Shown here one piece after another: positions 1 to 64,000 of a stretch of 64,000 nucleotides of DNA. The notes under the pieces were generated by a model, which had not been told where the DNA came from, searched no databases, and saw only the letters and a program-made list of their open reading frames with translations. This DNA is from Caulobacter segnis ATCC 21756 (GTDB lineage: Bacteria; Pseudomonadota; Alphaproteobacteria; Caulobacterales; Caulobacteraceae), in the NCBI RefSeq assembly GCF_000092285.1, contig NC_014100.1:3968001-4032000 (forward strand). The letters run 5' to 3'. The translations under genes and the position numbers were made by a program. Within the stretch, counting starts at the first letter, position 1, and each line of letters opens with the position of its first letter.

Positions 1-1
1 C

Positions 2-1600
2 CTGTTCGGCAACTACAGCTCCGGCGAGGACGGCGCCGCGGCCTTCGCATTCTATCCGGGCAACTACGCCACTTCGAACCGCTCCGGCGACGTCTGGATC
101 AATTCGACCCTGAGCTACAACGCCAACCCGACCGGGACCAACTACGGCGGCATGGTGCTGATCCACGAGCTGGGCCACGCCATCGGCCTAGCGCACCCCG
201 GGGACTACGACGCCGACGCCAACACCACCCTGACCTACGCCGCCAACGCCGGCTATTATGAGGACAGCCGCCAGTACACGGTGATGTCCTATTTCAGCGA
301 GAGCAACACCGGCGGTTCGTTCAGCGGCGCCTACGCCTCCTCGCCCTTGCTGGACGACATCGCCGCCGCCCAGCTGGCCTACGGCGCCAACATGTCGACC
401 CGGACCGGCGACACCGTCTACGGGTTCAACTCCAACGCCGGCCGCGACTGGTTCAGCGCGACCAGCACGTCGACCAGGCTGATCTTCGCCGTCTGGGACG
501 CCGGCGGGACCGACACCCTCGACTTCTCGGGCTACAGGGTCGCCCAGACCATCGATCTGCGGGCCGGCTACTTCTCCAGCGTCGGCGGCCTGACCGGCAA
601 CGTCTCGATCGCCATCGGCGCGACGATCGAAAACGCGCTCGGCGGGACGGCGGCGGACATCATCAACGGCAACAGCGCGGCCAACCGCATCGTCGGCGGA
701 CAGGGCAATGACACGCTGGACGGCGGCCAGGGCGCGGACACCGCAGTGTTCTCCGGCAAGGTCGCCAGCTACGCCATCACGCCCCTTTCGACCGGCGGAT
801 GGCAGGTGAAGGACAACGCCGGGACCGACGGGACGGACGTCGTCGTCAATATCGAGAGCCTGGTCTTCGCGGACGGCGCCGTCTCGCTGGTCGACAGCCG
901 CGTCGCGACGGCCATGGGCGGCCTGCTGCGCCTGAAGCCGCTGAGCGCCGGCGCCGAGACCCTGGCCAAGAGCCTGGCGGCCGATATGGCCGCCGGCGGG
1001 ACCTATTCGAACGCCATCGCCCAGGTGATCACGGCGGCGGACTCGACCTCCTCGGTGGCGGTGATGTCCTACCAGTTCTTCACCGGCCGCACGCCGACGA
1101 CGGCGGGCATGGACTATCTGATCGCGCCCGACGGCCCCAACGCCAACAACCTCAACAGCGCCTATTATCAGACCTTCGACTACGGCAACCGCTACATCAA
1201 CTTCGCGGTGAACCTGGGCAAGGTGGGCGAAGGCGCCGCGGCGTTCACCACCGGCTACGGCGCGCTGTCCCTGACCGAGGCCACCCGCAAGGCCTATGCG
1301 GCGATCTTCGGCCTGAGCCCCACCGACCAGAAGCTGCACGACCTGCTGGACGCCAGCTTCACCCTGGGCGGCCAGACCATGACGCGGGCGGACTACTTCG
1401 CCTACTACGGCCAGGACGGGCTGAACGGCCAAGGGACCAAGGCGGCGATGGTCGGGTGGCTGCTGGGCGAAGCCGCCAAGGCCGATGTCGGCGTCTACGC
1501 CAAGTCCCTGGCGGCCATGTACGCCGACGAGCTGACCCGCGACGTGTTCGGCGTCGACCTGATCGGCGTCTACGCCAAGCCGGAATACAACCTCACCTGA
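2..1600 (+). CDS. sapA: SapA-like serralysin-family metalloprotease (5' truncated by window edge)
   Basis: The reading frame is open from the first complete codon, so the N-terminus lies outside the window; about 532 residues are visible. The zinc motif [12 protein letters not shown] and the Met-turn YTVMSYF identify an M10 serralysin-type metallopeptidase. Downstream come RTX-type glycine/aspartate repeats ([15 protein letters not shown]), the calcium-binding signature of type I secreted proteins. The last ~200 residues (from [17 protein letters not shown] through [11 protein letters not shown]) resemble, from memory, the N-terminal cell-surface anchoring region of the S-layer protein RsaA. 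That is the arrangement described for Caulobacter SapA, an S-layer-editing protease. Family assignment is firm; equivalence to SapA rests on the C-terminal resemblance and on cpdR lying nearby. Confidence 0.85.
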
Positions 1601-1657
1601 ATCCAATCCGGGCGCGGCGCGTTGGAACGAGGAGCGCCTTCGCTCCGGAGTTCAGCC

Positions 1658-1876
1658 ATGCCGTACACCGTCCGCGCCCGCCACCTGCACGGGGGCCACG
1701 CCCGCCGCGTCGACGAACCCACCGCCGAAGCCGCCGCCGTCGCCTATCTGGAAGACTTCGGCCATGACGCAGACCAAGACGAGGCGGTCAGCCTGATCGT
1801 CCGCGACCAGGACACCGGCCGCGAGCAGTGCTTCCGCGTGGACTTGGCGACGGGAGAGACAGAGCCGTGCGGCTGA
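1658..1876 (+). CDS. Small conserved hypothetical protein (72 aa)
   Basis: The protein begins MPYTVRARHLHGGHARRV and is acidic in its second half, with no membrane segment or signal peptide. I chose the ATG at 1658 over an upstream in-frame TTG because a CGGAG ribosome-binding sequence sits about 10 bases before the ATG. It follows the protease gene by 57 bases and could be cotranscribed. I do not recognise a characterised family. Confidence 0.6.
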   Translation: MPYTVRARHLHGGHARRVDEPTAEAAAVAYLEDFGHDADQDEAVSLIVRDQDTGREQCFRVDLATGETEPCG

Positions 1877-1953
1877 GAGCGCGCCTATCTAAGATTGCAA
1901 GCGTGATAGCGGACGCCTTCTGCTATCGGTGACCTTCCACGGGAGCGCCGCCG

Positions 1954-3207
1954 ATGCATCTGACCGATCTGCCGCTGGTCCATGGCAAGCCGCCGGGCTG
2001 CGTCGTGGAAGGCTGCTTCACCCTGGAGTCGCCGCACTACGCCGGCGAGCCGGTAGAGGCCAAAGGCGCCCAGGTCGTCATCCTCCCGCGCACCGGATAC
2101 GGCGCCTGGCTTCAATTGAGCGCCGTCACGCCCGACACTTCCGGGCTGTTCGCCCGCGGTCCCGAAGGCAATCGGCTGGCAATCCACCTGCCAGCCACGG
2201 TGGACCTGGAAAAGCTTCTTGAGGAGATCTCCAGGCCGACGGCCGATCCCGGACGCGGCCACATCGAGAGAGTCAGCCTTTCCGGCGTTTGCGCGCTTGG
2301 CTATTTCAGCGGACAGATCGCGAGCCTGGAAGTCCGGACCCAGATCCTGGAGGCCGGCCTGGGGGTGAGCTTTGTCGGAGACGCAGGCCCGCTGACCCTC
2401 AGCGCGCCCTTCGGGGTGACGCGGGAGCCCGAGCCGACCCTGGCCGACAGCCACATCCGGGCCGACTTCGTCATACCCTGGACGTACCTGACCTTGCTGA
2501 ACTCGCCGCTGGCGCTCCTCGGGATCACGCCCGAGATTCGCGACGAACGTCCTGAGCAGCGTTTCGACTTCACTCGCCCAGGATTGGCGGGCGTCGCCCT
2601 GGATCGAAACTTTGACCTCGCCTACTTCCAGGGCCAGCTAAAAGTGCAGACCATCGAGAGGCCCGCGTCCGGCGTCGCGGCGCACGTCAATCTAAGGTTC
2701 CATCAAGCTGAGGAACCTCGGCCCTGCGTGGCGGCCCAGATAACCCAAACCGAGCTTGAGCTGACGCCAACGACCACGCCTTTTGTCTATGCCAACGGCT
2801 TTACCAGGGGAGAGTACGGGCGCGGCCCAAAGCTCAACCTGTTCGGCATGGGCTACGACGCCTGGATCAAGGCGCTGAGCGGCGAGACCACGGGACACCT
2901 GGAAATCCGCGGAAATTGCGTCGGCTTCCTCACCGAGGCCTGGGTTATCGACGCCGTGGCCGGACGCCACGCGGTGACGGCCTGCAGCCTAGACCTGGCG
3001 CTGGACGACTACGAACTGGTCGTGACCCTGCAAGGCGAGATCGACCGCCTGCTGACCTTCACCGGCCCGCCCCTTCCGCCGAAACTGGGGACAGGGTTCT
3101 CGGTGACCATGCACATCCCCCGCCTGTTCTTCACGCTCCGAGGGATGGACCTGCTGGAATGGGGCAAGCAGGAGCACAGGCTCCTTGAGGGAATAGGCTA
3201 CCACTGA
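1954..3207 (+). CDS. Hypothetical protein of unknown function (417 aa)
   Basis: A long frame with an ATG preceded by GGGAG at good spacing. The predicted protein starts MHLTDLPLVHGKPPGC and is a soluble mixture of hydrophobic and acidic segments, with no signal peptide, transmembrane helix or motif I recognise. Repeated short beta-like stretches suggest a beta-rich fold, which is inference only. Codon use is somewhat less GC-biased at third positions than in the neighbours, compatible with an accessory gene. It lies between a small hypothetical gene and a convergent small membrane-protein gene. Confidence 0.7.
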   Translation: MHLTDLPLVHGKPPGCVVEGCFTLESPHYAGEPVEAKGAQVVILPRTGYGAWLQLSAVTPDTSGLFARGPEGNRLAIHLPATVDLEKLLEEISRPTADPGRGHIERVSLSGVCALGYFSGQIASLEVRTQILEAGLGVSFVGDAGPLTLSAPFGVTREPEPTLADSHIRADFVIPWTYLTLLNSPLALLGITPEIRDERPEQRFDFTRPGLAGVALDRNFDLAYFQGQLKVQTIERPASGVAAHVNLRFHQAEEPRPCVAAQITQTELELTPTTTPFVYANGFTRGEYGRGPKLNLFGMGYDAWIKALSGETTGHLEIRGNCVGFLTEAWVIDAVAGRHAVTACSLDLALDDYELVVTLQGEIDRLLTFTGPPLPPKLGTGFSVTMHIPRLFFTLRGMDLLEWGKQEHRLLEGIGYH

Positions 3208-3213
3208 CCGCCT

Positions 3214-3357
3214 TCACCCCCGGTGGCCGAAGCCGACGGCCACGAACAGGAAGCTGACGACGCAGGCCAGGACGAACGCGGCGGCGATCAGAACGATCAC
3301 ACCACCCTGGCGCCGCGCCTTCGGGTCCTCGTGGACCGGTTCGGTCGGATCGCTCAC
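3214..3357 (-). CDS. Small single-pass membrane protein (47 aa)
   Basis: A GTG-initiated frame is preceded on the minus strand by GGAGGGCGATC, a near-perfect ribosome-binding site at the right distance. The protein has a charged N-terminus (SDPTEPVHEDPKARRQ), one ~22-residue hydrophobic helix (VIVLIAAAFVLACVVSF) and a short FGHRG tail. This charged-head/single-helix layout is common among small alphaproteobacterial membrane proteins. It ends 6 bases from the convergent gene. Function unknown. Confidence 0.6.
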   Translation of the reverse strand: MSDPTEPVHEDPKARRQGGVIVLIAAAFVLACVVSFLFVAVGFGHRG

Positions 3358-3509
3358 GATCGCCCTCCGGCGAAGACGGTCAAACCCTTCGACATGCGCG
3401 TCTCCCTGCTGAAAGCAGCAAGACGCATGGCGGCCTTAGGTTCCGACACGACGCGGCGAGCGGCCGGCGTAGCGCGGAGAATGTCTGGCGATGTCGAGGA
3501 GGAGAAGGA

Positions 3510-3584
<75 letters not shown>

Positions 3585-3696
3585 GCCGAAGCGATCCGAA
3601 GCGCCTTCGTGAAGACGTCCCGGCCGGGAAGGTGTGGGGGTATAGCGGCGGCTTGGCCGGCGCGCAAGCCGCCCGAAAACTTTTTCGAATGGTTTT

Positions 3697-4053
3697 TTAG
3701 GCGGCCATCATCTTCTCCACCTCGGCGACCAGGTCGCGCAGGTGGACAGGCTTGGACAGCACCTTCGACCCGGCCGGCGCGCGGTCTTGCGCCGACAGGG
3801 CCACGGCGGCGAAGCCGGTGATGAACATGATGCGCAGGCTGGGATCGCGGGCGGCGGCCTGACGGGCCACCTCGATGCCGTCCATGCCGGGCATGACGAT
3901 GTCGGTCAGCAGCAGGTCCCAGCTGTTGTCCAGGTGCTGGACGGCTTCCTCGCCATCCGCGCAGGCCTGGACCTCGAACCCGGCGCGTTCCAGCGCCCGG
4001 GCCAGGAAGCCGCGAAGGGAATCATCGTCTTCGGCGAGGAGGATGCGGGCCAT
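3697..4053 (-). CDS. cpdR: Single-domain response regulator CpdR
   Basis: The 118-residue protein MARILLAEDDDSLRGFLARA is a stand-alone receiver domain. The acidic pocket is DDD at residues 9-11, the phospho-acceptor is Asp51 (LLLTDIVMPG) and the conserved Lys is in VLSKPVHL. Length and sequence match Caulobacter CpdR, which when unphosphorylated primes the ClpXP protease at the cell pole for degradation of PdeA and other substrates; the CckA-ChpT phosphorelay controls it. The C-terminus ends MMAA, as in CpdR, itself a ClpXP substrate. The upstream in-frame extension was rejected because the receiver fold begins exactly at this ATG. It is divergent from the amidohydrolase gene. Confidence 0.93.
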   Translation of the reverse strand: MARILLAEDDDSLRGFLARALERAGFEVQACADGEEAVQHLDNSWDLLLTDIVMPGMDGIEVARQAAARDPSLRIMFITGFAAVALSAQDRAPAGSKVLSKPVHLRDLVAEVEKMMAA

Positions 4054-4222
4054 GAGGTCACGTGTCCTGGAGATAAGAAAGTCGTAGCTTGGGGGCACCT
4101 TAGCAAGTTCAGCGTAAATCGGGGATGAACCTAAACGTCGCGGCTGTGGACGGATCGGCGCGCGGCTTGATGATCGGCAATTCGCCATTTGACCCTGGGG
4201 GCCTGGGCTTCGATGATGAGCC

Positions 4223-5131
4223 ATGAGCGTTGCGCGGCCGATCGTGTCTGAAACGCTGGAAACCCTTGCGGGGCCAGCCTTCGAGGTGCTGCGCGCGGCT
4301 CCGGTCGGCGCTCCGCCGCCGACGGCGCTCGTCTTCGCCTCGCCGCATTCGGGCGGGGTCTATCCGCCGGACATGGTCGAGGCCGCCCGGCTGCCGGTCG
4401 AAACGCTGCGCGCCTCGGAGGACGCTTTCGTCGACCGCATCATCGCCGGCGCCCCCGCTTTGGGCGCGGCGGTGATTCTGGCCCGCCTGGCCCGCGCCTA
4501 TGTCGACCTGAACCGCGAGCCGTGGGAGCTGGACCCGTCGATGTTCGACGAGGACCTGCCGGACTACGCCCAGGGCCGCACCGCGCGGGTGGCGGCGGGG
4601 CTGGGGGCGATTCCCCGGGTCGCCGGCGAGGGCCGCCCGATCTACGCCCGCAAGCTGACCTTCGCGGAGGCCCGCGACCGTATCGAGCTGGCCCACCGCC
4701 CCTATCACGACGCCCTGGACCGCCAACTGGCGGCGGCGCGGGCGGCGCATGGCGCGGCGATCCTGATCGACTGGCACTCGATGCCGGCCGCCGCCGCGCG
4801 CGGCCTGCGCGGCCGGGCCGGATCCTGCGACATCGTGCTGGGCGACCGCTTCGGCGCGGCCTGCTCGCCCAAGCTGACCGCCCTGGTCGAGCGCGAACTG
4901 GAAGCCCTCGGCTACCGCGTCGCCCGCAACGCGCCCTACGCCGGCGGCTACACCACCGAGCACTATGGTCGCCCGGCCAAGCGCACCCACGCCCTGCAGA
5001 TTGAGATCAACCGCGCGCTCTACATGGACGAGGAGACGCGCGAGCCCACCGAGGGCCTGGAGAAGCTCACGGCCGACGCCGAAGCGCTGACGCGAACGCT
5101 CGCGGCGCTGGATGTGGCGGAGTTGAAGTAG
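4223..5131 (+). CDS. N-formylglutamate amidohydrolase family protein
   Basis: The 302-residue protein contains the family signatures VFASPHSGGVYP near residue 40, AYVDLNREPWELDP and ILIDWHSMP. These supply conserved His, Asp and Glu residues expected to bind the catalytic metal. N-formylglutamate amidohydrolases release formate from N-formyl-L-glutamate in one branch of histidine breakdown. No hut genes adjoin it here, so the true substrate could be another N-formyl amino acid. Divergent from cpdR, with 169 bases between the starts. Confidence 0.87.
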   Translation: MSVARPIVSETLETLAGPAFEVLRAAPVGAPPPTALVFASPHSGGVYPPDMVEAARLPVETLRASEDAFVDRIIAGAPALGAAVILARLARAYVDLNREPWELDPSMFDEDLPDYAQGRTARVAAGLGAIPRVAGEGRPIYARKLTFAEARDRIELAHRPYHDALDRQLAAARAAHGAAILIDWHSMPAAAARGLRGRAGSCDIVLGDRFGAACSPKLTALVERELEALGYRVARNAPYAGGYTTEHYGRPAKRTHALQIEINRALYMDEETREPTEGLEKLTADAEALTRTLAALDVAELK

Positions 5132-5133
5132 TT

Positions 5134-5262
5134 TTTCTCCCCTTGCGGGAGAAGGTGTCGCCGCTAGGCGACGGATGAGGGGTTGAAAGACCTCTCGGCA
5201 AGGGCGGCGCCCCCTCACCCGGCGCTCCGCGCGCCCCTCTCCCACAAGGGGAGAGGGAAACC
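5134..5262. repeat. Caulobacter-type intergenic inverted repeat
   Basis: This stretch pairs a short hairpin (CTCCCCTTGCGGGAGAAGG) with a mirror-related segment ending CTCTCCCACAAGGGGAGAG. Similar C-rich/G-rich palindromic blocks recur at 21493, 37784, 56424, 59591 and 62799 in this window, all between genes. They probably form strong cruciform or RNA hairpins and may act as factor-independent terminators. Confidence 0.6.
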
Positions 5263-5320
5263 GTTCCCTCCGAACCCGGCGCGTTGTCATGGATCAACGA
5301 CGTCCGCGGCCGCTCAGGCC

Positions 5321-5350
5321 AAAAAAAAAGCCCGGCGAAACCGCCGGGCC
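5321..5350 (-). terminator. Intrinsic terminator of the small RNA
   Basis: Stem GCCCGGC/GCCGGGC (5330-5336 with 5343-5349), short loop, then nine A residues on the plus strand (U tract on the transcript) at 5321-5329. Confidence 0.85.
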
Positions 5351-5405
5351 AGTTCATTAGGGAGGAAACGCCCAGGAAGGGCAGAAGCGGCAGCGCCGCC
5401 TCACG
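5321..5405 (-). ncRNA. Candidate ar8/MmgR-family small RNA
   Basis: About 85 nt downstream of a good promoter can fold as hairpin GCGGC-GCU-GCCGC, hairpin GCCC-UUCCU-GGGC, an open segment containing UUUCCUCCCU (complement of 5359-5368), and a terminator stem GCCCGGC/GCCGGGC followed by nine U residues. From memory, UUUCCUCCCU is the ultraconserved single-stranded core of the alphaproteobacterial ar8 family, whose Sinorhizobium member MmgR limits PHB accumulation. The core can pair with Shine-Dalgarno sequences, so translational repression by antisense pairing is likely. The short peptide readable across this segment has no ribosome-binding site and ends within the terminator, so I favour a non-coding RNA. 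It lies between an amidohydrolase gene and typA. Confidence 0.72.
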
Positions 5406-5411
5406 GGATTG

Positions 5412-5440
5412 TTTATAGGGTGCGACGCAAAATTGGGCAA
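5412..5440 (-). promoter_or_regulatory. Housekeeping-type promoter of the small RNA with an embedded TGC-rich element
   Basis: On the minus strand a -35 hexamer TTGCCC (5435-5440) and a -10 hexamer TATAAA (5412-5417) are separated by exactly 17 bases, predicting a start near 5405. The spacer contains TGCGTCGCA (5421-5429), identical in core to the element upstream of hbd and similar to those at ecm, ccr and etfBA. A protein bound there would block RNA polymerase. Confidence 0.65.
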
Positions 5441-5550
5441 GTAGAAAAATGCAGTTCAATTCCTATTTTTCTGAGGGGGATTGAAGCAACCCTTTATGCG
5501 ACAAGGGTTACGCAGGGTCGGCGAAAGATCGTGCATAAATTTTAGTCATG

Positions 5551-5563
5551 TTGCGCCGCACAA
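5551..5563. promoter_or_regulatory. TGC-rich element upstream of typA
   Basis: TTGCGCCGCACAA matches ATTGCGGCGCACAA upstream of etfBA at most positions and contains the core TGCGNYGCA. It lies about 200 bases before the typA start, within the 355-base gap between the small RNA and typA. The rest of that gap is AT-richer than average and holds no convincing gene. Confidence 0.35.
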
Positions 5564-5760
5564 TTTGTTGCGACTGAAACCGTCTCTGTCGAGAACATCG
5601 CGCAAAGCCAAGTCCGGTAAGGGTTTGGCGATGACACCGGTTACCCGCGACAATGCTTTCCGATGGGTGGGGGTGGATAAATCGAGCGCAGTCGCGTAAA
5701 AGCCGCGCGCCTGACGCCTGACTCGTCATCCCTATTTCTCCCGAAAGTCCGTCCGTTCCC

Positions 5761-7596
5761 ATGAACATGCGAAATATCGCCATCATCGCGCACGTCGATC
5801 ATGGCAAGACCACCCTCGTCGACCAGCTGCTGGCTCAGTCCGGCGTGTTCCGCGCCAACGAAGCCACGACCGAACGGGCGATGGACTCCAACGACCAGGA
5901 GCGTGAGCGCGGCATCACCATCCTGGCCAAGTGCACCTCGGTGCTCTGGAACGGCGAAGCGGGCGAGACCCGCATCAACATCATCGACACCCCCGGCCAC
6001 GCCGACTTCGGCGGCGAGGTCGAGCGCATCCTGGGCATGGTGGACGGCTGCGTCCTGCTGGTCGACGCCGAGGAAGGCGTCATGCCGCAGACCAAGTTCG
6101 TGCTGACCAAGGCGCTGAAGATGGGCCTGCGCCCGATCCTCTGCATCAACAAGGTCGACCGCGCCCACGCCGATCCGGACCGCGTGCACAACGCCGCCTT
6201 CGACCTGTTCGCCGCCATCGGCGCCACGGACGAGCAGCTGGACTTCCCGCACATCTACGCCTCGGGCCGCGCCGGCTGGGCCACGCTGGACCTGAACCAG
6301 CCCAGCGACACGCTCGCCCCGCTGTTCGACCTGATCGTGCGCCACGTGCCGCCGCCCAAGGTCGCCGAGAACAAGGACAAGCCGTTCCAGATCCTGAACG
6401 TGCTGATCGAAAGCGACCCGTTCCTGGGCCGTCTGCTGACCGGCCGCATCGAGAGCGGCAAGGCCGTCCCCGGCATGGCCATCCACGCCCTGGACCGTAA
6501 CGGCAACGAGATCGAACGCGGCCGCATCACCAAGGTGCTGGCCTTCCGCGGCCTGAAGCGCCAGCCGGTCGACGAAGGCGCCGAGGCCGGCGACATCGTC
6601 GCCATCGCCGGCATGAGCAAGGCCACCGTGGCCGACACGCTCTGCGCCATGGAAGTCACCGAAGCGCTCCCCGCGCAGCCGATCGACCCGCCGACCATCT
6701 CGATGACCGTCTCGGTCAACGACTCGCCGCTGGCCGGTCGCGAAGGCGACAAGGTCCAGTCGCGCGTCATCCGCGACCGCCTGCTGAAGGAAGCCGAGAG
6801 CAACGTGGCCATCCGCGTCACCGAGACCTCGGAAAAGGACGCCTACGAAGTCGCCGGCCGCGGCGAACTGCAGCTGGGCGTGCTGATCGAGAACATGCGC
6901 CGCGAAGGCTTCGAAGTGTCGATCAGCCGTCCGCGCGTGGTGTTCCAGAACGATCCGGAAACCGGACAGCGCCTGGAGCCGATGGAAGACGTGATGATCG
7001 ACGTGGACGACGAGTTCACCGGCATCGTCATCGAAAAGCTGTCGGCCCGTAAGGCCGAGCTGAAGGACATGGGACCGTCGGGCGCGGGCAAGACCCGCAT
7101 CACCCTGCTGTCGCCGTCGCGCTCGCTGATCGGCTATCAGGGCGAGTTCCTGACCGATACCCGCGGTTCGGGCGTGCTGAACCGCGTGTTCAGCCACTAC
7201 GAGCCGCACAAGGGCCCGATCGACCAGCAGCGCAAGGGCGTGCTCGTCTCGAACTCGGATGGTGAAACCGCCGCCTACGCGCTGTGGAACCTGGAAGAGC
7301 GCGGCGTGATGTTCGTCGGCGCTGGCGAAAAGACCTACCAGGGCATGATCATCGGCGAGAACAGCCGTTCGGACGACCTGGACGTCAACCCGATGAAGGC
7401 CAAGCAGCTGACCAACGTCCGCGCCTCGGGCAAGGACGAGTCGATTCGCCTGACCCCGCCGCGCAAGATGACCCTCGAGCAAGCCATCGCCTATATCGAG
7501 GACGACGAGCTGGTCGAGGTGACCCCGAAGAACATCCGCCTGCGCAAGCAGGTCCTGAACCCCTCGTTCCGCAAGAAGCGGGTGAAGGAAGACTAG
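5761..7596 (+). CDS. typA: Translational GTPase TypA/BipA
   Basis: The 611-residue protein begins with the G1 motif [15 protein letters not shown] (residues ~10-24). It then shows the switch segment RERGITI, G3 [12 protein letters not shown] and G4 NKVDR, all typical of a ribosome-binding translational GTPase. Full length and the C-terminal region (ending RKKRVKED) fit the TypA/BipA family, which binds the ribosome and supports growth under stress and low temperature and late 50S assembly. An intrinsic terminator follows 24 bases after the stop, so the gene probably ends its own transcript. Confidence 0.96.
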
Positions 7597-7620
7597 TCGT
7601 CGGGTCTCCCCGACACGAAG

Positions 7621-7654
7621 AAGCCGCCGCCCCCTCGGGACGGCGGCTTTTTTC
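7621..7654 (+). terminator. Intrinsic terminator of typA
   Basis: Stem AAGCCGCCG/CGGCGGCTT around a short loop, followed by a run of T residues (7648-7653). Confidence 0.85.
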
Positions 7655-7764
7655 TTGGCGTCGGAAAACATGCTCCAAACCTGCGACGCGCGAGAACGAA
7701 TGTGGCCCCTTACGTAAGGTCACCGCAACGGCTTGCCGGCTGCGCCCGAAAGGCGCGGTCACAC

Positions 7765-7779
7765 TTAACCGCCAGTTTA
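7765..7779 (+). promoter_or_regulatory. Possible CtrA-type site
   Basis: TTAA-N7-TTTA, one base off the CtrA consensus TTAA-N7-TTAA, about 60-75 bases upstream of the GGDEF-EAL gene. The surrounding 185 bases contain no gene. Weak by itself. Confidence 0.3.
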
Positions 7780-7838
7780 CATAAACGACGGATATCTTTC
7801 CGCGTGGGGAGCGGACTGCCCCCGGGGGATCAGGGCAC

Positions 7839-10265
7839 TTGCGTTCCACGATCAGCGCGTTCGTCGGTCGAGAAACGACCGCACTTTTGTCTCGGATGCT
7901 GCCCGCCTTGCCTGAGGCGATGGCCGGCCGTGTCCGCATGGAGCAGGTGCAGAGCATCCTGCGCATGACGCCCGTCATGATGGGCGCCAACATCATCATC
8001 GCCATCCTGGTCGCCCTGGCGGGCCACGGCAGCCCCCGCGCCGACAGCCTGATCATCTGGGCGTGCCTGGTGGTCGCCTACGCCCTTCTGGGCCTGCGCG
8101 GCTGGGTCGCCTCCCAGCGCCGGCGAAGCGCCAACCAGATCGTCTCCGCCCGCGGCGTGCGCCGCATCACCTGGCAGGCGGGCCTGCTGGGCGTCCTGTG
8201 GGCCGCTCTCCCGATCATGACCATGCCGGCCGAGCAGGGCTTCGAAGGCTCGATGCCGATGATGGTCGCCTCGGTGATCGCCGGCATGATCGGCTGCGGC
8301 GGTTTCGCCCTTCTGACCCTGCCGGCCGCGGCCATCGCCTATTCGACGCCGATGGCGCTGGGCGCGCTGTGGGCGCTGTCGACGAGCCACGACCCGATCC
8401 TCTACGCCCTGGGCGGGCTCCTGATCTTCTGCCACGCCGTCGTGGTCGCCTCGTGCCTGTCGCACGCCAGGATCTTCGTCGACCGCCTGCTCGCCGCCGA
8501 GGAGCTGGACACCCAGCGCCAGGTGGTCAGCCTGCTGCTCAGCGACTTCGAGGAAGGCGCCAGCGACTGGCTGTGGGAGGTCGACTGCCAAGGCCGCATG
8601 ACCTACGTCTCCGACCGCATGGTCGCCGCCGCGGGCGTCGAGCGGTCCAAGCTTCTGGGCCAGCCGATGTCGGACCTGTGCGGCGCCGCCGAGGGCCCCG
8701 ACGGCCCGGTCGCGGCCCTCTCGGCCCTGTTCGTCGAGCAGAAGACCTTCCGCGACGTCGTCGTCTCGATCGAGGTCGGCGAGCAGACCCATTGGTGGTC
8801 GCTCTCGGCCAAGCCCGTCCACGACCTGGACGGCCACTTCACCGGCTTCCGCGGCGTCGGCGCCGACATCACCCAGGCCCGCGAGGACCAGGCCCGCATC
8901 TCGCGCCTGGCCCACTACGACGTGCTGACCCAGCTGCCCAACCGCCTGTCGTTCCTGCAGGCCCTGAGCCGCGCCTGGACCGAGCACGGCCGCGGCGACC
9001 GCGAGCCGCGCGGCGCGGGCTGCGCCGTGCTGTGCCTGGACCTCGACCACTTCAAGGGCGTCAACGACAGCCTGGGCCATCCGATCGGCGACGACCTGCT
9101 GGTGCAGGCCTCGGCCCGCCTGCGCGACTGCGTCGGCGAGATGGGCCTGGTCGCTCGCCTGGGCGGCGACGAGTTCGCCGTCGTCGTGGCCCCCTCGCCC
9201 GGGGCCGAGGCCCTGGGGGAGCTGGCCCGCGACATCGTCGACAGCCTGTCGCGTCCCTATGACGTCCGTGGCAACCACGTCCTGATCGGCGCCAGCGTCG
9301 GCATCGCCGAGGCCCCGCTGCACGCCGACGATCCGGACGGCCTGCTGAAGAACGCCGATCTGGCGCTCTACCAGGCCAAGGGCGACGGCCGCGGCGCCTA
9401 TCGCTTCTTCGAGACATCGATGGACCTCTGGATCCAGCAGCGCCGCGAGCTGGAGATGGACCTGCGCGAAGCGCTGGAAAACGACGAGCTGAAGCTGTTC
9501 TTCCAGCCGCTGATGGGCCGCGACGGCAGCCAGATCACCGGCTTCGAGGCGCTGCTGCGCTGGCAGCATCCCCGCCGGGGCCTGGTCGCGCCGAACGAAT
9601 TCGTCGAGTGCGCCGAGCAATGGGGCCTGATCGGCAAGATCGGCGAATGGGTGCTGGCCGAGGCCTGCCGCACGGCGGCGACCTGGCCCTCGCCCATGAC
9701 CGTGGCCGTCAACCTCTCGCCCCACCAGTTCGCGTCCGGCGACCTCGTCGCCCAGGTGCGCAAGGCGCTGAAGGCCGCGCGCCTGGCCCCCTCGCGTCTG
9801 GAGCTGGAGATCACCGAGGGCCTGCTGCTGCAGGACAGCGCCACGACCCTGGACCAGCTGGCGCAGCTGAAGAAGCTGGGCGTGAAGATCGCCATGGACG
9901 ACTTCGGCACCGGCTATTCCAGCCTGTCGTATCTGTGGCGGTTCCCGTTCGACAAGATCAAGATCGACCGCTCGTTCGTGGCCGAGATGCAGGACAACGC
10001 GGCCATCGCCGACATCCTGCGGACCATCGCCCTGCTGGGCCAGACCCTGAACCTGGAGGTCACCGCAGAGGGCGTCGAGACCGCCGACCAGGCCAAGCTG
10101 CTGTCGGAGATGCGCTGCGACCACTTCCAGGGCTTCCTGTACGGCCGCCCGATGCCCGTCGGCGACATCCCCAGCTTCCTGATGGCCGCCACGGCCCGCC
10201 GCCTGCGCGGCGAGGACCGTGACTGGCTTGAGGGTGAGGACGGGGCCGAGGAGAGCTTCGGCTAG
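7839..10265 (+). CDS. Membrane-bound PAS-GGDEF-EAL cyclic-di-GMP enzyme
   Basis: The 808-residue protein has an N-terminal block of about five to six hydrophobic helices (residues ~40-220), a PAS-like region (~235-350), a GGDEF domain with an intact GGDEF motif near residue 444 and an EAL domain. The EAL domain keeps its signature residues: EALLRW, NLSPHQF, ELEITEG, MDDFGTGYSSL, KIDRSF and AEGVE. Both cyclase and phosphodiesterase activity are therefore possible. The product-inhibition RxxD motif is not at its usual five-residue distance before GGDEF. Such composite proteins tune c-di-GMP and hence motility and stalk development. The membrane block and PAS imply signal input. Confidence 0.92.
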   Translation: MRSTISAFVGRETTALLSRMLPALPEAMAGRVRMEQVQSILRMTPVMMGANIIIAILVALAGHGSPRADSLIIWACLVVAYALLGLRGWVASQRRRSANQIVSARGVRRITWQAGLLGVLWAALPIMTMPAEQGFEGSMPMMVASVIAGMIGCGGFALLTLPAAAIAYSTPMALGALWALSTSHDPILYALGGLLIFCHAVVVASCLSHARIFVDRLLAAEELDTQRQVVSLLLSDFEEGASDWLWEVDCQGRMTYVSDRMVAAAGVERSKLLGQPMSDLCGAAEGPDGPVAALSALFVEQKTFRDVVVSIEVGEQTHWWSLSAKPVHDLDGHFTGFRGVGADITQAREDQARISRLAHYDVLTQLPNRLSFLQALSRAWTEHGRGDREPRGAGCAVLCLDLDHFKGVNDSLGHPIGDDLLVQASARLRDCVGEMGLVARLGGDEFAVVVAPSPGAEALGELARDIVDSLSRPYDVRGNHVLIGASVGIAEAPLHADDPDGLLKNADLALYQAKGDGRGAYRFFETSMDLWIQQRRELEMDLREALENDELKLFFQPLMGRDGSQITGFEALLRWQHPRRGLVAPNEFVECAEQWGLIGKIGEWVLAEACRTAATWPSPMTVAVNLSPHQFASGDLVAQVRKALKAARLAPSRLELEITEGLLLQDSATTLDQLAQLKKLGVKIAMDDFGTGYSSLSYLWRFPFDKIKIDRSFVAEMQDNAAIADILRTIALLGQTLNLEVTAEGVETADQAKLLSEMRCDHFQGFLYGRPMPVGDIPSFLMAATARRLRGEDRDWLEGEDGAEESFG

Positions 10266-10272
10266 CGCCGAC

Positions 10273-10521
10273 TTAGCGCTTGCGGATCAGACCCAGCAGC
10301 CACAGCAGGATGACCGCGCCCAGCGTTGAGATCAGCAGGCTGCCCAGCAGTCCGAACATGTGGATGCCGAGCAGGCCGGCCACGAACGAACCGAGCAGCG
10401 CGCCGACCAGGCCGACGATCAGATTGGTCAGCAGGCCGTGATCGCGCTTCATGATCTTCTCGGCGATCCAGCCGGCCAGAATCCCGATGATGATCGCCCC
10501 GATGAAGCCGACGCCGTTCAT
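10273..10521 (-). CDS. GlsB/YeaQ/YmgE-type transglycosylase-associated membrane protein
   Basis: The 82-residue protein starts MNGVGFIGAIIIGILAGWIA and has three glycine-rich hydrophobic helices with the family's characteristic GxxAGxxA-like spacing. An upstream in-frame start would add a charged segment without family support; the chosen ATG has GGAG before it. Family members are stress-associated inner-membrane proteins whose molecular role is not established. Convergent with the GGDEF-EAL gene. Confidence 0.85.
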   Translation of the reverse strand: MNGVGFIGAIIIGILAGWIAEKIMKRDHGLLTNLIVGLVGALLGSFVAGLLGIHMFGLLGSLLISTLGAVILLWLLGLIRKR

Positions 10522-10592
10522 GATTTCGCTCTCCGCTTGGTGAGCTTCGTCAATGCGCGAGCTTAGCTTCCGGTTCATCCGCGGCCGCCGAG

Positions 10593-11771
10593 ATGCTACC
10601 CACCCTCATGGTCCATCCCGTCTTCGACAACCTGCCGACCACGATCTTCGAGCGCATGAGCGGCTTGGCCCGCCAGCACGGGGCGATCAATCTCGGCCAG
10701 GGCTTTCCGGACGACCAAGGCCCCCTGCCCGTCCGTGAGGCCGCCGCGCGGGCGCTGATCGAGGGCTCGAACCAGTATCCGCCGATGCGCGGCCTGCCGG
10801 CGCTGCGCGCCGCCGTCGCGGAGCACTATGGGCGGACGCAGGACCTGACGCTCGACCCCGAGACCGAGATCACCGTCACGTCCGGCGCGACCGAGGCCCT
10901 GGCGGCGGCGTTCCTGTCGCTGATCTCGCCCGGCGACGAGGTCGTGCTGTTCCAGCCGCTGTACGACGCCTACCTGCCGCTGGTGCGCCGGGCGGGCGGC
11001 GTTCCGCGCCTGGTGTCGCTGAAGCCCCCGCACTGGCGCTTTGACCGCGAGAGGCTCGAGGCGGCGTTCTCGCCGCGTACGAGGATGGTGGTGCTGAACA
11101 GCCCCCTGAACCCGGCCGGCGTCGTCACGCCCGACGAGGACCTGGCCCTGCTGGCCGAGTTCTGCGTCCGCCACGACGTGGTCGCGGTCTGTGACGAGGT
11201 CTGGGAGGCCGTGGTGTTCGACGGTCGCCGCCACCGGCCGCTGATGACCTTCCCCGGCATGCGCGAGCGGACGGTCAAGATCGGCTCGGCCGGCAAGCTG
11301 TTCGGCATGACCGGCTGGAAGGTCGGCTTCCTGTGCGCCGCCCCGCCCCTGACCCGCGCCCTGGCCGCCGCCCACCAGTTCCTGACCTTCACCACCCCGC
11401 CGAACCTGCAAGCGGGCGTGGCCTGGGGCCTGGAGCACCACCGCGCCTGGTTCGACGAGATGCCGGCCGCGCTGCAGCGCTCACGCGACCGCCTGACGGC
11501 TGGCCTGCGGGCCGCCGGCTATGTCGTTCTGGAGAGCCAGGGGACCTATTTCCTGAACGTCGACCTCGTCGCGTCAGGGATCGCGGAAAACGACGTCGCC
11601 TTCTGCGAGCGCTGCGTCACCGACTTCGGCGTCGCGGCGATTCCGGTCTCGGCGTTCTTCGCGGAGGACGCCGTGACCACCGTCGTTCGGCTGTGCTTCG
11701 CCAAGACCGACGCGACGCTGGACACGGCCGTGCAGCGCCTGGCGGCGGCCCGCGAGGCGATGACGGCCTAG
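10593..11771 (+). CDS. PLP-dependent class I/II aminotransferase
   Basis: A fold-type I aminotransferase of 392 residues. Visible signatures are INLGQGFPD near the N-terminus, TSGATEAL for phosphate binding, NSPLNPAGVV, VCDEVW and the Schiff-base lysine in IGSAGKLFGMTGWKVGF. The pattern resembles the methionine/kynurenine aminotransferase branch (YbdL-like), but substrate cannot be read from sequence. It is divergent from the small membrane-protein gene, and its start has no strong ribosome-binding site. Confidence 0.88.
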   Translation: MLPTLMVHPVFDNLPTTIFERMSGLARQHGAINLGQGFPDDQGPLPVREAAARALIEGSNQYPPMRGLPALRAAVAEHYGRTQDLTLDPETEITVTSGATEALAAAFLSLISPGDEVVLFQPLYDAYLPLVRRAGGVPRLVSLKPPHWRFDRERLEAAFSPRTRMVVLNSPLNPAGVVTPDEDLALLAEFCVRHDVVAVCDEVWEAVVFDGRRHRPLMTFPGMRERTVKIGSAGKLFGMTGWKVGFLCAAPPLTRALAAAHQFLTFTTPPNLQAGVAWGLEHHRAWFDEMPAALQRSRDRLTAGLRAAGYVVLESQGTYFLNVDLVASGIAENDVAFCERCVTDFGVAAIPVSAFFAEDAVTTVVRLCFAKTDATLDTAVQRLAAAREAMTA

Positions 11772-11797
11772 AACGTTCTCCGGGACGCGCGGCGCGC

Positions 11798-12004
11798 CTA
11801 GATGGCGAAGCCGTGCTCGCCGGAAACCCGGATCTGGCAGGCCTGGCCCTGCTGAATGTGCTCGCGCGCGCGCCGAGCCGCCGAGGCCTTGGCGATGTCC
11901 TTGTCGGCGGAGGCGCCGAAGAACACGCCGCCCTCCTCGGCCGCCCACAGGCCGTCGCTGCGGCAGACGGTGATGACGATGCGGTGGATGTCGGGCTTGC
12001 TCAT
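11798..12004 (-). CDS. Small hypothetical protein (68 aa)
   Basis: MSKPDIHRIVITVCRSDGLW, with a segment AARRAREHIQQGQACQIRV and a GEHGFAI end. The layout suggests a small alpha/beta domain of the type that carries short annotations only as domain of unknown function. It is soluble and has no signal peptide. It lies convergent to the aminotransferase gene and upstream of no obvious partner. Confidence 0.6.
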   Translation of the reverse strand: MSKPDIHRIVITVCRSDGLWAAEEGGVFFGASADKDIAKASAARRAREHIQQGQACQIRVSGEHGFAI

Positions 12005-12074
12005 GGGGCGCTCTCTGGGATGGGGGGATGCGCCACGGGGCGTGGAAGCCTCGTCGCGCCTGGGATGGGCGATG

Positions 12075-12377
12075 TCAGGACTTGGGCGCGTCGTCGTCCG
12101 ACGACGCGTCGGCTCCGCCCTGCTGGAGATAGGTCAGTCCCGCGGGCGTCGGACGCCAGCCGCCCGGACCGTGCCGCGCGAGGCCCAGCTGCGCCAGCGC
12201 CTGCGCGTCGCGGATGTTCACCGCGTCCAGATCGCCGGTGCGAATCCGGCGTTCCAGCTGGCGCAGCGCGCGTAGCGCCTCGGCCGACAGGCCGCGGCCG
12301 CCCTGGTCGCGCTCGGGCTCGGAGACAAGGCTGAGCCCAGCGGGGCGGGCGCGGTCGTCGTCGGGGTTGGACATCAT
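12075..12377 (-). CDS. Small hypothetical protein (100 aa)
   Basis: The central part (SAEALRALRQLERRIRTGDL to LARHGPGGWRPTPAGLTYL) looks like a small winged-helix-like helical region, flanked by charged, disordered ends. No known family recognised. Two adjacent ATG codons make the exact start uncertain by one residue. Part of a run of three small leftward genes. Confidence 0.5.
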   Translation of the reverse strand: MMSNPDDDRARPAGLSLVSEPERDQGGRGLSAEALRALRQLERRIRTGDLDAVNIRDAQALAQLGLARHGPGGWRPTPAGLTYLQQGGADASSDDDAPKS

Positions 12378-12395
12378 GGACTTCCGGCGGCCGGG

Positions 12396-12653
12396 TCAGA
12401 CCGTCGCCGACGCGCCAGATCGCCCTAGCGCGGGACGCGGGAGGGCGCGGAGGCGCGCGGCCATGTCGCGGCGCATGCCGCTCTCGCGGTCGGCGGGCGA
12501 GCGCGCGCCGGCGGGCGTGGCGAAAGCCGTCATCAGCGTCTGGTGCACGAGGAAGCGCGAGGCGTTGACGTCCAGCTGGAATCCATCGGCGAGCCGGTGC
12601 AGGTCGTGGGACAGGCTGACGATCTGCAGATGATCTTGATGACGAGCCGGCAT
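12396..12653 (-). CDS. Small hypothetical protein (85 aa)
   Basis: The chosen ATG (MPARHQDHLQIVSLSHDLH) follows an AAGGA ribosome-binding sequence. The middle segment FLVHQTLMTAF is reminiscent of region 2 of ECF sigma factors, but the protein is far too short to be one. First of three small leftward genes and next to an AT-rich upstream region with a palindrome. Confidence 0.5.
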   Translation of the reverse strand: MPARHQDHLQIVSLSHDLHRLADGFQLDVNASRFLVHQTLMTAFATPAGARSPADRESGMRRDMAARLRALPRPALGRSGASATV

Positions 12654-12745
12654 GATCGTTTCCTTCAATCGCCACGCATCGCGGAGGATGATCCGCACAA
12701 GCTTCACGGCGCCGAAACACAAGCAGCTTCAGCGTCGGAAAATTG

Positions 12746-12761
12746 TTCCGCTAGAGCGGAA
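12746..12761. repeat. Perfect palindrome with AGCGGAA arms
   Basis: TTCCGCTAGAGCGGAA is a 7-bp inverted repeat with a 2-base centre. It lies in a roughly 270-base intergenic region (12654-12924) that is unusually AT-rich for this genome, between divergent small genes. The same AGCGGAA arm recurs in the inverted repeat at 50343. Confidence 0.5.
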
Positions 12762-12924
12762 AATAATCTGGGGCGAAAATTCTCAAGAACCATGCGCCTT
12801 TTCCCCTCTGAATGATAGCAAAACCCATCAAGGGAATGTTTTTATTTACCTTTGAACCTTGGGTCGGCTGATGAATTGATGAGGAAGATCGCCACGGGCG
12901 ATGTTCTCACTTTCCGGATGCGCC

Positions 12925-13707
12925 ATGCTTTTTGAGGTCGAAGCCTCCCTCACCTACGACTTCCCCGAACCGTGCGAGGTGCTGCTGCTGGTCGAGGCCG
13001 CGCACGGCGCCGGCCAGACCGTGATTTCGGACGCCCTGACCTTCTGGCCGCCGGTCGAGGCCGTGCGCGTCGACGATCCGGTCACCGGCGAGCGCCGCAC
13101 CGTTTTCTCGGCGGCGGGCCGCGTGAACGCCCTTTATCGCGGCAGGATCGACGTGGCGCCGGACAGCCAGCCCCTGACGGACGCCGCCGAGATGGCGATC
13201 CGCGATCTTCCCAGCGACGTGCTGCCCTATCTCCGCGCCAGCCGCTACAGCCCCTCCGACCGGCTCCTGCGCTTTGTCGAGCGCGAGTTCGGCGGCCTCA
13301 AGGGCGGCCCCAAGGTCGAGGCGATCCTGAGCTGGATCGCCCATCACGTGGACTACGAGGCCGGCGTCAGCCACTCGGGCACCACCGCGATCGACACCTT
13401 CATCGATCGCGCCGGCGTCTGCCGCGACTTCAGCCATCTGGTCATCGCCCTGTGCCGGGCTGCCAATGTCCCGGCGCGCGCGGTCAGCGCCTACGCCTGG
13501 AAGCTGGAGCCGCCCGATCTCCACGCGGTGGCCGAGGTGTTCGTGGGCGGCCGCTGGCGGCTCGTCGACGCCACGGGCCTGGCGCCCATCGACGGCCTGG
13601 TCCGGGTGGCCACCGGCCGGGACGCCGCCGACATCGCCTTCATGACGATCTTTGGAAGCGCTTATCTCGTCGAGCAGCACTTCAGGATCGACAAGGTCGG
13701 CGGCTAG
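12925..13707 (+). CDS. Transglutaminase-like cysteine protease family protein
   Basis: The 260-residue protein has the transglutaminase-like triad: Cys in RAGVCRDFSH, His in PPDLHAVAEVFV and Asp in RLVDATG. The N-terminal half (FEVEASLTYDFPEPCEVLLL) is the beta domain that usually precedes it. I start at MLFEVEASL because CCGGA is well spaced there and the eight residues gained from the earlier ATG at 12901 look non-conserved. Members are thought to be proteases or peptidases; substrate unknown. Confidence 0.82.
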   Translation: MLFEVEASLTYDFPEPCEVLLLVEAAHGAGQTVISDALTFWPPVEAVRVDDPVTGERRTVFSAAGRVNALYRGRIDVAPDSQPLTDAAEMAIRDLPSDVLPYLRASRYSPSDRLLRFVEREFGGLKGGPKVEAILSWIAHHVDYEAGVSHSGTTAIDTFIDRAGVCRDFSHLVIALCRAANVPARAVSAYAWKLEPPDLHAVAEVFVGGRWRLVDATGLAPIDGLVRVATGRDAADIAFMTIFGSAYLVEQHFRIDKVGG

Positions 13708-13710
13708 GCC

Positions 13711-13983
13711 ATGCCCAGGCGGCTCCATGGAGGACAGAGTCCGCCCCCGGGCCTGGGGCCTTTCAGCTACAGCTTCCGCCCCAGTCCGGCGGGACGTGGC
13801 GGCGCGATCCTGATCCGTGGTCCCGAAGGCGCCCCGCCTCCCGCTCCGGGGGACCTGCTCACCCTGGCCCTCGACGATGATCGCGACGCCCAGTTCGAAG
13901 TGACCGAGATCACGAACGCCGCCGACGGCTGGTGGGCCAGCTGCGAGCGCAGGGGCCGCTCCGACGGCGAGGATGGCGACTGA
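13711..13983 (+). CDS. Small hypothetical protein (90 aa)
   Basis: It starts three bases after the transglutaminase-like stop, consistent with translational coupling. The N-terminus is proline/glycine/arginine rich; the C-terminal half (LLTLALDDDRDAQFEVTEI) could form a small beta domain ending in an acidic tail. No family recognised. Third-position GC bias supports coding. Confidence 0.5.
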   Translation: MPRRLHGGQSPPPGLGPFSYSFRPSPAGRGGAILIRGPEGAPPPAPGDLLTLALDDDRDAQFEVTEITNAADGWWASCERRGRSDGEDGD

Positions 13984-14047
13984 GCGGACGGCGGCGGGCG
14001 GTCATCGCCAAGGGCGGATTGGGAGATGAATACGCGTCAGGGAAAGG

Positions 14048-14140
14048 CTATCGACGTCCGCGATTCATAAAGACGACGATGAGCGCCCCACTGATCGCCA
14101 CGAGGACCGCGATCCAGCTAGCGGGTGTGAAGTCGGACAT
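14048..14140 (-). CDS. Very small membrane protein (30 aa)
   Basis: Reads MSDFTPASWIAVLVAISGAL then IVVFMNRGRR: a short polar head, one hydrophobic helix and a basic, membrane-anchoring tail. A GGAGG ribosome-binding site stands upstream of the ATG at ideal spacing. The remaining intergenic sequence (13984-14249) holds nothing else that I can see. Confidence 0.55.
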   Translation of the reverse strand: MSDFTPASWIAVLVAISGALIVVFMNRGRR

Positions 14141-14249
14141 TGGAGCCTCCAGCGCAGGGAGTGGAAGCGAGCGGCCTTCCATCTCGCTATGCTACCCGCC
14201 TAAGCGAACTTTCGGAACGCCCCACAAGGGTGGGAAAGTTGACATTCGC

Positions 14250-14579
14250 CTAGTGGGCGGAGGCCTTGGAAAACACGTTCATCACCACGACGCCTATCAC
14301 TATGAGAGCCATGCCGATCAACGCAGGTGCGTCCAACTTTTGCCCCTGCAACGCCCATGCAGCTAGCGAGATCAGGACGATGCCGACGCCTGACCAGATA
14401 GCGTACGCGATGCCCGTCGGAATGACCTTCAGCGTTTGCGATAGGAAGAAGAAGGCAACGCCGTAACCTATCACGGTCACCACGCTCCAAAGCGGCTTTG
14501 TAAAGCCGGCTGATTGCTTCATCGCCGTGGTTGCGACGACTTCGGAAACGATGGCGACCGCTAGTAGGAGGTATTTCAT
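14250..14579 (-). CDS. Small multidrug resistance (SMR) family efflux protein
   Basis: The 109-residue protein has four hydrophobic helices and the family's membrane-embedded glutamate in helix 1 ([14 protein letters not shown]). It also has the [14 protein letters not shown] helix 3 typical of the EmrE/QacE/Sug subfamily. Such proteins exchange protons for cationic hydrophobic compounds or guanidinium. The exact substrate is unknown. Single leftward gene. Confidence 0.92.
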
Positions 14580-14660
14580 GGGGCGTCCCTACCACAGGCT
14601 TTAAGGTGAAAATCTGACGGCGGTGGCCGCGCAGCGAACGCCCTGGATGTCCGCTAGGAG

Positions 14661-15296
14661 CTATTTCGCGCTCTTCTGCGCTGCGCCATGGAAATCCATC
14701 AACGCCCCATAGGCGGGGACCACGTGGTCGACCATGACCTGGGCGAAGTCCATCGCTTCCGGACGATCCCAGGTCTTCATGACCTCGGACATCAGCGCGA
14801 AGGTGTCGATCGGCATCGCGCCGGCCTGCGTGACCCGGGCGATCGTGAGGTCGGTCGCCATCTGGGACAGGTTACCCGAGGCGTCCACGATGCAGAACAC
14901 CTTGTACCCTTCGGCAAGGGCGCTGAGGGCGGGCAAAGCCATGCAAATGCTGGTCAGCGTGCCGGCGATGAGCAGGGTCTTGCGCTTGGTGCTCTCGACG
15001 GCTTCAACAAAGGGACGGTGATCCCACGCGTTGATCGGCCCGTTGCGCGGAACGTGCACCGCGTCGGGATTGCTCTGATGGATCTCGGGAATGATCGGAC
15101 CGTTCGGACCGTCGGGAACGGACGCCGTCGTGATGGTCGGGATCTTGGCGATCCGCGCCACCTTCGCCAGCGTAACCACGTTGTTGCGCAGGGTCGTAAA
15201 ATCCATATCGCGAACCAGCTGGAACAGTCCGCTCTGGTGATCGATCAGCAGCAGGACGGCGTCGTCGGCGTCGATCATCCACTTGTTCGAGGTCAT
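14661..15296 (-). CDS. Isochorismatase-family cysteine hydrolase (YcaC-like)
   Basis: A 211-residue alpha/beta hydrolase with the family nucleophile region [19 protein letters not shown], an early Asp (LLLIDHQ) and a Lys following (KRKTLLIAG), making the Asp-Lys-Cys triad. It resembles YcaC-type hydrolases, whose substrates are poorly known. It is the last gene of a leftward run with a pirin and a DoxX gene. This set recurs in many proteobacteria next to a LysR regulator and is often linked to oxidative or electrophile stress. Confidence 0.88.
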
Positions 15297-15458
15297 GGTG
15301 TTTCCTTTGTCTTAGGGGGCTGGAAAAGCTGCGGCTCCGCAGCGGGGAGGTGCAGTCTCGACCGCGCCTGTTGGCTTTCAGATGCGTTCAGGCGGCGCGC
15401 GTCAGGGAAAGACGAGCTCGCCCTCATCGCCCGGGGGCTCGCGCCCCCAGGCGAGAGT

Positions 15459-16304
15459 TCAGAGGCGGCCCTTGGCCACGAGGGTGTCGCGGATCTCATC
15501 GATCCGAGCCTCGCCGGCCTGGAGGGCTTCGGCGGAGGTGTGGACGGAGTAGTAGCCGAGCACGAGATCGTGCGGGTGGCGCACCGCCGAGCCAAGCATG
15601 AACTCGGTGTCGGTGAGGGCCTTGAACTCGACGGGATCGGCGCCGGGCTCAAAGACGACGATTTCGCCGTGATCGAGCGTCTCGTGTGAGGCCTCGACAG
15701 CTCCCTTGCCCAGCGCAATCCACAGGACCGAGTGGTCTTGCGGCGGCGCGTACCGCCAGGTCTCGCCGGCCTTGAGGCGGACCGCCAGATAGTTGATCGG
15801 GGACGGGGCTTCGATGGCGCTGGCGCCGCCGCCATAGCGGCCCAGAAGCACCCGGGCGGGACCCACCTGAGGGATATCGGCCGCGCCCTGGTAGAGGCTT
15901 TCGGAGGCGCCCAGTTCCAGGTGCGGCGGCAGCGCCACCCAGAGCTGAAAGCCGCGTGTCCGACCGGGGTCGCCGGCGCCGCCGGAATGCCAGACCCCCT
16001 TGCCGGCGCGCATCCATTCCACGCCGCCGGCGCGCAGGATGCCGGTGGCGCCATTGGTGTCCTCGTAGCTGATGCTGCCTTCGGCGATGTAGGTGAGCGT
16101 GGCCAGGCCCGAGTGGGGATGCAGGCCAAAGTTGGGGAAACGATCGGCTTTGCTGTCGAGCAGGTCCAGGAAGACGAAGGGCTTCAGGATCTCGCCCAGG
16201 TCTCCGGGGCTCATCAACCGCGTGACGGCCCCATGGGTTCGGCCGCGGGTGCGGTGGATGATTTGGCGCGGAGGGGGGCTGGCGACGTGGATGGCTGCGG
16301 ACAT
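15459..16304 (-). CDS. Pirin family protein
   Basis: A bicupin with the metal-ligand signature FPNFGLHPHSGLATLTYI and a later Glu (GGVEWMRAGKGVWHS), as in pirins that bind Fe and can show quercetinase activity. The start at MSAAIHVAS has GAGG upstream; the in-frame extension lacks family similarity. Second gene of the DoxX-pirin-isochorismatase run, 71 bases after the DoxX gene. Confidence 0.92.
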   Translation of the reverse strand: MSAAIHVASPPPRQIIHRTRGRTHGAVTRLMSPGDLGEILKPFVFLDLLDSKADRFPNFGLHPHSGLATLTYIAEGSISYEDTNGATGILRAGGVEWMRAGKGVWHSGGAGDPGRTRGFQLWVALPPHLELGASESLYQGAADIPQVGPARVLLGRYGGGASAIEAPSPINYLAVRLKAGETWRYAPPQDHSVLWIALGKGAVEASHETLDHGEIVVFEPGADPVEFKALTDTEFMLGSAVRHPHDLVLGYYSVHTSAEALQAGEARIDEIRDTLVAKGRL

Positions 16305-16375
16305 GACGACCTCGATGGAACGGAGGGAGGAAGGCTGTGCGTCGGGCCGGGGGAAGGCCCGACGCAAAGGGCTCG

Positions 16376-16807
16376 CTAGGCCGACTGGAGTCTGGAGCCG
16401 GCCTGAGCGCCGGATCGGCGGGCCAGCAGGGCGTCCACGGCGAACTTGCCGCCACCGAACGCCACGACCTGCAGCAGGCCGCCGACGATGGCGATGTTCT
16501 TCATGAAGTGGATCATCTGGTTCTGGTCGGCGAAGTTGTTGTGGAAGATCACGGCGGTCGCCAGGGTGAAGCCCGCCAGGCCGATGGCTACGAGACGGGT
16601 GCGAACACCGGCGATCAGCAGGGCGCCGCCAAGGGTTTCGACAGCCGCAGCCACCGCGAAGGCGACGACAGGGGCCGGCAGGCCGACCGAGGCGATGTAG
16701 CCTTGGGTGGCGCCCGGGGCGGCCAGTTTGGAAAGGCCGCTCATCAGGAAGAGCCCGCCGATCAGGATGCGACCGGCCAGGGCGACGGCGTCATAGGGCT
16801 TGGACAT
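16376..16807 (-). CDS. DoxX family membrane protein
   Basis: The 143-residue protein has four hydrophobic helices and the DoxX signatures RILIGGLFLMSGLSKL near the N-terminus and FHNNFADQNQMIHFMKN. DoxX proteins are inner-membrane proteins associated with redox-stress systems. First gene of the leftward three-gene run, divergent from a LysR regulator across a 159-base gap, implying that regulator controls it. Confidence 0.9.
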   Translation of the reverse strand: MSKPYDAVALAGRILIGGLFLMSGLSKLAAPGATQGYIASVGLPAPVVAFAVAAAVETLGGALLIAGVRTRLVAIGLAGFTLATAVIFHNNFADQNQMIHFMKNIAIVGGLLQVVAFGGGKFAVDALLARRSGAQAGSRLQSA

Positions 16808-16966
16808 AGGTTTGATCCTTCGATTGGTCGTCGGATCATTGGCTCCCGCGACCGAGCTTCAGAAGGTGGTGTCCGCTCGCTGCGGTGTTGGCCACGAGCT
16901 CAAGGTAGCTATTTCTATCCGTCAAAAAACTCGTAAAATACTGGCCAGATCGTTCAGGAGATTTGA

Positions 16967-17866
16967 ATGATATCCGAGCCCGGCTTTCCGACCATCGACC
17001 AGCTCAAGGTGTTCCTGACGGTCGTCGAGACCGGCAGCTTCACGGCCGCGGCCAAGCGACTGAACCGCGCCGTGTCCGCGATCAGCTACGCGATCGCCAC
17101 CCTTGAACATCAGCTCGGGATTGGACTGTTCGACCGAGAAGGCGCGCGCACGCCAGTGTTGACCAAGGCCGGCGCCACGGTCCTCGAAAAGGCCAGCGTG
17201 GTCGCCGTGGGCGTGGATGATCTGCGGGCCAGTGTCCGCTCGTTGCTCGGCGGCATCGAGGCCGAGGTCACGCTGGTCGTCGACGTGATGTTGCCGAGCG
17301 CCCGACTCGTCGATGCCGCGCAGGCGTTCGAAGCCACCTTTCCGACGGTTAAGCTCCGGTTGCATGTCGAGGCCTTGAGCGCCGTCGCTCAGCTTGTTCG
17401 GGCCGGCGAGGCCATGGTCGGGATCGGGGGCGGAATCCACGCGACCGAGACCGATCTGGAACTCATCCATGTCGGCGACGTGGACCTGATCCCGGTCGCC
17501 GCGCCCCGCCACCCCTTGGCGCTGGCCGGCCCCGTGCCCGCCAGCGCGGCGCGCCGCCACCGCCAGCTGATCCTCACGGTGCGCACGCCGTTTTCGGAGG
17601 GACCGGACATCGGCGTGTTTGCGGCAGAGGGATGGCGCATGGCCGATCTTGGCGCCAAGCACGCCTTGCTGCTGGCCGGCGTGGGTTGGGGCAACATGCC
17701 TGAACCCTATGTTCGCGACGATCTCGCCGCCGGCCGTTTGGTTCGCCTGGAACTGCCCGAGGCCACGGGCGGCCTCTACGCCTTCCAGGCAATGTATCGT
17801 ACCGACACGCCGCCTGGCCCTGCGGCGGCGTGGCTGATCCAGCATTTTGCCGACCAGAAGGGCTGA
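16967..17866 (+). CDS. LysR-type transcriptional regulator
   Basis: A 299-residue LysR protein: the N-terminal winged helix-turn-helix reads FLTVVETGSFTAAAKRLNRA then AVSAISYAIATLEHQLG, followed by a periplasmic-binding-protein-like effector domain. It is divergent from the DoxX-pirin-isochorismatase genes and is their probable regulator; the 159-base gap between them contains AT-rich runs that could hold the operator. Inducer unknown. Confidence 0.93.
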   Translation: MISEPGFPTIDQLKVFLTVVETGSFTAAAKRLNRAVSAISYAIATLEHQLGIGLFDREGARTPVLTKAGATVLEKASVVAVGVDDLRASVRSLLGGIEAEVTLVVDVMLPSARLVDAAQAFEATFPTVKLRLHVEALSAVAQLVRAGEAMVGIGGGIHATETDLELIHVGDVDLIPVAAPRHPLALAGPVPASAARRHRQLILTVRTPFSEGPDIGVFAAEGWRMADLGAKHALLLAGVGWGNMPEPYVRDDLAAGRLVRLELPEATGGLYAFQAMYRTDTPPGPAAAWLIQHFADQKG

Positions 17867-18047
17867 AGTCTCCCGGTCGCTCTCACCCTCAAGCGCGAAA
17901 CGCAGAGACGGTCGCGCCTAGCTGTAGTTTCGTCGCAATCAGACGCAACGTCCGCTATGGGTCGCTAACGGCCTTCAGCGTCCATCCAGAAATCCGACCT
18001 TCGCGGCGCATTTGGGATCGCCCGTGCGCGCCGGGCCCTGCCGCCCC

Positions 18048-20603
18048 CTACCCCGCCGTCTCGCGCGCGCGGCTCAGGCAGCGGTCCATGACCGAGAGGA
18101 GGTTGCGCAGGTCGATCGGCTTGGCGACGTGGGCGTCGCAGCCGGCGTCGAGGCAGGTCTTGATCTGGGCCGACATCACGTCGGCGGTCAGGGCGATCAC
18201 CGGCAGCCGGTAGAAGCGCGGATCCAGGCGCAGGCGGCGCGTGGCCTCCAGCCCGTCCAGGACCGGCATGTTGACGTCCATCAGCACCAGATCGATCGGA
18301 CGCTGGGCCAGGACGTCCAAAGCGACCTGGCCGTTCTCGGCCTCGACCAGCTCGCAGTCGAACGGCTCGAGGAACAGGCGAATGACGCGACGATTGACGG
18401 GATGGTCGTCGACCACCAGCACGCGGCGGCCATGCAGGGCGGCGAAGCCTTCCGGCGCCTCGGCGGAGTCTTCCGCCCCGGTCGGCGCCTCGACGGGCTC
18501 GGCCGGGTCGACCAGCATCTCGATCGTGAAGACCGAGCCGCGCCCCTCTTCGCTCTCCACCTTGATCTCGCCGTGCATCATCTTGACCAGCCGGCGGGTG
18601 ATGTTGAGGCCGAGCCCCGTGCCGCCGAAGTTGCGGGTCGTCGAGGCGTCGGCCTGGGTGAAGGGACTGAAGAGCTTGGCGATCGTCTCCTGGCTCATGC
18701 CGATGCCGGTATCGGAGACGCGCAGGCGCACGCGCACCCGGCCGTCGTCCTCGGGATAGCAGGCCAGGCCCACCTCGACCTTGCCCTCGGTGGTGAACTT
18801 CAGGGCGTTGGAGACCAGGTTGGTCAGGCACTGGCGCACCCGCACGCCGTCGAACATCAGGGGGCCGGGCGCCTCGCTCTCCAGCCGGAACGACAGGACC
18901 ACGCCCTTCTCGCGGGCGGTGGGCTGATAGCCGCCGACCAGGCGCGCGCAGCTGCCCACCAGGTCGCCGGTCGTCGGCGCGATCTCCAGCTTGCCGGCCT
19001 CGATCTTTGAGAGATCGAGGATGTCGTTCAGCAGCACCAGCAGGGTGTCGCCGCTGTCGAGGATCAGGTCGATCTGCTCGCGCTGCTGCGGCGTCAGGTC
19101 TTCGGTGCGCAGGGCCTGGGCCAGGCCCAGCATGCCGTTCAGCGGCGTGCGCAGCTCGTGGCTCATCACGGCCAGGAAGGCGGACTTGGCCTGGTTGGCG
19201 GCCTCGGCGCGCTCCTGGGCGCCCTTCAGCCGTTGCGAGCCGCGGCGCTGGTGCAGGGCCCAGCCGACCCCGCCGGCCACCAGCACCGCCAGCAGCAGGG
19301 CGATGATGGCCGAGGCGCGGACCAGGCTGCGCGACAGCCGCACCTGCTCGGCCAGGCGGCGGCTCTCGTCGCGCTTGGCGCGCAGCTCGCCGTCCAGGGC
19401 CGCCGACATCTCGGCGACATTGCGGGCGTTCTGGCGGGAGACCCGCAGGGCCTCGGTCTTGCGCCAGGCGTCGAGCTCGCGGAACGCCTCGGCCGAGCGG
19501 CCCTCGGCCTGGTCGATATAGGCGTTGATCAGGGTCTCGGCGGAGAGGTCGCGCGGCCCCAGGGCGTCGGGGATCGCCTGCATCCGCTGAAGGTCGGCGC
19601 GCGCCGCCGACGCCTGGCCCAACTGGGCCTGGGCGGTCGCGCGCAGGCCCAGCATCACCACCTGCAGGCGTCGCTCGGGCCGGTCGACCAGCGCCTTGGC
19701 GTCGGCCAAACAGTCCAGCACCTGCCGAGGCTGATCGGCCAGGTTGGCGATCTTGGCGCAGAGATAGCGATCCCAGGTCGCCAGATCGGCGTTGCCCGAA
19801 TTGGCCACCCACCGGTGATGCAGCGCCGCGAACCGGCGCGCCTGATCCAGCGCGCCGAGGTCGGCGGCGGTGTAGGCGATGTCGTAGAGCCGCTCGACCT
19901 TGCGGATGAAGAAGACGTCGCGCTCGTCCAGCTCGGCCGCCCGGGCCATGTGGTCGAGCGCGCCCTCTTTGTCGCCCATGTCGGACAGGGTGTAGCTGTG
20001 CACCTGATGCAGCTCGGCCAGGACCGGCTGGGCGATCTCGCCCTCGCGCCCGGCCTCGTTGGTCAGCTCGGTCGCCAGACGGGCCGCCTCGCGCCAGCGC
20101 CCCACCTGCCCCAGGTGCCGGACCCGTTCGATACCGGCCATCAGGCGGATGTCGGGACCCGAACGGTCCATGAACCGGGCCCAGTCGGCGTCCGTGAAGG
20201 CGCGGAAGCCTTGGGTCTCGTGCCGCAAGGCGGTGGTCTGCAGGTCGACGAGCGCCAGCAGCGGCGCGTCGTCGTCGCGCCGCGCCGCCGCCCGCGCGCG
20301 CTCGGCCCAGGGCTCGAACCGGCGGCGGACCTGGTTGCTCTTGTAGGCGTACAGGACCCGCCAGGCGTCATAGAGCCGCTGGCGTCCCTGCTCGGACAAA
20401 GCCGCCTCGCCGGCGCGCTCGACGTCCTGATTGTCGGAGGACGGGCGGACCGTGTCGACGCCGATCCTGCGGCTCAACTGTTCGAGCCGCTGATCCAGAG
20501 GCGCGCCTGGTTGGGCCTGGGCGGCGCCGACCACCAAGGTCCCCAGCAGGACGAGCGAAATCAAGAAACGCCGCAAACCCGATTCCCCAGAATCTGCGGT
20601 CAC
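18048..20603 (-). CDS. Hybrid sensor histidine kinase with periplasmic helical-repeat sensor
   Basis: An 851-residue protein: signal-anchor (residues ~10-30), a long helical, TPR-like periplasmic region (~40-420) and a transmembrane helix (~427-448). Then come HisKA with phospho-acceptor His near residue 481 (MSHELRTPLNG), a HATPase domain (LVSNALKF, DTGIGM, GGTGLGLNI) and a C-terminal receiver with Asp near 773 (LVLMDVNMPVL). It phosphorylates its own receiver and probably an unidentified phosphotransferase downstream. The start codon is GTG; an internal TTG with better ribosome-binding spacing is possible. No cognate regulator adjoins it. Confidence 0.92.
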   Translation of the reverse strand: MTADSGESGLRRFLISLVLLGTLVVGAAQAQPGAPLDQRLEQLSRRIGVDTVRPSSDNQDVERAGEAALSEQGRQRLYDAWRVLYAYKSNQVRRRFEPWAERARAAARRDDDAPLLALVDLQTTALRHETQGFRAFTDADWARFMDRSGPDIRLMAGIERVRHLGQVGRWREAARLATELTNEAGREGEIAQPVLAELHQVHSYTLSDMGDKEGALDHMARAAELDERDVFFIRKVERLYDIAYTAADLGALDQARRFAALHHRWVANSGNADLATWDRYLCAKIANLADQPRQVLDCLADAKALVDRPERRLQVVMLGLRATAQAQLGQASAARADLQRMQAIPDALGPRDLSAETLINAYIDQAEGRSAEAFRELDAWRKTEALRVSRQNARNVAEMSAALDGELRAKRDESRRLAEQVRLSRSLVRASAIIALLLAVLVAGGVGWALHQRRGSQRLKGAQERAEAANQAKSAFLAVMSHELRTPLNGMLGLAQALRTEDLTPQQREQIDLILDSGDTLLVLLNDILDLSKIEAGKLEIAPTTGDLVGSCARLVGGYQPTAREKGVVLSFRLESEAPGPLMFDGVRVRQCLTNLVSNALKFTTEGKVEVGLACYPEDDGRVRVRLRVSDTGIGMSQETIAKLFSPFTQADASTTRNFGGTGLGLNITRRLVKMMHGEIKVESEEGRGSVFTIEMLVDPAEPVEAPTGAEDSAEAPEGFAALHGRRVLVVDDHPVNRRVIRLFLEPFDCELVEAENGQVALDVLAQRPIDLVLMDVNMPVLDGLEATRRLRLDPRFYRLPVIALTADVMSAQIKTCLDAGCDAHVAKPIDLRNLLSVMDRCLSRARETAG

Positions 20604-20655
20604 ACTTCGCGGGAACTCATGTAGGAGCCGTTAAGCTTGTCGCCGCAGCCAAGCG

Positions 20656-21420
20656 TCAGATGGTCGCCCCGCCGTCGACGACCAGCGCCTGGCCGGTCAT
20701 GAAGCTTCCCGCCTTCGAGGCCAGGTACACCGCCGCCCCCGCCAGTTCGTCCGGCTCGCCGATCCGGCGTAGCGGCACGGTGCGGGTCGAGCGCTCCAGC
20801 GTCTCGGGGTTCTCCCACAGGGCGCGGGCGAAGTCGGTGCGGATCAGGCCCGGCGCAATGCAGTTGACCCGCACATTGTCGGGCCCGAACTCGTGGGCCA
20901 GGTTGCGGGCCAGCTGGAAGTCGGCGGCCTTGGAGATGTTGTAGGCCCCGATGATCGCGTTGCCGCGCAGGCCGCCGATCGATGACACGATGATGATGGC
21001 GCCGTCCTTCCGCGCCCGCATCTCCGGCGCGACCATGCCGATCAGCCAGTGATTGCTGATGATGTTGTTGTCGAGGATCTTGCGGAACTGGTCGTCGCTG
21101 ATCCCCTCCATCGGCCCGTAGTAGGGGTTGCTGGCGGCGTTGCAGACGCAGATGTCGACCTTGCCGAACGCCTTGCGGGTCTCGTCGACCAGGTTTTGCA
21201 GCTCCTCCTTCGAAGCGATGTTGGCCGGGACCGCGATAGCCGTCCCCGCGCCGTGCCGGGCGTTGAGCGCCGCGGCGACCTCCTCGCAGGGGCCGGCCTT
21301 GCGCGAGGAGATCACCACCTTGGCCCCCTGCTCGGCCATCCGCTCGGCGATCGCCTTGCCGATCCCGCGCGAGGACCCGGTGATGATCGCCACCTTGCCG
21401 GAAAGGTCGAAGAGGCTCAT
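20656..21420 (-). CDS. SDR family oxidoreductase
   Basis: A 254-residue classical short-chain dehydrogenase: cofactor motif TGSSRGIGKAIAERM, NAAS segment, catalytic Ser (IIIVSSIGG), Tyr and Lys (YNISKAA), and the C-terminal GQALVVDGG. The basic residue after the first glycine motif (SSRK) suggests NADP(H) preference. Substrate unknown. It follows the histidine kinase gene in the same direction, with 52 bases between. Confidence 0.92.
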   Translation of the reverse strand: MSLFDLSGKVAIITGSSRGIGKAIAERMAEQGAKVVISSRKAGPCEEVAAALNARHGAGTAIAVPANIASKEELQNLVDETRKAFGKVDICVCNAASNPYYGPMEGISDDQFRKILDNNIISNHWLIGMVAPEMRARKDGAIIIVSSIGGLRGNAIIGAYNISKAADFQLARNLAHEFGPDNVRVNCIAPGLIRTDFARALWENPETLERSTRTVPLRRIGEPDELAGAAVYLASKAGSFMTGQALVVDGGATI

Positions 21421-21492
21421 GGCGCGCTCCCTAAACGTTTGTTTGAATTGTGAGCACAGTGCGGCGGGGCGCGGCGAGGGTCAAGCGCGCTG

Positions 21493-21618
21493 AAATCCTC
21501 CCCCCATGGGGGAGGTGTCGGCGCGAAAGCGACGACGGAGGGGGAAGAGGCAAGATCAGCAGGACGTCCCCCTCCGGTCCTTCGGACCACCTCCCCCGCT
21601 GGGGGGAGGATTTTTCGC
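21493..21618. repeat. Intergenic inverted repeat (C-rich/G-rich family)
   Basis: AATCCTCCCCCCATGGGGGA at the left pairs with CCCGCTGGGGGGAGGATTT at the right, so the two ends are mutually inverted copies enclosing about 85 bases. Member of the family noted at 5134. Confidence 0.6.
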
Positions 21619-21688
21619 CCTCCCTTGTCGGACCCCGCGCCATCGCCGCGTCCTTGAGGCAAGATCGACCCAAACCTGGAGACGCTCG

Positions 21689-22186
21689 ATGCCCCTCGAC
21701 ACCGCCCCCGACGCCCCAAAGAACGAGGAACAAGACCTCGACCTCGTCCTGGAACGGATCATCGATGTTCCGCGCGAGACGCTCTACAAGTGCTGGACGT
21801 CGCCCGAGCTGATGGCCCAGTGGTTCTGTCCCAAGCCTTGGTACGTCTCGGACGTTCGCCAGGACGTCCGCACGGCCGGAAACAGCTACCTCGTGATGAA
21901 CGGCCCGAATGGCGAGCGCATGCCGCAGCCGGGCGTCTTTCTCGAGGTGGTCCCGAACGAGAAGCTGGTCTTCACCGACGCCTTCACCGAGACCTGGAAG
22001 CCGTCGGCCAAGCCGTTCATGGTCGGCATCGTCACCTTCGAGGACCTGGGCGGCGGCAAGACCCGCTACCGCGCCGTGGCCCGCCACTGGACGGCCGAGG
22101 ACCGCGACACCCATGAGAAGATGGGCTTCCACGAGGGCTGGGGCGTCGCGGCGGACCAACTGACGGCCCTGGCCAAGACGCTGTGA
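21689..22186 (+). CDS. SRPBCC (AHSA1-type) domain protein
   Basis: The 165-residue protein carries the AHSA1/Aha1-type START-like fold signatures RIIDVPRETLYKCWTSPELM and AQWFCPKPW. Further conserved parts are FLEVVPNEKLVFTDAFTE and HEKMGFHEGWGVAADQL. These domains bind hydrophobic ligands or act as small polyketide-like cyclases; the specific role is unknown. The start at MPLDTAPDAP follows TGGAG; upstream sequence in frame is repeat DNA. Confidence 0.9.
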   Translation: MPLDTAPDAPKNEEQDLDLVLERIIDVPRETLYKCWTSPELMAQWFCPKPWYVSDVRQDVRTAGNSYLVMNGPNGERMPQPGVFLEVVPNEKLVFTDAFTETWKPSAKPFMVGIVTFEDLGGGKTRYRAVARHWTAEDRDTHEKMGFHEGWGVAADQLTALAKTL

Positions 22187-22196
22187 GGCGTCCGCC

Positions 22197-22910
22197 TCAC
22201 CGGCAAAGGCTATAGCGGGCCGGGTTCAGGTGCAGGTGATCGGCGTGGGCGGCGTTGTAGTCCGGGCTCAGCACCACGCCGAACACCCGGCAGGCTCCGT
22301 CGCGGACCGCGCGGACGAAGCGGCCTTCGTCGGTCTCGCGGCGGAAGTCGCGGGCCACGGTGATCCGCCCCCCATCGGCCAGGCGGAAGCCGGCGATGTC
22401 GAGGGCGTTGGCGCGGGCGTGCTCGCTGGGCCGCTCGCCGGGCCGGCCGTAGATCGTCCGGCAGGCGTAGGTCCCCAGGTGGTCGACCCGGACCACCGCC
22501 TGGCCCAGCCGCTCCCGGGCGGCGGGCGCCACCACCTGCCGCTCCCACAGGGCGTAGCGCAGGGCCATCGGACAGGTCATGACCGGGGCGGCGGGCGACA
22601 GCTTGCCCGACGCCCTCACCGTGTCGCGGGTCGAGCAGAAGCCGTCGTCCTTCACCGGCTGATCGACGACGGTTAGTCCGCCGTCGCGGAGCGCCGCGCG
22701 GCAGGCGGCGGGGTTCGAGGCGATCCGCGACAGCTTGCCCGCTGTCGCCAGGCCGATCGGCTGGTTCAGCGAGAACGGCTTCCACGGCAGGTCCTGCGGC
22801 GGGGCGATCCGGTCGATCAGGATCAGCAGCAGCAGTCCGGCGAGGATCGCGTCCAGCAGGAGCGTCCACAGACCGGCCAGCGCCAGGATTTCGGGTGAGA
22901 CCGGCTTCAC
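22197..22910 (-). CDS. Extensin-like family protein (LAS/D,D-peptidase-like fold)
   Basis: A 237-residue protein with an N-terminal membrane anchor (LLLDAILAGLLLLILIDRI) and a C-terminal domain. That domain has ARANALDIAGF and HADHLHLNP, which provide the Asp and His metal-binding residues seen in LAS-type peptidases. Bacterial extensin-like domains are periplasmic; cell-wall peptidase activity is suspected but unproven. Divergent from the MFS gene. Confidence 0.85.
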   Translation of the reverse strand: MKPVSPEILALAGLWTLLLDAILAGLLLLILIDRIAPPQDLPWKPFSLNQPIGLATAGKLSRIASNPAACRAALRDGGLTVVDQPVKDDGFCSTRDTVRASGKLSPAAPVMTCPMALRYALWERQVVAPAARERLGQAVVRVDHLGTYACRTIYGRPGERPSEHARANALDIAGFRLADGGRITVARDFRRETDEGRFVRAVRDGACRVFGVVLSPDYNAAHADHLHLNPARYSLCR

Positions 22911-23001
22911 CCTGCTCCAACGAAGGGCCGCCGCATGGGTTCACTTGCGGACGCTGGCGGCGTACAGGCTTTCGCTCTTCGGCGGAGATGGCCCTACCGG
23001 C

Positions 23002-24360
23002 ATGCGTTTGACGATCGACAAGGCCCTCGCGCCCCGCTTCGCCCTGCTGTGCCTAGGCATCTGGCTGAACGCCGCCGACACCCTGGTGACGGCGACGATC
23101 ATGCCCAGCGTCGCGCGCGATATCGGCGGCTACGCCTATTTCGGCTGGTCGGTGGCGGCCTACCTGACCGGTTCGATCGTGGCCGGCGCGTGCTCGGGCA
23201 AGCTGTCGCTGGCCATGGGCTTGCGGCGAGCGACGGCGTTCAGCGGCCTCGTCTACGCGGTCGGCTGCGCGATGAGCGCCCTGGCGCCGGAGTTCGTCAC
23301 CTTCATCCTGGGCCGTCTCGTCCAGGGCCTGGGCGCGGGGGCCGTCGTGGCGCTGTGCTACGTGGCCATCACCGCCCTCTTCCCCGAGAGCCTGTGGCCG
23401 CGCGTCTATGGCGCGGTGGCGGGCGTCTGGGGCGCGGCGACCCTGCTGGGCCCGACCCTGGGCGGCCTGTTCGCCGCCGCCGGCTTCTGGCGCGGCGCGT
23501 TCTGGATGTTCGTGGTCCAGGCGATCATCTTCATCGCCGCCGTCATGGTCATGCTGCCGGCCGACAAGGGCGACGCCGCTCGCGGCCGCGTCCCGGTCCC
23601 GCAGCTGGCCCTGCTGGTGCTGGCCGTCAGCCTGATCGGCGCGGCGGGCGTCGTCGCCTCGCCCCGGCTGGCGGTGGGGCTGGCGATCGGCGGCGCCATC
23701 GGCATGGCCGCCATGCTGGCCGTCAACGCCAAGACCCACGATCGCCTGCTGCCCAAAAGCGCCGCCGACCTTTCGACCGCCACGGGCCTGGGCCTGCTGA
23801 CCATCTTCTCGACCGAGGCGGCGGTGATCGGCTTCACCGTCTATGGCCCCGCCTTCATCCAGGCCCAGCATGACGCCTCGCCGCTGCTGGCCGGCTATGT
23901 CGTCGGGGCGATCGCCGCTGGCTGGACGCTGTGCGCCCTGCTGGTCGGCAAGATCCCGGCCGAGCGGGACGGCCGCTTCGTCCGGGTCGGCGTCGTCGTG
24001 ATCCTGCTGGGCGCCCTGGCCAGCGCCTGGTTGACGCCGCGCGGCACGCTGGTCGAGACCGCCCTGGCCTTCGCCCTGCTGGGCGCGGGATTTGGCCTGT
24101 GCCACGCCTTCATCGCCCGCCGGACCATCGGCGGCGCGCCGGCCGACGAGCAGGCCGTGGCCTCCGGCGCGGTCCCGACCTCGCAGCTGATCGGCGGCGC
24201 CACGGGCGCGGCCGGCGCGGGGGCGATGGCCAACATCCTGGGCTTCAGCCACGGGATCGACCCGACCCTGGCCGCCGACCGAGGCCCCCTGCTGTTCGCC
24301 GCCTTCCTGCCGCTGGCCGTCGTCGGCGTGCTGGCGGCGTGGCGGCTGGGCGGGCGCTAG
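23002..24360 (+). CDS. Major facilitator superfamily transporter
   Basis: The 452-residue protein has twelve or more hydrophobic segments. The MFS loop 2-3 region is degenerate (GACSGKLSLAMGLRRATAF), the helix-4 arginine is in LGRLVQGLGAGAVV, and motif C-like GVWGAATLLGPTLGG suggests an antiporter (drug-efflux type). Start chosen at MRLTIDKALAPRF, where the transmembrane part begins. Its stop overlaps the convergent ecm stop by four bases. Substrate unknown. Confidence 0.9.
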   Translation: MRLTIDKALAPRFALLCLGIWLNAADTLVTATIMPSVARDIGGYAYFGWSVAAYLTGSIVAGACSGKLSLAMGLRRATAFSGLVYAVGCAMSALAPEFVTFILGRLVQGLGAGAVVALCYVAITALFPESLWPRVYGAVAGVWGAATLLGPTLGGLFAAAGFWRGAFWMFVVQAIIFIAAVMVMLPADKGDAARGRVPVPQLALLVLAVSLIGAAGVVASPRLAVGLAIGGAIGMAAMLAVNAKTHDRLLPKSAADLSTATGLGLLTIFSTEAAVIGFTVYGPAFIQAQHDASPLLAGYVVGAIAAGWTLCALLVGKIPAERDGRFVRVGVVVILLGALASAWLTPRGTLVETALAFALLGAGFGLCHAFIARRTIGGAPADEQAVASGAVPTSQLIGGATGAAGAGAMANILGFSHGIDPTLAADRGPLLFAAFLPLAVVGVLAAWRLGGR

Positions 24361-26345
24361 GCTTCCGCCAGCGCCGTCGCCTCCACCAGCTTCACGACGT
24401 CGCCCATGATCTGGGTGATCTTGAAGTCCTTGGGCGTGTAGATCCGCGACACGCCCATCTGCTTCAGGATCAGGGCGTCGGCCTCGGGGATGATGCCGCC
24501 CGCGACGACGGGGATGTCACCCAGGCCCTCGGCGCGCATCACGCGGATGACTTCCTGCACGAGATCCAGGTGCGAGCCCGACAGGATCGACAGGCCGATC
24601 ACATGGGCGCGGGTCTCCTTGGCGCGGCGGACGATCTCCTCCGGCGTCGAGCGGATGCCGTCATAGACCACCTCCATGCCGCAGGCGCGGGCGCGCGTGG
24701 CGATCTGCTCGGCGCCGTTGGAGTGGCCGTCCAGGCCGGGCTTGCCGACCAGGTAGGTCAGCGTGCGGCCCAGCACCTGGGAGACCCGCTCGACCTCCTT
24801 CTTCACCGCCTCGACGTCCTCGGCCTCGCCGGTGGAGACGACCACCGCCACGCCGGTCGGGCCGCGATATTCGCCGAACACCGCGCGCAGGGCCCCCGCC
24901 CATTCGCCGGTGGTGACCCCGGCCTTGGCGGCGGAAATCGAGGGTTCCATGATGTTCGCGCCAGAGGCCGCGGCGGCCTTCAGGGCGCTTAGAGCGGCGT
25001 CGACGGCGGCCGGATCGCGGGCCTCGCGCCAGGCCTTTAGGCGGTTGACGACCTCAGCCTCCAGCCGGGGATCGACCGTCTCGATCGCGCCTTCGCCGGC
25101 GGAAAGCGGAGAGACCTCGGTGTCCGTCCAGCGGTTGACGCCGACCACGGTCAGGTCGCCGGTCTCGACGGCCCTCACCCGCTTGGCGTTGGAGGAAACG
25201 AGCTCGCCCTTCATGTAGTCGATGGCGTTCTGGGCGCCGCCCAGCTCGTCGATCAAGGCCAGCTGCGAGAGCGCGCCCTTCGACAGCTCGGCGACCTTGG
25301 CCTCGACCACGTGCGAACCGTCGAACAGGTCTTCGTATTCCAGCAGGTCCGTCTCGTAGGCCAGCACCTGTTGCAGCCGCAGCGACCACTGCTGGTCCCA
25401 CGGACGCGGCAGGCCCAGGGCCTCGTTCCAGGCCGGCAGCTGCAGGGCCCGGCAGCGGGCGTCCTTGCTGAGCGTAACGGCCAGGGCCTCGATGAGAATG
25501 CGGTAGACGTTGTTCTCGGGCTGCTGCTCGGTCAGGCCCAGGCTGTTGACCTGCACCCCGTAGCGGAAGCGGCGGGCCTTGGGGTCCTGGACGCCGTAGC
25601 GCTCCAGCAGGATCTGGTCCCAGAGCTTGGTGAACGAGCGCATCTTGCACAGCTCGGTGACGAACCGGACGCCCGCGTTGACGAAGAAGCTGATCCGCGA
25701 GGCGACGATCTCGAAGTCCTCGTCGGGGACCTGGCCGCCGGCCTTGACGGTGTCGAGCACCGAGATGGCGGTGGCCAGGGCGAAGGCCAGCTCCTGCTCC
25801 GGCGTCGCGCCCGCCTCCTGCAGGTGGTAGCTGCAAACGTTCATCGGGTTCCACTTGGGAACCTCGCGATAGCACCAGGCGATCATGTCGCCGATCAGCC
25901 GCAGGGAGGGGCCCGGCGGGAAGATGTAGGTGCCGCGCGACAGATACTCCTTGATCAGATCGTTCTGCGTCGTGCCCTGAAGCTTCTTGCGATCCGCGCC
26001 CTGCTCGTCGGCCAGGGCGACGTACATCGCCAGCAGCCAGGCGGCCGGCGCGTTGATGGTCATGGAGGTGTTCATCTTCTCCAGCGGGATCTCGCTGAAG
26101 AGGGCGCGCATATCGCCCAAATGGCTGATCGGCACCCCGACCTTGCCGACCTCGCCGCGCGCCAGGATGTGGTCGGGGTCGTAGCCGGTCTGGGTGGGCA
26201 GGTCGAAGGCCACCGACAGGCCCGTCTGGCCCTTGGCGAGGTTGGCCCGATAGAGCGCGTTCGACTTCTCGGCCGTCGAGTGTCCGGCATAGGTGCGGAA
26301 GATCCACGGCGGATCGGGCGCATGCTGGTGCGGCGTCGAGGTCAT
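24357..26345 (-). CDS. ecm: Ethylmalonyl-CoA mutase (MeaA-type, B12-dependent)
   Basis: The 662-residue protein is a methylmalonyl-CoA-mutase-family enzyme with catalytic and cobalamin domains on one chain. The N-terminal RTYAGHSTAEKSNALYR and SVAFDLPTQTGYDPDHIL match MeaA, now known as ethylmalonyl-CoA mutase, rather than generic MCM. The B12 motif DGHSNG with distal GG lies near residue 540. It converts ethylmalonyl-CoA to methylsuccinyl-CoA in acetyl-CoA assimilation. I chose the ATG at 26345, six bases after GGGAG; a GTG two codons earlier is possible. A TGC-rich element stands 58 bases upstream. Ccr and Mcd of the same pathway are 4-12 kb away. Confidence 0.92.
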   Translation of the reverse strand: MTSTPHQHAPDPPWIFRTYAGHSTAEKSNALYRANLAKGQTGLSVAFDLPTQTGYDPDHILARGEVGKVGVPISHLGDMRALFSEIPLEKMNTSMTINAPAAWLLAMYVALADEQGADRKKLQGTTQNDLIKEYLSRGTYIFPPGPSLRLIGDMIAWCYREVPKWNPMNVCSYHLQEAGATPEQELAFALATAISVLDTVKAGGQVPDEDFEIVASRISFFVNAGVRFVTELCKMRSFTKLWDQILLERYGVQDPKARRFRYGVQVNSLGLTEQQPENNVYRILIEALAVTLSKDARCRALQLPAWNEALGLPRPWDQQWSLRLQQVLAYETDLLEYEDLFDGSHVVEAKVAELSKGALSQLALIDELGGAQNAIDYMKGELVSSNAKRVRAVETGDLTVVGVNRWTDTEVSPLSAGEGAIETVDPRLEAEVVNRLKAWREARDPAAVDAALSALKAAAASGANIMEPSISAAKAGVTTGEWAGALRAVFGEYRGPTGVAVVVSTGEAEDVEAVKKEVERVSQVLGRTLTYLVGKPGLDGHSNGAEQIATRARACGMEVVYDGIRSTPEEIVRRAKETRAHVIGLSILSGSHLDLVQEVIRVMRAEGLGDIPVVAGGIIPEADALILKQMGVSRIYTPKDFKITQIMGDVVKLVEATALAEA

Positions 26346-26402
26346 GATCACTCCCGGGGCGGCTCTGGCGGCCTTTGATTATCGGCGATCATGATCCGGG
26401 AT

Positions 26403-26416
26403 TTGCTGCGATGCAA
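26403..26416. promoter_or_regulatory. TGC-rich element upstream of ecm
   Basis: TTGCTGCGATGCAA, a near-palindrome with core TGCGATGCA (26407-26415), matching the family TGCGNYGCA seen at ccr, etfBA and hbd. The rest of the 26346-26750 gap contains a LacI-type operator near its right end and otherwise no gene. Confidence 0.5.
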
Positions 26417-26724
26417 TATCCATTTCGCGGGTGCGGGAGACCGTCGGCGCGCCGCCGGAAGCGCGCTTTCCCGCCTCAACTAGGCCGACAAATGCGGATT
26501 GCCCGAACGCTGTTCCGGGGATAAGTCCTATGGCGGGCGGCCGATAACTCGGCACGGCCATTTGTAATACTCGTACAAGATAGCGATCGAAGCCCGGCCT
26601 CACCGCGCCGGCGCGCGGTTCGCCAAAAGCGCTAAACGCCTGTCACCCCGCAAAGGCGGCGGCCGGCCAAGACGACACACCCAGACCGGTGACCAGACCC
26701 CACCGCTGGGCGAACGATAAAAAT

Positions 26725-26738
26725 TGTTACCGGTAACA
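26725..26738. promoter_or_regulatory. LacI-family-type operator for the GH9 gene
   Basis: TGTTACCGGTAACA is a perfect 14-base palindrome with the central CG typical of LacI/GalR operators. It ends about two bases before the GGAGGA ribosome-binding site of the GH9 gene, so bound repressor would block initiation or early elongation. No LacI gene is in the window, so the regulator must be encoded elsewhere. Confidence 0.75.
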
Positions 26739-26750
26739 GGGAGGAATGAG

Positions 26751-29234
26751 ATGCGAAGGACCACCGCCGCGGCGCTGTACATGGCCGCGTGCTCGATGCT
26801 GGCGATCACCGCCGCCCAGGCCCAGACGCCGCGCGTCAGCCCGGACCAGACGCTGGAAGCCCCCGGCCTCAGCGTGATCGTCGAGCAGAACCACTTCAGC
26901 CCGATCTTCTTCGACGAGAAGAACGCCGGCATCCAGATCGTCCTGCATGGCGAGCGGATCGCCACCGACGGCGAGGTCCGGCTCAACCCGACGCCCGAGC
27001 AATGGGACCCGGTGCCGATGTTCGGCGAGCGGACCCTGGGCGACGGCGGCCAGATCGTGGTGCGCTCCAGCTATCCCAAGGAGAAGCTGAACTACCGCGT
27101 GAAGGTGACCCCCGAGGACGGCGGCTTCCGCGTCGCGGTGGATCTGGACGCGCCCCTGCCGCCGGAGCTGGTCGGCAAGGCCGGCTTCAACCTCGACTTC
27201 CTGCCGACCGCCTATTTCGGCAAGACCTATCTGATGGGCGACAAGCCCGGCCTGTTCCCGCGCAATCCGAACGGCCCGATGGCGACGGATGGCTCCGGCG
27301 ATCCGCTGCCGATGGCGGCGGGCGCGAACAGCGTGACCCTGTCGCCGGAAGACCCGACCACCCGCGTCACCATCACCGCCAACGCGCCGCTGGCGATCTA
27401 TGACGCCCGAAACCGCGCCCAGAACGGCTGGTTCGTGGTGCGCTCGATGATCGCCGCTGGCGCCAAGGACGACGCCGTCGTCTGGCACGTGCGGCCCAAC
27501 ATGATCCCCGGCTGGACCCGCGCCCCGGTCGTGTCGTTCAACCAGGCGGGCTACACGCCAGGACGGAGCAAGGTCGCGCTGATCGAGCTGGACCCGGCGT
27601 TCAAGGCGCCGGCCGAGGCGACCCTGGTCAAGCTGACCGACAAGGGCGAGAAGCCGGTGTTCAAGGCGGCCGTCCAGTCGCGCGGCAAGTGGCTGCGCCA
27701 CAACTACGCCGCCTTCGACTTCTCCAGCGTGCGCGAGCCCGGGATCTACGCGATCTCTTACGCGGGCCAGACGACCAACCCCTTCCCGATCGCGGCCGAC
27801 GCCTATGCGCGGATCTGGCAGCCCTCGCTCGACACCTATCTGCCCGTACAGATGGACCACATGACGGTGCGCGAGCAGTACCGGGTGTGGCAGCGCGCCT
27901 CGCATCTGGACGACGCGGTGCAGGCCCCGCCCAACATCGTCCACTTCGACGGCTATCGCATGGGTCCCAATCTCGACTCTCCGTTCAAGCCGGGCGAGCA
28001 CATCCCGGGCCTGGCGGTCGGCGGCTTCCAGGACGCCGGCGACTACGACATCCAGACGCCGCAGAACGCCCAGGTCGTGCGCGACCTCGTTTGGGCGCGC
28101 GAGCTGTTCGGGCTGGACTGGGACGAGACCAGCGTCGACGAGAAGGCCCGCGAGGTCGAGATCCGCAAGCCGGACGGCGTTCCCGACGCCCTGCAGCAGG
28201 TCCGCCACGGCGTCCTGCAGCTGCTGGCCCAGTACAAGGTCTTCGGCCACTCGATCGTCGGCATCGTCGATCCGAAGCTGCGCCAGTACGTCCACCTGGG
28301 CGACGCCGGCTCGCAGACCGACGGCAAGATCCACGATCCGGCGCTCGGGCCAAACGAGGTCAAGGGCGACCGCTCGGGCGCGACCGACGACCGTTGGGCG
28401 TTCACCACCGCCTACCCGGCCAACGACCTGATGGTGGCCGGCAGCCTAGCGGCCGCCAGCCGCGCCTTGAAGGACTCCGATCCGGCGATGTCGGCCGAGG
28501 CGCTCGCGGCCGCCAAGGCCCTGTGGTCGGCGCGCGAGGGCCAGACCGGCAACAGCAGCGACGGGCGCGACGACAGCGGGCCCATGGCGCGGTTCCTCGA
28601 CCTGGCCAAGGTCGCCGCGACGGTCGAGCTGGTCATCACCACCAACGGCGATCCGGTCTATACGAAGCGACTGAGCGCCCTGCCCCCCGCGATCGAAGCC
28701 AACTTCGACCGTGTCAGCGGCCCCGCCGTGCGCGCGATCCCCTACATGGACGCGGCCTACAAGGCGCGGATCCGGACCCTGGTGGCCGGCGTCAAGCCGA
28801 AGATCGACAAGGAGCTGGCGGGCAATCCGTTCGGCGTGCCGATCAGCATGGGGTCGTGGGCGGGCTCGGGCGAAGTCGCCGGCTTCGGCGCCAACATGTA
28901 CCTGATGCACAAGGCGTTCCCGGACCTGATCGGGCCGGAACACACGCTGCACGCGCTGGACTACATGCTGGGCCGCCATCCGGCGAACAACCTGTCGCTG
29001 GTCTCGACCGTCGGCACGCGCTCGAAGCTGAACGGCTACGGCCATAACCGCGCCGACTACGGCTTCATCCCCGGCGGCATGGCGCCCGGCGTGCTGGTCA
29101 TCAAGCCGGACTTCCCGGAGATGATCACCGACTGGCCGTTCCTGTGGTTCGAGAGCGAATACACGGTGGGCAGCGCCACGGCCTATATCCTGGCCGCCAA
29201 GGCCGCGATCGCGGCCACCGAGGACAAGCGCTAG
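26751..29234 (+). CDS. Glycoside hydrolase family 9 (cellulase/glucanase-like), secreted
   Basis: The 827-residue protein has a Sec signal peptide (MRRTTAAALYMAACSMLA, cleavage after AQA). An N-terminal beta-sandwich follows, including the cellulase Ig-like segment VVSFNQAGYTPGRSKVALI. A large (alpha/alpha)6 catalytic domain completes it: DAGDYD near residue 430 supplies the catalytic base region, and a Glu near 800 (FLWFESEY) is the likely acid. GH9 enzymes cleave beta-1,4-glucans or oligosaccharides; a periplasmic exo-acting role fits the Ig-GH9 layout. It lies between ethylmalonyl-CoA genes but has its own sugar-type operator, so its presence there is probably incidental. Confidence 0.92.
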   Translation: MRRTTAAALYMAACSMLAITAAQAQTPRVSPDQTLEAPGLSVIVEQNHFSPIFFDEKNAGIQIVLHGERIATDGEVRLNPTPEQWDPVPMFGERTLGDGGQIVVRSSYPKEKLNYRVKVTPEDGGFRVAVDLDAPLPPELVGKAGFNLDFLPTAYFGKTYLMGDKPGLFPRNPNGPMATDGSGDPLPMAAGANSVTLSPEDPTTRVTITANAPLAIYDARNRAQNGWFVVRSMIAAGAKDDAVVWHVRPNMIPGWTRAPVVSFNQAGYTPGRSKVALIELDPAFKAPAEATLVKLTDKGEKPVFKAAVQSRGKWLRHNYAAFDFSSVREPGIYAISYAGQTTNPFPIAADAYARIWQPSLDTYLPVQMDHMTVREQYRVWQRASHLDDAVQAPPNIVHFDGYRMGPNLDSPFKPGEHIPGLAVGGFQDAGDYDIQTPQNAQVVRDLVWARELFGLDWDETSVDEKAREVEIRKPDGVPDALQQVRHGVLQLLAQYKVFGHSIVGIVDPKLRQYVHLGDAGSQTDGKIHDPALGPNEVKGDRSGATDDRWAFTTAYPANDLMVAGSLAAASRALKDSDPAMSAEALAAAKALWSAREGQTGNSSDGRDDSGPMARFLDLAKVAATVELVITTNGDPVYTKRLSALPPAIEANFDRVSGPAVRAIPYMDAAYKARIRTLVAGVKPKIDKELAGNPFGVPISMGSWAGSGEVAGFGANMYLMHKAFPDLIGPEHTLHALDYMLGRHPANNLSLVSTVGTRSKLNGYGHNRADYGFIPGGMAPGVLVIKPDFPEMITDWPFLWFESEYTVGSATAYILAAKAAIAATEDKR

Positions 29235-29280
29235 CGGGAAGACCAGGTCGCCACGGGCACCGCCGTGGCGACCGCCCCCG

Positions 29281-30012
29281 TCAACGCCCCTCGAACACCG
29301 CCGCGCGCTTGCCGATGAAGGCCGCGCGGGCCTCGGCGTGATCGGCGCTGGCGGCCAGCGCCGGGATTTCGGCGACGGTCTTCGACACGCCCGACGCCAC
29401 CCGCTTGGTCGCCGCGACGGCCAGCGGTCCCCGCGAGGCGATCGTCCGCGCCATGCCCAAGGCCGCGTCCCGCAGATCCGCCGCCGGGTGGACCTCCGCC
29501 ACCAGCCCGTCCGCCAGCGCCCGCGCCGCGTCGAACGGGGCGCCGGTCAGCAGGTGGACCTTGGCGCGACTCTCGCCGATCAGCTTGACCAGCCGCTCGG
29601 CCGAGGCCGTCAGGCCCATCCGGACCGCAGAGCACGCGAGGCTGGCGCGGTCGCTGGCCAGGCGGATGTCGGCGGCCAGCGCCAGCTCCAGCCCGCCGCC
29701 GATGCACCAGCCGTCGATCGCCGCGATCACCGGCTGCGGGCAGGCCGCGATCCGGTCGCACATCTCAAGGAAGTTCAGGATCGCCGCCGTCTGGGCCGCG
29801 ACGTCGCGGGTCAGGGACTCGGCGAGATCATCGCCGGTGCAGAAGGCGCCGTTGCGGCCCGTCAGCACCACCGCCCGCACCACCGGATCGGCCTCGATCG
29901 CGGCGAAGGCGTCGAGCAGCCGCGCGCGCTCGGACAGGGCCAGGACATTGGCGGGGGCGACGTCGAGCTCGACGAGCGCGATCGAAGGGTCGGGATGGGA
30001 CAGATGGATCAT
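29281..30012 (-). CDS. Enoyl-CoA hydratase/isomerase family protein
   Basis: A 243-residue crotonase-fold protein with the oxyanion-hole region GAFCTGDDL and GWCIGGGLELALAADIRLA, the latter keeping the first catalytic Glu. The second Glu usual in hydratases is not seen (ACSAVRMGLTA), so the activity may be isomerase, hydrolase or something else. Start at MIHLSHPDP. It is divergent from ccr, sharing a 259-base intergenic region with two TGC-rich elements, and so may be coregulated. Confidence 0.88.
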   Translation of the reverse strand: MIHLSHPDPSIALVELDVAPANVLALSERARLLDAFAAIEADPVVRAVVLTGRNGAFCTGDDLAESLTRDVAAQTAAILNFLEMCDRIAACPQPVIAAIDGWCIGGGLELALAADIRLASDRASLACSAVRMGLTASAERLVKLIGESRAKVHLLTGAPFDAARALADGLVAEVHPAADLRDAALGMARTIASRGPLAVAATKRVASGVSKTVAEIPALAASADHAEARAAFIGKRAAVFEGR

Positions 30013-30078
30013 CGCCGCGCACCGTGACGCGCCCGGGCGGCCGCCGCAACCTTTCCGCCACGGCGCCCGCGAGACCGA

Positions 30079-30093
30079 TGCTGCGGCGCACAA
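30079..30093. promoter_or_regulatory. TGC-rich element 1 between ech and ccr
   Basis: TGCTGCGGCGCACAA with core TGCGGCGCA (30082-30090), almost identical to the element upstream of etfBA. Confidence 0.45.
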
Positions 30094-30240
30094 GATTCCG
30101 CTTGCCAGTTTCAAACATCTGTCTCAGCGTAGGGGTCTTCCGGGCGGAAAATTGCGCCAGGGAGCCAAAAACGACCCGGAGGGGAGGTGTTTTTCACGCC
30201 TTTACCGCCCGGGCGCGCAGCCGAGTTTGGCCTTCACGCG

Positions 30241-30256
30241 TTGTTGCAGCGCAGAA
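30241..30256. promoter_or_regulatory. TGC-rich element 2, just upstream of ccr
   Basis: Plus strand TTGTTGCAGCGCAGAA, minus strand CTGCGCTGCAACAA, core TGCGCTGCA (30245-30253). It lies 16 bases before the ccr start and would overlap the transcript start or ribosome-binding region, a position suited to repression. Confidence 0.5.
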
Positions 30257-30271
30257 GGAACGGGGAGTGAG

Positions 30272-31546
30272 ATGACGACGCAGACGCTGGCGAAGACCGA
30301 GCTGAAGGACCTGTACGAGATCGGTGAGATCCCGCCGGCCTTCCACGTGCCGAAAACCATGTACGCCTGGAGCATCCGCAAGGAGCGCCACGGCCCGCCG
30401 TCCACGGCCATGCAGGTCGAGGTGGTTCCCACCTGGGAGATCGGCGAGGACGAGGTGCTGGTCCTCGTGATGGCCGCGGGCGTCAACTACAACGGCGTCT
30501 GGGCCGCGCTCGGCGAGCCGATCAGCCCGCTGGACGGCCACAAGCAGCCCTACCACATCGCCGGGTCCGACGCCTCGGGCATCGTCTGGAAGGTCGGCGC
30601 CAAGGTGAAGCGCTGGAAGCTGGGCGACGAGGTCGTCATCCACTGCAATCAGGACGACGGCGACGACGAGGAGTGCAACGGCGGCGACCCGATGTTCTCG
30701 CCCAGCCAGCGGATCTGGGGCTACGAGACGCCGGATGGCAGCTTCGCCCAGTTCTGCCGCGTCCAGTCCCGACAATTGCTGCCGCGTCCCAAGCACCTGA
30801 CCTGGGAAGAGGCCGCCTGCTACACCCTCACCCTCGCCACCGCCTACCGCATGCTGTTCGGCCACAAGCCGCACGAGCTGAAGCCCGGCCAGAACGTGCT
30901 GGTGTGGGGCGCGTCCGGCGGTCTGGGCGTCTTCGCCACCCAGCTGGCCGCCGTCGCCGGCGCCAACGCCATCGGCGTGGTCTCCTCCGAGGACAAGCGC
31001 GAGTTCGTGCTGTCGATGGGCGCCAAGGCGGTGCTGAACCGGGGCGACTTCAACTGCTGGGGCCAGCTGCCCAAGGTCAACGGCCCCGAGTTCAACGACT
31101 ACATGAAGGAAAGCCGCAAGTTCGGTAAGGCCATCTGGCAGCTCACCGGCAATCGCGACGTCGACATGGTGTTCGAGCACCCGGGCGAGCAGACGTTCCC
31201 GGTCTCGGTCTTTCTGGTCAAGCGCGGCGGCATGGTCGTGATCTGCGCCGGCACCAGCGGCTTCAACCTGACCATGGACGCCCGCTTCCTGTGGATGCGC
31301 CAGAAGCGCGTGCAAGGGTCCCACTTCGCCAACCTGATGCAGGCCAGCGCCGCCAACCAGCTGGTCATCGACCGCCGCGTCGACCCGTGCCTGTCGGAAG
31401 TCTTCCCCTGGAACGACATCCCGGCCGCCCACGAGAAGATGCTGGCCAACAAGCACCTGCCCGGCAACATGGCCGTGCTCGTCAGCGCCCAACGCCCGGG
31501 TCTCCGGACCTTCGAGGAGGTGCAGGAGCTGAGCGGCGGGCTGTAG
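30272..31546 (+). CDS. ccrA: Crotonyl-CoA carboxylase/reductase
   Basis: The 424-residue protein belongs to the medium-chain dehydrogenase superfamily, with NADPH-binding segment WGASGGLGVFATQLA. The diagnostic Ccr features are VNYNGVWAALGEP, IWGYETPDGSFAQF and QGSHFANLMQA; the Asn and His in these contribute to CO2 binding as I recall from Ccr structures. It reductively carboxylates crotonyl-CoA to ethylmalonyl-CoA, the committed step of the ethylmalonyl-CoA pathway, which replaces the glyoxylate shunt. The ATG follows GGGGAG. The longer in-frame upstream extension runs through the divergent gene and is spurious. Confidence 0.95.
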   Translation: MTTQTLAKTELKDLYEIGEIPPAFHVPKTMYAWSIRKERHGPPSTAMQVEVVPTWEIGEDEVLVLVMAAGVNYNGVWAALGEPISPLDGHKQPYHIAGSDASGIVWKVGAKVKRWKLGDEVVIHCNQDDGDDEECNGGDPMFSPSQRIWGYETPDGSFAQFCRVQSRQLLPRPKHLTWEEAACYTLTLATAYRMLFGHKPHELKPGQNVLVWGASGGLGVFATQLAAVAGANAIGVVSSEDKREFVLSMGAKAVLNRGDFNCWGQLPKVNGPEFNDYMKESRKFGKAIWQLTGNRDVDMVFEHPGEQTFPVSVFLVKRGGMVVICAGTSGFNLTMDARFLWMRQKRVQGSHFANLMQASAANQLVIDRRVDPCLSEVFPWNDIPAAHEKMLANKHLPGNMAVLVSAQRPGLRTFEEVQELSGGL

Positions 31547-31637
31547 AAGACCGAGCGCGCTAGATTACAAATCTAAAACCCCCATTGCCATCGCCGCGCG
31601 ACGCCTCCAGCATGCCGGCGAGGGCATGGGGGACACT

Positions 31638-32837
31638 ATGGCGAAGGATCGGATCGTCCTGTTGGACGCGCTGCGGGGCCTGGCGATCCTGGGCATCTTC
31701 CTGTGCAACATCCCGCTGGTCTTCGCGCCCGAGATCGTCGCCGAGAGCATACCGTTCTGGCCGCACGGCCAATCCCCGGCCAGCCTGACGGTCTGGTGGG
31801 TCACACAGGTGTTCTTCCAGCAGAAGTTCTACACGCTGTTTGGCCTGCTGTTCGGCGCCTCGATCCTGCTGGTCGGCGGCGAGGGCGGCGACCGCGATCG
31901 CACGGTGATGATCGTCAAGCGCCTGCTGGCGTTGCTGGCGATCGGCCTCTTCCACGGCTTCGTCATCTGGCAGGGTGACGTGCTGTGGACCTACGCCTCG
32001 GTGGGCCTGATCGCCCTTTTGGTGCGGGGCTGGAGCGCGCGCCGCCTGCTGACGGCGGGGATCCTCATCCACCTGGGGATCAACGGCTGGCAGTTCTGGC
32101 GGCAACTCAGCCGCGCCGCGCAGTTCGCCACGCCCTTGCCGCCCCAGGTCGTCGCCCGCGTCACGCGGGAGGCCCAGGCCGAAACCCTCGCCTTCACCGG
32201 CGATTTCACCAGCTCGCTGGCCCGCACCGGCCATAACTATTGGGAGTTCGTCAGCAGTTCGTGGCAACGCGTCCCAACCTGGCCGCTGATCGTGCTGGGT
32301 CTGATCCTGATGGGCATGGGTCTGTTCAAGTCAGGCCTGCTGAAGGGCCAGTCCGCGCCAACCGTCTACAAGGCGCTGGTGGCCGTGGGGCTTTCAGCCC
32401 AGGCGCTGGTGGCGGCGGTCATGACGCTGTTCCTGGTCGTTCCCTCGCACCCCGGCGGCCTGGGCGGCCTGGCCCACTGGATGCAGAGCGTCACCGCGCC
32501 CGTCGTCAGCCTCGGCTATCTGGGCCTGCTGGTCCTGGCGGCGAACGCCAAGGTCTGGCGGACGATCCCCGCCCTTCTGGCGCCGGTCGGCCAGATGGCC
32601 TTCACCAACTACATCTTCGAGTCGCTGGTCATGACGACCCTGGCCTTCGGCGGCCGGGGCCCCGTGCTCTACGGGAAGCTGGACCGCCCGGCCTTGGCCG
32701 CCATCGTCGTCGCCACCTGGGCCTTCCAGATCCTGGCCTCGCGTTGGTGGCTGAAGCGCTTTTCCATGGGCCCGCTGGAATGGGTCTGGCGCCTGGCCTA
32801 TCGCGGCCCGACGCCGTTGCGGCGCAAGGTCGCCTGA
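31638..32837 (+). CDS. DUF418 family multipass membrane protein
   Basis: The roughly 400-residue protein has about nine to ten hydrophobic helices. It begins KDRIVLLDALRGLAILGIFL, the N-terminal signature shared by DUF418/acyltransferase-3-like membrane proteins, and ends with the DUF418 C-terminal part (FTNYIFESLVMTTLAF, GPLEWVWRLAYRG). Function is unknown; a transport or acyl-transfer role is guessed for the family. I prefer the ATG at 31638, four bases after GGGGGA; 31626 is an alternative start. Confidence 0.86.
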   Translation: MAKDRIVLLDALRGLAILGIFLCNIPLVFAPEIVAESIPFWPHGQSPASLTVWWVTQVFFQQKFYTLFGLLFGASILLVGGEGGDRDRTVMIVKRLLALLAIGLFHGFVIWQGDVLWTYASVGLIALLVRGWSARRLLTAGILIHLGINGWQFWRQLSRAAQFATPLPPQVVARVTREAQAETLAFTGDFTSSLARTGHNYWEFVSSSWQRVPTWPLIVLGLILMGMGLFKSGLLKGQSAPTVYKALVAVGLSAQALVAAVMTLFLVVPSHPGGLGGLAHWMQSVTAPVVSLGYLGLLVLAANAKVWRTIPALLAPVGQMAFTNYIFESLVMTTLAFGGRGPVLYGKLDRPALAAIVVATWAFQILASRWWLKRFSMGPLEWVWRLAYRGPTPLRRKVA

Positions 32838-32983
32838 TCGTTCGACGACGCCCTCGCCGGCCGGCCGCGAGGACCGATGGGAAGCGCTTTACCAAATACT
32901 CAACTCCGACTGGCATGATCCGAGCGTCTCGCCCCGCGGGCTCATAGGGGGCGACCTCGGTTGCGCGAGACGGAGGCAAGAAC

Positions 32984-33202
32984 ATGCCTATCTCCATCGA
33001 CAGCCTGGTTTCCATCGTCCAGTCGGGCGGCGGGTTCGAAATCGACGCCAAGAAGTATTCCGCGGCCGTTCTGTTGCCGTTCATCGGCCAGATGAACCAA
33101 GGCGCCGTGCTGCGCGTGCGCAACGCGACCGCCTGGAAGGTCGAAGACGTCATCGCCGTGGCGCGCACCGCGCCTCCCGGAGTCGCCCAGTTCGTGTTCT
33201 AG
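32984..33202 (+). CDS. Small hypothetical protein (72 aa)
   Basis: MPISIDSLVSIVQSGGGFEI continues with KYSAAVLLPFIGQMNQGAVL. A GGAGG ribosome-binding site lies eight bases upstream. No signal peptide or membrane segment. Similar length and mix to small conserved alphaproteobacterial proteins, but I do not recognise the family. Confidence 0.6.
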   Translation: MPISIDSLVSIVQSGGGFEIDAKKYSAAVLLPFIGQMNQGAVLRVRNATAWKVEDVIAVARTAPPGVAQFVF

Positions 33203-33234
33203 GCGCTGGGAGCCAGACAAGGCGGCGTCGAGGC

Positions 33235-33546
33235 CTATAATCGCCCGCGTGAGCCGCCCTTGAGGCGGTCGATGGCGCGGGCGGGGCGAGCCTCGACGTC
33301 GCCTTCCGACGCGCCGAACGGGATCGGCAAGGCCGAGGCGGGCCGCGCGGGCCTTGGCGCGGGGCTCATGGCCGCGATCTTGCGGGCCTGGGCGGCGAAC
33401 TCGCCGCAAGCCTTGGCGCGCTCGCGGGCGCGTTTGATCAGGGCGGGATCGTCGCTGGACGCGATCGTCTCCCAGGCGGCGTCGAGGGCGGCCATCAGCT
33501 TCGCTTGCAGGCGGTCGCACCAGGCTTGGGCTTGGACTTGGGTCAT
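33235..33546 (-). CDS. Hypothetical protein (103 aa), helical
   Basis: From MTQVQAQAWCDRLQAKLMAA the protein is predicted mostly helical for ~60 residues, then proline/alanine-rich and basic at the end (IDRLKGGSRGRL). Start chosen at this ATG because the upstream in-frame part has atypical composition. No characterised family. Convergent with the preceding small gene and divergent from the M20 peptidase gene. Confidence 0.6.
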   Translation of the reverse strand: MTQVQAQAWCDRLQAKLMAALDAAWETIASSDDPALIKRARERAKACGEFAAQARKIAAMSPAPRPARPASALPIPFGASEGDVEARPARAIDRLKGGSRGRL

Positions 33547-33670
33547 GTCCCGAGTTTGAGGCCGCTCCGGACCCCCGTGCGTCGGAAACGTGCGTTTTCC
33601 TTTAATCCATTGATTACGAAGCGCTTTATCCCGAAAAGTACGGGCGTTGAGGCGCTCGCCTCCGCGACCC

Positions 33671-33679
33671 TGTGGATAA
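33671..33679 (-). promoter_or_regulatory. Perfect DnaA-box sequence
   Basis: TTATCCACA on the minus strand matches the strong DnaA consensus exactly. It sits in the 236-base gap before the M20 peptidase gene. A single box could be chance or a DnaA-regulated promoter element. Confidence 0.35.
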
Positions 33680-33782
33680 ATTTTCGCGTTCTCCCAATTG
33701 CCAGAGGTCCCGCCGGGCCGCACAGTCGCTCCAAACCTTTTGGGGGCCGATCTTCGGGGGAAGATCGCGGGGGAGCGTAAAC

Positions 33783-35261
33783 ATGAGCTGGGGTGGCAAG
33801 GTCGCTTTGACGGCCGCGGGCCTGGTGTTGGGGGTGGCCGCCGTGGTCGCCGTCCGCACCGCGACGTTCGAGGCCCCGGCCCAGGCCGATCCGGCCTCGG
33901 TCCGGCTGGCGGCCGCCCGCCCGGTCGACGTGGCCAAGGCCGCCGACCATCTCGCCCAAGCCGTCCGCTTCCAGACCATCAGCCATCAGGACCAGGCCGA
34001 GGACCAGCCGGCCGAGTGGGACAAGCTGCACGCCTGGCTGCAGACGACCTATCCCGAGGCGCACAAGGTCATGACCCGCGAGGTCGTCGCCGACCACACC
34101 CTGGTCTACACTTGGACCGGCTCGAACCCCGCCCTGCCGCCGATCGTGCTGATGGCCCACCAGGACGTGGTGCCGGTGACGCCGGGCAGCGAGGGCCAGT
34201 GGAAGCACGCCCCCTTCGACGGCGTGATCGCTGAGGACGCGGTCTGGGGCCGCGGCGCGATCGACGACAAGGGCTCCCTGGTCACCCTGTTCGAGGCGCT
34301 GGAGGCGGTGGCCGTCGGCGGCTTCAGGCCCCTGCGGACGGTGATCATCGTCAGCGGCCACGACGAGGAGGTGCGCGGCGTCGGCGCGCGGGCGGCGGCG
34401 GCCCTGCTGAAGTCACGCGGGGTGAAGGCCCAGTTCGTGCTGGACGAGGGCATGGCCGTGGTCGCCGACCATCCGGTCACCGGCAAGCCCGCCGCCATCA
34501 TCGGCACGGCCGAGAAGGGCTATGCGACCATGAAGGTCGTCGCGCCCGCGACCGGCGGCCATTCCTCGGCGCCGCCCAAGGACGGCGGCGGAGTCGTGAC
34601 CCTGGCGCGCGCGGTCGAGGCCATCCACGATCACGGCTTCCCGATGAAGTTCCAGGGGCCCGGCGCCGACATGCTGAAGGCCATCGCCCCGCACGCCTCG
34701 CCCGTGGTCAAGGTCTTCGCGGCCAACACCTGGCTGTTCGCGCCGGTGCTGGTGGCGGTCACCGCCAAGACGCCGGCCGGGGCGGCCATGCTGCACACCA
34801 CGATCGCGCCGACCATGCTGAAGGGCTCGCCCAAGGAAAACGTCCTGCCCCAGGACGCCACGGCCTGGATCAACTACCGCATCGCGCCCGGCGACACCTC
34901 GGCCACGGTGATGGCGCGCGCCAAATCAGCGGTCGGCGGTCTGCCGGTCGAGCTGTCCTGGAGCAAGACGCCGGACGAGCCCTCGGCCGTCTCCTCGACC
35001 AGCTCCGAGGCCTGGAAGGTTCTGGCGGGCCTGGCCGGCGACGAGAGCGAGGCCCCCGTGGTCCCGGGCCTGGTCACCGCCGGCACCGACAGTCGCTACA
35101 TGGGCGGCGTGGCCAGCGACGTCTACCGCTTCCAGCCGCTGGTGCTGAAGGTGGACGAAACCAAGATCATCCACGGCACGAACGAGCACCTCAGCCTCGC
35201 CAATGTCGAGCGGATGGTCCGGTTCTATCAGCGCCTGGTCGAGACCGCCGCGTCCCGCTGA
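33783..35261 (+). CDS. M20 family carboxypeptidase-like metallopeptidase
   Basis: A 492-residue protein with an N-terminal signal-anchor (KVALTAAGLVLGVAAVVAV), so it is probably periplasmic or membrane-tethered. M20 zinc ligands are in LMAHQDVVPV, GRGAIDDKGSL, SGHDEEVRG, and the late His in IIHGTNEHLS. The dimerisation domain insertion is present (ATGGHSSAPPKDGG). It resembles carboxypeptidase PM20D1/CPS1-type enzymes that act on peptides or N-acyl amino acids. Start ATG follows GGGGGAG. Confidence 0.9.
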   Translation: MSWGGKVALTAAGLVLGVAAVVAVRTATFEAPAQADPASVRLAAARPVDVAKAADHLAQAVRFQTISHQDQAEDQPAEWDKLHAWLQTTYPEAHKVMTREVVADHTLVYTWTGSNPALPPIVLMAHQDVVPVTPGSEGQWKHAPFDGVIAEDAVWGRGAIDDKGSLVTLFEALEAVAVGGFRPLRTVIIVSGHDEEVRGVGARAAAALLKSRGVKAQFVLDEGMAVVADHPVTGKPAAIIGTAEKGYATMKVVAPATGGHSSAPPKDGGGVVTLARAVEAIHDHGFPMKFQGPGADMLKAIAPHASPVVKVFAANTWLFAPVLVAVTAKTPAGAAMLHTTIAPTMLKGSPKENVLPQDATAWINYRIAPGDTSATVMARAKSAVGGLPVELSWSKTPDEPSAVSSTSSEAWKVLAGLAGDESEAPVVPGLVTAGTDSRYMGGVASDVYRFQPLVLKVDETKIIHGTNEHLSLANVERMVRFYQRLVETAASR

Positions 35262-35320
35262 GCGACACGCCGCAGCACGATTGTCGCATTGCTCCGCCAC
35301 AAGAGCTCCGGAACACGCCG

Positions 35321-36433
35321 ATGCCCGCCGACGACGCCCAGCTCCTGACCCGAACCGCCAAGCTTCCCGCCGATCGTTTCGGCGAGGGCTTCGTGCGCGA
35401 CGCCTGGTACGTGGCCTGCCTGTCCCCCGACCTGAAGCCTGGCAAGACCGCCAAGCACGAGTTCCTGGGCGAACCTGTCCTGCTGGGCCGCACGCGCCAG
35501 GGCGAGGCCTATGCGCTGGGCGACCTCTGCCCGCATCGCGCCGCCGCTCTCTCGGCCGGGCGCGTCCATCGCGAGGCCGACGGGACCGACAGCATCGAGT
35601 GCCCCTATCACGGCTGGCGCTTCGGCGCGGACGGGGCCTGCAAGGCGATCCCGTCCCTGACCGCCGACAGCGGCTTCGACATCTCCAAGGTGCGGGTGCG
35701 CCGCTATCCGGTGGTCGAAAGCCAGGGCCTGGTCTGGATCTGGATGGCCTCCGACCCGCGTCGCGCGGCCCCGCCGCCCGAGCCCCCGCCGACCATCCCC
35801 GGCGTCGTGGGCGGCAAGCCCAAGCTGGTCGACCACCTGGACTACGACGTCCATATCGACCACGCGGTGCTGGGCCTGATCGACCCGGCCCACGGCCCCT
35901 ACGTCCACCAGCAGTGGTGGTGGCGCACCACGGCCAGCCAGCACGAGAAGGCCAAGACCTTCCGCCCGTCCGAGGCCGGCTTCACCATGGTCCGGCACGC
36001 GCCGTCGAAGAACTCCAAGGCCTACGCCATCCTGGGCGGCGAGCCGCTGACCGAGATCACCTTCCGCCTGCCGGGCCTGCGCTGGGAGCACGTGAGCGTT
36101 GGCGACAAGCAGGTGCTGGCCCTCTCGGCCATGACCCCGATCAACGCCCACAAGACCCGGATGAACCAGATCATCTGGTCGGATCACTGGGCCTTCCTGG
36201 CGCTCTATCCGATCATCCGGATCGCGGCCCGCGCCTTCCTGCGGCAGGACGGCAAGATCGTCGACTGCCAGACGCCGGGCCTGCGATGCAATCCGCCGCT
36301 GATGTGGGTGGGGGACGCCGACCAGCAGGCCCGCTGGTACCATCAGTGCAAGCGCGAATGGGCCGCCAGCCGCTGGGAAGGCCGCCCCTTCCGCAACCCG
36401 GTCAAGGAACAGACGCTGCGCTGGCGGACCTGA
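35321..36433 (+). CDS. Rieske-type ring-hydroxylating/O-demethylating oxygenase subunit
   Basis: The 370-residue protein has an N-terminal Rieske [2Fe-2S] domain with CPHRAA and CPYHGW ligands (residues ~65-105). A C-terminal domain follows, and DHAVLGLIDPAHGPYVH provides the Asp/His/His mononuclear iron site. This is the terminal oxygenase of the vanillate-demethylase/PaO type. No ferredoxin or reductase gene adjoins it, so the electron donor is elsewhere and the substrate is unknown. Followed 13 bases later by a CPBP protease gene. Confidence 0.88.
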   Translation: MPADDAQLLTRTAKLPADRFGEGFVRDAWYVACLSPDLKPGKTAKHEFLGEPVLLGRTRQGEAYALGDLCPHRAAALSAGRVHREADGTDSIECPYHGWRFGADGACKAIPSLTADSGFDISKVRVRRYPVVESQGLVWIWMASDPRRAAPPPEPPPTIPGVVGGKPKLVDHLDYDVHIDHAVLGLIDPAHGPYVHQQWWWRTTASQHEKAKTFRPSEAGFTMVRHAPSKNSKAYAILGGEPLTEITFRLPGLRWEHVSVGDKQVLALSAMTPINAHKTRMNQIIWSDHWAFLALYPIIRIAARAFLRQDGKIVDCQTPGLRCNPPLMWVGDADQQARWYHQCKREWAASRWEGRPFRNPVKEQTLRWRT

Positions 36434-36446
36434 GGCCAATCCCTCT

Positions 36447-36977
36447 ATGGTCGTGAGCGACACGTCGCGGAGCGCCCCCATCCGTCATCGCCTGCTCAAC
36501 AGCCTGCGCACCCTGCCCTCCCCGCGCGGCTGGGGCTTCTGCCTCGCCGTCTCGGTCGTCGCCCTGGCGGCGATGCTCGCCATCGGCTTCTCCACCGGCC
36601 TCTACTATCTGACGCCCGCTCAGCCCGGCCTGGCGCTGCGAATGCTGACCGTGCTGCTCATCCCGGCCCTGGGCGAGGAGCTGCCGTTTCGCGGCCTGCT
36701 GACGCCCGGCCCGGGCGAGAGCCGCCGCCCCTGGCTGGAGGCGGGTTTGTCCACGGGTCTCTATGTGCTCTGGCATGTCGTGGAGGCCCTGACATTCCTG
36801 CCGGGCGCCGCGGCGGTTTTCCTGCGGCCGGACTTCCTGGCCTGCTGCGCGGTCCTGGGCCTGGGCTGCGCGATCATGAAGCTTCGTACCGGCTCGATCT
36901 GGCCCGCCGTGGCCCTGCACTGGGTCTTGGTGGTGGTCTGGCAGACCTGGCTGGGCGGCGTCAGCGCCCTCGGCTGA
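36447..36977 (+). CDS. CPBP family intramembrane glutamic endopeptidase
   Basis: A 176-residue protein with four to five transmembrane helices and the CPBP/Abi motifs: EExxxR in LGEELPFRGLL, His in LYVLWHVVEAL and His in VALHWVLVV. Related to CAAX prenyl protease 2. Substrate unknown. It starts 13 bases after the Rieske gene and may be cotranscribed with it. Confidence 0.85.
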   Translation: MVVSDTSRSAPIRHRLLNSLRTLPSPRGWGFCLAVSVVALAAMLAIGFSTGLYYLTPAQPGLALRMLTVLLIPALGEELPFRGLLTPGPGESRRPWLEAGLSTGLYVLWHVVEALTFLPGAAAVFLRPDFLACCAVLGLGCAIMKLRTGSIWPAVALHWVLVVVWQTWLGGVSALG

Positions 36978-36984
36978 CTCCACG

Positions 36985-37018
36985 AAAAAGCCCGCCCGGC
37001 ATGGGGGCCGGACGGGCT
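36985..37018 (-). terminator. Intrinsic terminator for the glycine-zipper gene
   Basis: Minus-strand stem AGCCCGTCCGGC/GCCGGGCGGGCT (one mismatch) with loop, followed by TTTTT. It sits about 70 bases beyond the stop of the gene at 37088 and could also stop the convergent CPBP transcript. Confidence 0.75.
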
Positions 37019-37087
37019 CTCTCTTCGGAACGCGCCTTGAGGGACGGATGGTCGCGCCCCGAAAACTCACCCTCGCAACGACGAGGC

Positions 37088-37642
37088 TTAGGCGCGGTAG
37101 ACGTAGGCGCTGGAGACGTAGCCGACGCCGACGCCGTCCTGGCCGACCAGGATCCACTTGCCGTCGCCGGTGCGGCCCAGGGCCTGGAAGGTCTGGCCCG
37201 AGCTCACGGCGCCCAGACGCGGCGCGCGGGTCGTGGCGGCAGAGCGCAGGTTCAGGGTCGAGCGGGCGACGTACTTGTGGCCCACCTTGACCAGCGGCTC
37301 GGCCTCGACGTTCTGGGCGTAGCGGTAGCCGCCCGACTTGTAGATCCCGCCGACCTGCTTGGCTGCGTCGCCCTTCTGCATGTTGCAGCCGACCGCCGAG
37401 CCGGCGCCCGCGCCGATCACGGCGCCGATGGCCGTGCCAGTGCCGCGATCGCCCTTGCCGGCGATCTGGTTGCCGGCCAGGCCGCCCAGCAGGCCGCCCA
37501 CGATGGCGCCGACTTCCTGCTTCGAGCCCGAAGCCTTACAGCCGGTCACGCCGGCGCTGGCTTGCGGGGCGGCGGCCATGCTCAGGGCCGCCGCGGCGGC
37601 GCCGATGGTCAGGGTGATAGTCTTGGTCGTCTTGCCGAACAT
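37088..37642 (-). CDS. Glycine-zipper 2TM and SH3-domain envelope protein
   Basis: A 184-residue secreted protein: signal peptide ending SMAAAPQASA, then a glycine-zipper 2TM domain (GAIVGGLLGGLAGNQIAGKG and AIGAVIGAGAGSAVGC), then a C-terminal bacterial SH3-like domain (LNLRSAATTRAP, VGYVSSAYVYRA). Such proteins are usually outer-membrane-associated and respond to envelope stress. Promoter region 37643-37783 is GC-poor and lacks other genes. Confidence 0.88.
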   Translation of the reverse strand: MFGKTTKTITLTIGAAAAALSMAAAPQASAGVTGCKASGSKQEVGAIVGGLLGGLAGNQIAGKGDRGTGTAIGAVIGAGAGSAVGCNMQKGDAAKQVGGIYKSGGYRYAQNVEAEPLVKVGHKYVARSTLNLRSAATTRAPRLGAVSSGQTFQALGRTGDGKWILVGQDGVGVGYVSSAYVYRA

Positions 37643-37783
37643 GAGAGAACTCCTTCGTCCCTTGGAATGTGCCCGGGGTCATCAACCCCGTGAGACAGAC
37701 CATGGCAGGGTGAAGCTGAACGGTGTCGGCGACCCGACTGACAGAGTTCGTTCATGTTGGAAAAAAGTTGGGGGAGGCGGTTC

Positions 37784-37837
37784 GCGCCCCCTCCGTCTCG
37801 TCGCCTGACGGCGGAAGCATCGTGACGGAGGGGGCGC
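37784..37837. repeat. Perfect 14-bp inverted repeat
   Basis: GCGCCCCCTCCGTC (37784-37797) is the exact inverse of GACGGAGGGGGCGC (37824-37837), with 26 bases between. It is the same CCCCCTCCGTC block seen in the other intergenic repeats and lies just beyond the GST stop. Confidence 0.65.
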
Positions 37838-37845
37838 TTAAGTCT

Positions 37846-38472
37846 TCAAGCCCCCAGCGCGTAGGGCCCGCTCTTTTCCAGGGCCGCCTTCCATGCGGGG
37901 CGGGCGTGCATCTTCTCGATCCAGGCGGCGAGGTTGGGATAGTCGCCGAGCTTGCCCATGGCCTTGGCCACCTCGGGCACGAAGCTCATCTGGATGTCCG
38001 CGCCGGTCAGGCCGTCGCCGACGAAGAAGTCCCGGCCCGCCAGGCTCTGGTCGACGAAGGTCAGGTGGTTGGCGATTTCGGACTGGATGCGCGGGTGCAG
38101 CGGCGCGCCGGCCTCGCCCAGGCGGCCGACATACATGTTCAGCAGCAACGGCAGCATGGCCGAGCCTTCGGCGTAGTGCAGCCACTGCTGATAGAGGTCG
38201 TAGTCGGCGCTCTTGATGTCCGGCGCCAGGCGGCCGCCGCCATGATGGCGGATGACGTAGTCGATGATCGCACCGGACTCGATGATCACCCGGCCGGCGT
38301 CCTCGATCACCGGCGACTTGCCCAGGGAATGGATCGCGGTCAGCGACGGCGGCGCCAGGCGCGTCTGCGGATCGCGCGTGTGCTGGACGACCTCGTAGGA
38401 CAGCCCCAATTCCTCCAGCAGCCAGAGGATCCGCTGCGATCGCGACTCGTTGAGGTGGTGGACCTTCAGCAT
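37846..38472 (-). CDS. Glutathione S-transferase family protein
   Basis: A 208-residue cytosolic GST: N-terminal thioredoxin-like domain with HHLNESRSQRILWLLEEL (active-site Ser/Asn near residue 9-11), cis-Pro in GKSPVIED and IESGAIIDYVI, followed by an all-helical C-terminal domain (GLTGADIQMSFV). Substrate unknown. Divergent from mcd across 122 bases. Confidence 0.92.
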   Translation of the reverse strand: MLKVHHLNESRSQRILWLLEELGLSYEVVQHTRDPQTRLAPPSLTAIHSLGKSPVIEDAGRVIIESGAIIDYVIRHHGGGRLAPDIKSADYDLYQQWLHYAEGSAMLPLLLNMYVGRLGEAGAPLHPRIQSEIANHLTFVDQSLAGRDFFVGDGLTGADIQMSFVPEVAKAMGKLGDYPNLAAWIEKMHARPAWKAALEKSGPYALGA

Positions 38473-38497
38473 CGGACTCCCCGTTTTGCGAGATTAT

Positions 38498-38512
38498 GTT
38501 GCAGCGCGGCAT
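38498..38512. promoter_or_regulatory. TGC-rich element upstream of mcd
   Basis: Plus strand TGTTGCAGCGCGGCA; on the minus strand CCGCGCTGCAACA, which matches ccr element 2 (CTGCGCTGCAACA) at 12 of 13 positions. The core has one mismatch (CGCGCTGCA). Located between gst and mcd, 83-97 bases before the mcd start. Confidence 0.4.
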
Positions 38513-38594
38513 TGCTCGCAGATGCGAAATGCGCCACGTTAAAAGAAAACAATTGTTTGGCTTAAAACACCTGTTTGGCCAAGGGGAGCAAGCC

Positions 38595-40289
38595 ATGACC
38601 ACGACGATCGCGCGCGATAACGCTGAGAACCTCGTCCTCCCAGGCCTGATCGGCCTGCTGCGCGAGGCCGCCGACGCGGCGGGACTGTTCGTGGCCGAAG
38701 CCAAGCCCGCTGTCCTGGCTCACATCGCCCCGGAAGGCGGAAAGGTCGACCGCAAGCTGGCCGACGTCCACCAGCACCGCGTCCACGGCTATGGCTGGTA
38801 CGCCGCCTATGCCGAGCTCCTGAACCAGGTCGCCGGCTGGGCCGAGCGGCTGCAGGACGAAGGCCGCTTCGGCGAGATCGAGGCCCTGCTGGCCCAGCTG
38901 CTGTTCTCGGAATACTGCGCCCAGCTGGTCGGCGGCGTGCCGATGAACCAGGGCGAGATCGTCCGTCCGGCCCATCTGGTCGAGGACCGCGCGGTGCTGA
39001 ACCGGCTCTACTCCAACGGCCTGATGAAGCTGATGGTCGAGGGCGGCACGCAAGCCGTCAAAAGCCGGATCGCCCAGCGCCTGGCCGAGGCGCGCGGCCG
39101 GCCGACGCTGGAGAACACCGGCCTCGACGAGACCTTCGAGATGATCCGCGACCAGTTCCACGCCTTCGCCGAGGAAAAGGTCACGCCCTTCGCCCACGAA
39201 TGGCACCTGAAGGACGAACTGATCCCGATCGAGCTGGTGGAGGAACTGGGCGAACTGGGCGTCTTCGGCCTGACCATCCCCGAGGAATATGGCGGCTCCG
39301 GCATGGGCAAGACCGCCATGTGCGTGGTGTCCGAGGAGCTCTCACGGGCCTGGATCGGCGTCGGGTCGCTCGCCACCCGCTCGGAGATCGCCGGCGAGCT
39401 GATCCTGACCGGCGGCACCGACGCCCAGAAGGAATACTGGCTGCCCAAGATCGCCAGCGCCGAGATCCTGCCGACCGCCGTCTTCACCGAGCCGAACACG
39501 GGCAGCGACCTCGGCTCCCTGCGAACCCGCGCCGAGCTGAAGGGCGACCAGTACGTGGTGACCGGGAACAAGACCTGGATCACCCACGCCGCCCGCGCCG
39601 ACGTCATGACCCTGCTGGTCCGCACCGAGCCGGGCACCACCGACTATCGCGGCCTGTCGATGCTGCTGGCCCCCAAGCCGCGCGGGACCGACGAAGCCCC
39701 CTTCCCAGCCGAAGGCATGAGCGGGGGCGAGATCCAGGTGATCGGCTATCGCGGCATGAAGGAGTACGAGCTGGGTTTCGACGGCTTCACCGTGCCGGCC
39801 GAAAACCTGCTGGGCGGTGTCCCGGGCCAGGGCTTCAAGCAGCTGATGGCCACCTTCGAGAGCGCCCGCATCCAGACCGCGGCCCGCGCCGTCGGCGTCG
39901 CTCAGGCGGCGCTGGAGACCGGCCTTGGCTATGCGCTCGATCGCCAGCAGTTCGGCCAGGCGATCTTCGAGTTCCCGCGCGTGGCCAACAAACTGGCGAT
40001 GATGGCGGCCGAGATCATGGGCGTGCGCCAGCTGACCTACTACGCCGCCCGCCAGAAGGACGAGGGCAAGCGCTGCGACCTCGAGGCCGGCATGGCCAAG
40101 CTGATCGCCGCCCGCGTCGCCTGGGCCGCCGCCGACAACGCCCTGCAGATCCACGGCGGCAACGGCTTCGCCATGGAATACGCCGCCAGCCGCCTGCTGG
40201 CCGACGCCCGGATTCTCAACATTTTCGAAGGCGCTGGCGAGATCCAGGCCCAGGTGATCGCGCGGAGGCTGCTGGACGGCGGGAACTAG
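38595..40289 (+). CDS. mcd: (2S)-methylsuccinyl-CoA dehydrogenase
   Basis: A 564-residue acyl-CoA dehydrogenase with an extra ~170-residue N-terminal helical extension before the core (DETFEMIRDQFHAFAEEKV); this is characteristic of Mcd in the ethylmalonyl-CoA pathway. FAD and substrate segments AVFTEPNTGSDLGSLRTRAE, GNKTWITHAARAD and QIHGGNGFAMEY are intact. It oxidises methylsuccinyl-CoA to mesaconyl-C1-CoA, passing electrons to ETF. The start at MTTTIARDN follows AGGGGAGC. The assignment over a generic acyl-CoA dehydrogenase rests on the extension and on ccr and ecm being nearby. Confidence 0.9.
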   Translation: MTTTIARDNAENLVLPGLIGLLREAADAAGLFVAEAKPAVLAHIAPEGGKVDRKLADVHQHRVHGYGWYAAYAELLNQVAGWAERLQDEGRFGEIEALLAQLLFSEYCAQLVGGVPMNQGEIVRPAHLVEDRAVLNRLYSNGLMKLMVEGGTQAVKSRIAQRLAEARGRPTLENTGLDETFEMIRDQFHAFAEEKVTPFAHEWHLKDELIPIELVEELGELGVFGLTIPEEYGGSGMGKTAMCVVSEELSRAWIGVGSLATRSEIAGELILTGGTDAQKEYWLPKIASAEILPTAVFTEPNTGSDLGSLRTRAELKGDQYVVTGNKTWITHAARADVMTLLVRTEPGTTDYRGLSMLLAPKPRGTDEAPFPAEGMSGGEIQVIGYRGMKEYELGFDGFTVPAENLLGGVPGQGFKQLMATFESARIQTAARAVGVAQAALETGLGYALDRQQFGQAIFEFPRVANKLAMMAAEIMGVRQLTYYAARQKDEGKRCDLEAGMAKLIAARVAWAAADNALQIHGGNGFAMEYAASRLLADARILNIFEGAGEIQAQVIARRLLDGGN

Positions 40290-40356
40290 CAGCGCCCCTC
40301 TTGTCCGCCGCCGGAGCATCAGCATAGCCTCGCGCCTCCCTTCCCGAGGACGCCCC

Positions 40357-41979
40357 ATGCTGACCACAACCCGCCGCTCCGCCCTCGTCTCGGCGTTCGC
40401 GACCACGGGCCTGGCGGCGTTCGGGAGTCGGGCGCTTGCCCAGGAGACCGGCGCCGTCGCCGCCGCCGTCGACCGCTACGCCCAGGAGGTCATGGCCGCC
40501 TTCGACCAGCCGGGCCTGGGGATCACCGTCGTCGAGAACGGCAAGGTCACCCTGGCCAAGGGCTATGGCGTCAAGACGCTGGGAACCCAGGACCGCTGCG
40601 ACGAGAACACGATCTTCGGCATCGCCTCGAACACCAAGGCCATGACCGCCGCCCTGATCGGCATGCTGGTCGAGGAAGGACGCCTGGCCTGGGACGATCC
40701 GGTCACCAAGCACCTGCCCGACTTCGCGATGAGCGATCCGATCGTCACCAAGCTGATGACGGTGCGCGACCTCCTGGTCCATCGCAGCGGCCTGACCCTG
40801 GGGGCCGGCGACCTGATGCTATGGCCCGCCCCGACCCACACCCGCGCCGACATCGTCGCGGGTCTCAAATACCTGCCGATCGGCGGCCAGTTCCGGGGCG
40901 GCTACGCCTATGACAACGTCCTCTACGTCGCCGCCGGGGCGGTGATCGAGGCGGTCAGCGGCAAGAGCTGGGAGGAGATGATCAAGACGCGGATCTTCGA
41001 TCCGCTGGGCATGACCAGCACCGTTTCCAGCCCGGCGCTGGTCGACAGGTCTCGCCGCGCTTCGCCGCACGCGCGCCTGGGTCCGCCGACCCGTGGTCTG
41101 GGGCCCCAGACCGTGCTGCCGTTCGACGCCAGCTTCGACGCGGCCGCGCCCGCCGGCGGGACCAATTCGACGCCGAAGGACATCGCCCGCTGGATGCTCG
41201 TCCAGCTGGGCCTGGGCATGCTGCCCAACGGCAAACGGCTCTGGAGCGAGCCGACCGCGCGCGAGATGTGGAGGCCGCACACCATCACCAGCTGGTCGGA
41301 GGGCCCCACGGACGAGAATCCGGTGCGTCCCTCCATGCAGGCCTATGGGCTGGGCTGGTTCGTGCAGGACCACCGCGGCGAGCGCCTGCTGTGGCATACG
41401 GGCGGCCTGGCCGGCTTCATCTCCTATACGGGGCTGCTGCCTGGCCGGAAGTCGGGGATCATGATCATGACCAACGCCGAGGAGACGCCCGTGCTGCGGT
41501 CCTTGCGCTATGGCGGACCCGACCGCCTGCAGGGCCGCACCGACTACGACTGGATCGCCTCCAGCAAGCGTGTCCAGGCCGAGACCGAAGCCCAGACCCT
41601 GAAGGATCTCGCCAGGGCCACCACGCCGACCAGCGGCGGCGCCAAGCCGAGCCTGCCGCTTGAGGCCTATGCGGGCGTCTATCGCGATCCCTGGTACGGC
41701 ACGGTGACGATCAGCGTCGCCCGCCCCCCCGGAAAGAAGGCCGGCAAGGCCAAGGGCCTGCACGTTTCATTCGACAAGACGCCCGCCCTGCGCGGCAAGC
41801 TCGAGCCGTTCGACGGCGAGATGTTCAAGACGACCTTCGACGACCGCACCCAGGAGGACGCCTTCTTCACCTTCGACCTGAAGGACGGCCGCGTGGTGTC
41901 GGCCCTGGTCAAGGCGGTCTCGCCGCTGGCCGACTTCAGCTACGACTACCAGGACCTGCGGCTGACAAGGGTGTCTTGA
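40357..41979 (+). CDS. Serine hydrolase, beta-lactamase/class C-like (exported)
   Basis: A 540-residue protein with a probable Tat or Sec signal (TTRRSALVSAFATTGLAAF). The penicillin-binding fold motifs are SxxK in ASNTKAM, YxN in YAYDNVLY and HTGG near residue 345 (LLWHTGGLAGF). A C-terminal DUF3471-like domain follows. Members act as esterases, D-aminopeptidases or beta-lactamase-like enzymes; resistance function cannot be assumed. It starts 67 bases after mcd. Confidence 0.9.
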   Translation: MLTTTRRSALVSAFATTGLAAFGSRALAQETGAVAAAVDRYAQEVMAAFDQPGLGITVVENGKVTLAKGYGVKTLGTQDRCDENTIFGIASNTKAMTAALIGMLVEEGRLAWDDPVTKHLPDFAMSDPIVTKLMTVRDLLVHRSGLTLGAGDLMLWPAPTHTRADIVAGLKYLPIGGQFRGGYAYDNVLYVAAGAVIEAVSGKSWEEMIKTRIFDPLGMTSTVSSPALVDRSRRASPHARLGPPTRGLGPQTVLPFDASFDAAAPAGGTNSTPKDIARWMLVQLGLGMLPNGKRLWSEPTAREMWRPHTITSWSEGPTDENPVRPSMQAYGLGWFVQDHRGERLLWHTGGLAGFISYTGLLPGRKSGIMIMTNAEETPVLRSLRYGGPDRLQGRTDYDWIASSKRVQAETEAQTLKDLARATTPTSGGAKPSLPLEAYAGVYRDPWYGTVTISVARPPGKKAGKAKGLHVSFDKTPALRGKLEPFDGEMFKTTFDDRTQEDAFFTFDLKDGRVVSALVKAVSPLADFSYDYQDLRLTRVS

Positions 41980-41988
41980 GGACCCGCT

Positions 41989-42597
41989 TCAGCGCGGCTT
42001 CCAGCCCTCGGCGATCATGGCGATCTGCTTGTCCATGACCGACGACATGCGTTCGGCGGGCAGCTCGCCGCCCGCCGCGGCCGCCATGCGGTAGTTCCAG
42101 GCGTAGGCCGCCTTCAGCGTGTCGACGATCAGCGGCAGGTCGAGATCCTCGCGCACCTCGCCCCGCTGGACGCCGTCCCGCAGCACGTCGAGCAGCATCT
42201 CCGTCAGGCGCGGATTGCGGCCGTACGGCGTCACGCCGACATCGTTGCTGGGATTGTACGAGGCGGCGATGTGCGCCAGGAACAGCTTCACCCGCCGCGT
42301 CTCGAACGCGTAGTGGATGGCGAAGATCGAGCACAGCTTGTCCGCCGTGCCGCCCCGCAGAAATGGGACCACCCGGTCGAACTCCGCGTAGAGTTCGCCC
42401 AGTCTGTGGTCCATCACATGACTCAGCACCTCCGCCTTGGAGGCGAAGGTGGTGAACACGCTGCCGACCGAGACCCCCGCCCGCTCCGCGATGGCGCGGA
42501 TGGTGGTCTCGTCGTATCCGATCTCATTGAACAGGTCGCGCGCCGCGTCGAGAACCTTCTCGCGCGTCGCGGCCTTCTGTTCGTCCCTTACGCCCAC
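41989..42597 (-). CDS. TetR family transcriptional regulator
   Basis: A 202-residue TetR protein with a GTG start preceded by GAGGGGGA. The N-terminal helix-turn-helix runs VLDAARDLFNEIGYDETTIR then AIAERAGVSVGSVFTTFASK; the C-terminal ligand domain is unassigned. It lies 194 bases downstream of a second TetR gene in the same direction, with a long hairpin between. Confidence 0.9.
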   Translation of the reverse strand: MGVRDEQKAATREKVLDAARDLFNEIGYDETTIRAIAERAGVSVGSVFTTFASKAEVLSHVMDHRLGELYAEFDRVVPFLRGGTADKLCSIFAIHYAFETRRVKLFLAHIAASYNPSNDVGVTPYGRNPRLTEMLLDVLRDGVQRGEVREDLDLPLIVDTLKAAYAWNYRMAAAAGGELPAERMSSVMDKQIAMIAEGWKPR

Positions 42598-42750
42598 GCA
42601 CGTCCCCCTCGAACACGCCAGCGTCATGATTGACTTCGAAGACGGCCCCATCCCCCCCGGAACGGGATCGTCGATCGCTAGAGTCCGCCCCTTTGTGATG
42701 GAAACACCACAAAGGAATAACCTGGCTCTATCCCAAATACTTAGAGCGTT

Positions 42751-42786
42751 GCGGAGGCCGAAAACGCTACCGTTTTCGGCTTCCGC
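42751..42786. terminator. Long hairpin between two TetR genes
   Basis: GCGGAGGCCGAAAACG and CGTTTTCGGCTTCCGC form 16-bp arms (one mismatch) around CTAC. No long T run follows, so it could be a terminator, an RNA-processing stem or a repeat. It starts 6 bases past the upstream TetR stop. Confidence 0.5.
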
Positions 42787-42791
42787 GAGCC

Positions 42792-43439
42792 CTAGGCGCG
42801 AGCGCCCGCGAGAATGATCTTCAGTTGATTCGAGAGACGCTCCAGAAGAGCATCGACCGACCAACCGTCATAAACCGCGCGACGATAGTTGGCGAGATAC
42901 ACGTCCCAGATGATTTCCGCCAAGAGCTTGGCGTCAACATCGGCCTTGAGCTGCTTTTGCTCGACGCCGCGCTGCAGCGCCTCGTCGATCAACTGGAAGA
43001 GATGCTTGAGTTCGGTGCGCGCGCGACGCTCGGCGGCTTCCGAACGGGTCCAGGAGACCGCGATGCTGGCGCGCAGCAGCGGCAATTGCTCGACATGGAA
43101 GCTGTAGGCGACGCCGAACAGACCCATCAGCGCCTCGTCCACCGTCTTGGCGGTGCGGGCGGCCTGGTTCATCTGGGCGTGGATGACTTCGTGGTCGGCG
43201 GTCAGGATCTCTTCGAACAGCTCCGACTTGTCGGCGAAGCTGGCGAAGACGGCGCCGGTCGACATGCCAGCGGCCTGGGCGATGTCACGGATGGTCGCGC
43301 CCTCATAGCCACGCTCGCTGAACAGGCGGCGCGCGGCGGCCAGGACGCGTTCGCGCGTGCGCTGCTTGGCCAGCGCGCGGCGGGTCAGTTTCACCGGGGC
43401 CTCGAGGCCCTGATCGATATTGACGGATACGAAGCTCAT
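42792..43439 (-). CDS. TetR family transcriptional regulator
   Basis: A 215-residue TetR protein with helix-turn-helix RVLAAARRLFSERGYEGATI followed by RDIAQAAGMSTGAVFASF. Its ATG overlaps the stop of the preceding small coiled-coil gene by four bases (ATGA), so the two are translationally coupled. Ligand and targets unknown. Confidence 0.9.
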   Translation of the reverse strand: MSFVSVNIDQGLEAPVKLTRRALAKQRTRERVLAAARRLFSERGYEGATIRDIAQAAGMSTGAVFASFADKSELFEEILTADHEVIHAQMNQAARTAKTVDEALMGLFGVAYSFHVEQLPLLRASIAVSWTRSEAAERRARTELKHLFQLIDEALQRGVEQKQLKADVDAKLLAEIIWDVYLANYRRAVYDGWSVDALLERLSNQLKIILAGARA

Positions 43440-43666
43440 GCGGCGGCCTCCAGGCGGGCGAGAGCGGCTTCCGCCCGCTTCTCGAATTCGGTGCAATATT
43501 CATCGACGACGTTCTGAAGAACGTCGGCGTAACGGCGGGCCAGCTGGCGGCCGTCCTGCGCGGCGTCGCGCAGATCGGTGATCAGCTGGCGAACTTCGGC
43601 TAGGGCCTCTTCACGCTCGAAAGCGGAAGACTCGGCGAGGTCCACAGAGCGGGCGCTCTGAGCCAT
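43436..43666 (-). CDS. Small coiled-coil hypothetical protein (76 aa)
   Basis: MAQSARSVDLAESSAFEREE continues as an almost entirely charged helix (ALAEVRQLITDLRDAAQDGR) ending in EKRAEAALARLEAAA. No membrane segment. It is coupled to the TetR gene by a four-base overlap, suggesting a functional partnership. Family not recognised. Confidence 0.65.
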   Translation of the reverse strand: MAQSARSVDLAESSAFEREEALAEVRQLITDLRDAAQDGRQLARRYADVLQNVVDEYCTEFEKRAEAALARLEAAA

Positions 43667-43983
43667 GCGGTCATCTCCTACCCCCGCTGGGGTCAGTGAA
43701 AGCGTTGCACGATCCGCGGTGGGGGAGGTTGATCGTGTTCAACGAACGCAGACTACTAAATAGGAAGCGCGGGCATTAACGCCAGCAGAACGCGTTTGCA
43801 ACTGCGAAATCAGTGTCCAGACGCGTAAGTAAACGCGCTCAACCTAGGTATGTGAACGTTACCATTGCGTCACTGCGACATTTTGCCCGCCGAACGGGTT
43901 CGCCGAACAGATTCAACAGACGGTGGTTTACGCGATCGACCACCGCTATGGCGCGCGGCGTCGCGAGCCCTTATTCTGAGACC
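43667..43983. other. Intergenic region, 317 bases
   Basis: Divergent promoter region between the coiled-coil/TetR operon and the HIG1-domain gene. It contains a TTAAC half-site (CATTAACGCC) and GATTC sites but no gene or hairpin that I can support. Confidence 0.6.
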
Positions 43984-44187
43984 ATGTCCCACCTGTTCGA
44001 CTTTCTCGTCCCAGCCGCCCTTCTGGCGGTGCTGATCGCCCTGGGCGCGGGCCTTTACGCGCTGTTCCGCGGGGGCGACTTCGGGCGCTCGTACTCCAAC
44101 AAGCTGATGCGGCTGCGGGTGCTCCTGCAGTTCATCGCCATCATCGTCCTGGTCGCCGCCGCGTTCTGGTGGCGGAAGGGCGCTTGA
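43984..44187 (+). CDS. HIG1-domain twin-transmembrane protein
   Basis: A 67-residue protein with two hydrophobic helices and the intervening basic motif SNKLMRLRVLLQFIAI, the HIG1_N signature (RxxNxLMRxRVxxQ). Bacterial HIG1-type proteins associate with cytochrome oxidases. It starts 48 bases before the cobalamin adenosyltransferase gene, possibly as an operon. Confidence 0.88.
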   Translation: MSHLFDFLVPAALLAVLIALGAGLYALFRGGDFGRSYSNKLMRLRVLLQFIAIIVLVAAAFWWRKGA

Positions 44188-44235
44188 GGCTCGCTCGCTA
44201 GATAACGCCACTCAGGGAACGAGAGTCCGCGACGG

Positions 44236-44814
44236 ATGGTCACGCTGAACCGCATCTACACGCGCACCGGCGACGCCGGCTCGACGCGCCTGGCGACGGG
44301 AGCGCCGGTCAGCAAGGCTTCGCAACGGGTCGAGGCCTACGGCGGCGTGGATGAGACCAACGCCGCGATCGGACAGGCGCGACAGCATACCGCAGGCGAT
44401 CCGGTGCTCGACGCCATCCTCGAGCGCGTCCAGAACGACCTCTTTGACCTGGGCGCCGACCTCGCCACGCCCGAGCAGCACGAAAAGCCGGAATGGGAGC
44501 CGCTGCGCATCCTCGACAGCCAGGTCGAGCGGCTGGAGGGCGAGATCGATCTTCTGAACGCCGAGCTCTCGCCGCTGACCTCGTTCGTCCTGCCGGCCGG
44601 CTCGCCAGCCGCCGCCGCCCTGCATGTGGCCCGCACCGTCTGCCGGCGCGCCGAGCGCAGCTGCGTGGCGCTGATGACCATAGAGGGCGAAATCGTCGGA
44701 GCGCCCGCGATCAAGTACCTGAACCGGCTGTCGGACCTGCTGTTCGTCGCGGCCCGTTGGGCCAACGACAAGGGCAAGGCGGACGTGCTGTGGAAGCCGG
44801 GCGCGACGCGGTAG
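44236..44814 (+). CDS. PduO-type cob(I)alamin adenosyltransferase
   Basis: A 192-residue protein with the N-terminal family motif IYTRTGDAGSTRL, the helix VEAYGGVDETNAAIG, and CRRAERSC and YLNRLSDLLFVAARWAN near the C-terminus. All are conserved ATP- and cobalamin-binding segments of PduO-type enzymes. It makes adenosylcobalamin, the cofactor of ethylmalonyl-CoA mutase and methylmalonyl-CoA mutase. No cobalamin riboswitch precedes it. Confidence 0.94.
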   Translation: MVTLNRIYTRTGDAGSTRLATGAPVSKASQRVEAYGGVDETNAAIGQARQHTAGDPVLDAILERVQNDLFDLGADLATPEQHEKPEWEPLRILDSQVERLEGEIDLLNAELSPLTSFVLPAGSPAAAALHVARTVCRRAERSCVALMTIEGEIVGAPAIKYLNRLSDLLFVAARWANDKGKADVLWKPGATR

Positions 44815-44820
44815 GGCGGA

Positions 44821-45087
44821 CTATTTCTTGGGCTGGGCCGCCGGAGCCGTCGTCGGCGCGGCCGCCGCCTCGCCATTGATCGGCGGGGTGTTGGGCGGGC
44901 GGCGGGTCAGGGTCTCGATCGGATAGACCGTGGCGCACTTCATCCACTTGCCGGCCCAGGCGCCGCCGCGGTCCTCGCAACGCTGCTTCGGCCAGACCCA
45001 CAGGCCGTGATAGGCCAGGACGCTGGCGCTGGAGAGCAGGAACAGGCCCAGGAAGATGTACTTCAGGCGGGTGAAGGTCTTGTTCAT
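44821..45087 (-). CDS. Small membrane-anchored hypothetical protein (88 aa)
   Basis: One N-terminal transmembrane helix (YIFLGLFLLSSASVLAYHGL), then a short periplasmic part with two cysteines (QRCEDRGGAW and WMKCATVYP) that could form a disulfide, and a proline/alanine-rich tail. Convergent with the adenosyltransferase gene. Function unknown. Confidence 0.65.
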   Translation of the reverse strand: MNKTFTRLKYIFLGLFLLSSASVLAYHGLWVWPKQRCEDRGGAWAGKWMKCATVYPIETLTRRPPNTPPINGEAAAAPTTAPAAQPKK

Positions 45088-45223
45088 GGCCGGCCCCTTA
45101 GCGCCTTTCCGTCCTTAAGGGAATGAGCCGCGCGCCCTCCCGCGTACACGAGCGCGCGCAATGCCTACGATCGTTTGAACCCGCGCAGCAATAACGCATT
45201 ACGCTTACGCCAAGGGAAACTTG

Positions 45224-45238
45224 CATTGCGGCGCACAA
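45224..45238. promoter_or_regulatory. TGC-rich element upstream of etfBA
   Basis: CATTGCGGCGCACAA with core TGCGGCGCA (45227-45235), matching ccr element 1 and the typA element. It lies about 60-70 bases before the etfB start, inside the 208-base intergenic region, which holds no other gene. Confidence 0.5.
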
Positions 45239-45295
45239 GCGCTAAGTCGATTGGCAAGCAGGAGAAAACGCAAAACCTGGAGGCGGTGAAAACCG

Positions 45296-46042
45296 ATGAA
45301 GGTCCTAGTCCCGGTCAAGCGGGTGATCGATTACAACGTGAAGGCCCGCGTGAAGGCGGACCAGACGGGTGTCGACCTCGCCAACGTCAAGATGTCGATG
45401 AATCCGTTCTGCGAGATCGCGGTCGAAGAAGCCGTGCGTCTCAAGGAAAAAGGCGTGGCGACCGAGGTCGTCATCGTCAGCATCGGCCCCGCCCAAGCCC
45501 AGGAGACGATCCGCACGGCGCTCGCCATGGGCGGCGATCGCGGGATCCTGATCACCTCGGACGCCGACCTCGAGCCGCTGGCCGTGGCCAAGCTTCTGGC
45601 CGCCGTGGTCGCCGAGGAGAACCCCAACCTCGTCGTGATGGGCAAGCAGGCGATCGACGGCGACAACAACGCCGTCGGCCAGATGCTGTCGGCCCTGCTG
45701 GGCTGGCCGCAGGCCACCTACGCTTCGGCCCTCGAAGTGTCGGGCTCGACCGCCAAGGTCACCCGTGAAGTCGACGGCGGCCTCCAGACCCTGGACGTCG
45801 ACCTGCCGGCCGTGGTCACCGCCGACCTGCGCCTGAACGAGCCGCGCTATGCGTCTCTGCCCAACATCATGAAGGCCAAGAAGAAGGAAATCGCGAGCAA
45901 GACGGTCGCCGACTACGGCGTCGACGTCGCGCCGCGCCTGAAGGTCCTGAAGGTCACCGAGCCCGCCAAGCGCTCGGCGGGCGTCAAGGTCGAGACGGCC
46001 GCTGACCTGGTCTCCAAGCTCAATACCGCGGGGGTGCTGTAA
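45296..46042 (+). CDS. etfB: Electron transfer flavoprotein beta subunit
   Basis: A 248-residue EtfB: begins [16 protein letters not shown], carries [20 protein letters not shown], the AMP-binding [15 protein letters not shown] and the recognition loop for dehydrogenases near [18 protein letters not shown]. With EtfA it takes electrons from acyl-CoA dehydrogenases, including Mcd, to ETF-quinone oxidoreductase. GGAGG lies upstream. The stop overlaps the etfA start (TAATG). Confidence 0.97.
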
Positions 46043-46983
46043 TGGCTGTTCTCGTCGTCGCCGATAACGACAACGCGCACCTGCGCGACGCGACCCACAA
46101 GACCGTTACCGCCGCCCTGAAGATCTCGGGCGACATCGACGTCCTGGTCCTGGGCAAGGGCGCCAAGGCCGTGGCCGACGCCGCCGCCAAGATCGCCGGC
46201 GTCCGCAAGGTGCTGCTGGCCGAGTCCGACGCCCTGGGCCACGGGATCGCCGAAGCCCAGGCCGACGCCGTTCTGGCGCTGGCCGGCAATTACGACGCGA
46301 TCCTGGTTCCGGCCACCTCGGGCGGCAAGAACTTCGCCCCGCGCGTCGCCGCCAAGCTGGACGTCGCCCCGATCTCGGACATCGTCGAGGTCGTCAGCGC
46401 CGACACCTTCACGCGCCCGATCTACGCCGGCAACGCGCTGGAGACGATCCAGTCCAGCGACGCCAAGAAGGTGATCACCGTCCGTCCGACCGCCTTCGCG
46501 GCGGCGGCGGAAGGCGGCTCGGCCTCGGTGGAGAGCGTCGCTGGCGCTGACGCCGGCAAGACCCGCTTCGTCAGCGAAGAGATGGTCAAGTCCGACCGTC
46601 CGGAACTGGCCGCGGCCAAGATCGTCGTCTCGGGCGGCCGCGCCATGGGTTCGGCCGAAGAGTTCCAGCGGGTCATCGAGCCTCTGGCCGACAAGCTGGG
46701 CGCCGCCGTGGGCGCCTCGCGCGCCGCGGTCGACGCCGGCTACGCCCCGAACGACTACCAGGTCGGCCAGACGGGCAAGGTCGTGGCGCCGCAGCTCTAT
46801 GTCGCCATCGGCATTTCGGGCGCGATCCAGCACCTGGCCGGCATGAAGGACTCCAAGGTGATCGTGGCGATCAACAAGGACGCCGACGCGCCGATCTTCC
46901 AGGTGGCCGACTTCGGCCTGGTCGCCGACTACAAGACGGCCGTGCCGGAGCTGATGGACGCCCTGACCGCCGCCGGCAAGTAA
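46042..46983 (+). CDS. etfA: Electron transfer flavoprotein alpha subunit
   Basis: A 313-residue EtfA, whose C-terminal FAD domain contains [54 protein letters not shown] and [16 protein letters not shown]. It overlaps etfB by one base, indicating coupled translation. An intrinsic terminator follows, so etfBA is a two-gene operon with its own promoter. Confidence 0.97.
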
Positions 46984-47007
46984 GCCGCCGCGCGAACGCA
47001 CAGAACG

Positions 47008-47037
47008 AAGGCCCGGAGGCGACTCCGGGCCTTTTTT
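47008..47037 (+). terminator. Intrinsic terminator of etfBA
   Basis: Stem AAGGCCCGGAG/CTCCGGGCCTT with loop GCGA and a T run (TTTTTT). Confidence 0.9.
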
Positions 47038-47059
47038 CGTGCGTCGGACATCGACGCCG

Positions 47060-47182
47060 CTAGCGGATGGTGACGATGGGCTTGGCCCAGGCGGCGTGCG
47101 GGTCGGACAGGCTCGGCGAGTGGCTCGCGGCGGTGGACGCCAGGGCGAGCAGCAGCGCGCCCGCGATCAGCAGGGTCTTCAT
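47060..47182 (-). CDS. Small secreted peptide (40 aa)
   Basis: Begins MKTLLIAGALLLALASTAAS, a typical signal peptide, leaving a mature peptide of about 20 residues (HSPSLSDPHAAWAKPIVTIR). A GAGG ribosome-binding sequence precedes the ATG. It is divergent from a LysR gene, suggesting control by it. Confidence 0.5.
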   Translation of the reverse strand: MKTLLIAGALLLALASTAASHSPSLSDPHAAWAKPIVTIR

Positions 47183-47316
47183 GGTTCGGTCCTCGATGGG
47201 TCTTGGGACGATGATGAGCGGCGCCGCGAGGGAGAACATGCCTTCGCCGGGGCCGCTTTGCGAACGATGCTATTTGTGAGAGCTTGTGAGCCTAACTAAC
47301 AACCTCATGGGCGACG

Positions 47317-48198
47317 ATGCGCCTTCCGCCCTTCTCCTCCCTGGTCGCTCTGGAGGCCGCCGCCCGCCACAGGAGCTATAGCCGAGCGGCGGATGAGCTG
47401 TTCGTGACCCATGGCGCGGTCAGCCAGCAGGTCCGCAAGCTCGAGGACGAGCTGGGAGTCCAGCTGTTCACCCGGCGCGGCAACCAGATGGAGCCGACAC
47501 CCACCGGGGCGGCCCTGGCCGAGCAGGTCCGCGCGGCGATCGACACCTTGCGTCGCGGCGTCGAGACCGCTCGCCGGGCGGCCAGCGGGCCGATCGTGAT
47601 TTCCGCCGGCCCGGCTTTCGCCACCAGCTGGCTGTCGCCCCGCCTGGCGCGGCTGTCGGCCGAGACGGACGAGCTGGACCTCACCATCCGGGTGGAGGAC
47701 CGCGTTTCGGACCTGGCCACCGACGGCGTCGATGTCGCCCTTCGTTACGGAGTGGGCCCTTGGGCGGGCATGGAGTCGGTGCGGTTGATGGACGAGCGCA
47801 TCTTTCCGGTCTGCAGCCCCGCGCTGCTGGCTCGCTTCCCCATCGCAGGTCCCGAGGATCTTCTTTCGGCGCCGCTGCTGCGTCATACGGACCTGCCTTG
47901 GTCGGTGTGGTTCCGCGCCATGGGGATCGAGCCGCCGGAGCTTCGGCCGGCGCTGGGGTTCGACGGCTCGGCCATGATGCTGGACGCCGCGGCCCAAGGC
48001 CTGGGCTTCGCGCTGGCGCGGGGCGGCTACGCCCAGCGTGACATGGACGCGGGTCGGCTGGTGCGCCCGTTGCCGGGATCGATCGACGTCGAGACCGGCC
48101 ATAATTTCGTCTGGCGCGCCGAGAACCCCAAGCTGCCGCGCATCCTGAAGCTGCGGGACTGGTTCCTGGAGGCGACGAAGGACGACCGGAAGGCCTGA
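47317..48198 (+). CDS. LysR-type transcriptional regulator (GcvA-like)
   Basis: A 293-residue regulator with the GcvA-type N-terminus LPPFSSLVALEAAARHRSYS and helix-turn-helix RAADELFVTHGAVSQQVRKL, followed by the effector domain. Divergent from the small secreted peptide gene. Its targets are unknown; an autoregulated pair with the divergent gene is possible. Confidence 0.93.
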   Translation: MRLPPFSSLVALEAAARHRSYSRAADELFVTHGAVSQQVRKLEDELGVQLFTRRGNQMEPTPTGAALAEQVRAAIDTLRRGVETARRAASGPIVISAGPAFATSWLSPRLARLSAETDELDLTIRVEDRVSDLATDGVDVALRYGVGPWAGMESVRLMDERIFPVCSPALLARFPIAGPEDLLSAPLLRHTDLPWSVWFRAMGIEPPELRPALGFDGSAMMLDAAAQGLGFALARGGYAQRDMDAGRLVRPLPGSIDVETGHNFVWRAENPKLPRILKLRDWFLEATKDDRKA

Positions 48199-48251
48199 GA
48201 CGGCCGCCGCATTTGCCCCGGCGGCGAAAATCCCGCATATCCCCGCGCCTC

Positions 48252-49292
48252 ATGTCCCCCGCAAAGACCCTCCGCGACGTCCGGTCCCTGGCCGAGGCCG
48301 GCCTGATACCGTCCGAGCGCCTTGCGGCGCTGGAGGCGGTGGCGGCGCGCTACGCGGTGGCGGTGACGCCGGCCATGGCCGAACTGATCGATACCGCCGA
48401 TCCGAACGACCCGATCGCCCGCCAGTTCGTCCCCGCGCCCGAGGAGCTGGTCGCCAGCCCCGGCGAGGACGGCGATCCGATCGGCGATTCTATCCACAGC
48501 CCTGTGGATGGAATCATCCATCGCTATCCCGACCGCGTGCTGCTGAAACCCACCCACACCTGCGCCGTCTATTGCCGGTTTTGCTTCCGCCGCGAGATGG
48601 TCGGGCCCGAGGGCCTGTCGAACCTGACGCCGGCTCAGCTGGACGCGGCCTTCGCGTACATCGCCGCCCGGCCCCAGATCTGGGAGGTGATCGTCACCGG
48701 CGGCGACCCGTTCGTCCTGTCCTCCCGCCGTCTGGCGGCGCTGATCGACCGTCTGGAGGCGATCGAGCACGTCAAGGTCGTGCGCTTCCACACCCGCGTG
48801 CCGGCCGTCGATCCCGCCCTCGTCACCGACGACCTGGTGGCGGCGCTGAAGCGCTCGACCAAGGCCGTCTATGTCGCCCTGCACGCCAACCACGCCCGCG
48901 AGCTGACCCCGGCCGCCCGCGCGGCCTGCGCCCACCTGGTCGACGCCGGAATCGCCATGGTCAGCCAGACCGTGCTGCTGAAGGGCGTCAACGACGATCC
49001 CGAGACACTGTCGGCGCTGATGCGCGCCTTCGTCGAGACACGGATCAAGCCCTACTACCTGCACCATGGGGATCTCGCCCCCGGCACCGCCCACCTGCGC
49101 ACCACGATCGAGGACGGCCAGGCGATCATGCGCGCCCTGCGCGGGACGCTGTCGGGCTTGGCCCAGCCGACCTATGTGCTCGACATCCCCGGCGGCCATG
49201 GCAAGGCGCCGGTGGGGCCAAGCTATCTGTCCGCGGGCGGGGTCGAGGATCCGAACGGACGCCGGCACGCCTATCCGCCGGCCGCCGACTGA
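48252..49292 (+). CDS. KamA/EpmB-family radical SAM lysine 2,3-aminomutase-like protein
   Basis: A 346-residue radical SAM enzyme with CxxxCxxC in KPTHTCAVYCRFCFRREM, the SAM motif VTGGDPF and a PLP-lysine-type sequence DIPGGHGKAPV near the C-terminus. It lacks the long extension of classic lysine 2,3-aminomutase, so the EpmB-like (EF-P lysylation) subgroup is likely, but no epmA or efp is adjacent. Start at MSPAKTLRDV; the in-frame TTG upstream adds a basic leader without support. Confidence 0.85.
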   Translation: MSPAKTLRDVRSLAEAGLIPSERLAALEAVAARYAVAVTPAMAELIDTADPNDPIARQFVPAPEELVASPGEDGDPIGDSIHSPVDGIIHRYPDRVLLKPTHTCAVYCRFCFRREMVGPEGLSNLTPAQLDAAFAYIAARPQIWEVIVTGGDPFVLSSRRLAALIDRLEAIEHVKVVRFHTRVPAVDPALVTDDLVAALKRSTKAVYVALHANHARELTPAARAACAHLVDAGIAMVSQTVLLKGVNDDPETLSALMRAFVETRIKPYYLHHGDLAPGTAHLRTTIEDGQAIMRALRGTLSGLAQPTYVLDIPGGHGKAPVGPSYLSAGGVEDPNGRRHAYPPAAD

Positions 49293-49312
49293 GGCGAATG
49301 GCCGCCCTTCGT

Positions 49313-49326
49313 TTGCGACGCAGCAA
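49313..49326. promoter_or_regulatory. TGC-rich element upstream of hbd
   Basis: Plus strand TTGCGACGCAGCAA, minus strand TTGCTGCGTCGCAA, differing from the ecm element TTGCTGCGATGCAA at two positions. Core TGCGACGCA (49314-49322). It lies about 100 bases before the hbd start. Confidence 0.5.
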
Positions 49327-49426
49327 AGCCTTGGCGGCGCCGTGGTTTCTCGTGCTAGAAAAGTCGGCATAGTCGAAGGCGTGGGCGCGAAAGCCCGCCG
49401 CGATATCGAGCGAAGGCTTGGCGTTC

Positions 49427-50305
49427 ATGAGTGAGATCAAGACGGTCGGCGTGATCGGCGCCGGCCAGATGGGGGCGGGCATCGCGCATGTCGTCGCCCT
49501 CGCCGGTTACGGGGTGAAGCTGCACGACGTTTCGCGCGAGCGGATCGACGCCGGCATCGCCACCATCGAGAAGAACATGACCCGCCAAGTCGGCCGGGGC
49601 ATCATCGACGACGCCGCGATGCAGGCGGCTCTCGCCCGCATCTCGCCCGCCGAAGGGCTCGAGGACGTCGGCGCGACCGATCTGGCCATCGAGGCGGCCA
49701 CCGAAAACGAGGAGGTCAAGAAGTCGATCTTCCGCAGCCTGCAGCCGCACCTGAAGCCCGACACGCTGCTGGCCTCGAACACCTCGTCGATCTCGATCAC
49801 GCGACTGGCGTCGGCGACCGACCGCCCCGAACGCTTCATCGGCCTGCACTTCATGAATCCGGTGCCGTTGATGAAGCTGGTGGAGATCATCCGCGGCATC
49901 GCCACCGACGTGCCGACCTACGAGACGGCCGTCTCCTTCGCCAAGTCGCTGGGCAAGATCACCAGCAACGCCGAAGACTTCCCCGCCTTCATCGTCAACC
50001 GCGTGCTGGTGCCGATGATCAATGAGGCGATCTACACCCTGTACGAAGGGGTCGGCACGGTCGACGCCATCGACACGGCGATGAAGCTGGGCGCCAACCA
50101 TCCGATGGGCCCGCTGGAGCTGGGCGACTTCATCGGCCTGGACACCGTGCTGAGCATCATGAACGTGCTCCACGAAGGTCTGGCCGACAGCAAGTACCGT
50201 CCCTGCCCGCTGCTGGTGAAGTATGTCGAGGCCGGCTGGCTGGGCAAGAAGACCGGTCGCGGCTTCTACGACTATCGCGGCGAGACGCCGGTTCCGACCC
50301 GCTAG
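49427..50305 (+). CDS. hbd: 3-hydroxybutyryl-CoA dehydrogenase
   Basis: A 292-residue protein with Rossmann motif VGVIGAGQMGAGIAHV, catalytic His-Glu region (FIGLHFMNPVPLMKLVE) and C-terminal KLGANHPMGPLELGDFIGLD, fitting the monofunctional FadB2/Hbd family. It interconverts 3-hydroxybutyryl-CoA and acetoacetyl-CoA using NAD. In this setting it could serve fatty-acid/PHB turnover feeding crotonyl-CoA to Ccr. The ATG at 49427 is preferred over an in-frame start nine bases earlier. Confidence 0.94.
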   Translation: MSEIKTVGVIGAGQMGAGIAHVVALAGYGVKLHDVSRERIDAGIATIEKNMTRQVGRGIIDDAAMQAALARISPAEGLEDVGATDLAIEAATENEEVKKSIFRSLQPHLKPDTLLASNTSSISITRLASATDRPERFIGLHFMNPVPLMKLVEIIRGIATDVPTYETAVSFAKSLGKITSNAEDFPAFIVNRVLVPMINEAIYTLYEGVGTVDAIDTAMKLGANHPMGPLELGDFIGLDTVLSIMNVLHEGLADSKYRPCPLLVKYVEAGWLGKKTGRGFYDYRGETPVPTR

Positions 50306-50342
50306 TCGGGATCGGGCGCGCTTCCCGGCGCGCTCCAAGAAG

Positions 50343-50384
50343 AGCGGAACCGTCGCGAATTCTTCGATTCAAGACCGTTCCGCT
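50343..50384. repeat. Inverted repeat with AGCGGAAC/GTTCCGCT arms
   Basis: Arms AGCGGAAC (50343-50350) and GTTCCGCT (50377-50384) are perfect complements separated by 26 bases. The arm resembles the palindrome at 12746. The surrounding 304-base gap (50306-50609) otherwise holds no gene. Confidence 0.45.
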
Positions 50385-50609
50385 CCCCCGAAGCCGGCGA
50401 GATGGGGCTCGCCAGCCAGGTCGCCTGAGCCCTGGCGGGGGGACTGGCGACCAAACTCCGCGGCTCGCCAATTTCCCCCACCGGCGCGCCCCGAAAGCGC
50501 GCCTCTTCTCGCTCGCTAGGGCCAAGTTGTCATTGACCAGATATCCACGTTCTCTTGCCCCGGCGTCCCCATTCGGGCCCGCATGCAAACGATTCCCGCG
50601 TAACGCGAA

Positions 50610-51635
50610 ATGAGCGGCTCGGCGCGCCGCGATCTCTGGATTCTCGACGCCCGCGAGCGCGCGGACGCGGCGGAGGAGTATCGCAAGGCCTGCGCCCACC
50701 TGTTCGACATCACCCTGCTGACGCCCGACGAGGCCTTCTACAACCACATGGAAGGCTACAACCTGGCCGGGGTGGTGCTGGCGCATTGCTCGGGCGTGCC
50801 GCAGCGGTTCCAGCGCAAGCTCTCGCATATCGCCGCCGACGCCTCGGACTCGATCATGGCGGTCCTCGAGCTCAAGTCCGAAGGCTGGCGCGGAGACTAT
50901 GACGGTCGGCCGGCCAGCAGCGACATGGGCGCGATCCGCCTGATCGACATGTCCCGCCCCTTCGACATGGTCACTCAGACTTACGAGACCGTGCACCTGA
51001 TCCTGTCGCGCGCCGCTCTGGAGCCCCAGGCCGCCGAACTAGACTTCCACGGCTGCGTGGCCAGTGAGGGCAGTCCCAGCGGTCGCCTGCTGGACTCGCA
51101 CCTCAGAGCGGTCTGGGCGGCGGCGGCGGAGATGTCCGCGACCGACCTGGCCCTGGCGGGCAAGGCCGCGGCCGCCCTGGTCACCGCGGTGATCCTGGCT
51201 CACGCCATGCCGGCCAGCGACGACGTGCGTCCGGTGGAGAAGATGCTGCTGGCCACCGCCCAGCGGTTCGTCGCGCAGAACCTGTCCGAGCCCGATCTTT
51301 CGCCGGAGGCGGTGCGGCGTCACCTCGGCGTGTCGCGCAGCCTGCTCTACAAGGTGTTCGAGCCGGTCGGCGGGGTCAGCGCCTTCATCCAGGCGCGCCG
51401 TCTCGACCAGGCCTTCGACGACATCCTTAGCGACGGGGCCGAGCAGCAGACCGTGGCCGAGATCGGCTATCGCCTGGGCTTCCGCTCGGACGCCCACTTC
51501 AGCCGCGCCTTCCGCGCCCGGTTCGGCATGACGCCGGGCCGCTTGCGGACGCTGGGCGAGCCCGCGCGCCGCGAGGGGCTCTCGGCGATCGAGCGGCCGG
51601 ACGACGTGTTCGCCTGGCTGCGCGGATTGCTCTGA
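50610..51635 (+). CDS. AraC family transcriptional regulator
   Basis: A 341-residue protein: N-terminal sensor region of the AraC-binding-like type, then the double helix-turn-helix at the C-terminus (AVRRHLGVSRSLLYKVFEPV and AEIGYRLGFRSDAHFSRAFR followed by FGMTPGRLR). Ligand and targets unknown; convergent with feoB by a four-base gap. Confidence 0.93.
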   Translation: MSGSARRDLWILDARERADAAEEYRKACAHLFDITLLTPDEAFYNHMEGYNLAGVVLAHCSGVPQRFQRKLSHIAADASDSIMAVLELKSEGWRGDYDGRPASSDMGAIRLIDMSRPFDMVTQTYETVHLILSRAALEPQAAELDFHGCVASEGSPSGRLLDSHLRAVWAAAAEMSATDLALAGKAAAALVTAVILAHAMPASDDVRPVEKMLLATAQRFVAQNLSEPDLSPEAVRRHLGVSRSLLYKVFEPVGGVSAFIQARRLDQAFDDILSDGAEQQTVAEIGYRLGFRSDAHFSRAFRARFGMTPGRLRTLGEPARREGLSAIERPDDVFAWLRGLL

Positions 51636-51639
51636 GGCG

Positions 51640-53559
51640 CTAGCCCGCGCCCAGGGCCACGGCGATGTGGTACGTCACGAACGCGGCCAGATAGGCCAGG
51701 CTGACCATGTAGACGAACATCACGGTCGGCCAGACCCAGCTGTTGGTCTCGCGCTTGACCACGCCCAGGGTGGGCATGCACTGCGGCGCGAAGACGTACC
51801 AGGCCAGGAACGACAGCGCGCTGGCCAGCGACCACTGGTTCTTCAGCAGGGTCGACAGGGCGCCCGTCTCGCCGTCCTCGCCGCTCACCGCATAGACGGT
51901 GCCCAGCACGGCCACGGCGACCTCGCGGGCGGCCATGCCCGGGATCAGGGCCACGGTCATCTGCCAGTTGAAGCCGATCGGGGCCATCAGCGGCGCCAGG
52001 AACTGACCGAGGCGCCCGGCGATGCTGTAGTCGATGGCCGGACGGGTCGCGCCCTCGGGCGGATAGGGGAAGGTCGACAGCACCCAGACCAGCACCATCA
52101 GCGGCAGGATGATGCGTCCGGCGCGGGCCATGAAGATGCGGGCGCGGGTCCAGAGGTTCATCGCCACGTTGCGCGGCTCGGGCCAGCGATAGGTCGGCAG
52201 CTCCATCATGAAGGGCTCGACCGCGCCGCGCCAGAACACGCGCCGGATGATGAACGAGACCAGCAGCGCGCTGACGATGCCGCTGGCGTACAGGCCGAAC
52301 ATCACCAGCCCCTGCAGCGACAGGAAGCCCGCCACGGTGTGCTGGGGAATGAACGCGCCGATGATCAGGGTGTAGACGGGGATGCGCGCCGAGCAGGTCA
52401 TCAACGGCGCGACTAGGATCGTGGTCAGCCGGTCTTCCCGGTTGTCGATCACCCGCGTCGACATGATCCCCGGAATGGCGCAGGCGAAGCTGGACAGCAG
52501 CGGGATGAAGGCGCGCCCGTGCAGGCCCGCGCCGCCCATGATGCGGTCCATGAGGAAGGCGGCCCGGGCCATGTAGCCGCTGTCCTCCAGCATCAGGATG
52601 AAGAAGAACAGGATCAGGATCTGCGGCAGGAAGACGAGCACGCTGCCGACGCCGGCGATCAGGCCGTCGGCGATGAAGCTGGTCAGCAGGCCTTGCGGCA
52701 GATGGCTGTTGGTCCACTCGACCACCGCCGCGAACCCGGCGTCGATGCCGTCCATGGCCGGCGTGGCCCAGGTGAACACCGCCTGGAACATCACGAACAA
52801 CAGGGTCAGCAGGATCACGAGACCCGCCACCGGGTGCAGCAGCACGCTGTCGATCTTGCCCGTCACCGTGTCGGGCCGCTCGGGCGGCTTCACGCAGGCC
52901 TTGAAGATGCGCTGGGCCTCGGCGTGGGCGGCGCGGATCTCGGCCGCGGACGGCTCGCGCCAGACGCTTTCGGCCTCGGGCTTCTGGGCGGCGACCAGGC
53001 CTTCGACCTTCTCCAGCAGTTCGGGCAGGCCGCGCTTGCGGGTGGCCACGGTTGTGACGATCGGCGCGTCCAGTTCCTGGGACAGGCGCTCGAGATCGAT
53101 CCGCAGGCCCTGGCGCTGGGCGATGTCGAACATGTTGAGGGCCAGCACGAACGGCCGCCCCACCTGCTTCAGCTCCAGCACCAGGCGCAGGACCAGCCGC
53201 AGGTTGGTGGCGTCGGCGACGCAGATCAGCGCCTCGGGCGCGGCCTCGCCGGCCAGTCGCCCCAACACCGCGTCGCGGGTCACCGCCTCGTCGGGGCTGC
53301 GGGCGCGCAGGGAGTAGGTGCCGGGCAGATCGAGCACCCGCATCGGACGGCCGCTCGGCGCGGTCAGCACGCCCTCCTTCCGCTCGACGGTGACGCCGGC
53401 GTAGTTGGCGACCTTCTGGCGGCTGCCGGTCAGGGCGTTGAACAGCGCGGTCTTGCCGGAGTTGGGGTTGCCGACCAGGGCGACCCGGGCGGGCTCCAGC
53501 GGCGCGGCCTTGCGGAGGGTGTCGGTAGCGGTGGCGGCGACGCCGATGTCAGGGGTCAA
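51640..53559 (-). CDS. feoB: Ferrous iron transport protein FeoB
   Basis: A 639-residue protein: N-terminal G domain with G1 GNPNSGKTALFNAL, G2 region AGVTVERKEG, G3 LDLPGTYSL and G4 NMFD. A helical insertion domain and about eight to nine membrane helices with Gate-type repeats follow (RAAFLMDRIMGGAGLHGRAF and CSARIPVYTLIIGAF). It imports Fe2+ across the inner membrane using GTP. It lies four bases after feoA, forming an operon. Confidence 0.97.
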   Translation of the reverse strand: MTPDIGVAATATDTLRKAAPLEPARVALVGNPNSGKTALFNALTGSRQKVANYAGVTVERKEGVLTAPSGRPMRVLDLPGTYSLRARSPDEAVTRDAVLGRLAGEAAPEALICVADATNLRLVLRLVLELKQVGRPFVLALNMFDIAQRQGLRIDLERLSQELDAPIVTTVATRKRGLPELLEKVEGLVAAQKPEAESVWREPSAAEIRAAHAEAQRIFKACVKPPERPDTVTGKIDSVLLHPVAGLVILLTLLFVMFQAVFTWATPAMDGIDAGFAAVVEWTNSHLPQGLLTSFIADGLIAGVGSVLVFLPQILILFFFILMLEDSGYMARAAFLMDRIMGGAGLHGRAFIPLLSSFACAIPGIMSTRVIDNREDRLTTILVAPLMTCSARIPVYTLIIGAFIPQHTVAGFLSLQGLVMFGLYASGIVSALLVSFIIRRVFWRGAVEPFMMELPTYRWPEPRNVAMNLWTRARIFMARAGRIILPLMVLVWVLSTFPYPPEGATRPAIDYSIAGRLGQFLAPLMAPIGFNWQMTVALIPGMAAREVAVAVLGTVYAVSGEDGETGALSTLLKNQWSLASALSFLAWYVFAPQCMPTLGVVKRETNSWVWPTVMFVYMVSLAYLAAFVTYHIAVALGAG

Positions 53560-53563
53560 GATC

Positions 53564-53929
53564 TTAGCGTCCGTCGAACTTCACCGAGACGGCGCCGGCT
53601 TCACGCCGGCCCCCTTCAAACAAAACAGAGACGGCTCCGGCTTCACGCCGGCGCAGGGCGACGCGGGTGTCGTCCACGCGGACCGCGATCGGGTCGCGGC
53701 CGAACAGGCCCTGGTGCAGCACCTCGATGGTCGCGCCCTCGACGAAGCCCATCTCCAGCAGGCGGCGCTCGAGCTCCTCGGCGACCACGGCTTCCTCCGC
53801 GCCGGAGACGCCGGCGACCTTGACGATCACGCCGCGATCGCCCGGCTCGGCCCCGGCCAAGGGGCGCACGCCGGCCGCGTCGACGACGGCGGGCTCGAAT
53901 TCTGAAGAGAGGACGAACGCTTCGGACAT
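53564..53929 (-). CDS. feoA: FeoA-domain protein with duplicated C-terminal tail
   Basis: A 121-residue FeoA: SH3-like domain from GDRGVIVKVAGV, with ELERRLLEMGFVEGATIEVL and FGRDPIAVRVDDTRVALRRR. The end carries two tandem copies of a short peptide, RREAGAVSVLFEGG and RREAGAVSVKFDGR, encoded by two imperfect 42-base repeats. FeoA supports FeoB function. Start at MSEAFVLSSEF. A Fur-like site lies just upstream. Confidence 0.9.
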   Translation of the reverse strand: MSEAFVLSSEFEPAVVDAAGVRPLAGAEPGDRGVIVKVAGVSGAEEAVVAEELERRLLEMGFVEGATIEVLHQGLFGRDPIAVRVDDTRVALRRREAGAVSVLFEGGRREAGAVSVKFDGR

Positions 53930-53938
53930 AACCGCTCC

Positions 53939-53960
53939 GATAAGATTGCGAACGATTATC
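53939..53960 (-). promoter_or_regulatory. Putative Fur box of feoAB
   Basis: The sequence has GATAA and TTATC arms around GATTGCGAACGA, reading TGATAATCGTTCGCAATC on the minus strand, similar to Fur-type boxes. It lies 10-31 bases upstream of the feoA start, fitting iron-dependent repression. Confidence 0.6.
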
Positions 53961-54105
53961 AGTCGAGCGCGCGAATGTCGATTCAGCGATAATACGGAGG
54001 GGGTGTATGCTCCCCGTTAAGGATCCTTGGGACCGTTTGGCGCAGGGGCGTTAATCTATTCGACTTCTGGCGTTCGGGTCGGTCTGATGATCCGTATCGA
54101 TTCGT

Positions 54106-55386
54106 ATGGGCGAAATGATGCGTAAGCTTATGCTGGCGCTCCTGACGGGGGCCTATCTTTGTCTGGCCTTGATCGTCTCCCTCTTCCTCTGGAGGATGGG
54201 CGCGACTCCGGCCGTCGGCGTCTCGGCCTTTATCGGCATGCTGGGGCTGTGCTTCGCCTTCCACGGCCTGCTGGCTCAGACCTTCCTGGGCGCGGCCCTG
54301 CGCATGGACATCGACACCGTCCGCGAAGCCCACGCGATCCTGCTCGACCAGGTCGAGAAGGTGGACGCCCGCGTCACGGATCTGATGGAAGTGGTCGCCG
54401 CCGACGCCCAACGCCGCACCGAGGCGCTGTCCAGCGAAGTCAGCCACCTGGAAGACCTCGTCCACAAGATGAACGACCGGCTGGAGCGCCAGCTGAGCCA
54501 GCCGGCGGCGGCCGCCGCGCCGCGCGGTCCGCTCTCCGATCGCGCGCCGCAGGGCGACCGCCTGCTGCGCATGGTGCAGGAGGCCCTGGCCGATAACCGC
54601 GTCGACCTCTACCTGCAGCCGATCGTCAACCTGCCCCAGCGGCGCACCGTCTACTACGAGAGCTTCTCGCGCCTGCGCGACGAGAGCGGCCGCGTGATGA
54701 TGCCCGCCGAATACCTGGCCGTCGCCGAGCCGGAAGGCCTGATGGCCAATATCGACAACCTGCTGCTGTTCCGCTGCGTGCAGATCGTCCGCCGCCTGGC
54801 TAAGCAGGACCGCAAGGTCGGCATCTTCTGCAACATCTCGCTGGCCAGCCTGGGCGACGAGGTCTTCTTCCCGCAGTTCCTGGAGTTCATGCAGGAGAAC
54901 AAGGACTTGGCCGGCGCGGTGATCTTCGAGCTGGGCCAGGACGCCTTCGAGCGTCGCGGCCCGGTCGAGGCCCGCCACATGTCGCGCCTGGCCAGCCTGG
55001 GCTTCAGCTTCAGCCTCGACAAGGTCGTCGACCTCGATATCGACTTCCAGGACCTGGCCCGCGCCGACGTTCGCTATCTGAAGGTCGCCGCCCAGATGAT
55101 GCTGAACGAGCTCGAGGAGCAGGACGGCAAGCTGGTCATCGCCTCGCTGCCCGACCTCAACGCCGCCGACTTCGCCTCGCTGACCCGCCGCTACGGCATC
55201 GAGGTCATCGTCGAGAAGGTCGAGGCCGAGAAGCAGGTCGCCGAGATGCTCGACCTCGACATCGGCTATGGCCAAGGCAACCTGTTCGGCGAGCCGCGCG
55301 CCATCCGCGACGCGATCCTGGCCGAGGCCGAACCGCCGGCCGACTTCATGCGCGGCGCTCCGCGTCGCCGGGCCGTGGGCTGGTAG
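54106..55386 (+). CDS. tipF: TipF-like EAL-domain flagellar positioning protein
   Basis: A 426-residue protein with two N-terminal membrane helices (LMLALLTGAYLCLALIVSLF and VGVSAFIGMLGLCFAFHGLL), a coiled coil (residues ~70-140) and a C-terminal EAL domain. The EAL motif is ESF (YYESFSRLRD), and the DDFGTG loop is replaced by SLDKVVDLDI, so phosphodiesterase activity is doubtful. This matches Caulobacter TipF, a c-di-GMP effector that, with TipN, places the flagellum at the new pole. Start could be 54106 or 54118. Adjacent feoAB fits my memory of the Caulobacter order. Confidence 0.87.
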   Translation: MGEMMRKLMLALLTGAYLCLALIVSLFLWRMGATPAVGVSAFIGMLGLCFAFHGLLAQTFLGAALRMDIDTVREAHAILLDQVEKVDARVTDLMEVVAADAQRRTEALSSEVSHLEDLVHKMNDRLERQLSQPAAAAAPRGPLSDRAPQGDRLLRMVQEALADNRVDLYLQPIVNLPQRRTVYYESFSRLRDESGRVMMPAEYLAVAEPEGLMANIDNLLLFRCVQIVRRLAKQDRKVGIFCNISLASLGDEVFFPQFLEFMQENKDLAGAVIFELGQDAFERRGPVEARHMSRLASLGFSFSLDKVVDLDIDFQDLARADVRYLKVAAQMMLNELEEQDGKLVIASLPDLNAADFASLTRRYGIEVIVEKVEAEKQVAEMLDLDIGYGQGNLFGEPRAIRDAILAEAEPPADFMRGAPRRRAVGW

Positions 55387-55506
55387 GCTCGTCCATTTCC
55401 CGACCTCCCCGGCGAGGGCCGGGGAGGTCGGATTTCTGATCGTCGCAAGCATCGGAATGACGCCGCCCCGCGTTGGCGGCAGGGTCTCCCGCGAAAGGAG
55501 CCCACC

Positions 55507-55737
55507 ATGTCCCTCTACGACACCGAAGACGCCCGCTGGGCCGCCTGGGAGGCGCGCGACCGCGCCGCCGACGGCGCCTTCTTCGTCGCCGTGCGCACCA
55601 CCGGCGTCTATTGCGTCGCCAGCTGCGCCGGTCGGCCGCTGCGCAAGAACGTCGCGTTCCACGACAGCCGAGAGGCCGCCCGCGCCGCCGGTTTCCGCGC
55701 CTGCCTGCGCTGCAAGCCCGACCGCGAGGCCGCGTGA
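55507..55737 (+). CDS. Stand-alone Ada-type metal-binding domain protein
   Basis: A 76-residue protein whose four cysteines (GVYCVASCAGRP and RACLRCKPD) match the zinc-binding N-terminal domain of the Ada methyl-phosphotriester sensor, but without an AraC or methyltransferase domain. The Cys that accepts methyl in Ada is present. The stop overlaps the next gene's GTG by four bases, indicating coupling to a 2OG-dependent oxygenase. Confidence 0.85.
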   Translation: MSLYDTEDARWAAWEARDRAADGAFFVAVRTTGVYCVASCAGRPLRKNVAFHDSREAARAAGFRACLRCKPDREAA

Positions 55738-56420
55738 CTCTCGACTGGACCCGCATCGGCGCCGAACTGGACGCCCGCGGCTGGGCCCTGACCGGCCAGC
55801 TGCTGAGGCCCGAGACCTGTGCGGCGATCGCCGACCTCTATCCGCGTGACGAGGGTTTCCGAAGCCGAGTGGTGATGGCCCGCCACGGCTTCGGGCGCGG
55901 CGAGTACAAGTACTTCAGCTATCCGCTGCCGGATCTCGTTCAGCGCCTGCGGCAGGGCCTCTACGGCCCGCTGGCGCAGATCGCCAATCGCTGGGCCGAG
56001 CGGCTGGGCCAGGACCAGCGCTTTCCCGAGGCGCTCGACGACATGCTGGCCCGTTGCCACGCGGCGGGACAGGTCCGGCCGACGCCGCTGCTGCTGACCT
56101 ACGGCCCCGGCGACTACAACTGCCTGCACCAGGACCTCTACGGCGAGCACGTCTTCCCGCTGCAGGCGGCGTTCCTGCTGGACGAGCCGGGCCGCGACTT
56201 CGAAGGCGGCGAGTTCGTGATCGTCGAGCAGCGCCCGCGCCAGCAGTCGGCGCCCCAGGTCGCGCCGCTGCGCCAGGGCGAGGGGGTGATCTTCGCCGTC
56301 CGCGAACGGCCGGCCAGCGGGACGCGCGGCGTGCATCGCCGGATGCTGCGGCACGGGGTCAGCGAGGTGCGGTCGGGGCGGAGACGAACGCTGGGCGTGA
56401 TCTTCCACGACGCGACGTGA
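55734..56420 (+). CDS. 2OG-Fe(II) oxygenase (AlkB2-like repair type)
   Basis: A 228-residue protein with a GTG start overlapping the Ada-domain stop. The dioxygenase facial triad is HQD in NCLHQDLYGEHVFPL and the distal His in GTRGVHRRMLRHG; the 2OG-binding Arg is likely in RRRTLGVIFHD. Together with the Ada-type neighbour this suggests alkylated-DNA repair, but protein hydroxylation is an alternative. Its 3' end runs into an intergenic repeat. Confidence 0.87.
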   Translation: MTLDWTRIGAELDARGWALTGQLLRPETCAAIADLYPRDEGFRSRVVMARHGFGRGEYKYFSYPLPDLVQRLRQGLYGPLAQIANRWAERLGQDQRFPEALDDMLARCHAAGQVRPTPLLLTYGPGDYNCLHQDLYGEHVFPLQAAFLLDEPGRDFEGGEFVIVEQRPRQQSAPQVAPLRQGEGVIFAVRERPASGTRGVHRRMLRHGVSEVRSGRRRTLGVIFHDAT

Positions 56421-56423
56421 AGG

Positions 56424-56565
56424 AAGAAGAAGCGCCCCCTCCGTCTCGCCGCGTGTTCGCGGCGACCCACCTCCCCCGCATGCGGGGGAGGATGAGCGGC
56501 TTCCTCCTCACCGTGAAACGGGGGAGGTGGCGCGGCGCGAAGCGCCGTGACGGAAGGGGCGCTCC
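56424..56565. repeat. Intergenic inverted repeat (C-rich/G-rich family)
   Basis: Left part GCGCCCCCTCCGTCTCGCCG and internal CCTCCCCCGCATGCGGGGGAGG; right part GACGGAAGGGGCGC. The ends are inverted copies, with a nested palindrome. It probably ends both flanking transcripts. Confidence 0.6.
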
Positions 56566-56570
56566 GCCCC

Positions 56571-57137
56571 TCACCCCGTCGGCGAGACGCCGAACAACAG
56601 CCGGTGCAGACCCAGCACGAACACCGCGTACAGCACCGTCCCGGCCACCAGCGCGATCAGGTCGGCTATCGGCTTCGTCACCACCGGCGCCGGCTCCTTG
56701 CGATTGAGCGCCGAGATCAGGTCGAGGATCGCCCAGGCCAGGAAGGCGCCGAACAGGATCACCGACGCCTGGTCGCCGTTGGCCAGCAGGTGGCCGCCGG
56801 CCCAGGCGATGGTTCCCAGCAGCATCGGGTGGCGCACCGTGGCCTTGATCCGCCCCACCGGCCCGTTCGAGCCGGCCAGCAGAACGAAGGCGATCCAGAC
56901 CAGGCCCATGGCCGCGTGCCGGCCCCAGGTCGGCGGGTCGTAGACCTGCGGCGCCGTCGGCCGGGCGGCGATCCAGCCCAGGATGATCAGCACGAAGCCC
57001 AGGCCCGCGATCAGCGCGTAGAGCCCCTTCCAGCGCTTCTCGTTGGCGGCGATCTGACCGTCTCGCAGCGGCGCCGCCACGATCCGCACCGAATGGACCC
57101 CCAGAAACACGACAAGACCCAGGATCAATATCGTCAT
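56571..57137 (-). CDS. NnrU family membrane protein
   Basis: A 188-residue protein with about five to six hydrophobic helices; the conserved NnrU segments HSVRIVAAPLRDG, RWKGLYALIAGLGFVLI and VRHPMLLGTIAWAGGHLLAN are present. NnrU proteins are linked to nitric oxide metabolism and to phospholipid- or thiol-type methylation by similarity to isoprenylcysteine methyltransferases; exact role unknown. GGAGG precedes the ATG. Confidence 0.88.
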   Translation of the reverse strand: MTILILGLVVFLGVHSVRIVAAPLRDGQIAANEKRWKGLYALIAGLGFVLIILGWIAARPTAPQVYDPPTWGRHAAMGLVWIAFVLLAGSNGPVGRIKATVRHPMLLGTIAWAGGHLLANGDQASVILFGAFLAWAILDLISALNRKEPAPVVTKPIADLIALVAGTVLYAVFVLGLHRLLFGVSPTG

Positions 57138-57281
57138 CGGCCCCTCCCAAGGTTGCGGGAGGATAGTCATGGAACGCCGGTCTTCGGAAGCTTGACGGCG
57201 TGGTCTTGAATTGAGGCGTGCGCGCGAACAGCTAAGGCCCGCGACATTGACGCCCCGCCTTCCGACCGGTACCGCCGCAGC

Positions 57282-58142
57282 ATGATGGATTTCCCCCCCG
57301 GCCTTTCGGCCCTTTCCGACCGCTACGACGTGGTGCTGTGCGACGTCTGGGGCGTGATCCACAACGGCGTCGCCAGCTTCCCCGAGGCCTGCGAGGCCCT
57401 GACCAAGTGGGGTCAGGAGAAAGGCCCGGTGGTGCTGATCTCCAACTCGCCGCGCCCGTCGGCCGACGTGGTCGCGCAGCTGGACAGCCTGAGCGTGCCG
57501 CGCTCGGCCTGGAGCGGCTTCGTCACCTCGGGCGACGCGACGCGGGCACTGCTGAAGGCCAACGCGCCCGGCAAGGTCTGGAAGGTCGGACCCGCTCGGG
57601 ACGACGTCCTTTATGACGGCATCGACCTGACGGCCGCCGGCTGCGAGGACGCCGACTTCATCTCCTGCACCGGCCTCTACGAGGACGAGAAAGAAGTCCC
57701 CGAGGACTATCGCGACCGCCTGAAGGTCGCCGCCGACCGGGGCCTCCTCTTCATCTGCGCCAATCCCGACCGCGTCGTGCAGCGCGGCGACAGGCTGATC
57801 TTCTGCGCCGGCGCCCTGGCCGACCTTTATGAGAGTCTGGGCGGCAAGGTCGTGATGGCCGGCAAGCCCTATGGCGCGATCTACGACCTGGCCCTGGCCG
57901 AGGCCGAGCGCCTGCTGGGCCGCCCCGTCGACCGCGATCGCGTGCTCTGCGTCGGCGACGGCGTCATCACCGACGTCAAGGGCGCCCACGACCAGAAGCT
58001 GGCCTGCCTGTTCATCGCCAAGGGCATCCACGGCGAGAAGGCGATCGGCCCGGACGGCAAGCTGAACCCGGATGCGGTGCTGGCCCTGCTCGAGGCCGAA
58101 CAGGTCGGGGCGACCCACGCCGTCGGCGATCTGGTCTGGTGA
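57282..58142 (+). CDS. HAD-type hydrolase (TIGR01459 family)
   Basis: A 286-residue HAD protein of the IIA subclass: motif I DVVLCDVWGVIHNG, motif II VLISNSPRP, and motif IV LCVGDGVITDVKGAHD. The cap region fits sugar-phosphate or nucleotide phosphatases. This gene commonly sits beside MaoC and ribF genes in Caulobacterales. Substrate unknown. Confidence 0.9.
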   Translation: MMDFPPGLSALSDRYDVVLCDVWGVIHNGVASFPEACEALTKWGQEKGPVVLISNSPRPSADVVAQLDSLSVPRSAWSGFVTSGDATRALLKANAPGKVWKVGPARDDVLYDGIDLTAAGCEDADFISCTGLYEDEKEVPEDYRDRLKVAADRGLLFICANPDRVVQRGDRLIFCAGALADLYESLGGKVVMAGKPYGAIYDLALAEAERLLGRPVDRDRVLCVGDGVITDVKGAHDQKLACLFIAKGIHGEKAIGPDGKLNPDAVLALLEAEQVGATHAVGDLVW

Positions 58143-58202
58143 TCGGGTTTCGGAACGCTATGCTGTGTGCAACGCACAATAAGAACCCGAGGGGAAAGCG
58201 TC

Positions 58203-58625
58203 GTGCAGGGTAAGTTTCTCGAAGAGCTGAGCGTTGGCCGATCGGCCGAACTGGTCCGCGTCGTCGGCGAGGCCGACATCGAGGCCTTCGCCGAGGTGAC
58301 CGGCGACAACAACCCCGTCCACCTGGACGCCGACTACGCGGCCAAGACCAGCTTCGGCGAGCGCATCGCCCACGGCATGCTGTCGGCCGGCTACATCTCG
58401 GCGGTGCTGGGCACCACCCTGCCCGGCCCCGGCGCGATCTACCTGTCCCAGGCGCTGCGCTTCAAGCGGCCGGTCAAGATCGGCGACAGCGTCACCGCTC
58501 GCGCCACCGTCACTGAAATCGACGAGGCCAAGGCCCGCGTCACCCTCGCCACGGTCTGCCTGGTCAACGGCAAGCCGGTGGTCGACGGCGAGGCCGTGGT
58601 CATGGTCCCTCGCAAGGCCGCCTGA
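58203..58625 (+). CDS. MaoC-like (R)-enoyl-CoA hydratase domain protein
   Basis: A 140-residue protein with the single hot-dog MaoC signature FAEVTGDNNPVHLDADYA and RIAHGMLSAGYISAVLG, including the catalytic Asp-His pair. (R)-specific hydratases of this type supply PHB monomers or act on acyl-CoA. The GTG start has AGGGG upstream; its stop overlaps the ribF start by one base. Confidence 0.88.
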   Translation: MQGKFLEELSVGRSAELVRVVGEADIEAFAEVTGDNNPVHLDADYAAKTSFGERIAHGMLSAGYISAVLGTTLPGPGAIYLSQALRFKRPVKIGDSVTARATVTEIDEAKARVTLATVCLVNGKPVVDGEAVVMVPRKAA

Positions 58626-59581
58626 TGCTCCTGAAGACGATCCAAGCCTGGAAAGACCTGCCGCCGGAAGCGCGCGGCGCGTCGGTCGCCCTTGGCAATT
58701 TCGACGGCGTCCATCGCGGCCACCAGCAGGTGATCGCCCAGGCCGCGAAGGCCGCCCTGGCCGGCCAGACTCCGCTGGGCGTGGTCAGCTTCGACCCGCA
58801 TCCGCGCCGTCTGTTCCGTCCCAGCGAACCGGCCTTCAAGCTGATGACCCACGGCCAGCAGGCCCGCGCGCTGGCCGGGCTGGGCGTCGATGTCTTCTAC
58901 CTGCTGCCGTTCGACTTCGAGATGGCCAGCTTCGGCGACCGCGAATTCGTCGAGAAGGTGCTGGTCGAGGGCCTGGGCGTGAAACACGTGGCGGTCGGCT
59001 TCGACATCTCGTTCGGCCGCGGCCGCTCGGGCAGCGCCGAGCTGATGAAAGCCTATGGCGACGAGTACGGCTTCACCGTCTCGGTGGCCGAGCCGGTGGC
59101 CGATACTTCCAAGGAGGGCGGCGACGGCGAGAAGTTCTCCTCGACCGGCGTCCGCGACGCCCTGCGCGACGGCCACCCGGAGCAGGCCGCCCGCATCCTG
59201 GGCCGGCCGTTCGCGATCGAGGGCGTGGTCCGCCGCGGCCAGCAGCTGGGCCGCCAGCTGGGCTTCCCCACCGCCAATGTCGAGGTCGAGGACTATGTGG
59301 TCCCCAGGCTCGGCGTCTACGCCACCCGCACGCGCCTGCCCGACGGCCGCGAAGTCCCCGGCGTGGCCAATCTCGGCAACAACCCGACCACCGGCATCGT
59401 CGAGACACGGCTGGAGACCTGGCTGTTCGACTTCGACGAGGACCTTTACGGCCAGATCATCGAGACCGACCTGATCGCCTTCCTGCGGCCCGAGCTGAAG
59501 TTCGACAGCCTGGACCTGATGATCGAGCAGATCCATCGGGATGAGCAGCAGGCGCGGGCGATCGTCGCGCCGGCGTTTTAG
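58625..59581 (+). CDS. ribF: Bifunctional riboflavin kinase/FAD synthetase RibF
   Basis: A 318-residue protein: N-terminal FAD synthetase domain (LGNFDGVHRGHQQVI) and C-terminal riboflavin kinase domain (GRQLGFPTANVEVEDY). Both active-site signatures are intact. It converts riboflavin to FMN and FAD, needed by the acyl-CoA dehydrogenases and ETF of this window. It overlaps the MaoC gene stop (TGATG). Confidence 0.97.
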   Translation: MLLKTIQAWKDLPPEARGASVALGNFDGVHRGHQQVIAQAAKAALAGQTPLGVVSFDPHPRRLFRPSEPAFKLMTHGQQARALAGLGVDVFYLLPFDFEMASFGDREFVEKVLVEGLGVKHVAVGFDISFGRGRSGSAELMKAYGDEYGFTVSVAEPVADTSKEGGDGEKFSSTGVRDALRDGHPEQAARILGRPFAIEGVVRRGQQLGRQLGFPTANVEVEDYVVPRLGVYATRTRLPDGREVPGVANLGNNPTTGIVETRLETWLFDFDEDLYGQIIETDLIAFLRPELKFDSLDLMIEQIHRDEQQARAIVAPAF

Positions 59582-59590
59582 GACGACGCG

Positions 59591-59713
59591 CCAGTTCCTC
59601 CCCCGCAACGCGGGGGAGGTGGCCCAGAGGGCCGGAGGGGGCTAACTCGGCCGACTTCCAGCTCGCCCCCTCAGTCGCTCCGCGACAGCTCCCCCGCCAC
59701 GCGGGGGAGCATC
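59591..59713. repeat. Intergenic inverted repeat (C-rich/G-rich family)
   Basis: CTCCCCCGCAACGCGGGGGA near the left end and CTCCCCCGCCACGCGGGGGA near the right, each self-complementary. Two palindromes separated by ~75 bases, as in the other members. The remaining gap before ileS (59714-59883) has no gene. Confidence 0.6.
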
Positions 59714-59883
59714 TTGTCAGGCTGGCTTTGCCGCCGGCCCTCTGCTATCCCGCTGCCCCATGAGTTCCGTTCGGAAGATTTCGCGAATTATCCGCCCGGC
59801 GTGACGCCGCCGGACGATCCTCCAGCGCGCGCCGGGTTCTCCCGCCCTCTTCCGACATCTTTTCAAAGCCGGACTTAAATTCC

Positions 59884-62793
59884 ATGGCCGACGACGCCAC
59901 GCCCGCCCGCGACTATCGCGAGACCGTCTTCCTTCCCGACACCCCGTTCCCGATGCGCGCGGGCCTGCCCAAGAAGGAGCCCGAGATCCTGGAGGGCTGG
60001 GCGGCTCTCTCCGACAAGGGCCTGTACGGCGCGGTGCGCGCCAAGCGCCAGGCCGACGGCGCGCCGCTGTACGTGCTGCACGACGGCCCGCCCTACGCCA
60101 ACGGCGCGATCCACATCGGCCACGCGCTGAACAAGATCCTGAAGGACTTCGTGGTCCGCAGCCGCTTCGCGCTTGGCTACGACGTCGACTACGTCCCCGG
60201 CTGGGACTGCCACGGCCTGCCGATCGAGTGGAAGATCGAGGAGAAGTTCCGCGCCCAAGGCCGCCGCAAGGACGAGGTCCCGGCCGAGGAGTTCCGTCGC
60301 GAGTGCCGCGCCTACGCCGGCCAGTGGATCGAGGCCCAGAAGACCGAGTTCCAGCGCCTGGGCGTGCTGGGCGACTGGTGGAACCGCTACGCCACCATGG
60401 ACTTCAGCTCTGAAGCCACGATCGTCGCCGAATTCCACAAGTTCCTGGCCAGCGGCCAGCTCTATCGCGGCTCGAAGCCGGTGATGTGGAGCCCGGTCGA
60501 GCGCACGGCCCTGGCCGACGCCGAGATCGAGTACCACGATCACGTCTCGCCCACGATCTGGGTGAAGTTCCCGGTCGTCGAGGGCTCCGAGGCCGCCCAG
60601 GGCGCCAAGCTGGTGATCTGGACGACCACCCCGTGGACCATCCCGGCCAACCGCGCCGTCTCGTACAATCCCGACATCCCCTACGCCGTCTTCGAGGTGA
60701 AGGCGCTGGAGGAGGGTCTCGAGTTCGAGCCCTGGGCCAAGCCCGGTGATCGCCTGATCATCGCCGAGAAGCTTGCCGGCGATGTCTTCAAGGCCGCCAA
60801 GGTCGCGGCGTGGGAGAAGGTCGAGAGCGTCGACTGCGAAGGCATGGTCCTGGCCCATCCGCTGGCCGACCTCGACAGCCATTACGGCTTCGCGGTGCCG
60901 ATGCTGGCCGGCGACCACGTCACCGACGACGCCGGCACCGGCTTCGTCCACACCGCCCCGGGCCACGGCGCCGACGACTATCAGGTCTGGCTGGCCCACG
61001 GTCACCGCGAGATCCCCGACACCGTCGATCCCGACGGCGCCTACTATCCGCACGTGCCGCTGTTCGCGGGCCTCAAGGTGCTGGAGACCGAGGGCAAGAA
61101 GGTCGGCAAGTTCGGCCCCGCCAATGGCGCGGTCATGGAAAAGCTGATCGAGGCCGGCAACCTGCTGGCGCGCGGCCGGGTCGAGCACAGCTATCCGCAC
61201 AGCTGGCGCTCCAAGGCGCCGGTGATCTTCCGCAACACCCCGCAGTGGTTCATCCGCATGGACCACGCGGTGGACAGCCTTGGCGGCAAGACCCTGCGCG
61301 AGGTCGCGGTCCAGTCGCTGGCCGACACCGCCTTCCACCCCGACGCCGGCCGCAACCGCATCGGCGCCATGGTCGAGACGCGTCCGGACTGGCTGATCAG
61401 CCGCCAGCGCAACTGGGGCACGCCGCTGGCCATGTTCGTGGATAAGCACACCGGCCACCCGCTGAACGACCCCGAGGTCAACGCCCGTATCCTCGCGGCC
61501 ATCCGCGAAGGCGGCGCCGACGCCTGGTTCACGCGTCCCGACAGCGACTTCCTGGGCGTCCACGACCCGGCCCAGTACGAGAAGATCACCGACATCCTCG
61601 ATGTCTGGTTCGACTCGGGCTGCACCCACGCCTTCACGATCGAGGGCCGCGAGGACAGCCACTGGCCGGCGGACCTCTATCTCGAAGGCTCCGACCAGCA
61701 CCGCGGCTGGTTCCAGTCGTCTCTGCTCGAAGGCTCCGGAACCCGGGGCCGCGCCCCCTACAAGGCCGTCCTGACCCATGGCTTCACCATGGACGAGAAC
61801 GGCGAGAAGATGTCCAAGTCCAAGGGCAACACGGTCGAGCCGCAGTCGATCACCAAGGAGTCCGGCGCGGAAATCCTGCGCCTGTGGGCGGCGATGGTCG
61901 ACTATTCGGAGGACCAGCGGATCGGCAAGACGATCCTGGCCACCACCACCGACGCCTATCGCAAGCTGCGCAACACCATGCGCTATCTGCTGGGGGCGCT
62001 CGCCGGCTTCGACGAGGCCGAGCGGGTCACCGACTACGCCGACTTCCCGCCGCTGGAGAAGTACATCCTGCACCGCCTGTGGGAGCTGGATGGCCAGGTG
62101 CGCGAGGCCTACGAGAGCTACCGCTTCTCGGATGTGATCCGGCCCCTGATCGAGTTCTGCCAGGGCGACCTGTCGGCGCTGTATTTCGACGTCCGCCGCG
62201 ACAGCCTCTATTGCGACCGCCCCGACGCGCTGAAGCGCCGGGCCTATCGCACGGTGCTGGACCATGTCTTCGACCGCCTGACCATCTGGCTGGCCCCGCT
62301 GGCCAGCTTCACGATGGAAGAGGCCTGGGTCACCCGCTTCCCCGAGGCGGGTCCGGTGACGCTGCGGGTCATGCCCGAGCGCGTCGACGCCTGGCGCAAC
62401 GACGGCGAGGCCGCCCGCTGGGCCAAGGTCGAGACGGTCACCTCCGTGGTGACCGGCGCCCTGGAAGTCGAGCGCCGCGAAAAGCGCATCGGCTCGGCCC
62501 TGGAGGCCGCTCCGGTGGTGCACGTCGCCGACGCCGACCTGCTGGCCGCCTTCGAGGGCCTGGACGCCGCCGAGGTGTTCCGCACGTCTTCGGCCACGCT
62601 CGTGGCGGGCGACGCCGGCGCGTTCCGCGTCGACGAGGTCAAGGGCGTGTCGGTCGATCCGAACAAGGCCGAAGGCAGCAAGTGCGCCCGCTCGTGGCGC
62701 ATCCTGCCGGAGGTGGGAACCGATCCCCGCTATCCGGAGCTTAGCCTTCGCGACGCCGACGCCGTGGCCCACTGGGACGCGACGCACGGCTGA
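59884..62793 (+). CDS. ileS: Isoleucyl-tRNA synthetase
   Basis: A 969-residue class I synthetase: HIGH motif (AIHIGHALNKIL, residues ~75-80), the KMSKS motif (ENGEKMSKSKGN), the WDCHGLPIEWKIE segment and the editing domain with TTTPWTIPANRAV. The C-terminus has single CxxxC-like remnants rather than the full zinc finger, as in many alphaproteobacteria. Charges tRNA-Ile. Upstream of lspA, an arrangement common in proteobacteria. Confidence 0.98.
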   Translation: MADDATPARDYRETVFLPDTPFPMRAGLPKKEPEILEGWAALSDKGLYGAVRAKRQADGAPLYVLHDGPPYANGAIHIGHALNKILKDFVVRSRFALGYDVDYVPGWDCHGLPIEWKIEEKFRAQGRRKDEVPAEEFRRECRAYAGQWIEAQKTEFQRLGVLGDWWNRYATMDFSSEATIVAEFHKFLASGQLYRGSKPVMWSPVERTALADAEIEYHDHVSPTIWVKFPVVEGSEAAQGAKLVIWTTTPWTIPANRAVSYNPDIPYAVFEVKALEEGLEFEPWAKPGDRLIIAEKLAGDVFKAAKVAAWEKVESVDCEGMVLAHPLADLDSHYGFAVPMLAGDHVTDDAGTGFVHTAPGHGADDYQVWLAHGHREIPDTVDPDGAYYPHVPLFAGLKVLETEGKKVGKFGPANGAVMEKLIEAGNLLARGRVEHSYPHSWRSKAPVIFRNTPQWFIRMDHAVDSLGGKTLREVAVQSLADTAFHPDAGRNRIGAMVETRPDWLISRQRNWGTPLAMFVDKHTGHPLNDPEVNARILAAIREGGADAWFTRPDSDFLGVHDPAQYEKITDILDVWFDSGCTHAFTIEGREDSHWPADLYLEGSDQHRGWFQSSLLEGSGTRGRAPYKAVLTHGFTMDENGEKMSKSKGNTVEPQSITKESGAEILRLWAAMVDYSEDQRIGKTILATTTDAYRKLRNTMRYLLGALAGFDEAERVTDYADFPPLEKYILHRLWELDGQVREAYESYRFSDVIRPLIEFCQGDLSALYFDVRRDSLYCDRPDALKRRAYRTVLDHVFDRLTIWLAPLASFTMEEAWVTRFPEAGPVTLRVMPERVDAWRNDGEAARWAKVETVTSVVTGALEVERREKRIGSALEAAPVVHVADADLLAAFEGLDAAEVFRTSSATLVAGDAGAFRVDEVKGVSVDPNKAEGSKCARSWRILPEVGTDPRYPELSLRDADAVAHWDATHG

Positions 62794-62798
62794 TAATC

Positions 62799-62912
62799 TC
62801 CCTCTCCCATGGGGAGAGGGGTAGGGGTGAGGGGATAAACCGGTCGCCGGCGTAACCCCTCACCTCCCGCCGCCTTCGCGGCGGGTCCCTCCTCTCCCTC
62901 CGGGAGAGGATT
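62799..62912. repeat. Intergenic inverted repeat (C-rich/G-rich family)
   Basis: Left CTCCCTCTCCCATGGGGAGA and right CTCTCCCTCCGGGAGAGGA are each palindromic, with the pairing blocks GGGGTGAGGGG and CCCCTCACC between. It lies between ileS and lspA, so it may attenuate readthrough. Confidence 0.6.
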
Positions 62913-62933
62913 TCAGAACGGGGGACGACGCCC

Positions 62934-63431
62934 TTGAAAATCACCCGCCTCGGCTGGACCGCCTACGCGATCGCCGCCGCCGTCCTGGTGCTGGACCAGC
63001 TTTCCAAGCTCTGGATCCTGGGCTTCCTGGGCCGCGAGCAAGGCGCCAGCGTCCCGCTGCTGGGCCCGCTGCACCTGACCATGGTCCATAACTACGGCAT
63101 GAGCTTTGGCTTGCTGAAGAACAGCGACTGGGGCCGCTGGCTGCTGATCGGCTTCTCGGTCGTGGTGGTGATCGCTCTGGCCATCTGGGCGCGCAAGGCG
63201 ACCAAGCTCCTCCCCGCCCTGGGGATCGGCATGATCATCGGCGGCGCCATCGGCAACAACCTGATCGACCGGGTGCAATACGGCTATGTCGTCGACTTCA
63301 TCGACGTCTCTCGGCTCTATTTCCCCTGGGTGTTCAACGTCGCCGACTCGGGCATCTCGATCGGGGTGGCGCTGCTGCTGCTGGACAGCTTCCTCTCCGA
63401 GGAGAGCAAACTGTCGCATCAGACCGAGTAG
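62934..63431 (+). CDS. lspA: Lipoprotein signal peptidase LspA
   Basis: A 165-residue protein with four membrane helices and the two catalytic Asp residues: NLIDRVQYGYVVDFIDV and FNVADSGISIGVALL. It cleaves lipoprotein signal peptides after diacylglyceryl transfer. The start is TTG (62934), preceded by GGGGGA; no nearer ATG gives the conserved N-terminus. The DUF3035 lipoprotein gene that follows is a likely substrate. Confidence 0.95.
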   Translation: MKITRLGWTAYAIAAAVLVLDQLSKLWILGFLGREQGASVPLLGPLHLTMVHNYGMSFGLLKNSDWGRWLLIGFSVVVVIALAIWARKATKLLPALGIGMIIGGAIGNNLIDRVQYGYVVDFIDVSRLYFPWVFNVADSGISIGVALLLLDSFLSEESKLSHQTE

Positions 63432-63543
63432 TTTTGGCCGATTGCCGCCGCAATCGCGTGGGACATTGGCGCCCGCGCGAGGATGTCGTATCGAGAGCGT
63501 CCGAATTTTGGGCCGGGGGTCGGCTCTGCTGGAGCATGGTTTG

Positions 63544-64000
63544 ATGAGTTTCAATCGGGTCGCCGCTGTTAGCGCCCTGACCGTCGTGGCCGCGATCGGC
63601 CTGGCCGGCTGCACCTCGACCAAGAAGGCCCTGGGGATGGACAAGGTCGTCCCCGACGAATTCCGCGTGGTCAGCAAGGCCCCGCTGGTCGTGCCGCCCG
63701 ACTACGCCCTGCGCCCGCCGGCGCCCGGCGAGCCGCGCCCGCAGGAGCTGCAGCCCGAAAGCGCCGCCCGCGCCGCCCTGATCGGCCAGAGCAACGCCGC
63801 CGGCCGCTCGGAAGGCGAGAAGCTGCTGGTCGCCCGCGCCGGCTCGGACAAGGCTGACCCGCTGATCCGCTTCGTCGTCGACGACGAGAACGGCGACCTG
63901 GCCCACAAGGACGAGAGCTTCGCCAGCAAGGTGATGTTCTGGAAGAAGGGCCAGTCCAAGACCAACGTCACGACCGCCGCCGAGTCGGGCGCCAACGCCC
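63544..64000 (+). CDS. DUF3035 family lipoprotein (3' truncated by window edge)
   Basis: Begins MSFNRVAAVSALTVVAAIGL with the lipobox LAGC, followed by the DUF3035 conserved segment PDEFRVVSKAPLVVPPDYAL and PPAPGEPRPQELQP. No stop occurs before the window ends (about 152 codons visible). GGAG lies before the ATG. Outer-membrane lipoprotein of unknown function, often next to lspA. Confidence 0.88.
   Translation, partial: MSFNRVAAVSALTVVAAIGLAGCTSTKKALGMDKVVPDEFRVVSKAPLVVPPDYALRPPAPGEPRPQELQPESAARAALIGQSNAAGRSEGEKLLVARAGSDKADPLIRFVVDDENGDLAHKDESFASKVMFWKKGQSKTNVTTAAESGANA

Follow-up and report, generated by a model that had tools for sequence, protein, structure and literature searches.

The PhaR regulons of Sinorhizobium meliloti and Bradyrhizobium diazoefficiens are the described systems closest to the one presented here. 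In S. meliloti the reported PhaR sites include phasin and mmgR promoters tested by EMSA (PMC12542648), and for B. diazoefficiens a 12-base PhaR consensus, TGCRNYGCASMA, was published (PMC6201568). The passages on a phaR mutant of M. extorquens in PMC6520949 list gene classes other than those of the ethylmalonyl-CoA (EMC) pathway, and earlier studies of PhaR and acetyl-CoA partitioning in Methylobacterium are cited there. The mmgR/suhB (aR8) family of small RNAs is referred to as SisA-D in C. crescentus (PMC12559287).

As for the EMC pathway, a 2023 study of Paracoccus denitrificans stated that the mechanism of its upregulation “remains enigmatic” (PMC10370305). Deletion of the PccR and MccR homologues left the pattern of a ccr reporter unaltered in P. 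denitrificans, and the study, which excludes two ScfR proteins for the upregulation of the EMC pathway, does not mention PhaR (PMC10370305). The main text of the S. meliloti PhaR study (PMC12542648) mentions neither “ethylmalonyl” nor “crotonyl”, and the PhaR papers searched by term contain no mention of “ethylmalonyl” and, in part of them, none of “crotonyl”. In the literature examined we noticed no report that PhaR acts on EMC genes; subscription literature lies mostly outside it, and such a report may exist there.

PhaR-type boxes in the window and in the genome

The window is a stretch of 64 kb (contig positions 3968001-4032000) which makes up 1.4% of the 4.66 Mb single-contig genome of C. 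segnis. Its genes were chosen from ORF length and codon-position GC without a gene caller and were named from family scans (Table 1), the start positions of the MaoC gene, the phasins and other genes with sites near the 5' end being judgement calls. The specific name of ecm derives from its context, a separate mcm being present in the genome. For the mcd product the top solved relative, 6es9 (733.5 bits), was deposited as an acyl-CoA dehydrogenase and 8ciw (280 bits) carries the name (2S)-methylsuccinyl-CoA dehydrogenase. EtfBA is likely to be the electron acceptor for Mcd, a role assigned by inference. The solved relatives 5cpg and 1iq6 of the MaoC-family product are named (R)-specific enoyl-CoA hydratase. 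The small RNA scored above the gathering threshold of the mmgR/aR8 covariance model and forms a conserved block in the genus alignment.

Table 1. Genes, small RNA and PhaR-type boxes in the window (positions counted from its first nucleotide).
Feature	Position	Strand	Basis or remark
mmgR/suhB-family (aR8) sRNA	5314..5389	-	Rfam RF00519, 63.8 bits, gathering 41, E 8e-11
PhaR-type box TGCGACGCA	5421..5429		abuts TATAAA-like -10 (minus strand, 5412-5417) of sRNA promoter; -10 assigned by eye
PhaR-type box TGCGCCGCA(CAA)	5552..5560		between sRNA and typA
ecm, ethylmalonyl-CoA mutase (methylmalonyl-CoA mutase family)	24357..26351	-	NF006944 528 bits, under cut-off 876
PhaR-type box upstream of ecm	26407..26415		minus strand TGCATCGCAGCA, 26415 to 26404
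distal PhaR-type box upstream of ccr, TGCGGCGCACAA	30082..30090		core and 12-mer scans
proximal PhaR-type box upstream of ccr	30245..30253	core on minus strand	core and 12-mer scans
ccr, crotonyl-CoA carboxylase/reductase	30272..31546	+	TIGR01751 667.8 bits, above cut-off (scored on longer ORF)
degenerate PhaR-type box upstream of mcd, TGCAGCGCG on + strand	38500..38508		one mismatch
mcd, methylsuccinyl-CoA dehydrogenase	38595..40289	+	solved relatives 6es9, 8ciw
overlapping boxes upstream of etfBA	45222..45235		TGCATTGCG 45222-45230, TGCGGCGCA 45227-45235
etfB and etfA, electron transfer flavoprotein	45296..46983	+	ETF models, below equivalog cut-offs
PhaR-type box upstream of hbd	49314..49322		core and 12-mer scans
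hbd, 3-hydroxybutyryl-CoA dehydrogenase	49427..50305	+	NF005715 546.5 bits, above cut-off
PhaR-type box TGCAACGCACAA	58168..58176		begins 35 nt before probable MaoC hydratase start
MaoC-family (R)-specific enoyl-CoA hydratase (PhaJ/CroR-like)	58203..58625	+	solved relatives 5cpg, 1iq6

A preliminary description of this DNA had reported the core TGCGNYGCA upstream of several dispersed EMC genes. All five cores (26407, 30082, 30245 on the minus strand, 45227 and 49314) were recovered at the positions given there, as was the one-mismatch copy CGCGCTGCA(ACA) at 38500-38508 on the minus strand upstream of mcd, and the agreements it quoted between the flanks of the ecm and hbd sites and of the second ccr site and the mcd site are correct. 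Its caution that the core is short and that a few chance matches have to be expected was justified: the window holds 19 matches compared with 10.1 expected, an approximately twofold excess that was equalled in 4 of 100 shuffles. The plain nine-base core was rejected as sufficient evidence in view of these shuffles.

The 12-base consensus TGCRNYGCASMA was taken from another organism and not built from this genome. It has eight matches in the window, corresponding to seven distinct sites since one of them matched on both strands, compared with an expectation of 0.30 (order-2 Markov) or 0.55 (order-3); among 60 simulations per order the largest count was three. The Poisson probability of this excess is 1.3e-7 for eight and 1.9e-6 for seven matches. 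Despite its small share of the genome, the window contains 8 of the 47 genomic matches (binomial p 2.5e-7, matches treated as independent). The observation of the preliminary description is therewith confirmed and is stronger than could be demonstrated at that time.

The seven sites lie upstream of ecm, ccr (two), etfBA, hbd and the MaoC hydratase gene and between typA and the mmgR-family sRNA. On the ORF calls used seven of the eight matches are intergenic; the eighth (58168) lies where the MaoC ORF begins as called and counts as upstream if translation begins at the GTG at 58203, where the alignment to relatives begins. This box and those at 5421 and 5552 beside the sRNA had been absent from the preliminary list. 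Since the mmgR-family sRNA adjoins the boxes at 5421 and 5552, typA was rejected as their sole owner.

Genome-wide, the 47 matches of TGCRNYGCASMA correspond to 41 distinct sites, and the reversed motif has 20. Eighteen of the 41 were judged to lie upstream of genes compared with 3 of the 20 reversed-motif control sites (Fisher p 0.023), the remaining 23 being located in coding sequence. This comparison by itself is modest, since a laxer count that accepts as upstream all sites up to 45 codons from a 5' end yields 21/41 and 8/20, respectively. Of the 34 distinct sites outside the window, 23 are in coding sequence by the calls used. An even scatter over coding and non-coding DNA, named in the preliminary description as evidence against the idea, was not seen, although the margin is moderate.

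The identity of the upstream genes is a stronger point than their proportion. Outside the window, the genome-wide scan placed the 12-mer without selection upstream of the phasin gene phaH (NF045508), twice upstream of a Phasin_2 gene, at the methylmalonyl-CoA mutase operon mutAB, at a CitE/malyl-CoA-lyase-like (mcl-like) gene, and between cobU and the gene of a btuB-like receptor, with the end of the core 6 nt ahead of a cobalamin riboswitch (126 bits). The phaR/phaAB gap holds a match to the core and not to the full 12-mer.

Further upstream sites have no obvious link to these functions. They are found in an acyl-CoA ligase/histidine kinase gap, at dus/ispDF, in an exbB-side gap, at a phosphoesterase gene and at 890241, a site without an assigned gene; an Rfam search of the region around the latter at a lax threshold returned a single match far below its gathering score.

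Conservation of the boxes

Conservation was scanned in 350 bp upstream of oriented orthologues in 41 genomes with up to 30 loci per gene; one locus each of ccr (L089), etfB (L167) and typA (L240) was left out for want of upstream sequence. The strict core was detected upstream of ccr in 21/21 loci of the genus and 8/8 outside (29/29 in all), and upstream of ecm in 22/22 and 7/8 (29/30). For hbd it was present in 23 of the 24 genus loci and in one of six outside (24/30 in all), and on the typA/mmgR side, within 350 bp upstream of typA, in 23/23 and 0/6, respectively (23/29 in all). The preliminary description had regarded absence from related Caulobacter promoters as decisive against the sites; for ccr, ecm, hbd and the mmgR region they are clearly kept.

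The mcd site is preserved in its relaxed form in 21 of 22 genus loci and strictly in only 6 of these 22 (strict 4/8 outside the genus, 10/30 in all), so that its conservation stands for the relaxed form only. The proximal ccr site (30245) is found in 9/21 genus loci in relaxed and 5/21 in strict form. Upstream of etfB the strict core occurs in 9/22 genus loci, a further genus locus (L179) having none, and in 11/29 in all. The core described at 45227 is present in C. segnis, but the element that part of the genus retains in place is TGCATTGCG at 45222 and not the overlapping core; the etfB upstream sites turn over between lineages.

Among the genes outside the window, mutA has the strict box in 10/17 genus loci and the relaxed box in five more, with 0/4 strict outside the genus (20 of 35 relatives' loci sampled), and btuB has the core in 16/18 genus loci (strict 0/4 outside). 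The box of the mcl-like gene is strict in 3/24 genus loci and 3/30 in all, that of MaoC occurs in 6/30 loci, and both were rejected as members of the core regulon on these counts.

In the same upstream sets the reversed core was encountered rarely (ccr 0, ecm 2, hbd 1, typA 0, etfB 1, mcd 0), and control stretches of the six gene sets contain the core in 2/174 cases after stop codons and in 1/180 inside genes. In a comparison of all 64 half-site words with fixed spacing and centre, TGC was the top word for ccr, ecm, hbd, etfB and typA. It also led narrowly for mcd (10 vs 9 loci), and it came sixth for mcl and 29th for MaoC; the MaoC box lies just outside the stretch tested. Alignments of the conserved boxes show invariant TGC and GCA halves around a variable R-N-Y centre.

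Taken together, a candidate operator of the published PhaR type, TGCRNYGCASMA or YGCRNYGCR, is conserved in the genus at ecm, ccr, hbd, mutA, the mmgR/typA region, btuB and, in relaxed form only, mcd. Conservation of the etf, mcl and MaoC sites is not wide but confined to particular lineages. Outside the genus conservation concerns mainly ccr and ecm.

The survey of ccr was extended to the best 80 of 589 ccr relatives, 79 of which had usable upstream regions. In this set of the best 80 of 589 relatives the strict core occurs upstream of ccr in 62/79 alphaproteobacterial loci (Markov expectation 4.3) compared with 5/80 coding-stretch controls, and in 33/49 loci once a Caulobacterales group is set aside that was drawn roughly and also contains Hyphomonadaceae and some unplaced records. 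Within the same best 80 of 589, it was found in 4/8 usable Methylobacterium and 3/5 Bosea loci and in 0/5 upstream regions of Methylocystis/Methylocystaceae. Ten of 26 plasmid records with ccr were examined as well. Paracoccus plasmid copies have a relaxed box, TGCGCYGCG, at -48 to -54 in 5/5 cases, and a strict box is located at -51 in Ruegeria and at -64 in Methylobacterium aquaticum; no box was detected within 450 bp in Methylocystis (M. rosea), Bradyrhizobium sp. 62B and Burkholderia arboris.

Candidate regulator and sign of regulation

The genome encodes one PhaR match (TIGR01848, 166.5 bits compared with a cut-off of 109.45; PF07879 also gives one match), and the family was matched in 37/41 genomes. 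A sequence search for a solved structure of PhaR gave none at E 0.001. Within this genome the box is present at the canonical PhaR-type targets, namely two phasin genes, the phaR/phaAB gap and the mmgR-family sRNA. Since S. meliloti mmgR is bound by PhaR, the sRNA with its box abutting a -10-like element may be regarded as a built-in positive control.

The earlier suggestion of a PhaR-type regulator is supported at the level of sequence: the box is found at the classic targets, its motif is identical to the PhaR consensus of Bradyrhizobium and Sinorhizobium, and there is a single PhaR match in the genome. Based on this agreement the TGC-N3-GCA palindromes are probably PhaR operators, through which PhaR would control EMC pathway, granule and B12-supply genes in this Caulobacter genus. 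That one regulator coordinates the dispersed units, as had also been proposed, is likewise probable; the sites of ecm, ccr, hbd and (relaxed) mcd are conserved, those of etfBA not widely.

In the proposed mechanism PhaR would act as a PHB-sensing transcription factor which presumably occupies the boxes when PHB is low. With acetyl-CoA plentiful, PHB granules would form and PhaR would be drawn onto them. Its release from the promoters would change their state, most likely by derepression of the EMC, phasin, mmgR and B12-uptake genes. PHB, which is made from acetoacetyl-CoA and 3-hydroxybutyryl-CoA, may thereby signal that these intermediates can enter biosynthesis via Ccr, Ecm, Mcd and Mcm, and PHB stores probably help to set the EMC pathway. 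A wider role, in which PhaR would be the general regulator that has long been missing for the EMC pathway of Alphaproteobacteria, is predicted with about even chances of being right; titration of PhaR by PHB would then gate acetyl-CoA assimilation and, in Caulobacter, B12 uptake for the two mutases, with the mmgR sRNA as the post-transcriptional arm.

Repression appears to be the likelier sign of this regulation, because the mmgR and btuB boxes lie on or next to the probable transcription start. The same overlapping or abutting positions speak against the alternative that PhaR binds but mainly activates the EMC genes at low PHB, so that the pathway would be turned down as PHB accumulates. Activation is nevertheless conceivable at hbd and ccr, with the box upstream of a -35-like element: the hbd box ends 8 nt before the conserved promoter-like elements TTGGCG (49331-49336) and GCTAGA (49354-49359), both assigned by eye, which is an activator-like position. 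Both pckA and pdhA are reduced in a B. diazoefficiens strain mutated in phaR (PMC6201568), and the title of a paper on R. eutropha reports PhaR as repressor and activator. With these points on either side we consider a mainly activating PhaR possible though rather unlikely, and repression by PhaR is retained as the preferred reading.

The boxes might also be real operators of another regulator that recognises a TGC palindrome resembling the PhaR motif, such as a TetR protein of the CcrR type, an ScfR/PccR-type protein or an unnamed factor. The EMC-linked regulators named in the parts of the literature examined are CcrR, PccR and RamB, and PhaR is not among them. Furthermore, an ORF of 197 aa that is TetR-like by eye, without an NCBIfam match at the threshold used, adjoins two boxes at contig positions 4128873-4128983. 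The PccR-type (ScfR) motif, which we take to be TTTGCAAA-N4-TTTGCAAA, was absent from the window even with three mismatches allowed and was therefore rejected as the source of the boxes. The occurrence of the same box at phasin genes, phaR/phaAB and mmgR, which are PhaR-type targets, renders a different regulator improbable.

A chance origin, that is, a short GC-rich palindrome happening to lie near these genes, would fit the mere twofold excess of the core in the window and the 23 of 34 outside sites that are coding like most control sites, but it can be practically dismissed given that the ccr, ecm, hbd and typA upstream regions hold the core in 79-100% of loci compared with about 1% of control stretches, and given the difference between ccr loci and coding stretches in the best 80 of 589 relatives.

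Comparison with described regulators

The novelty concerns the target set of a known regulator and not a new kind of regulator. With a box in 62/79 ccr loci (best 80 of 589 relatives) and a relaxed one in all five Paracoccus plasmid copies, PhaR is a testable candidate for the upregulation of the EMC pathway. If the proposal is true, carbon storage, C2 assimilation and B12 supply would be joined in one circuit, which would be relevant to the engineering of PHB or of EMC-derived dicarboxylic acids.

CcrR of Methylorubrum extorquens AM1 resembles the proposed regulator in activating an EMC pathway gene, as stated in a reference title, but belongs to the TetR family. PccR and RamB of the ScfR family regulate propionyl-CoA or glyoxylate-cycle genes tied to the EMC pathway according to the passages considered, and RamB differs in its two boxes spaced 18 bp apart (PMC10370305). 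The window shares with the mmgR/SisA-D (aR8) sRNAs a member of this family, and the S. meliloti mmgR is described as bound by PhaR (PMC12542648), whereas the 2025 study of SisA-D in C. crescentus has no mention of PhaR in its main text (PMC12559287).

The B. diazoefficiens PhaR regulon has the same consensus, and two phasin promoters were footprinted there; it differs in that none of the genes in tables 2 and 3 of that study carries the name of an EMC enzyme (PMC6201568). The S. meliloti PhaR (AniA) regulon agrees with the present set in the palindrome YGCRNYGCR, in the phasin and mmgR targets and in weak binding at phaR/phbAB, but its direct targets, as far as described in the parts considered, include exopolysaccharide and central carbon genes (PMC12542648). 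Unlike that of S. meliloti, the candidate set of C. segnis includes the EMC pathway and B12 uptake.

Cobalamin supply

The core lay upstream of btuB in 16 of the 18 loci examined from the genus; its position in C. segnis is listed in the table below. This box would tie the supply of B12 to the B12-dependent mutases of the ethylmalonyl-CoA pathway. For the PduO-type adenosyltransferase gene, the motif scan of the window detected no strict core ahead of the gene.

Features of the C. segnis genome (contig C1 of G000) with their positions
Feature	Position	Remark
cobU and a btuB-like receptor gene, with a PhaR-type box in the gap that separates them	L272:1382-4218 = G000:C1:2167381-2170217	box a few nucleotides before a cobalamin riboswitch
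PduO-type cob(I)alamin adenosyltransferase gene	window 44236-44814	short distance upstream of etfBA
Large ORF	window 26751-29234	divergent from ecm; shares the region of the ecm box
mmgR-family (aR8) sRNA and the PhaR-type box at its promoter	window 5314-5429	sRNA beside typA
PhaR-type box	G000:C1:890241 (L269 ~1545)	12-mer matches both strands

Boxes and ethylmalonyl-CoA pathway genes in other genomes

In two genomes of the same genus, G012 and G023, neither ccr nor a close ecm was found at the thresholds used; the G023 genome is 83% complete. Both retain homologues of hbd, mcd and btuB, and the box is still present at hbd and btuB.

The region upstream of ccr carries no box in the Methylocystis and Methylocystaceae loci L388, L390, L394, L402, L405 and L461. 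As an idea only, this would fit a pathway that has to run in these methylotrophs whatever the PHB level.

Further boxes and the Sis sRNAs

The ORF divergent from ecm had no NCBIfam match in the family scans. Around the box at 890241, the search of the region, including Rfam at a lax threshold, identified neither a gene downstream nor an RNA family.

Nowhere in its main text does the 2025 study of the C. crescentus Sis sRNAs (PMC12559287) mention PhaR. The box at the promoter of the mmgR-family sRNA in the window suggests that the Sis sRNAs of C. crescentus may be under the control of PhaR.
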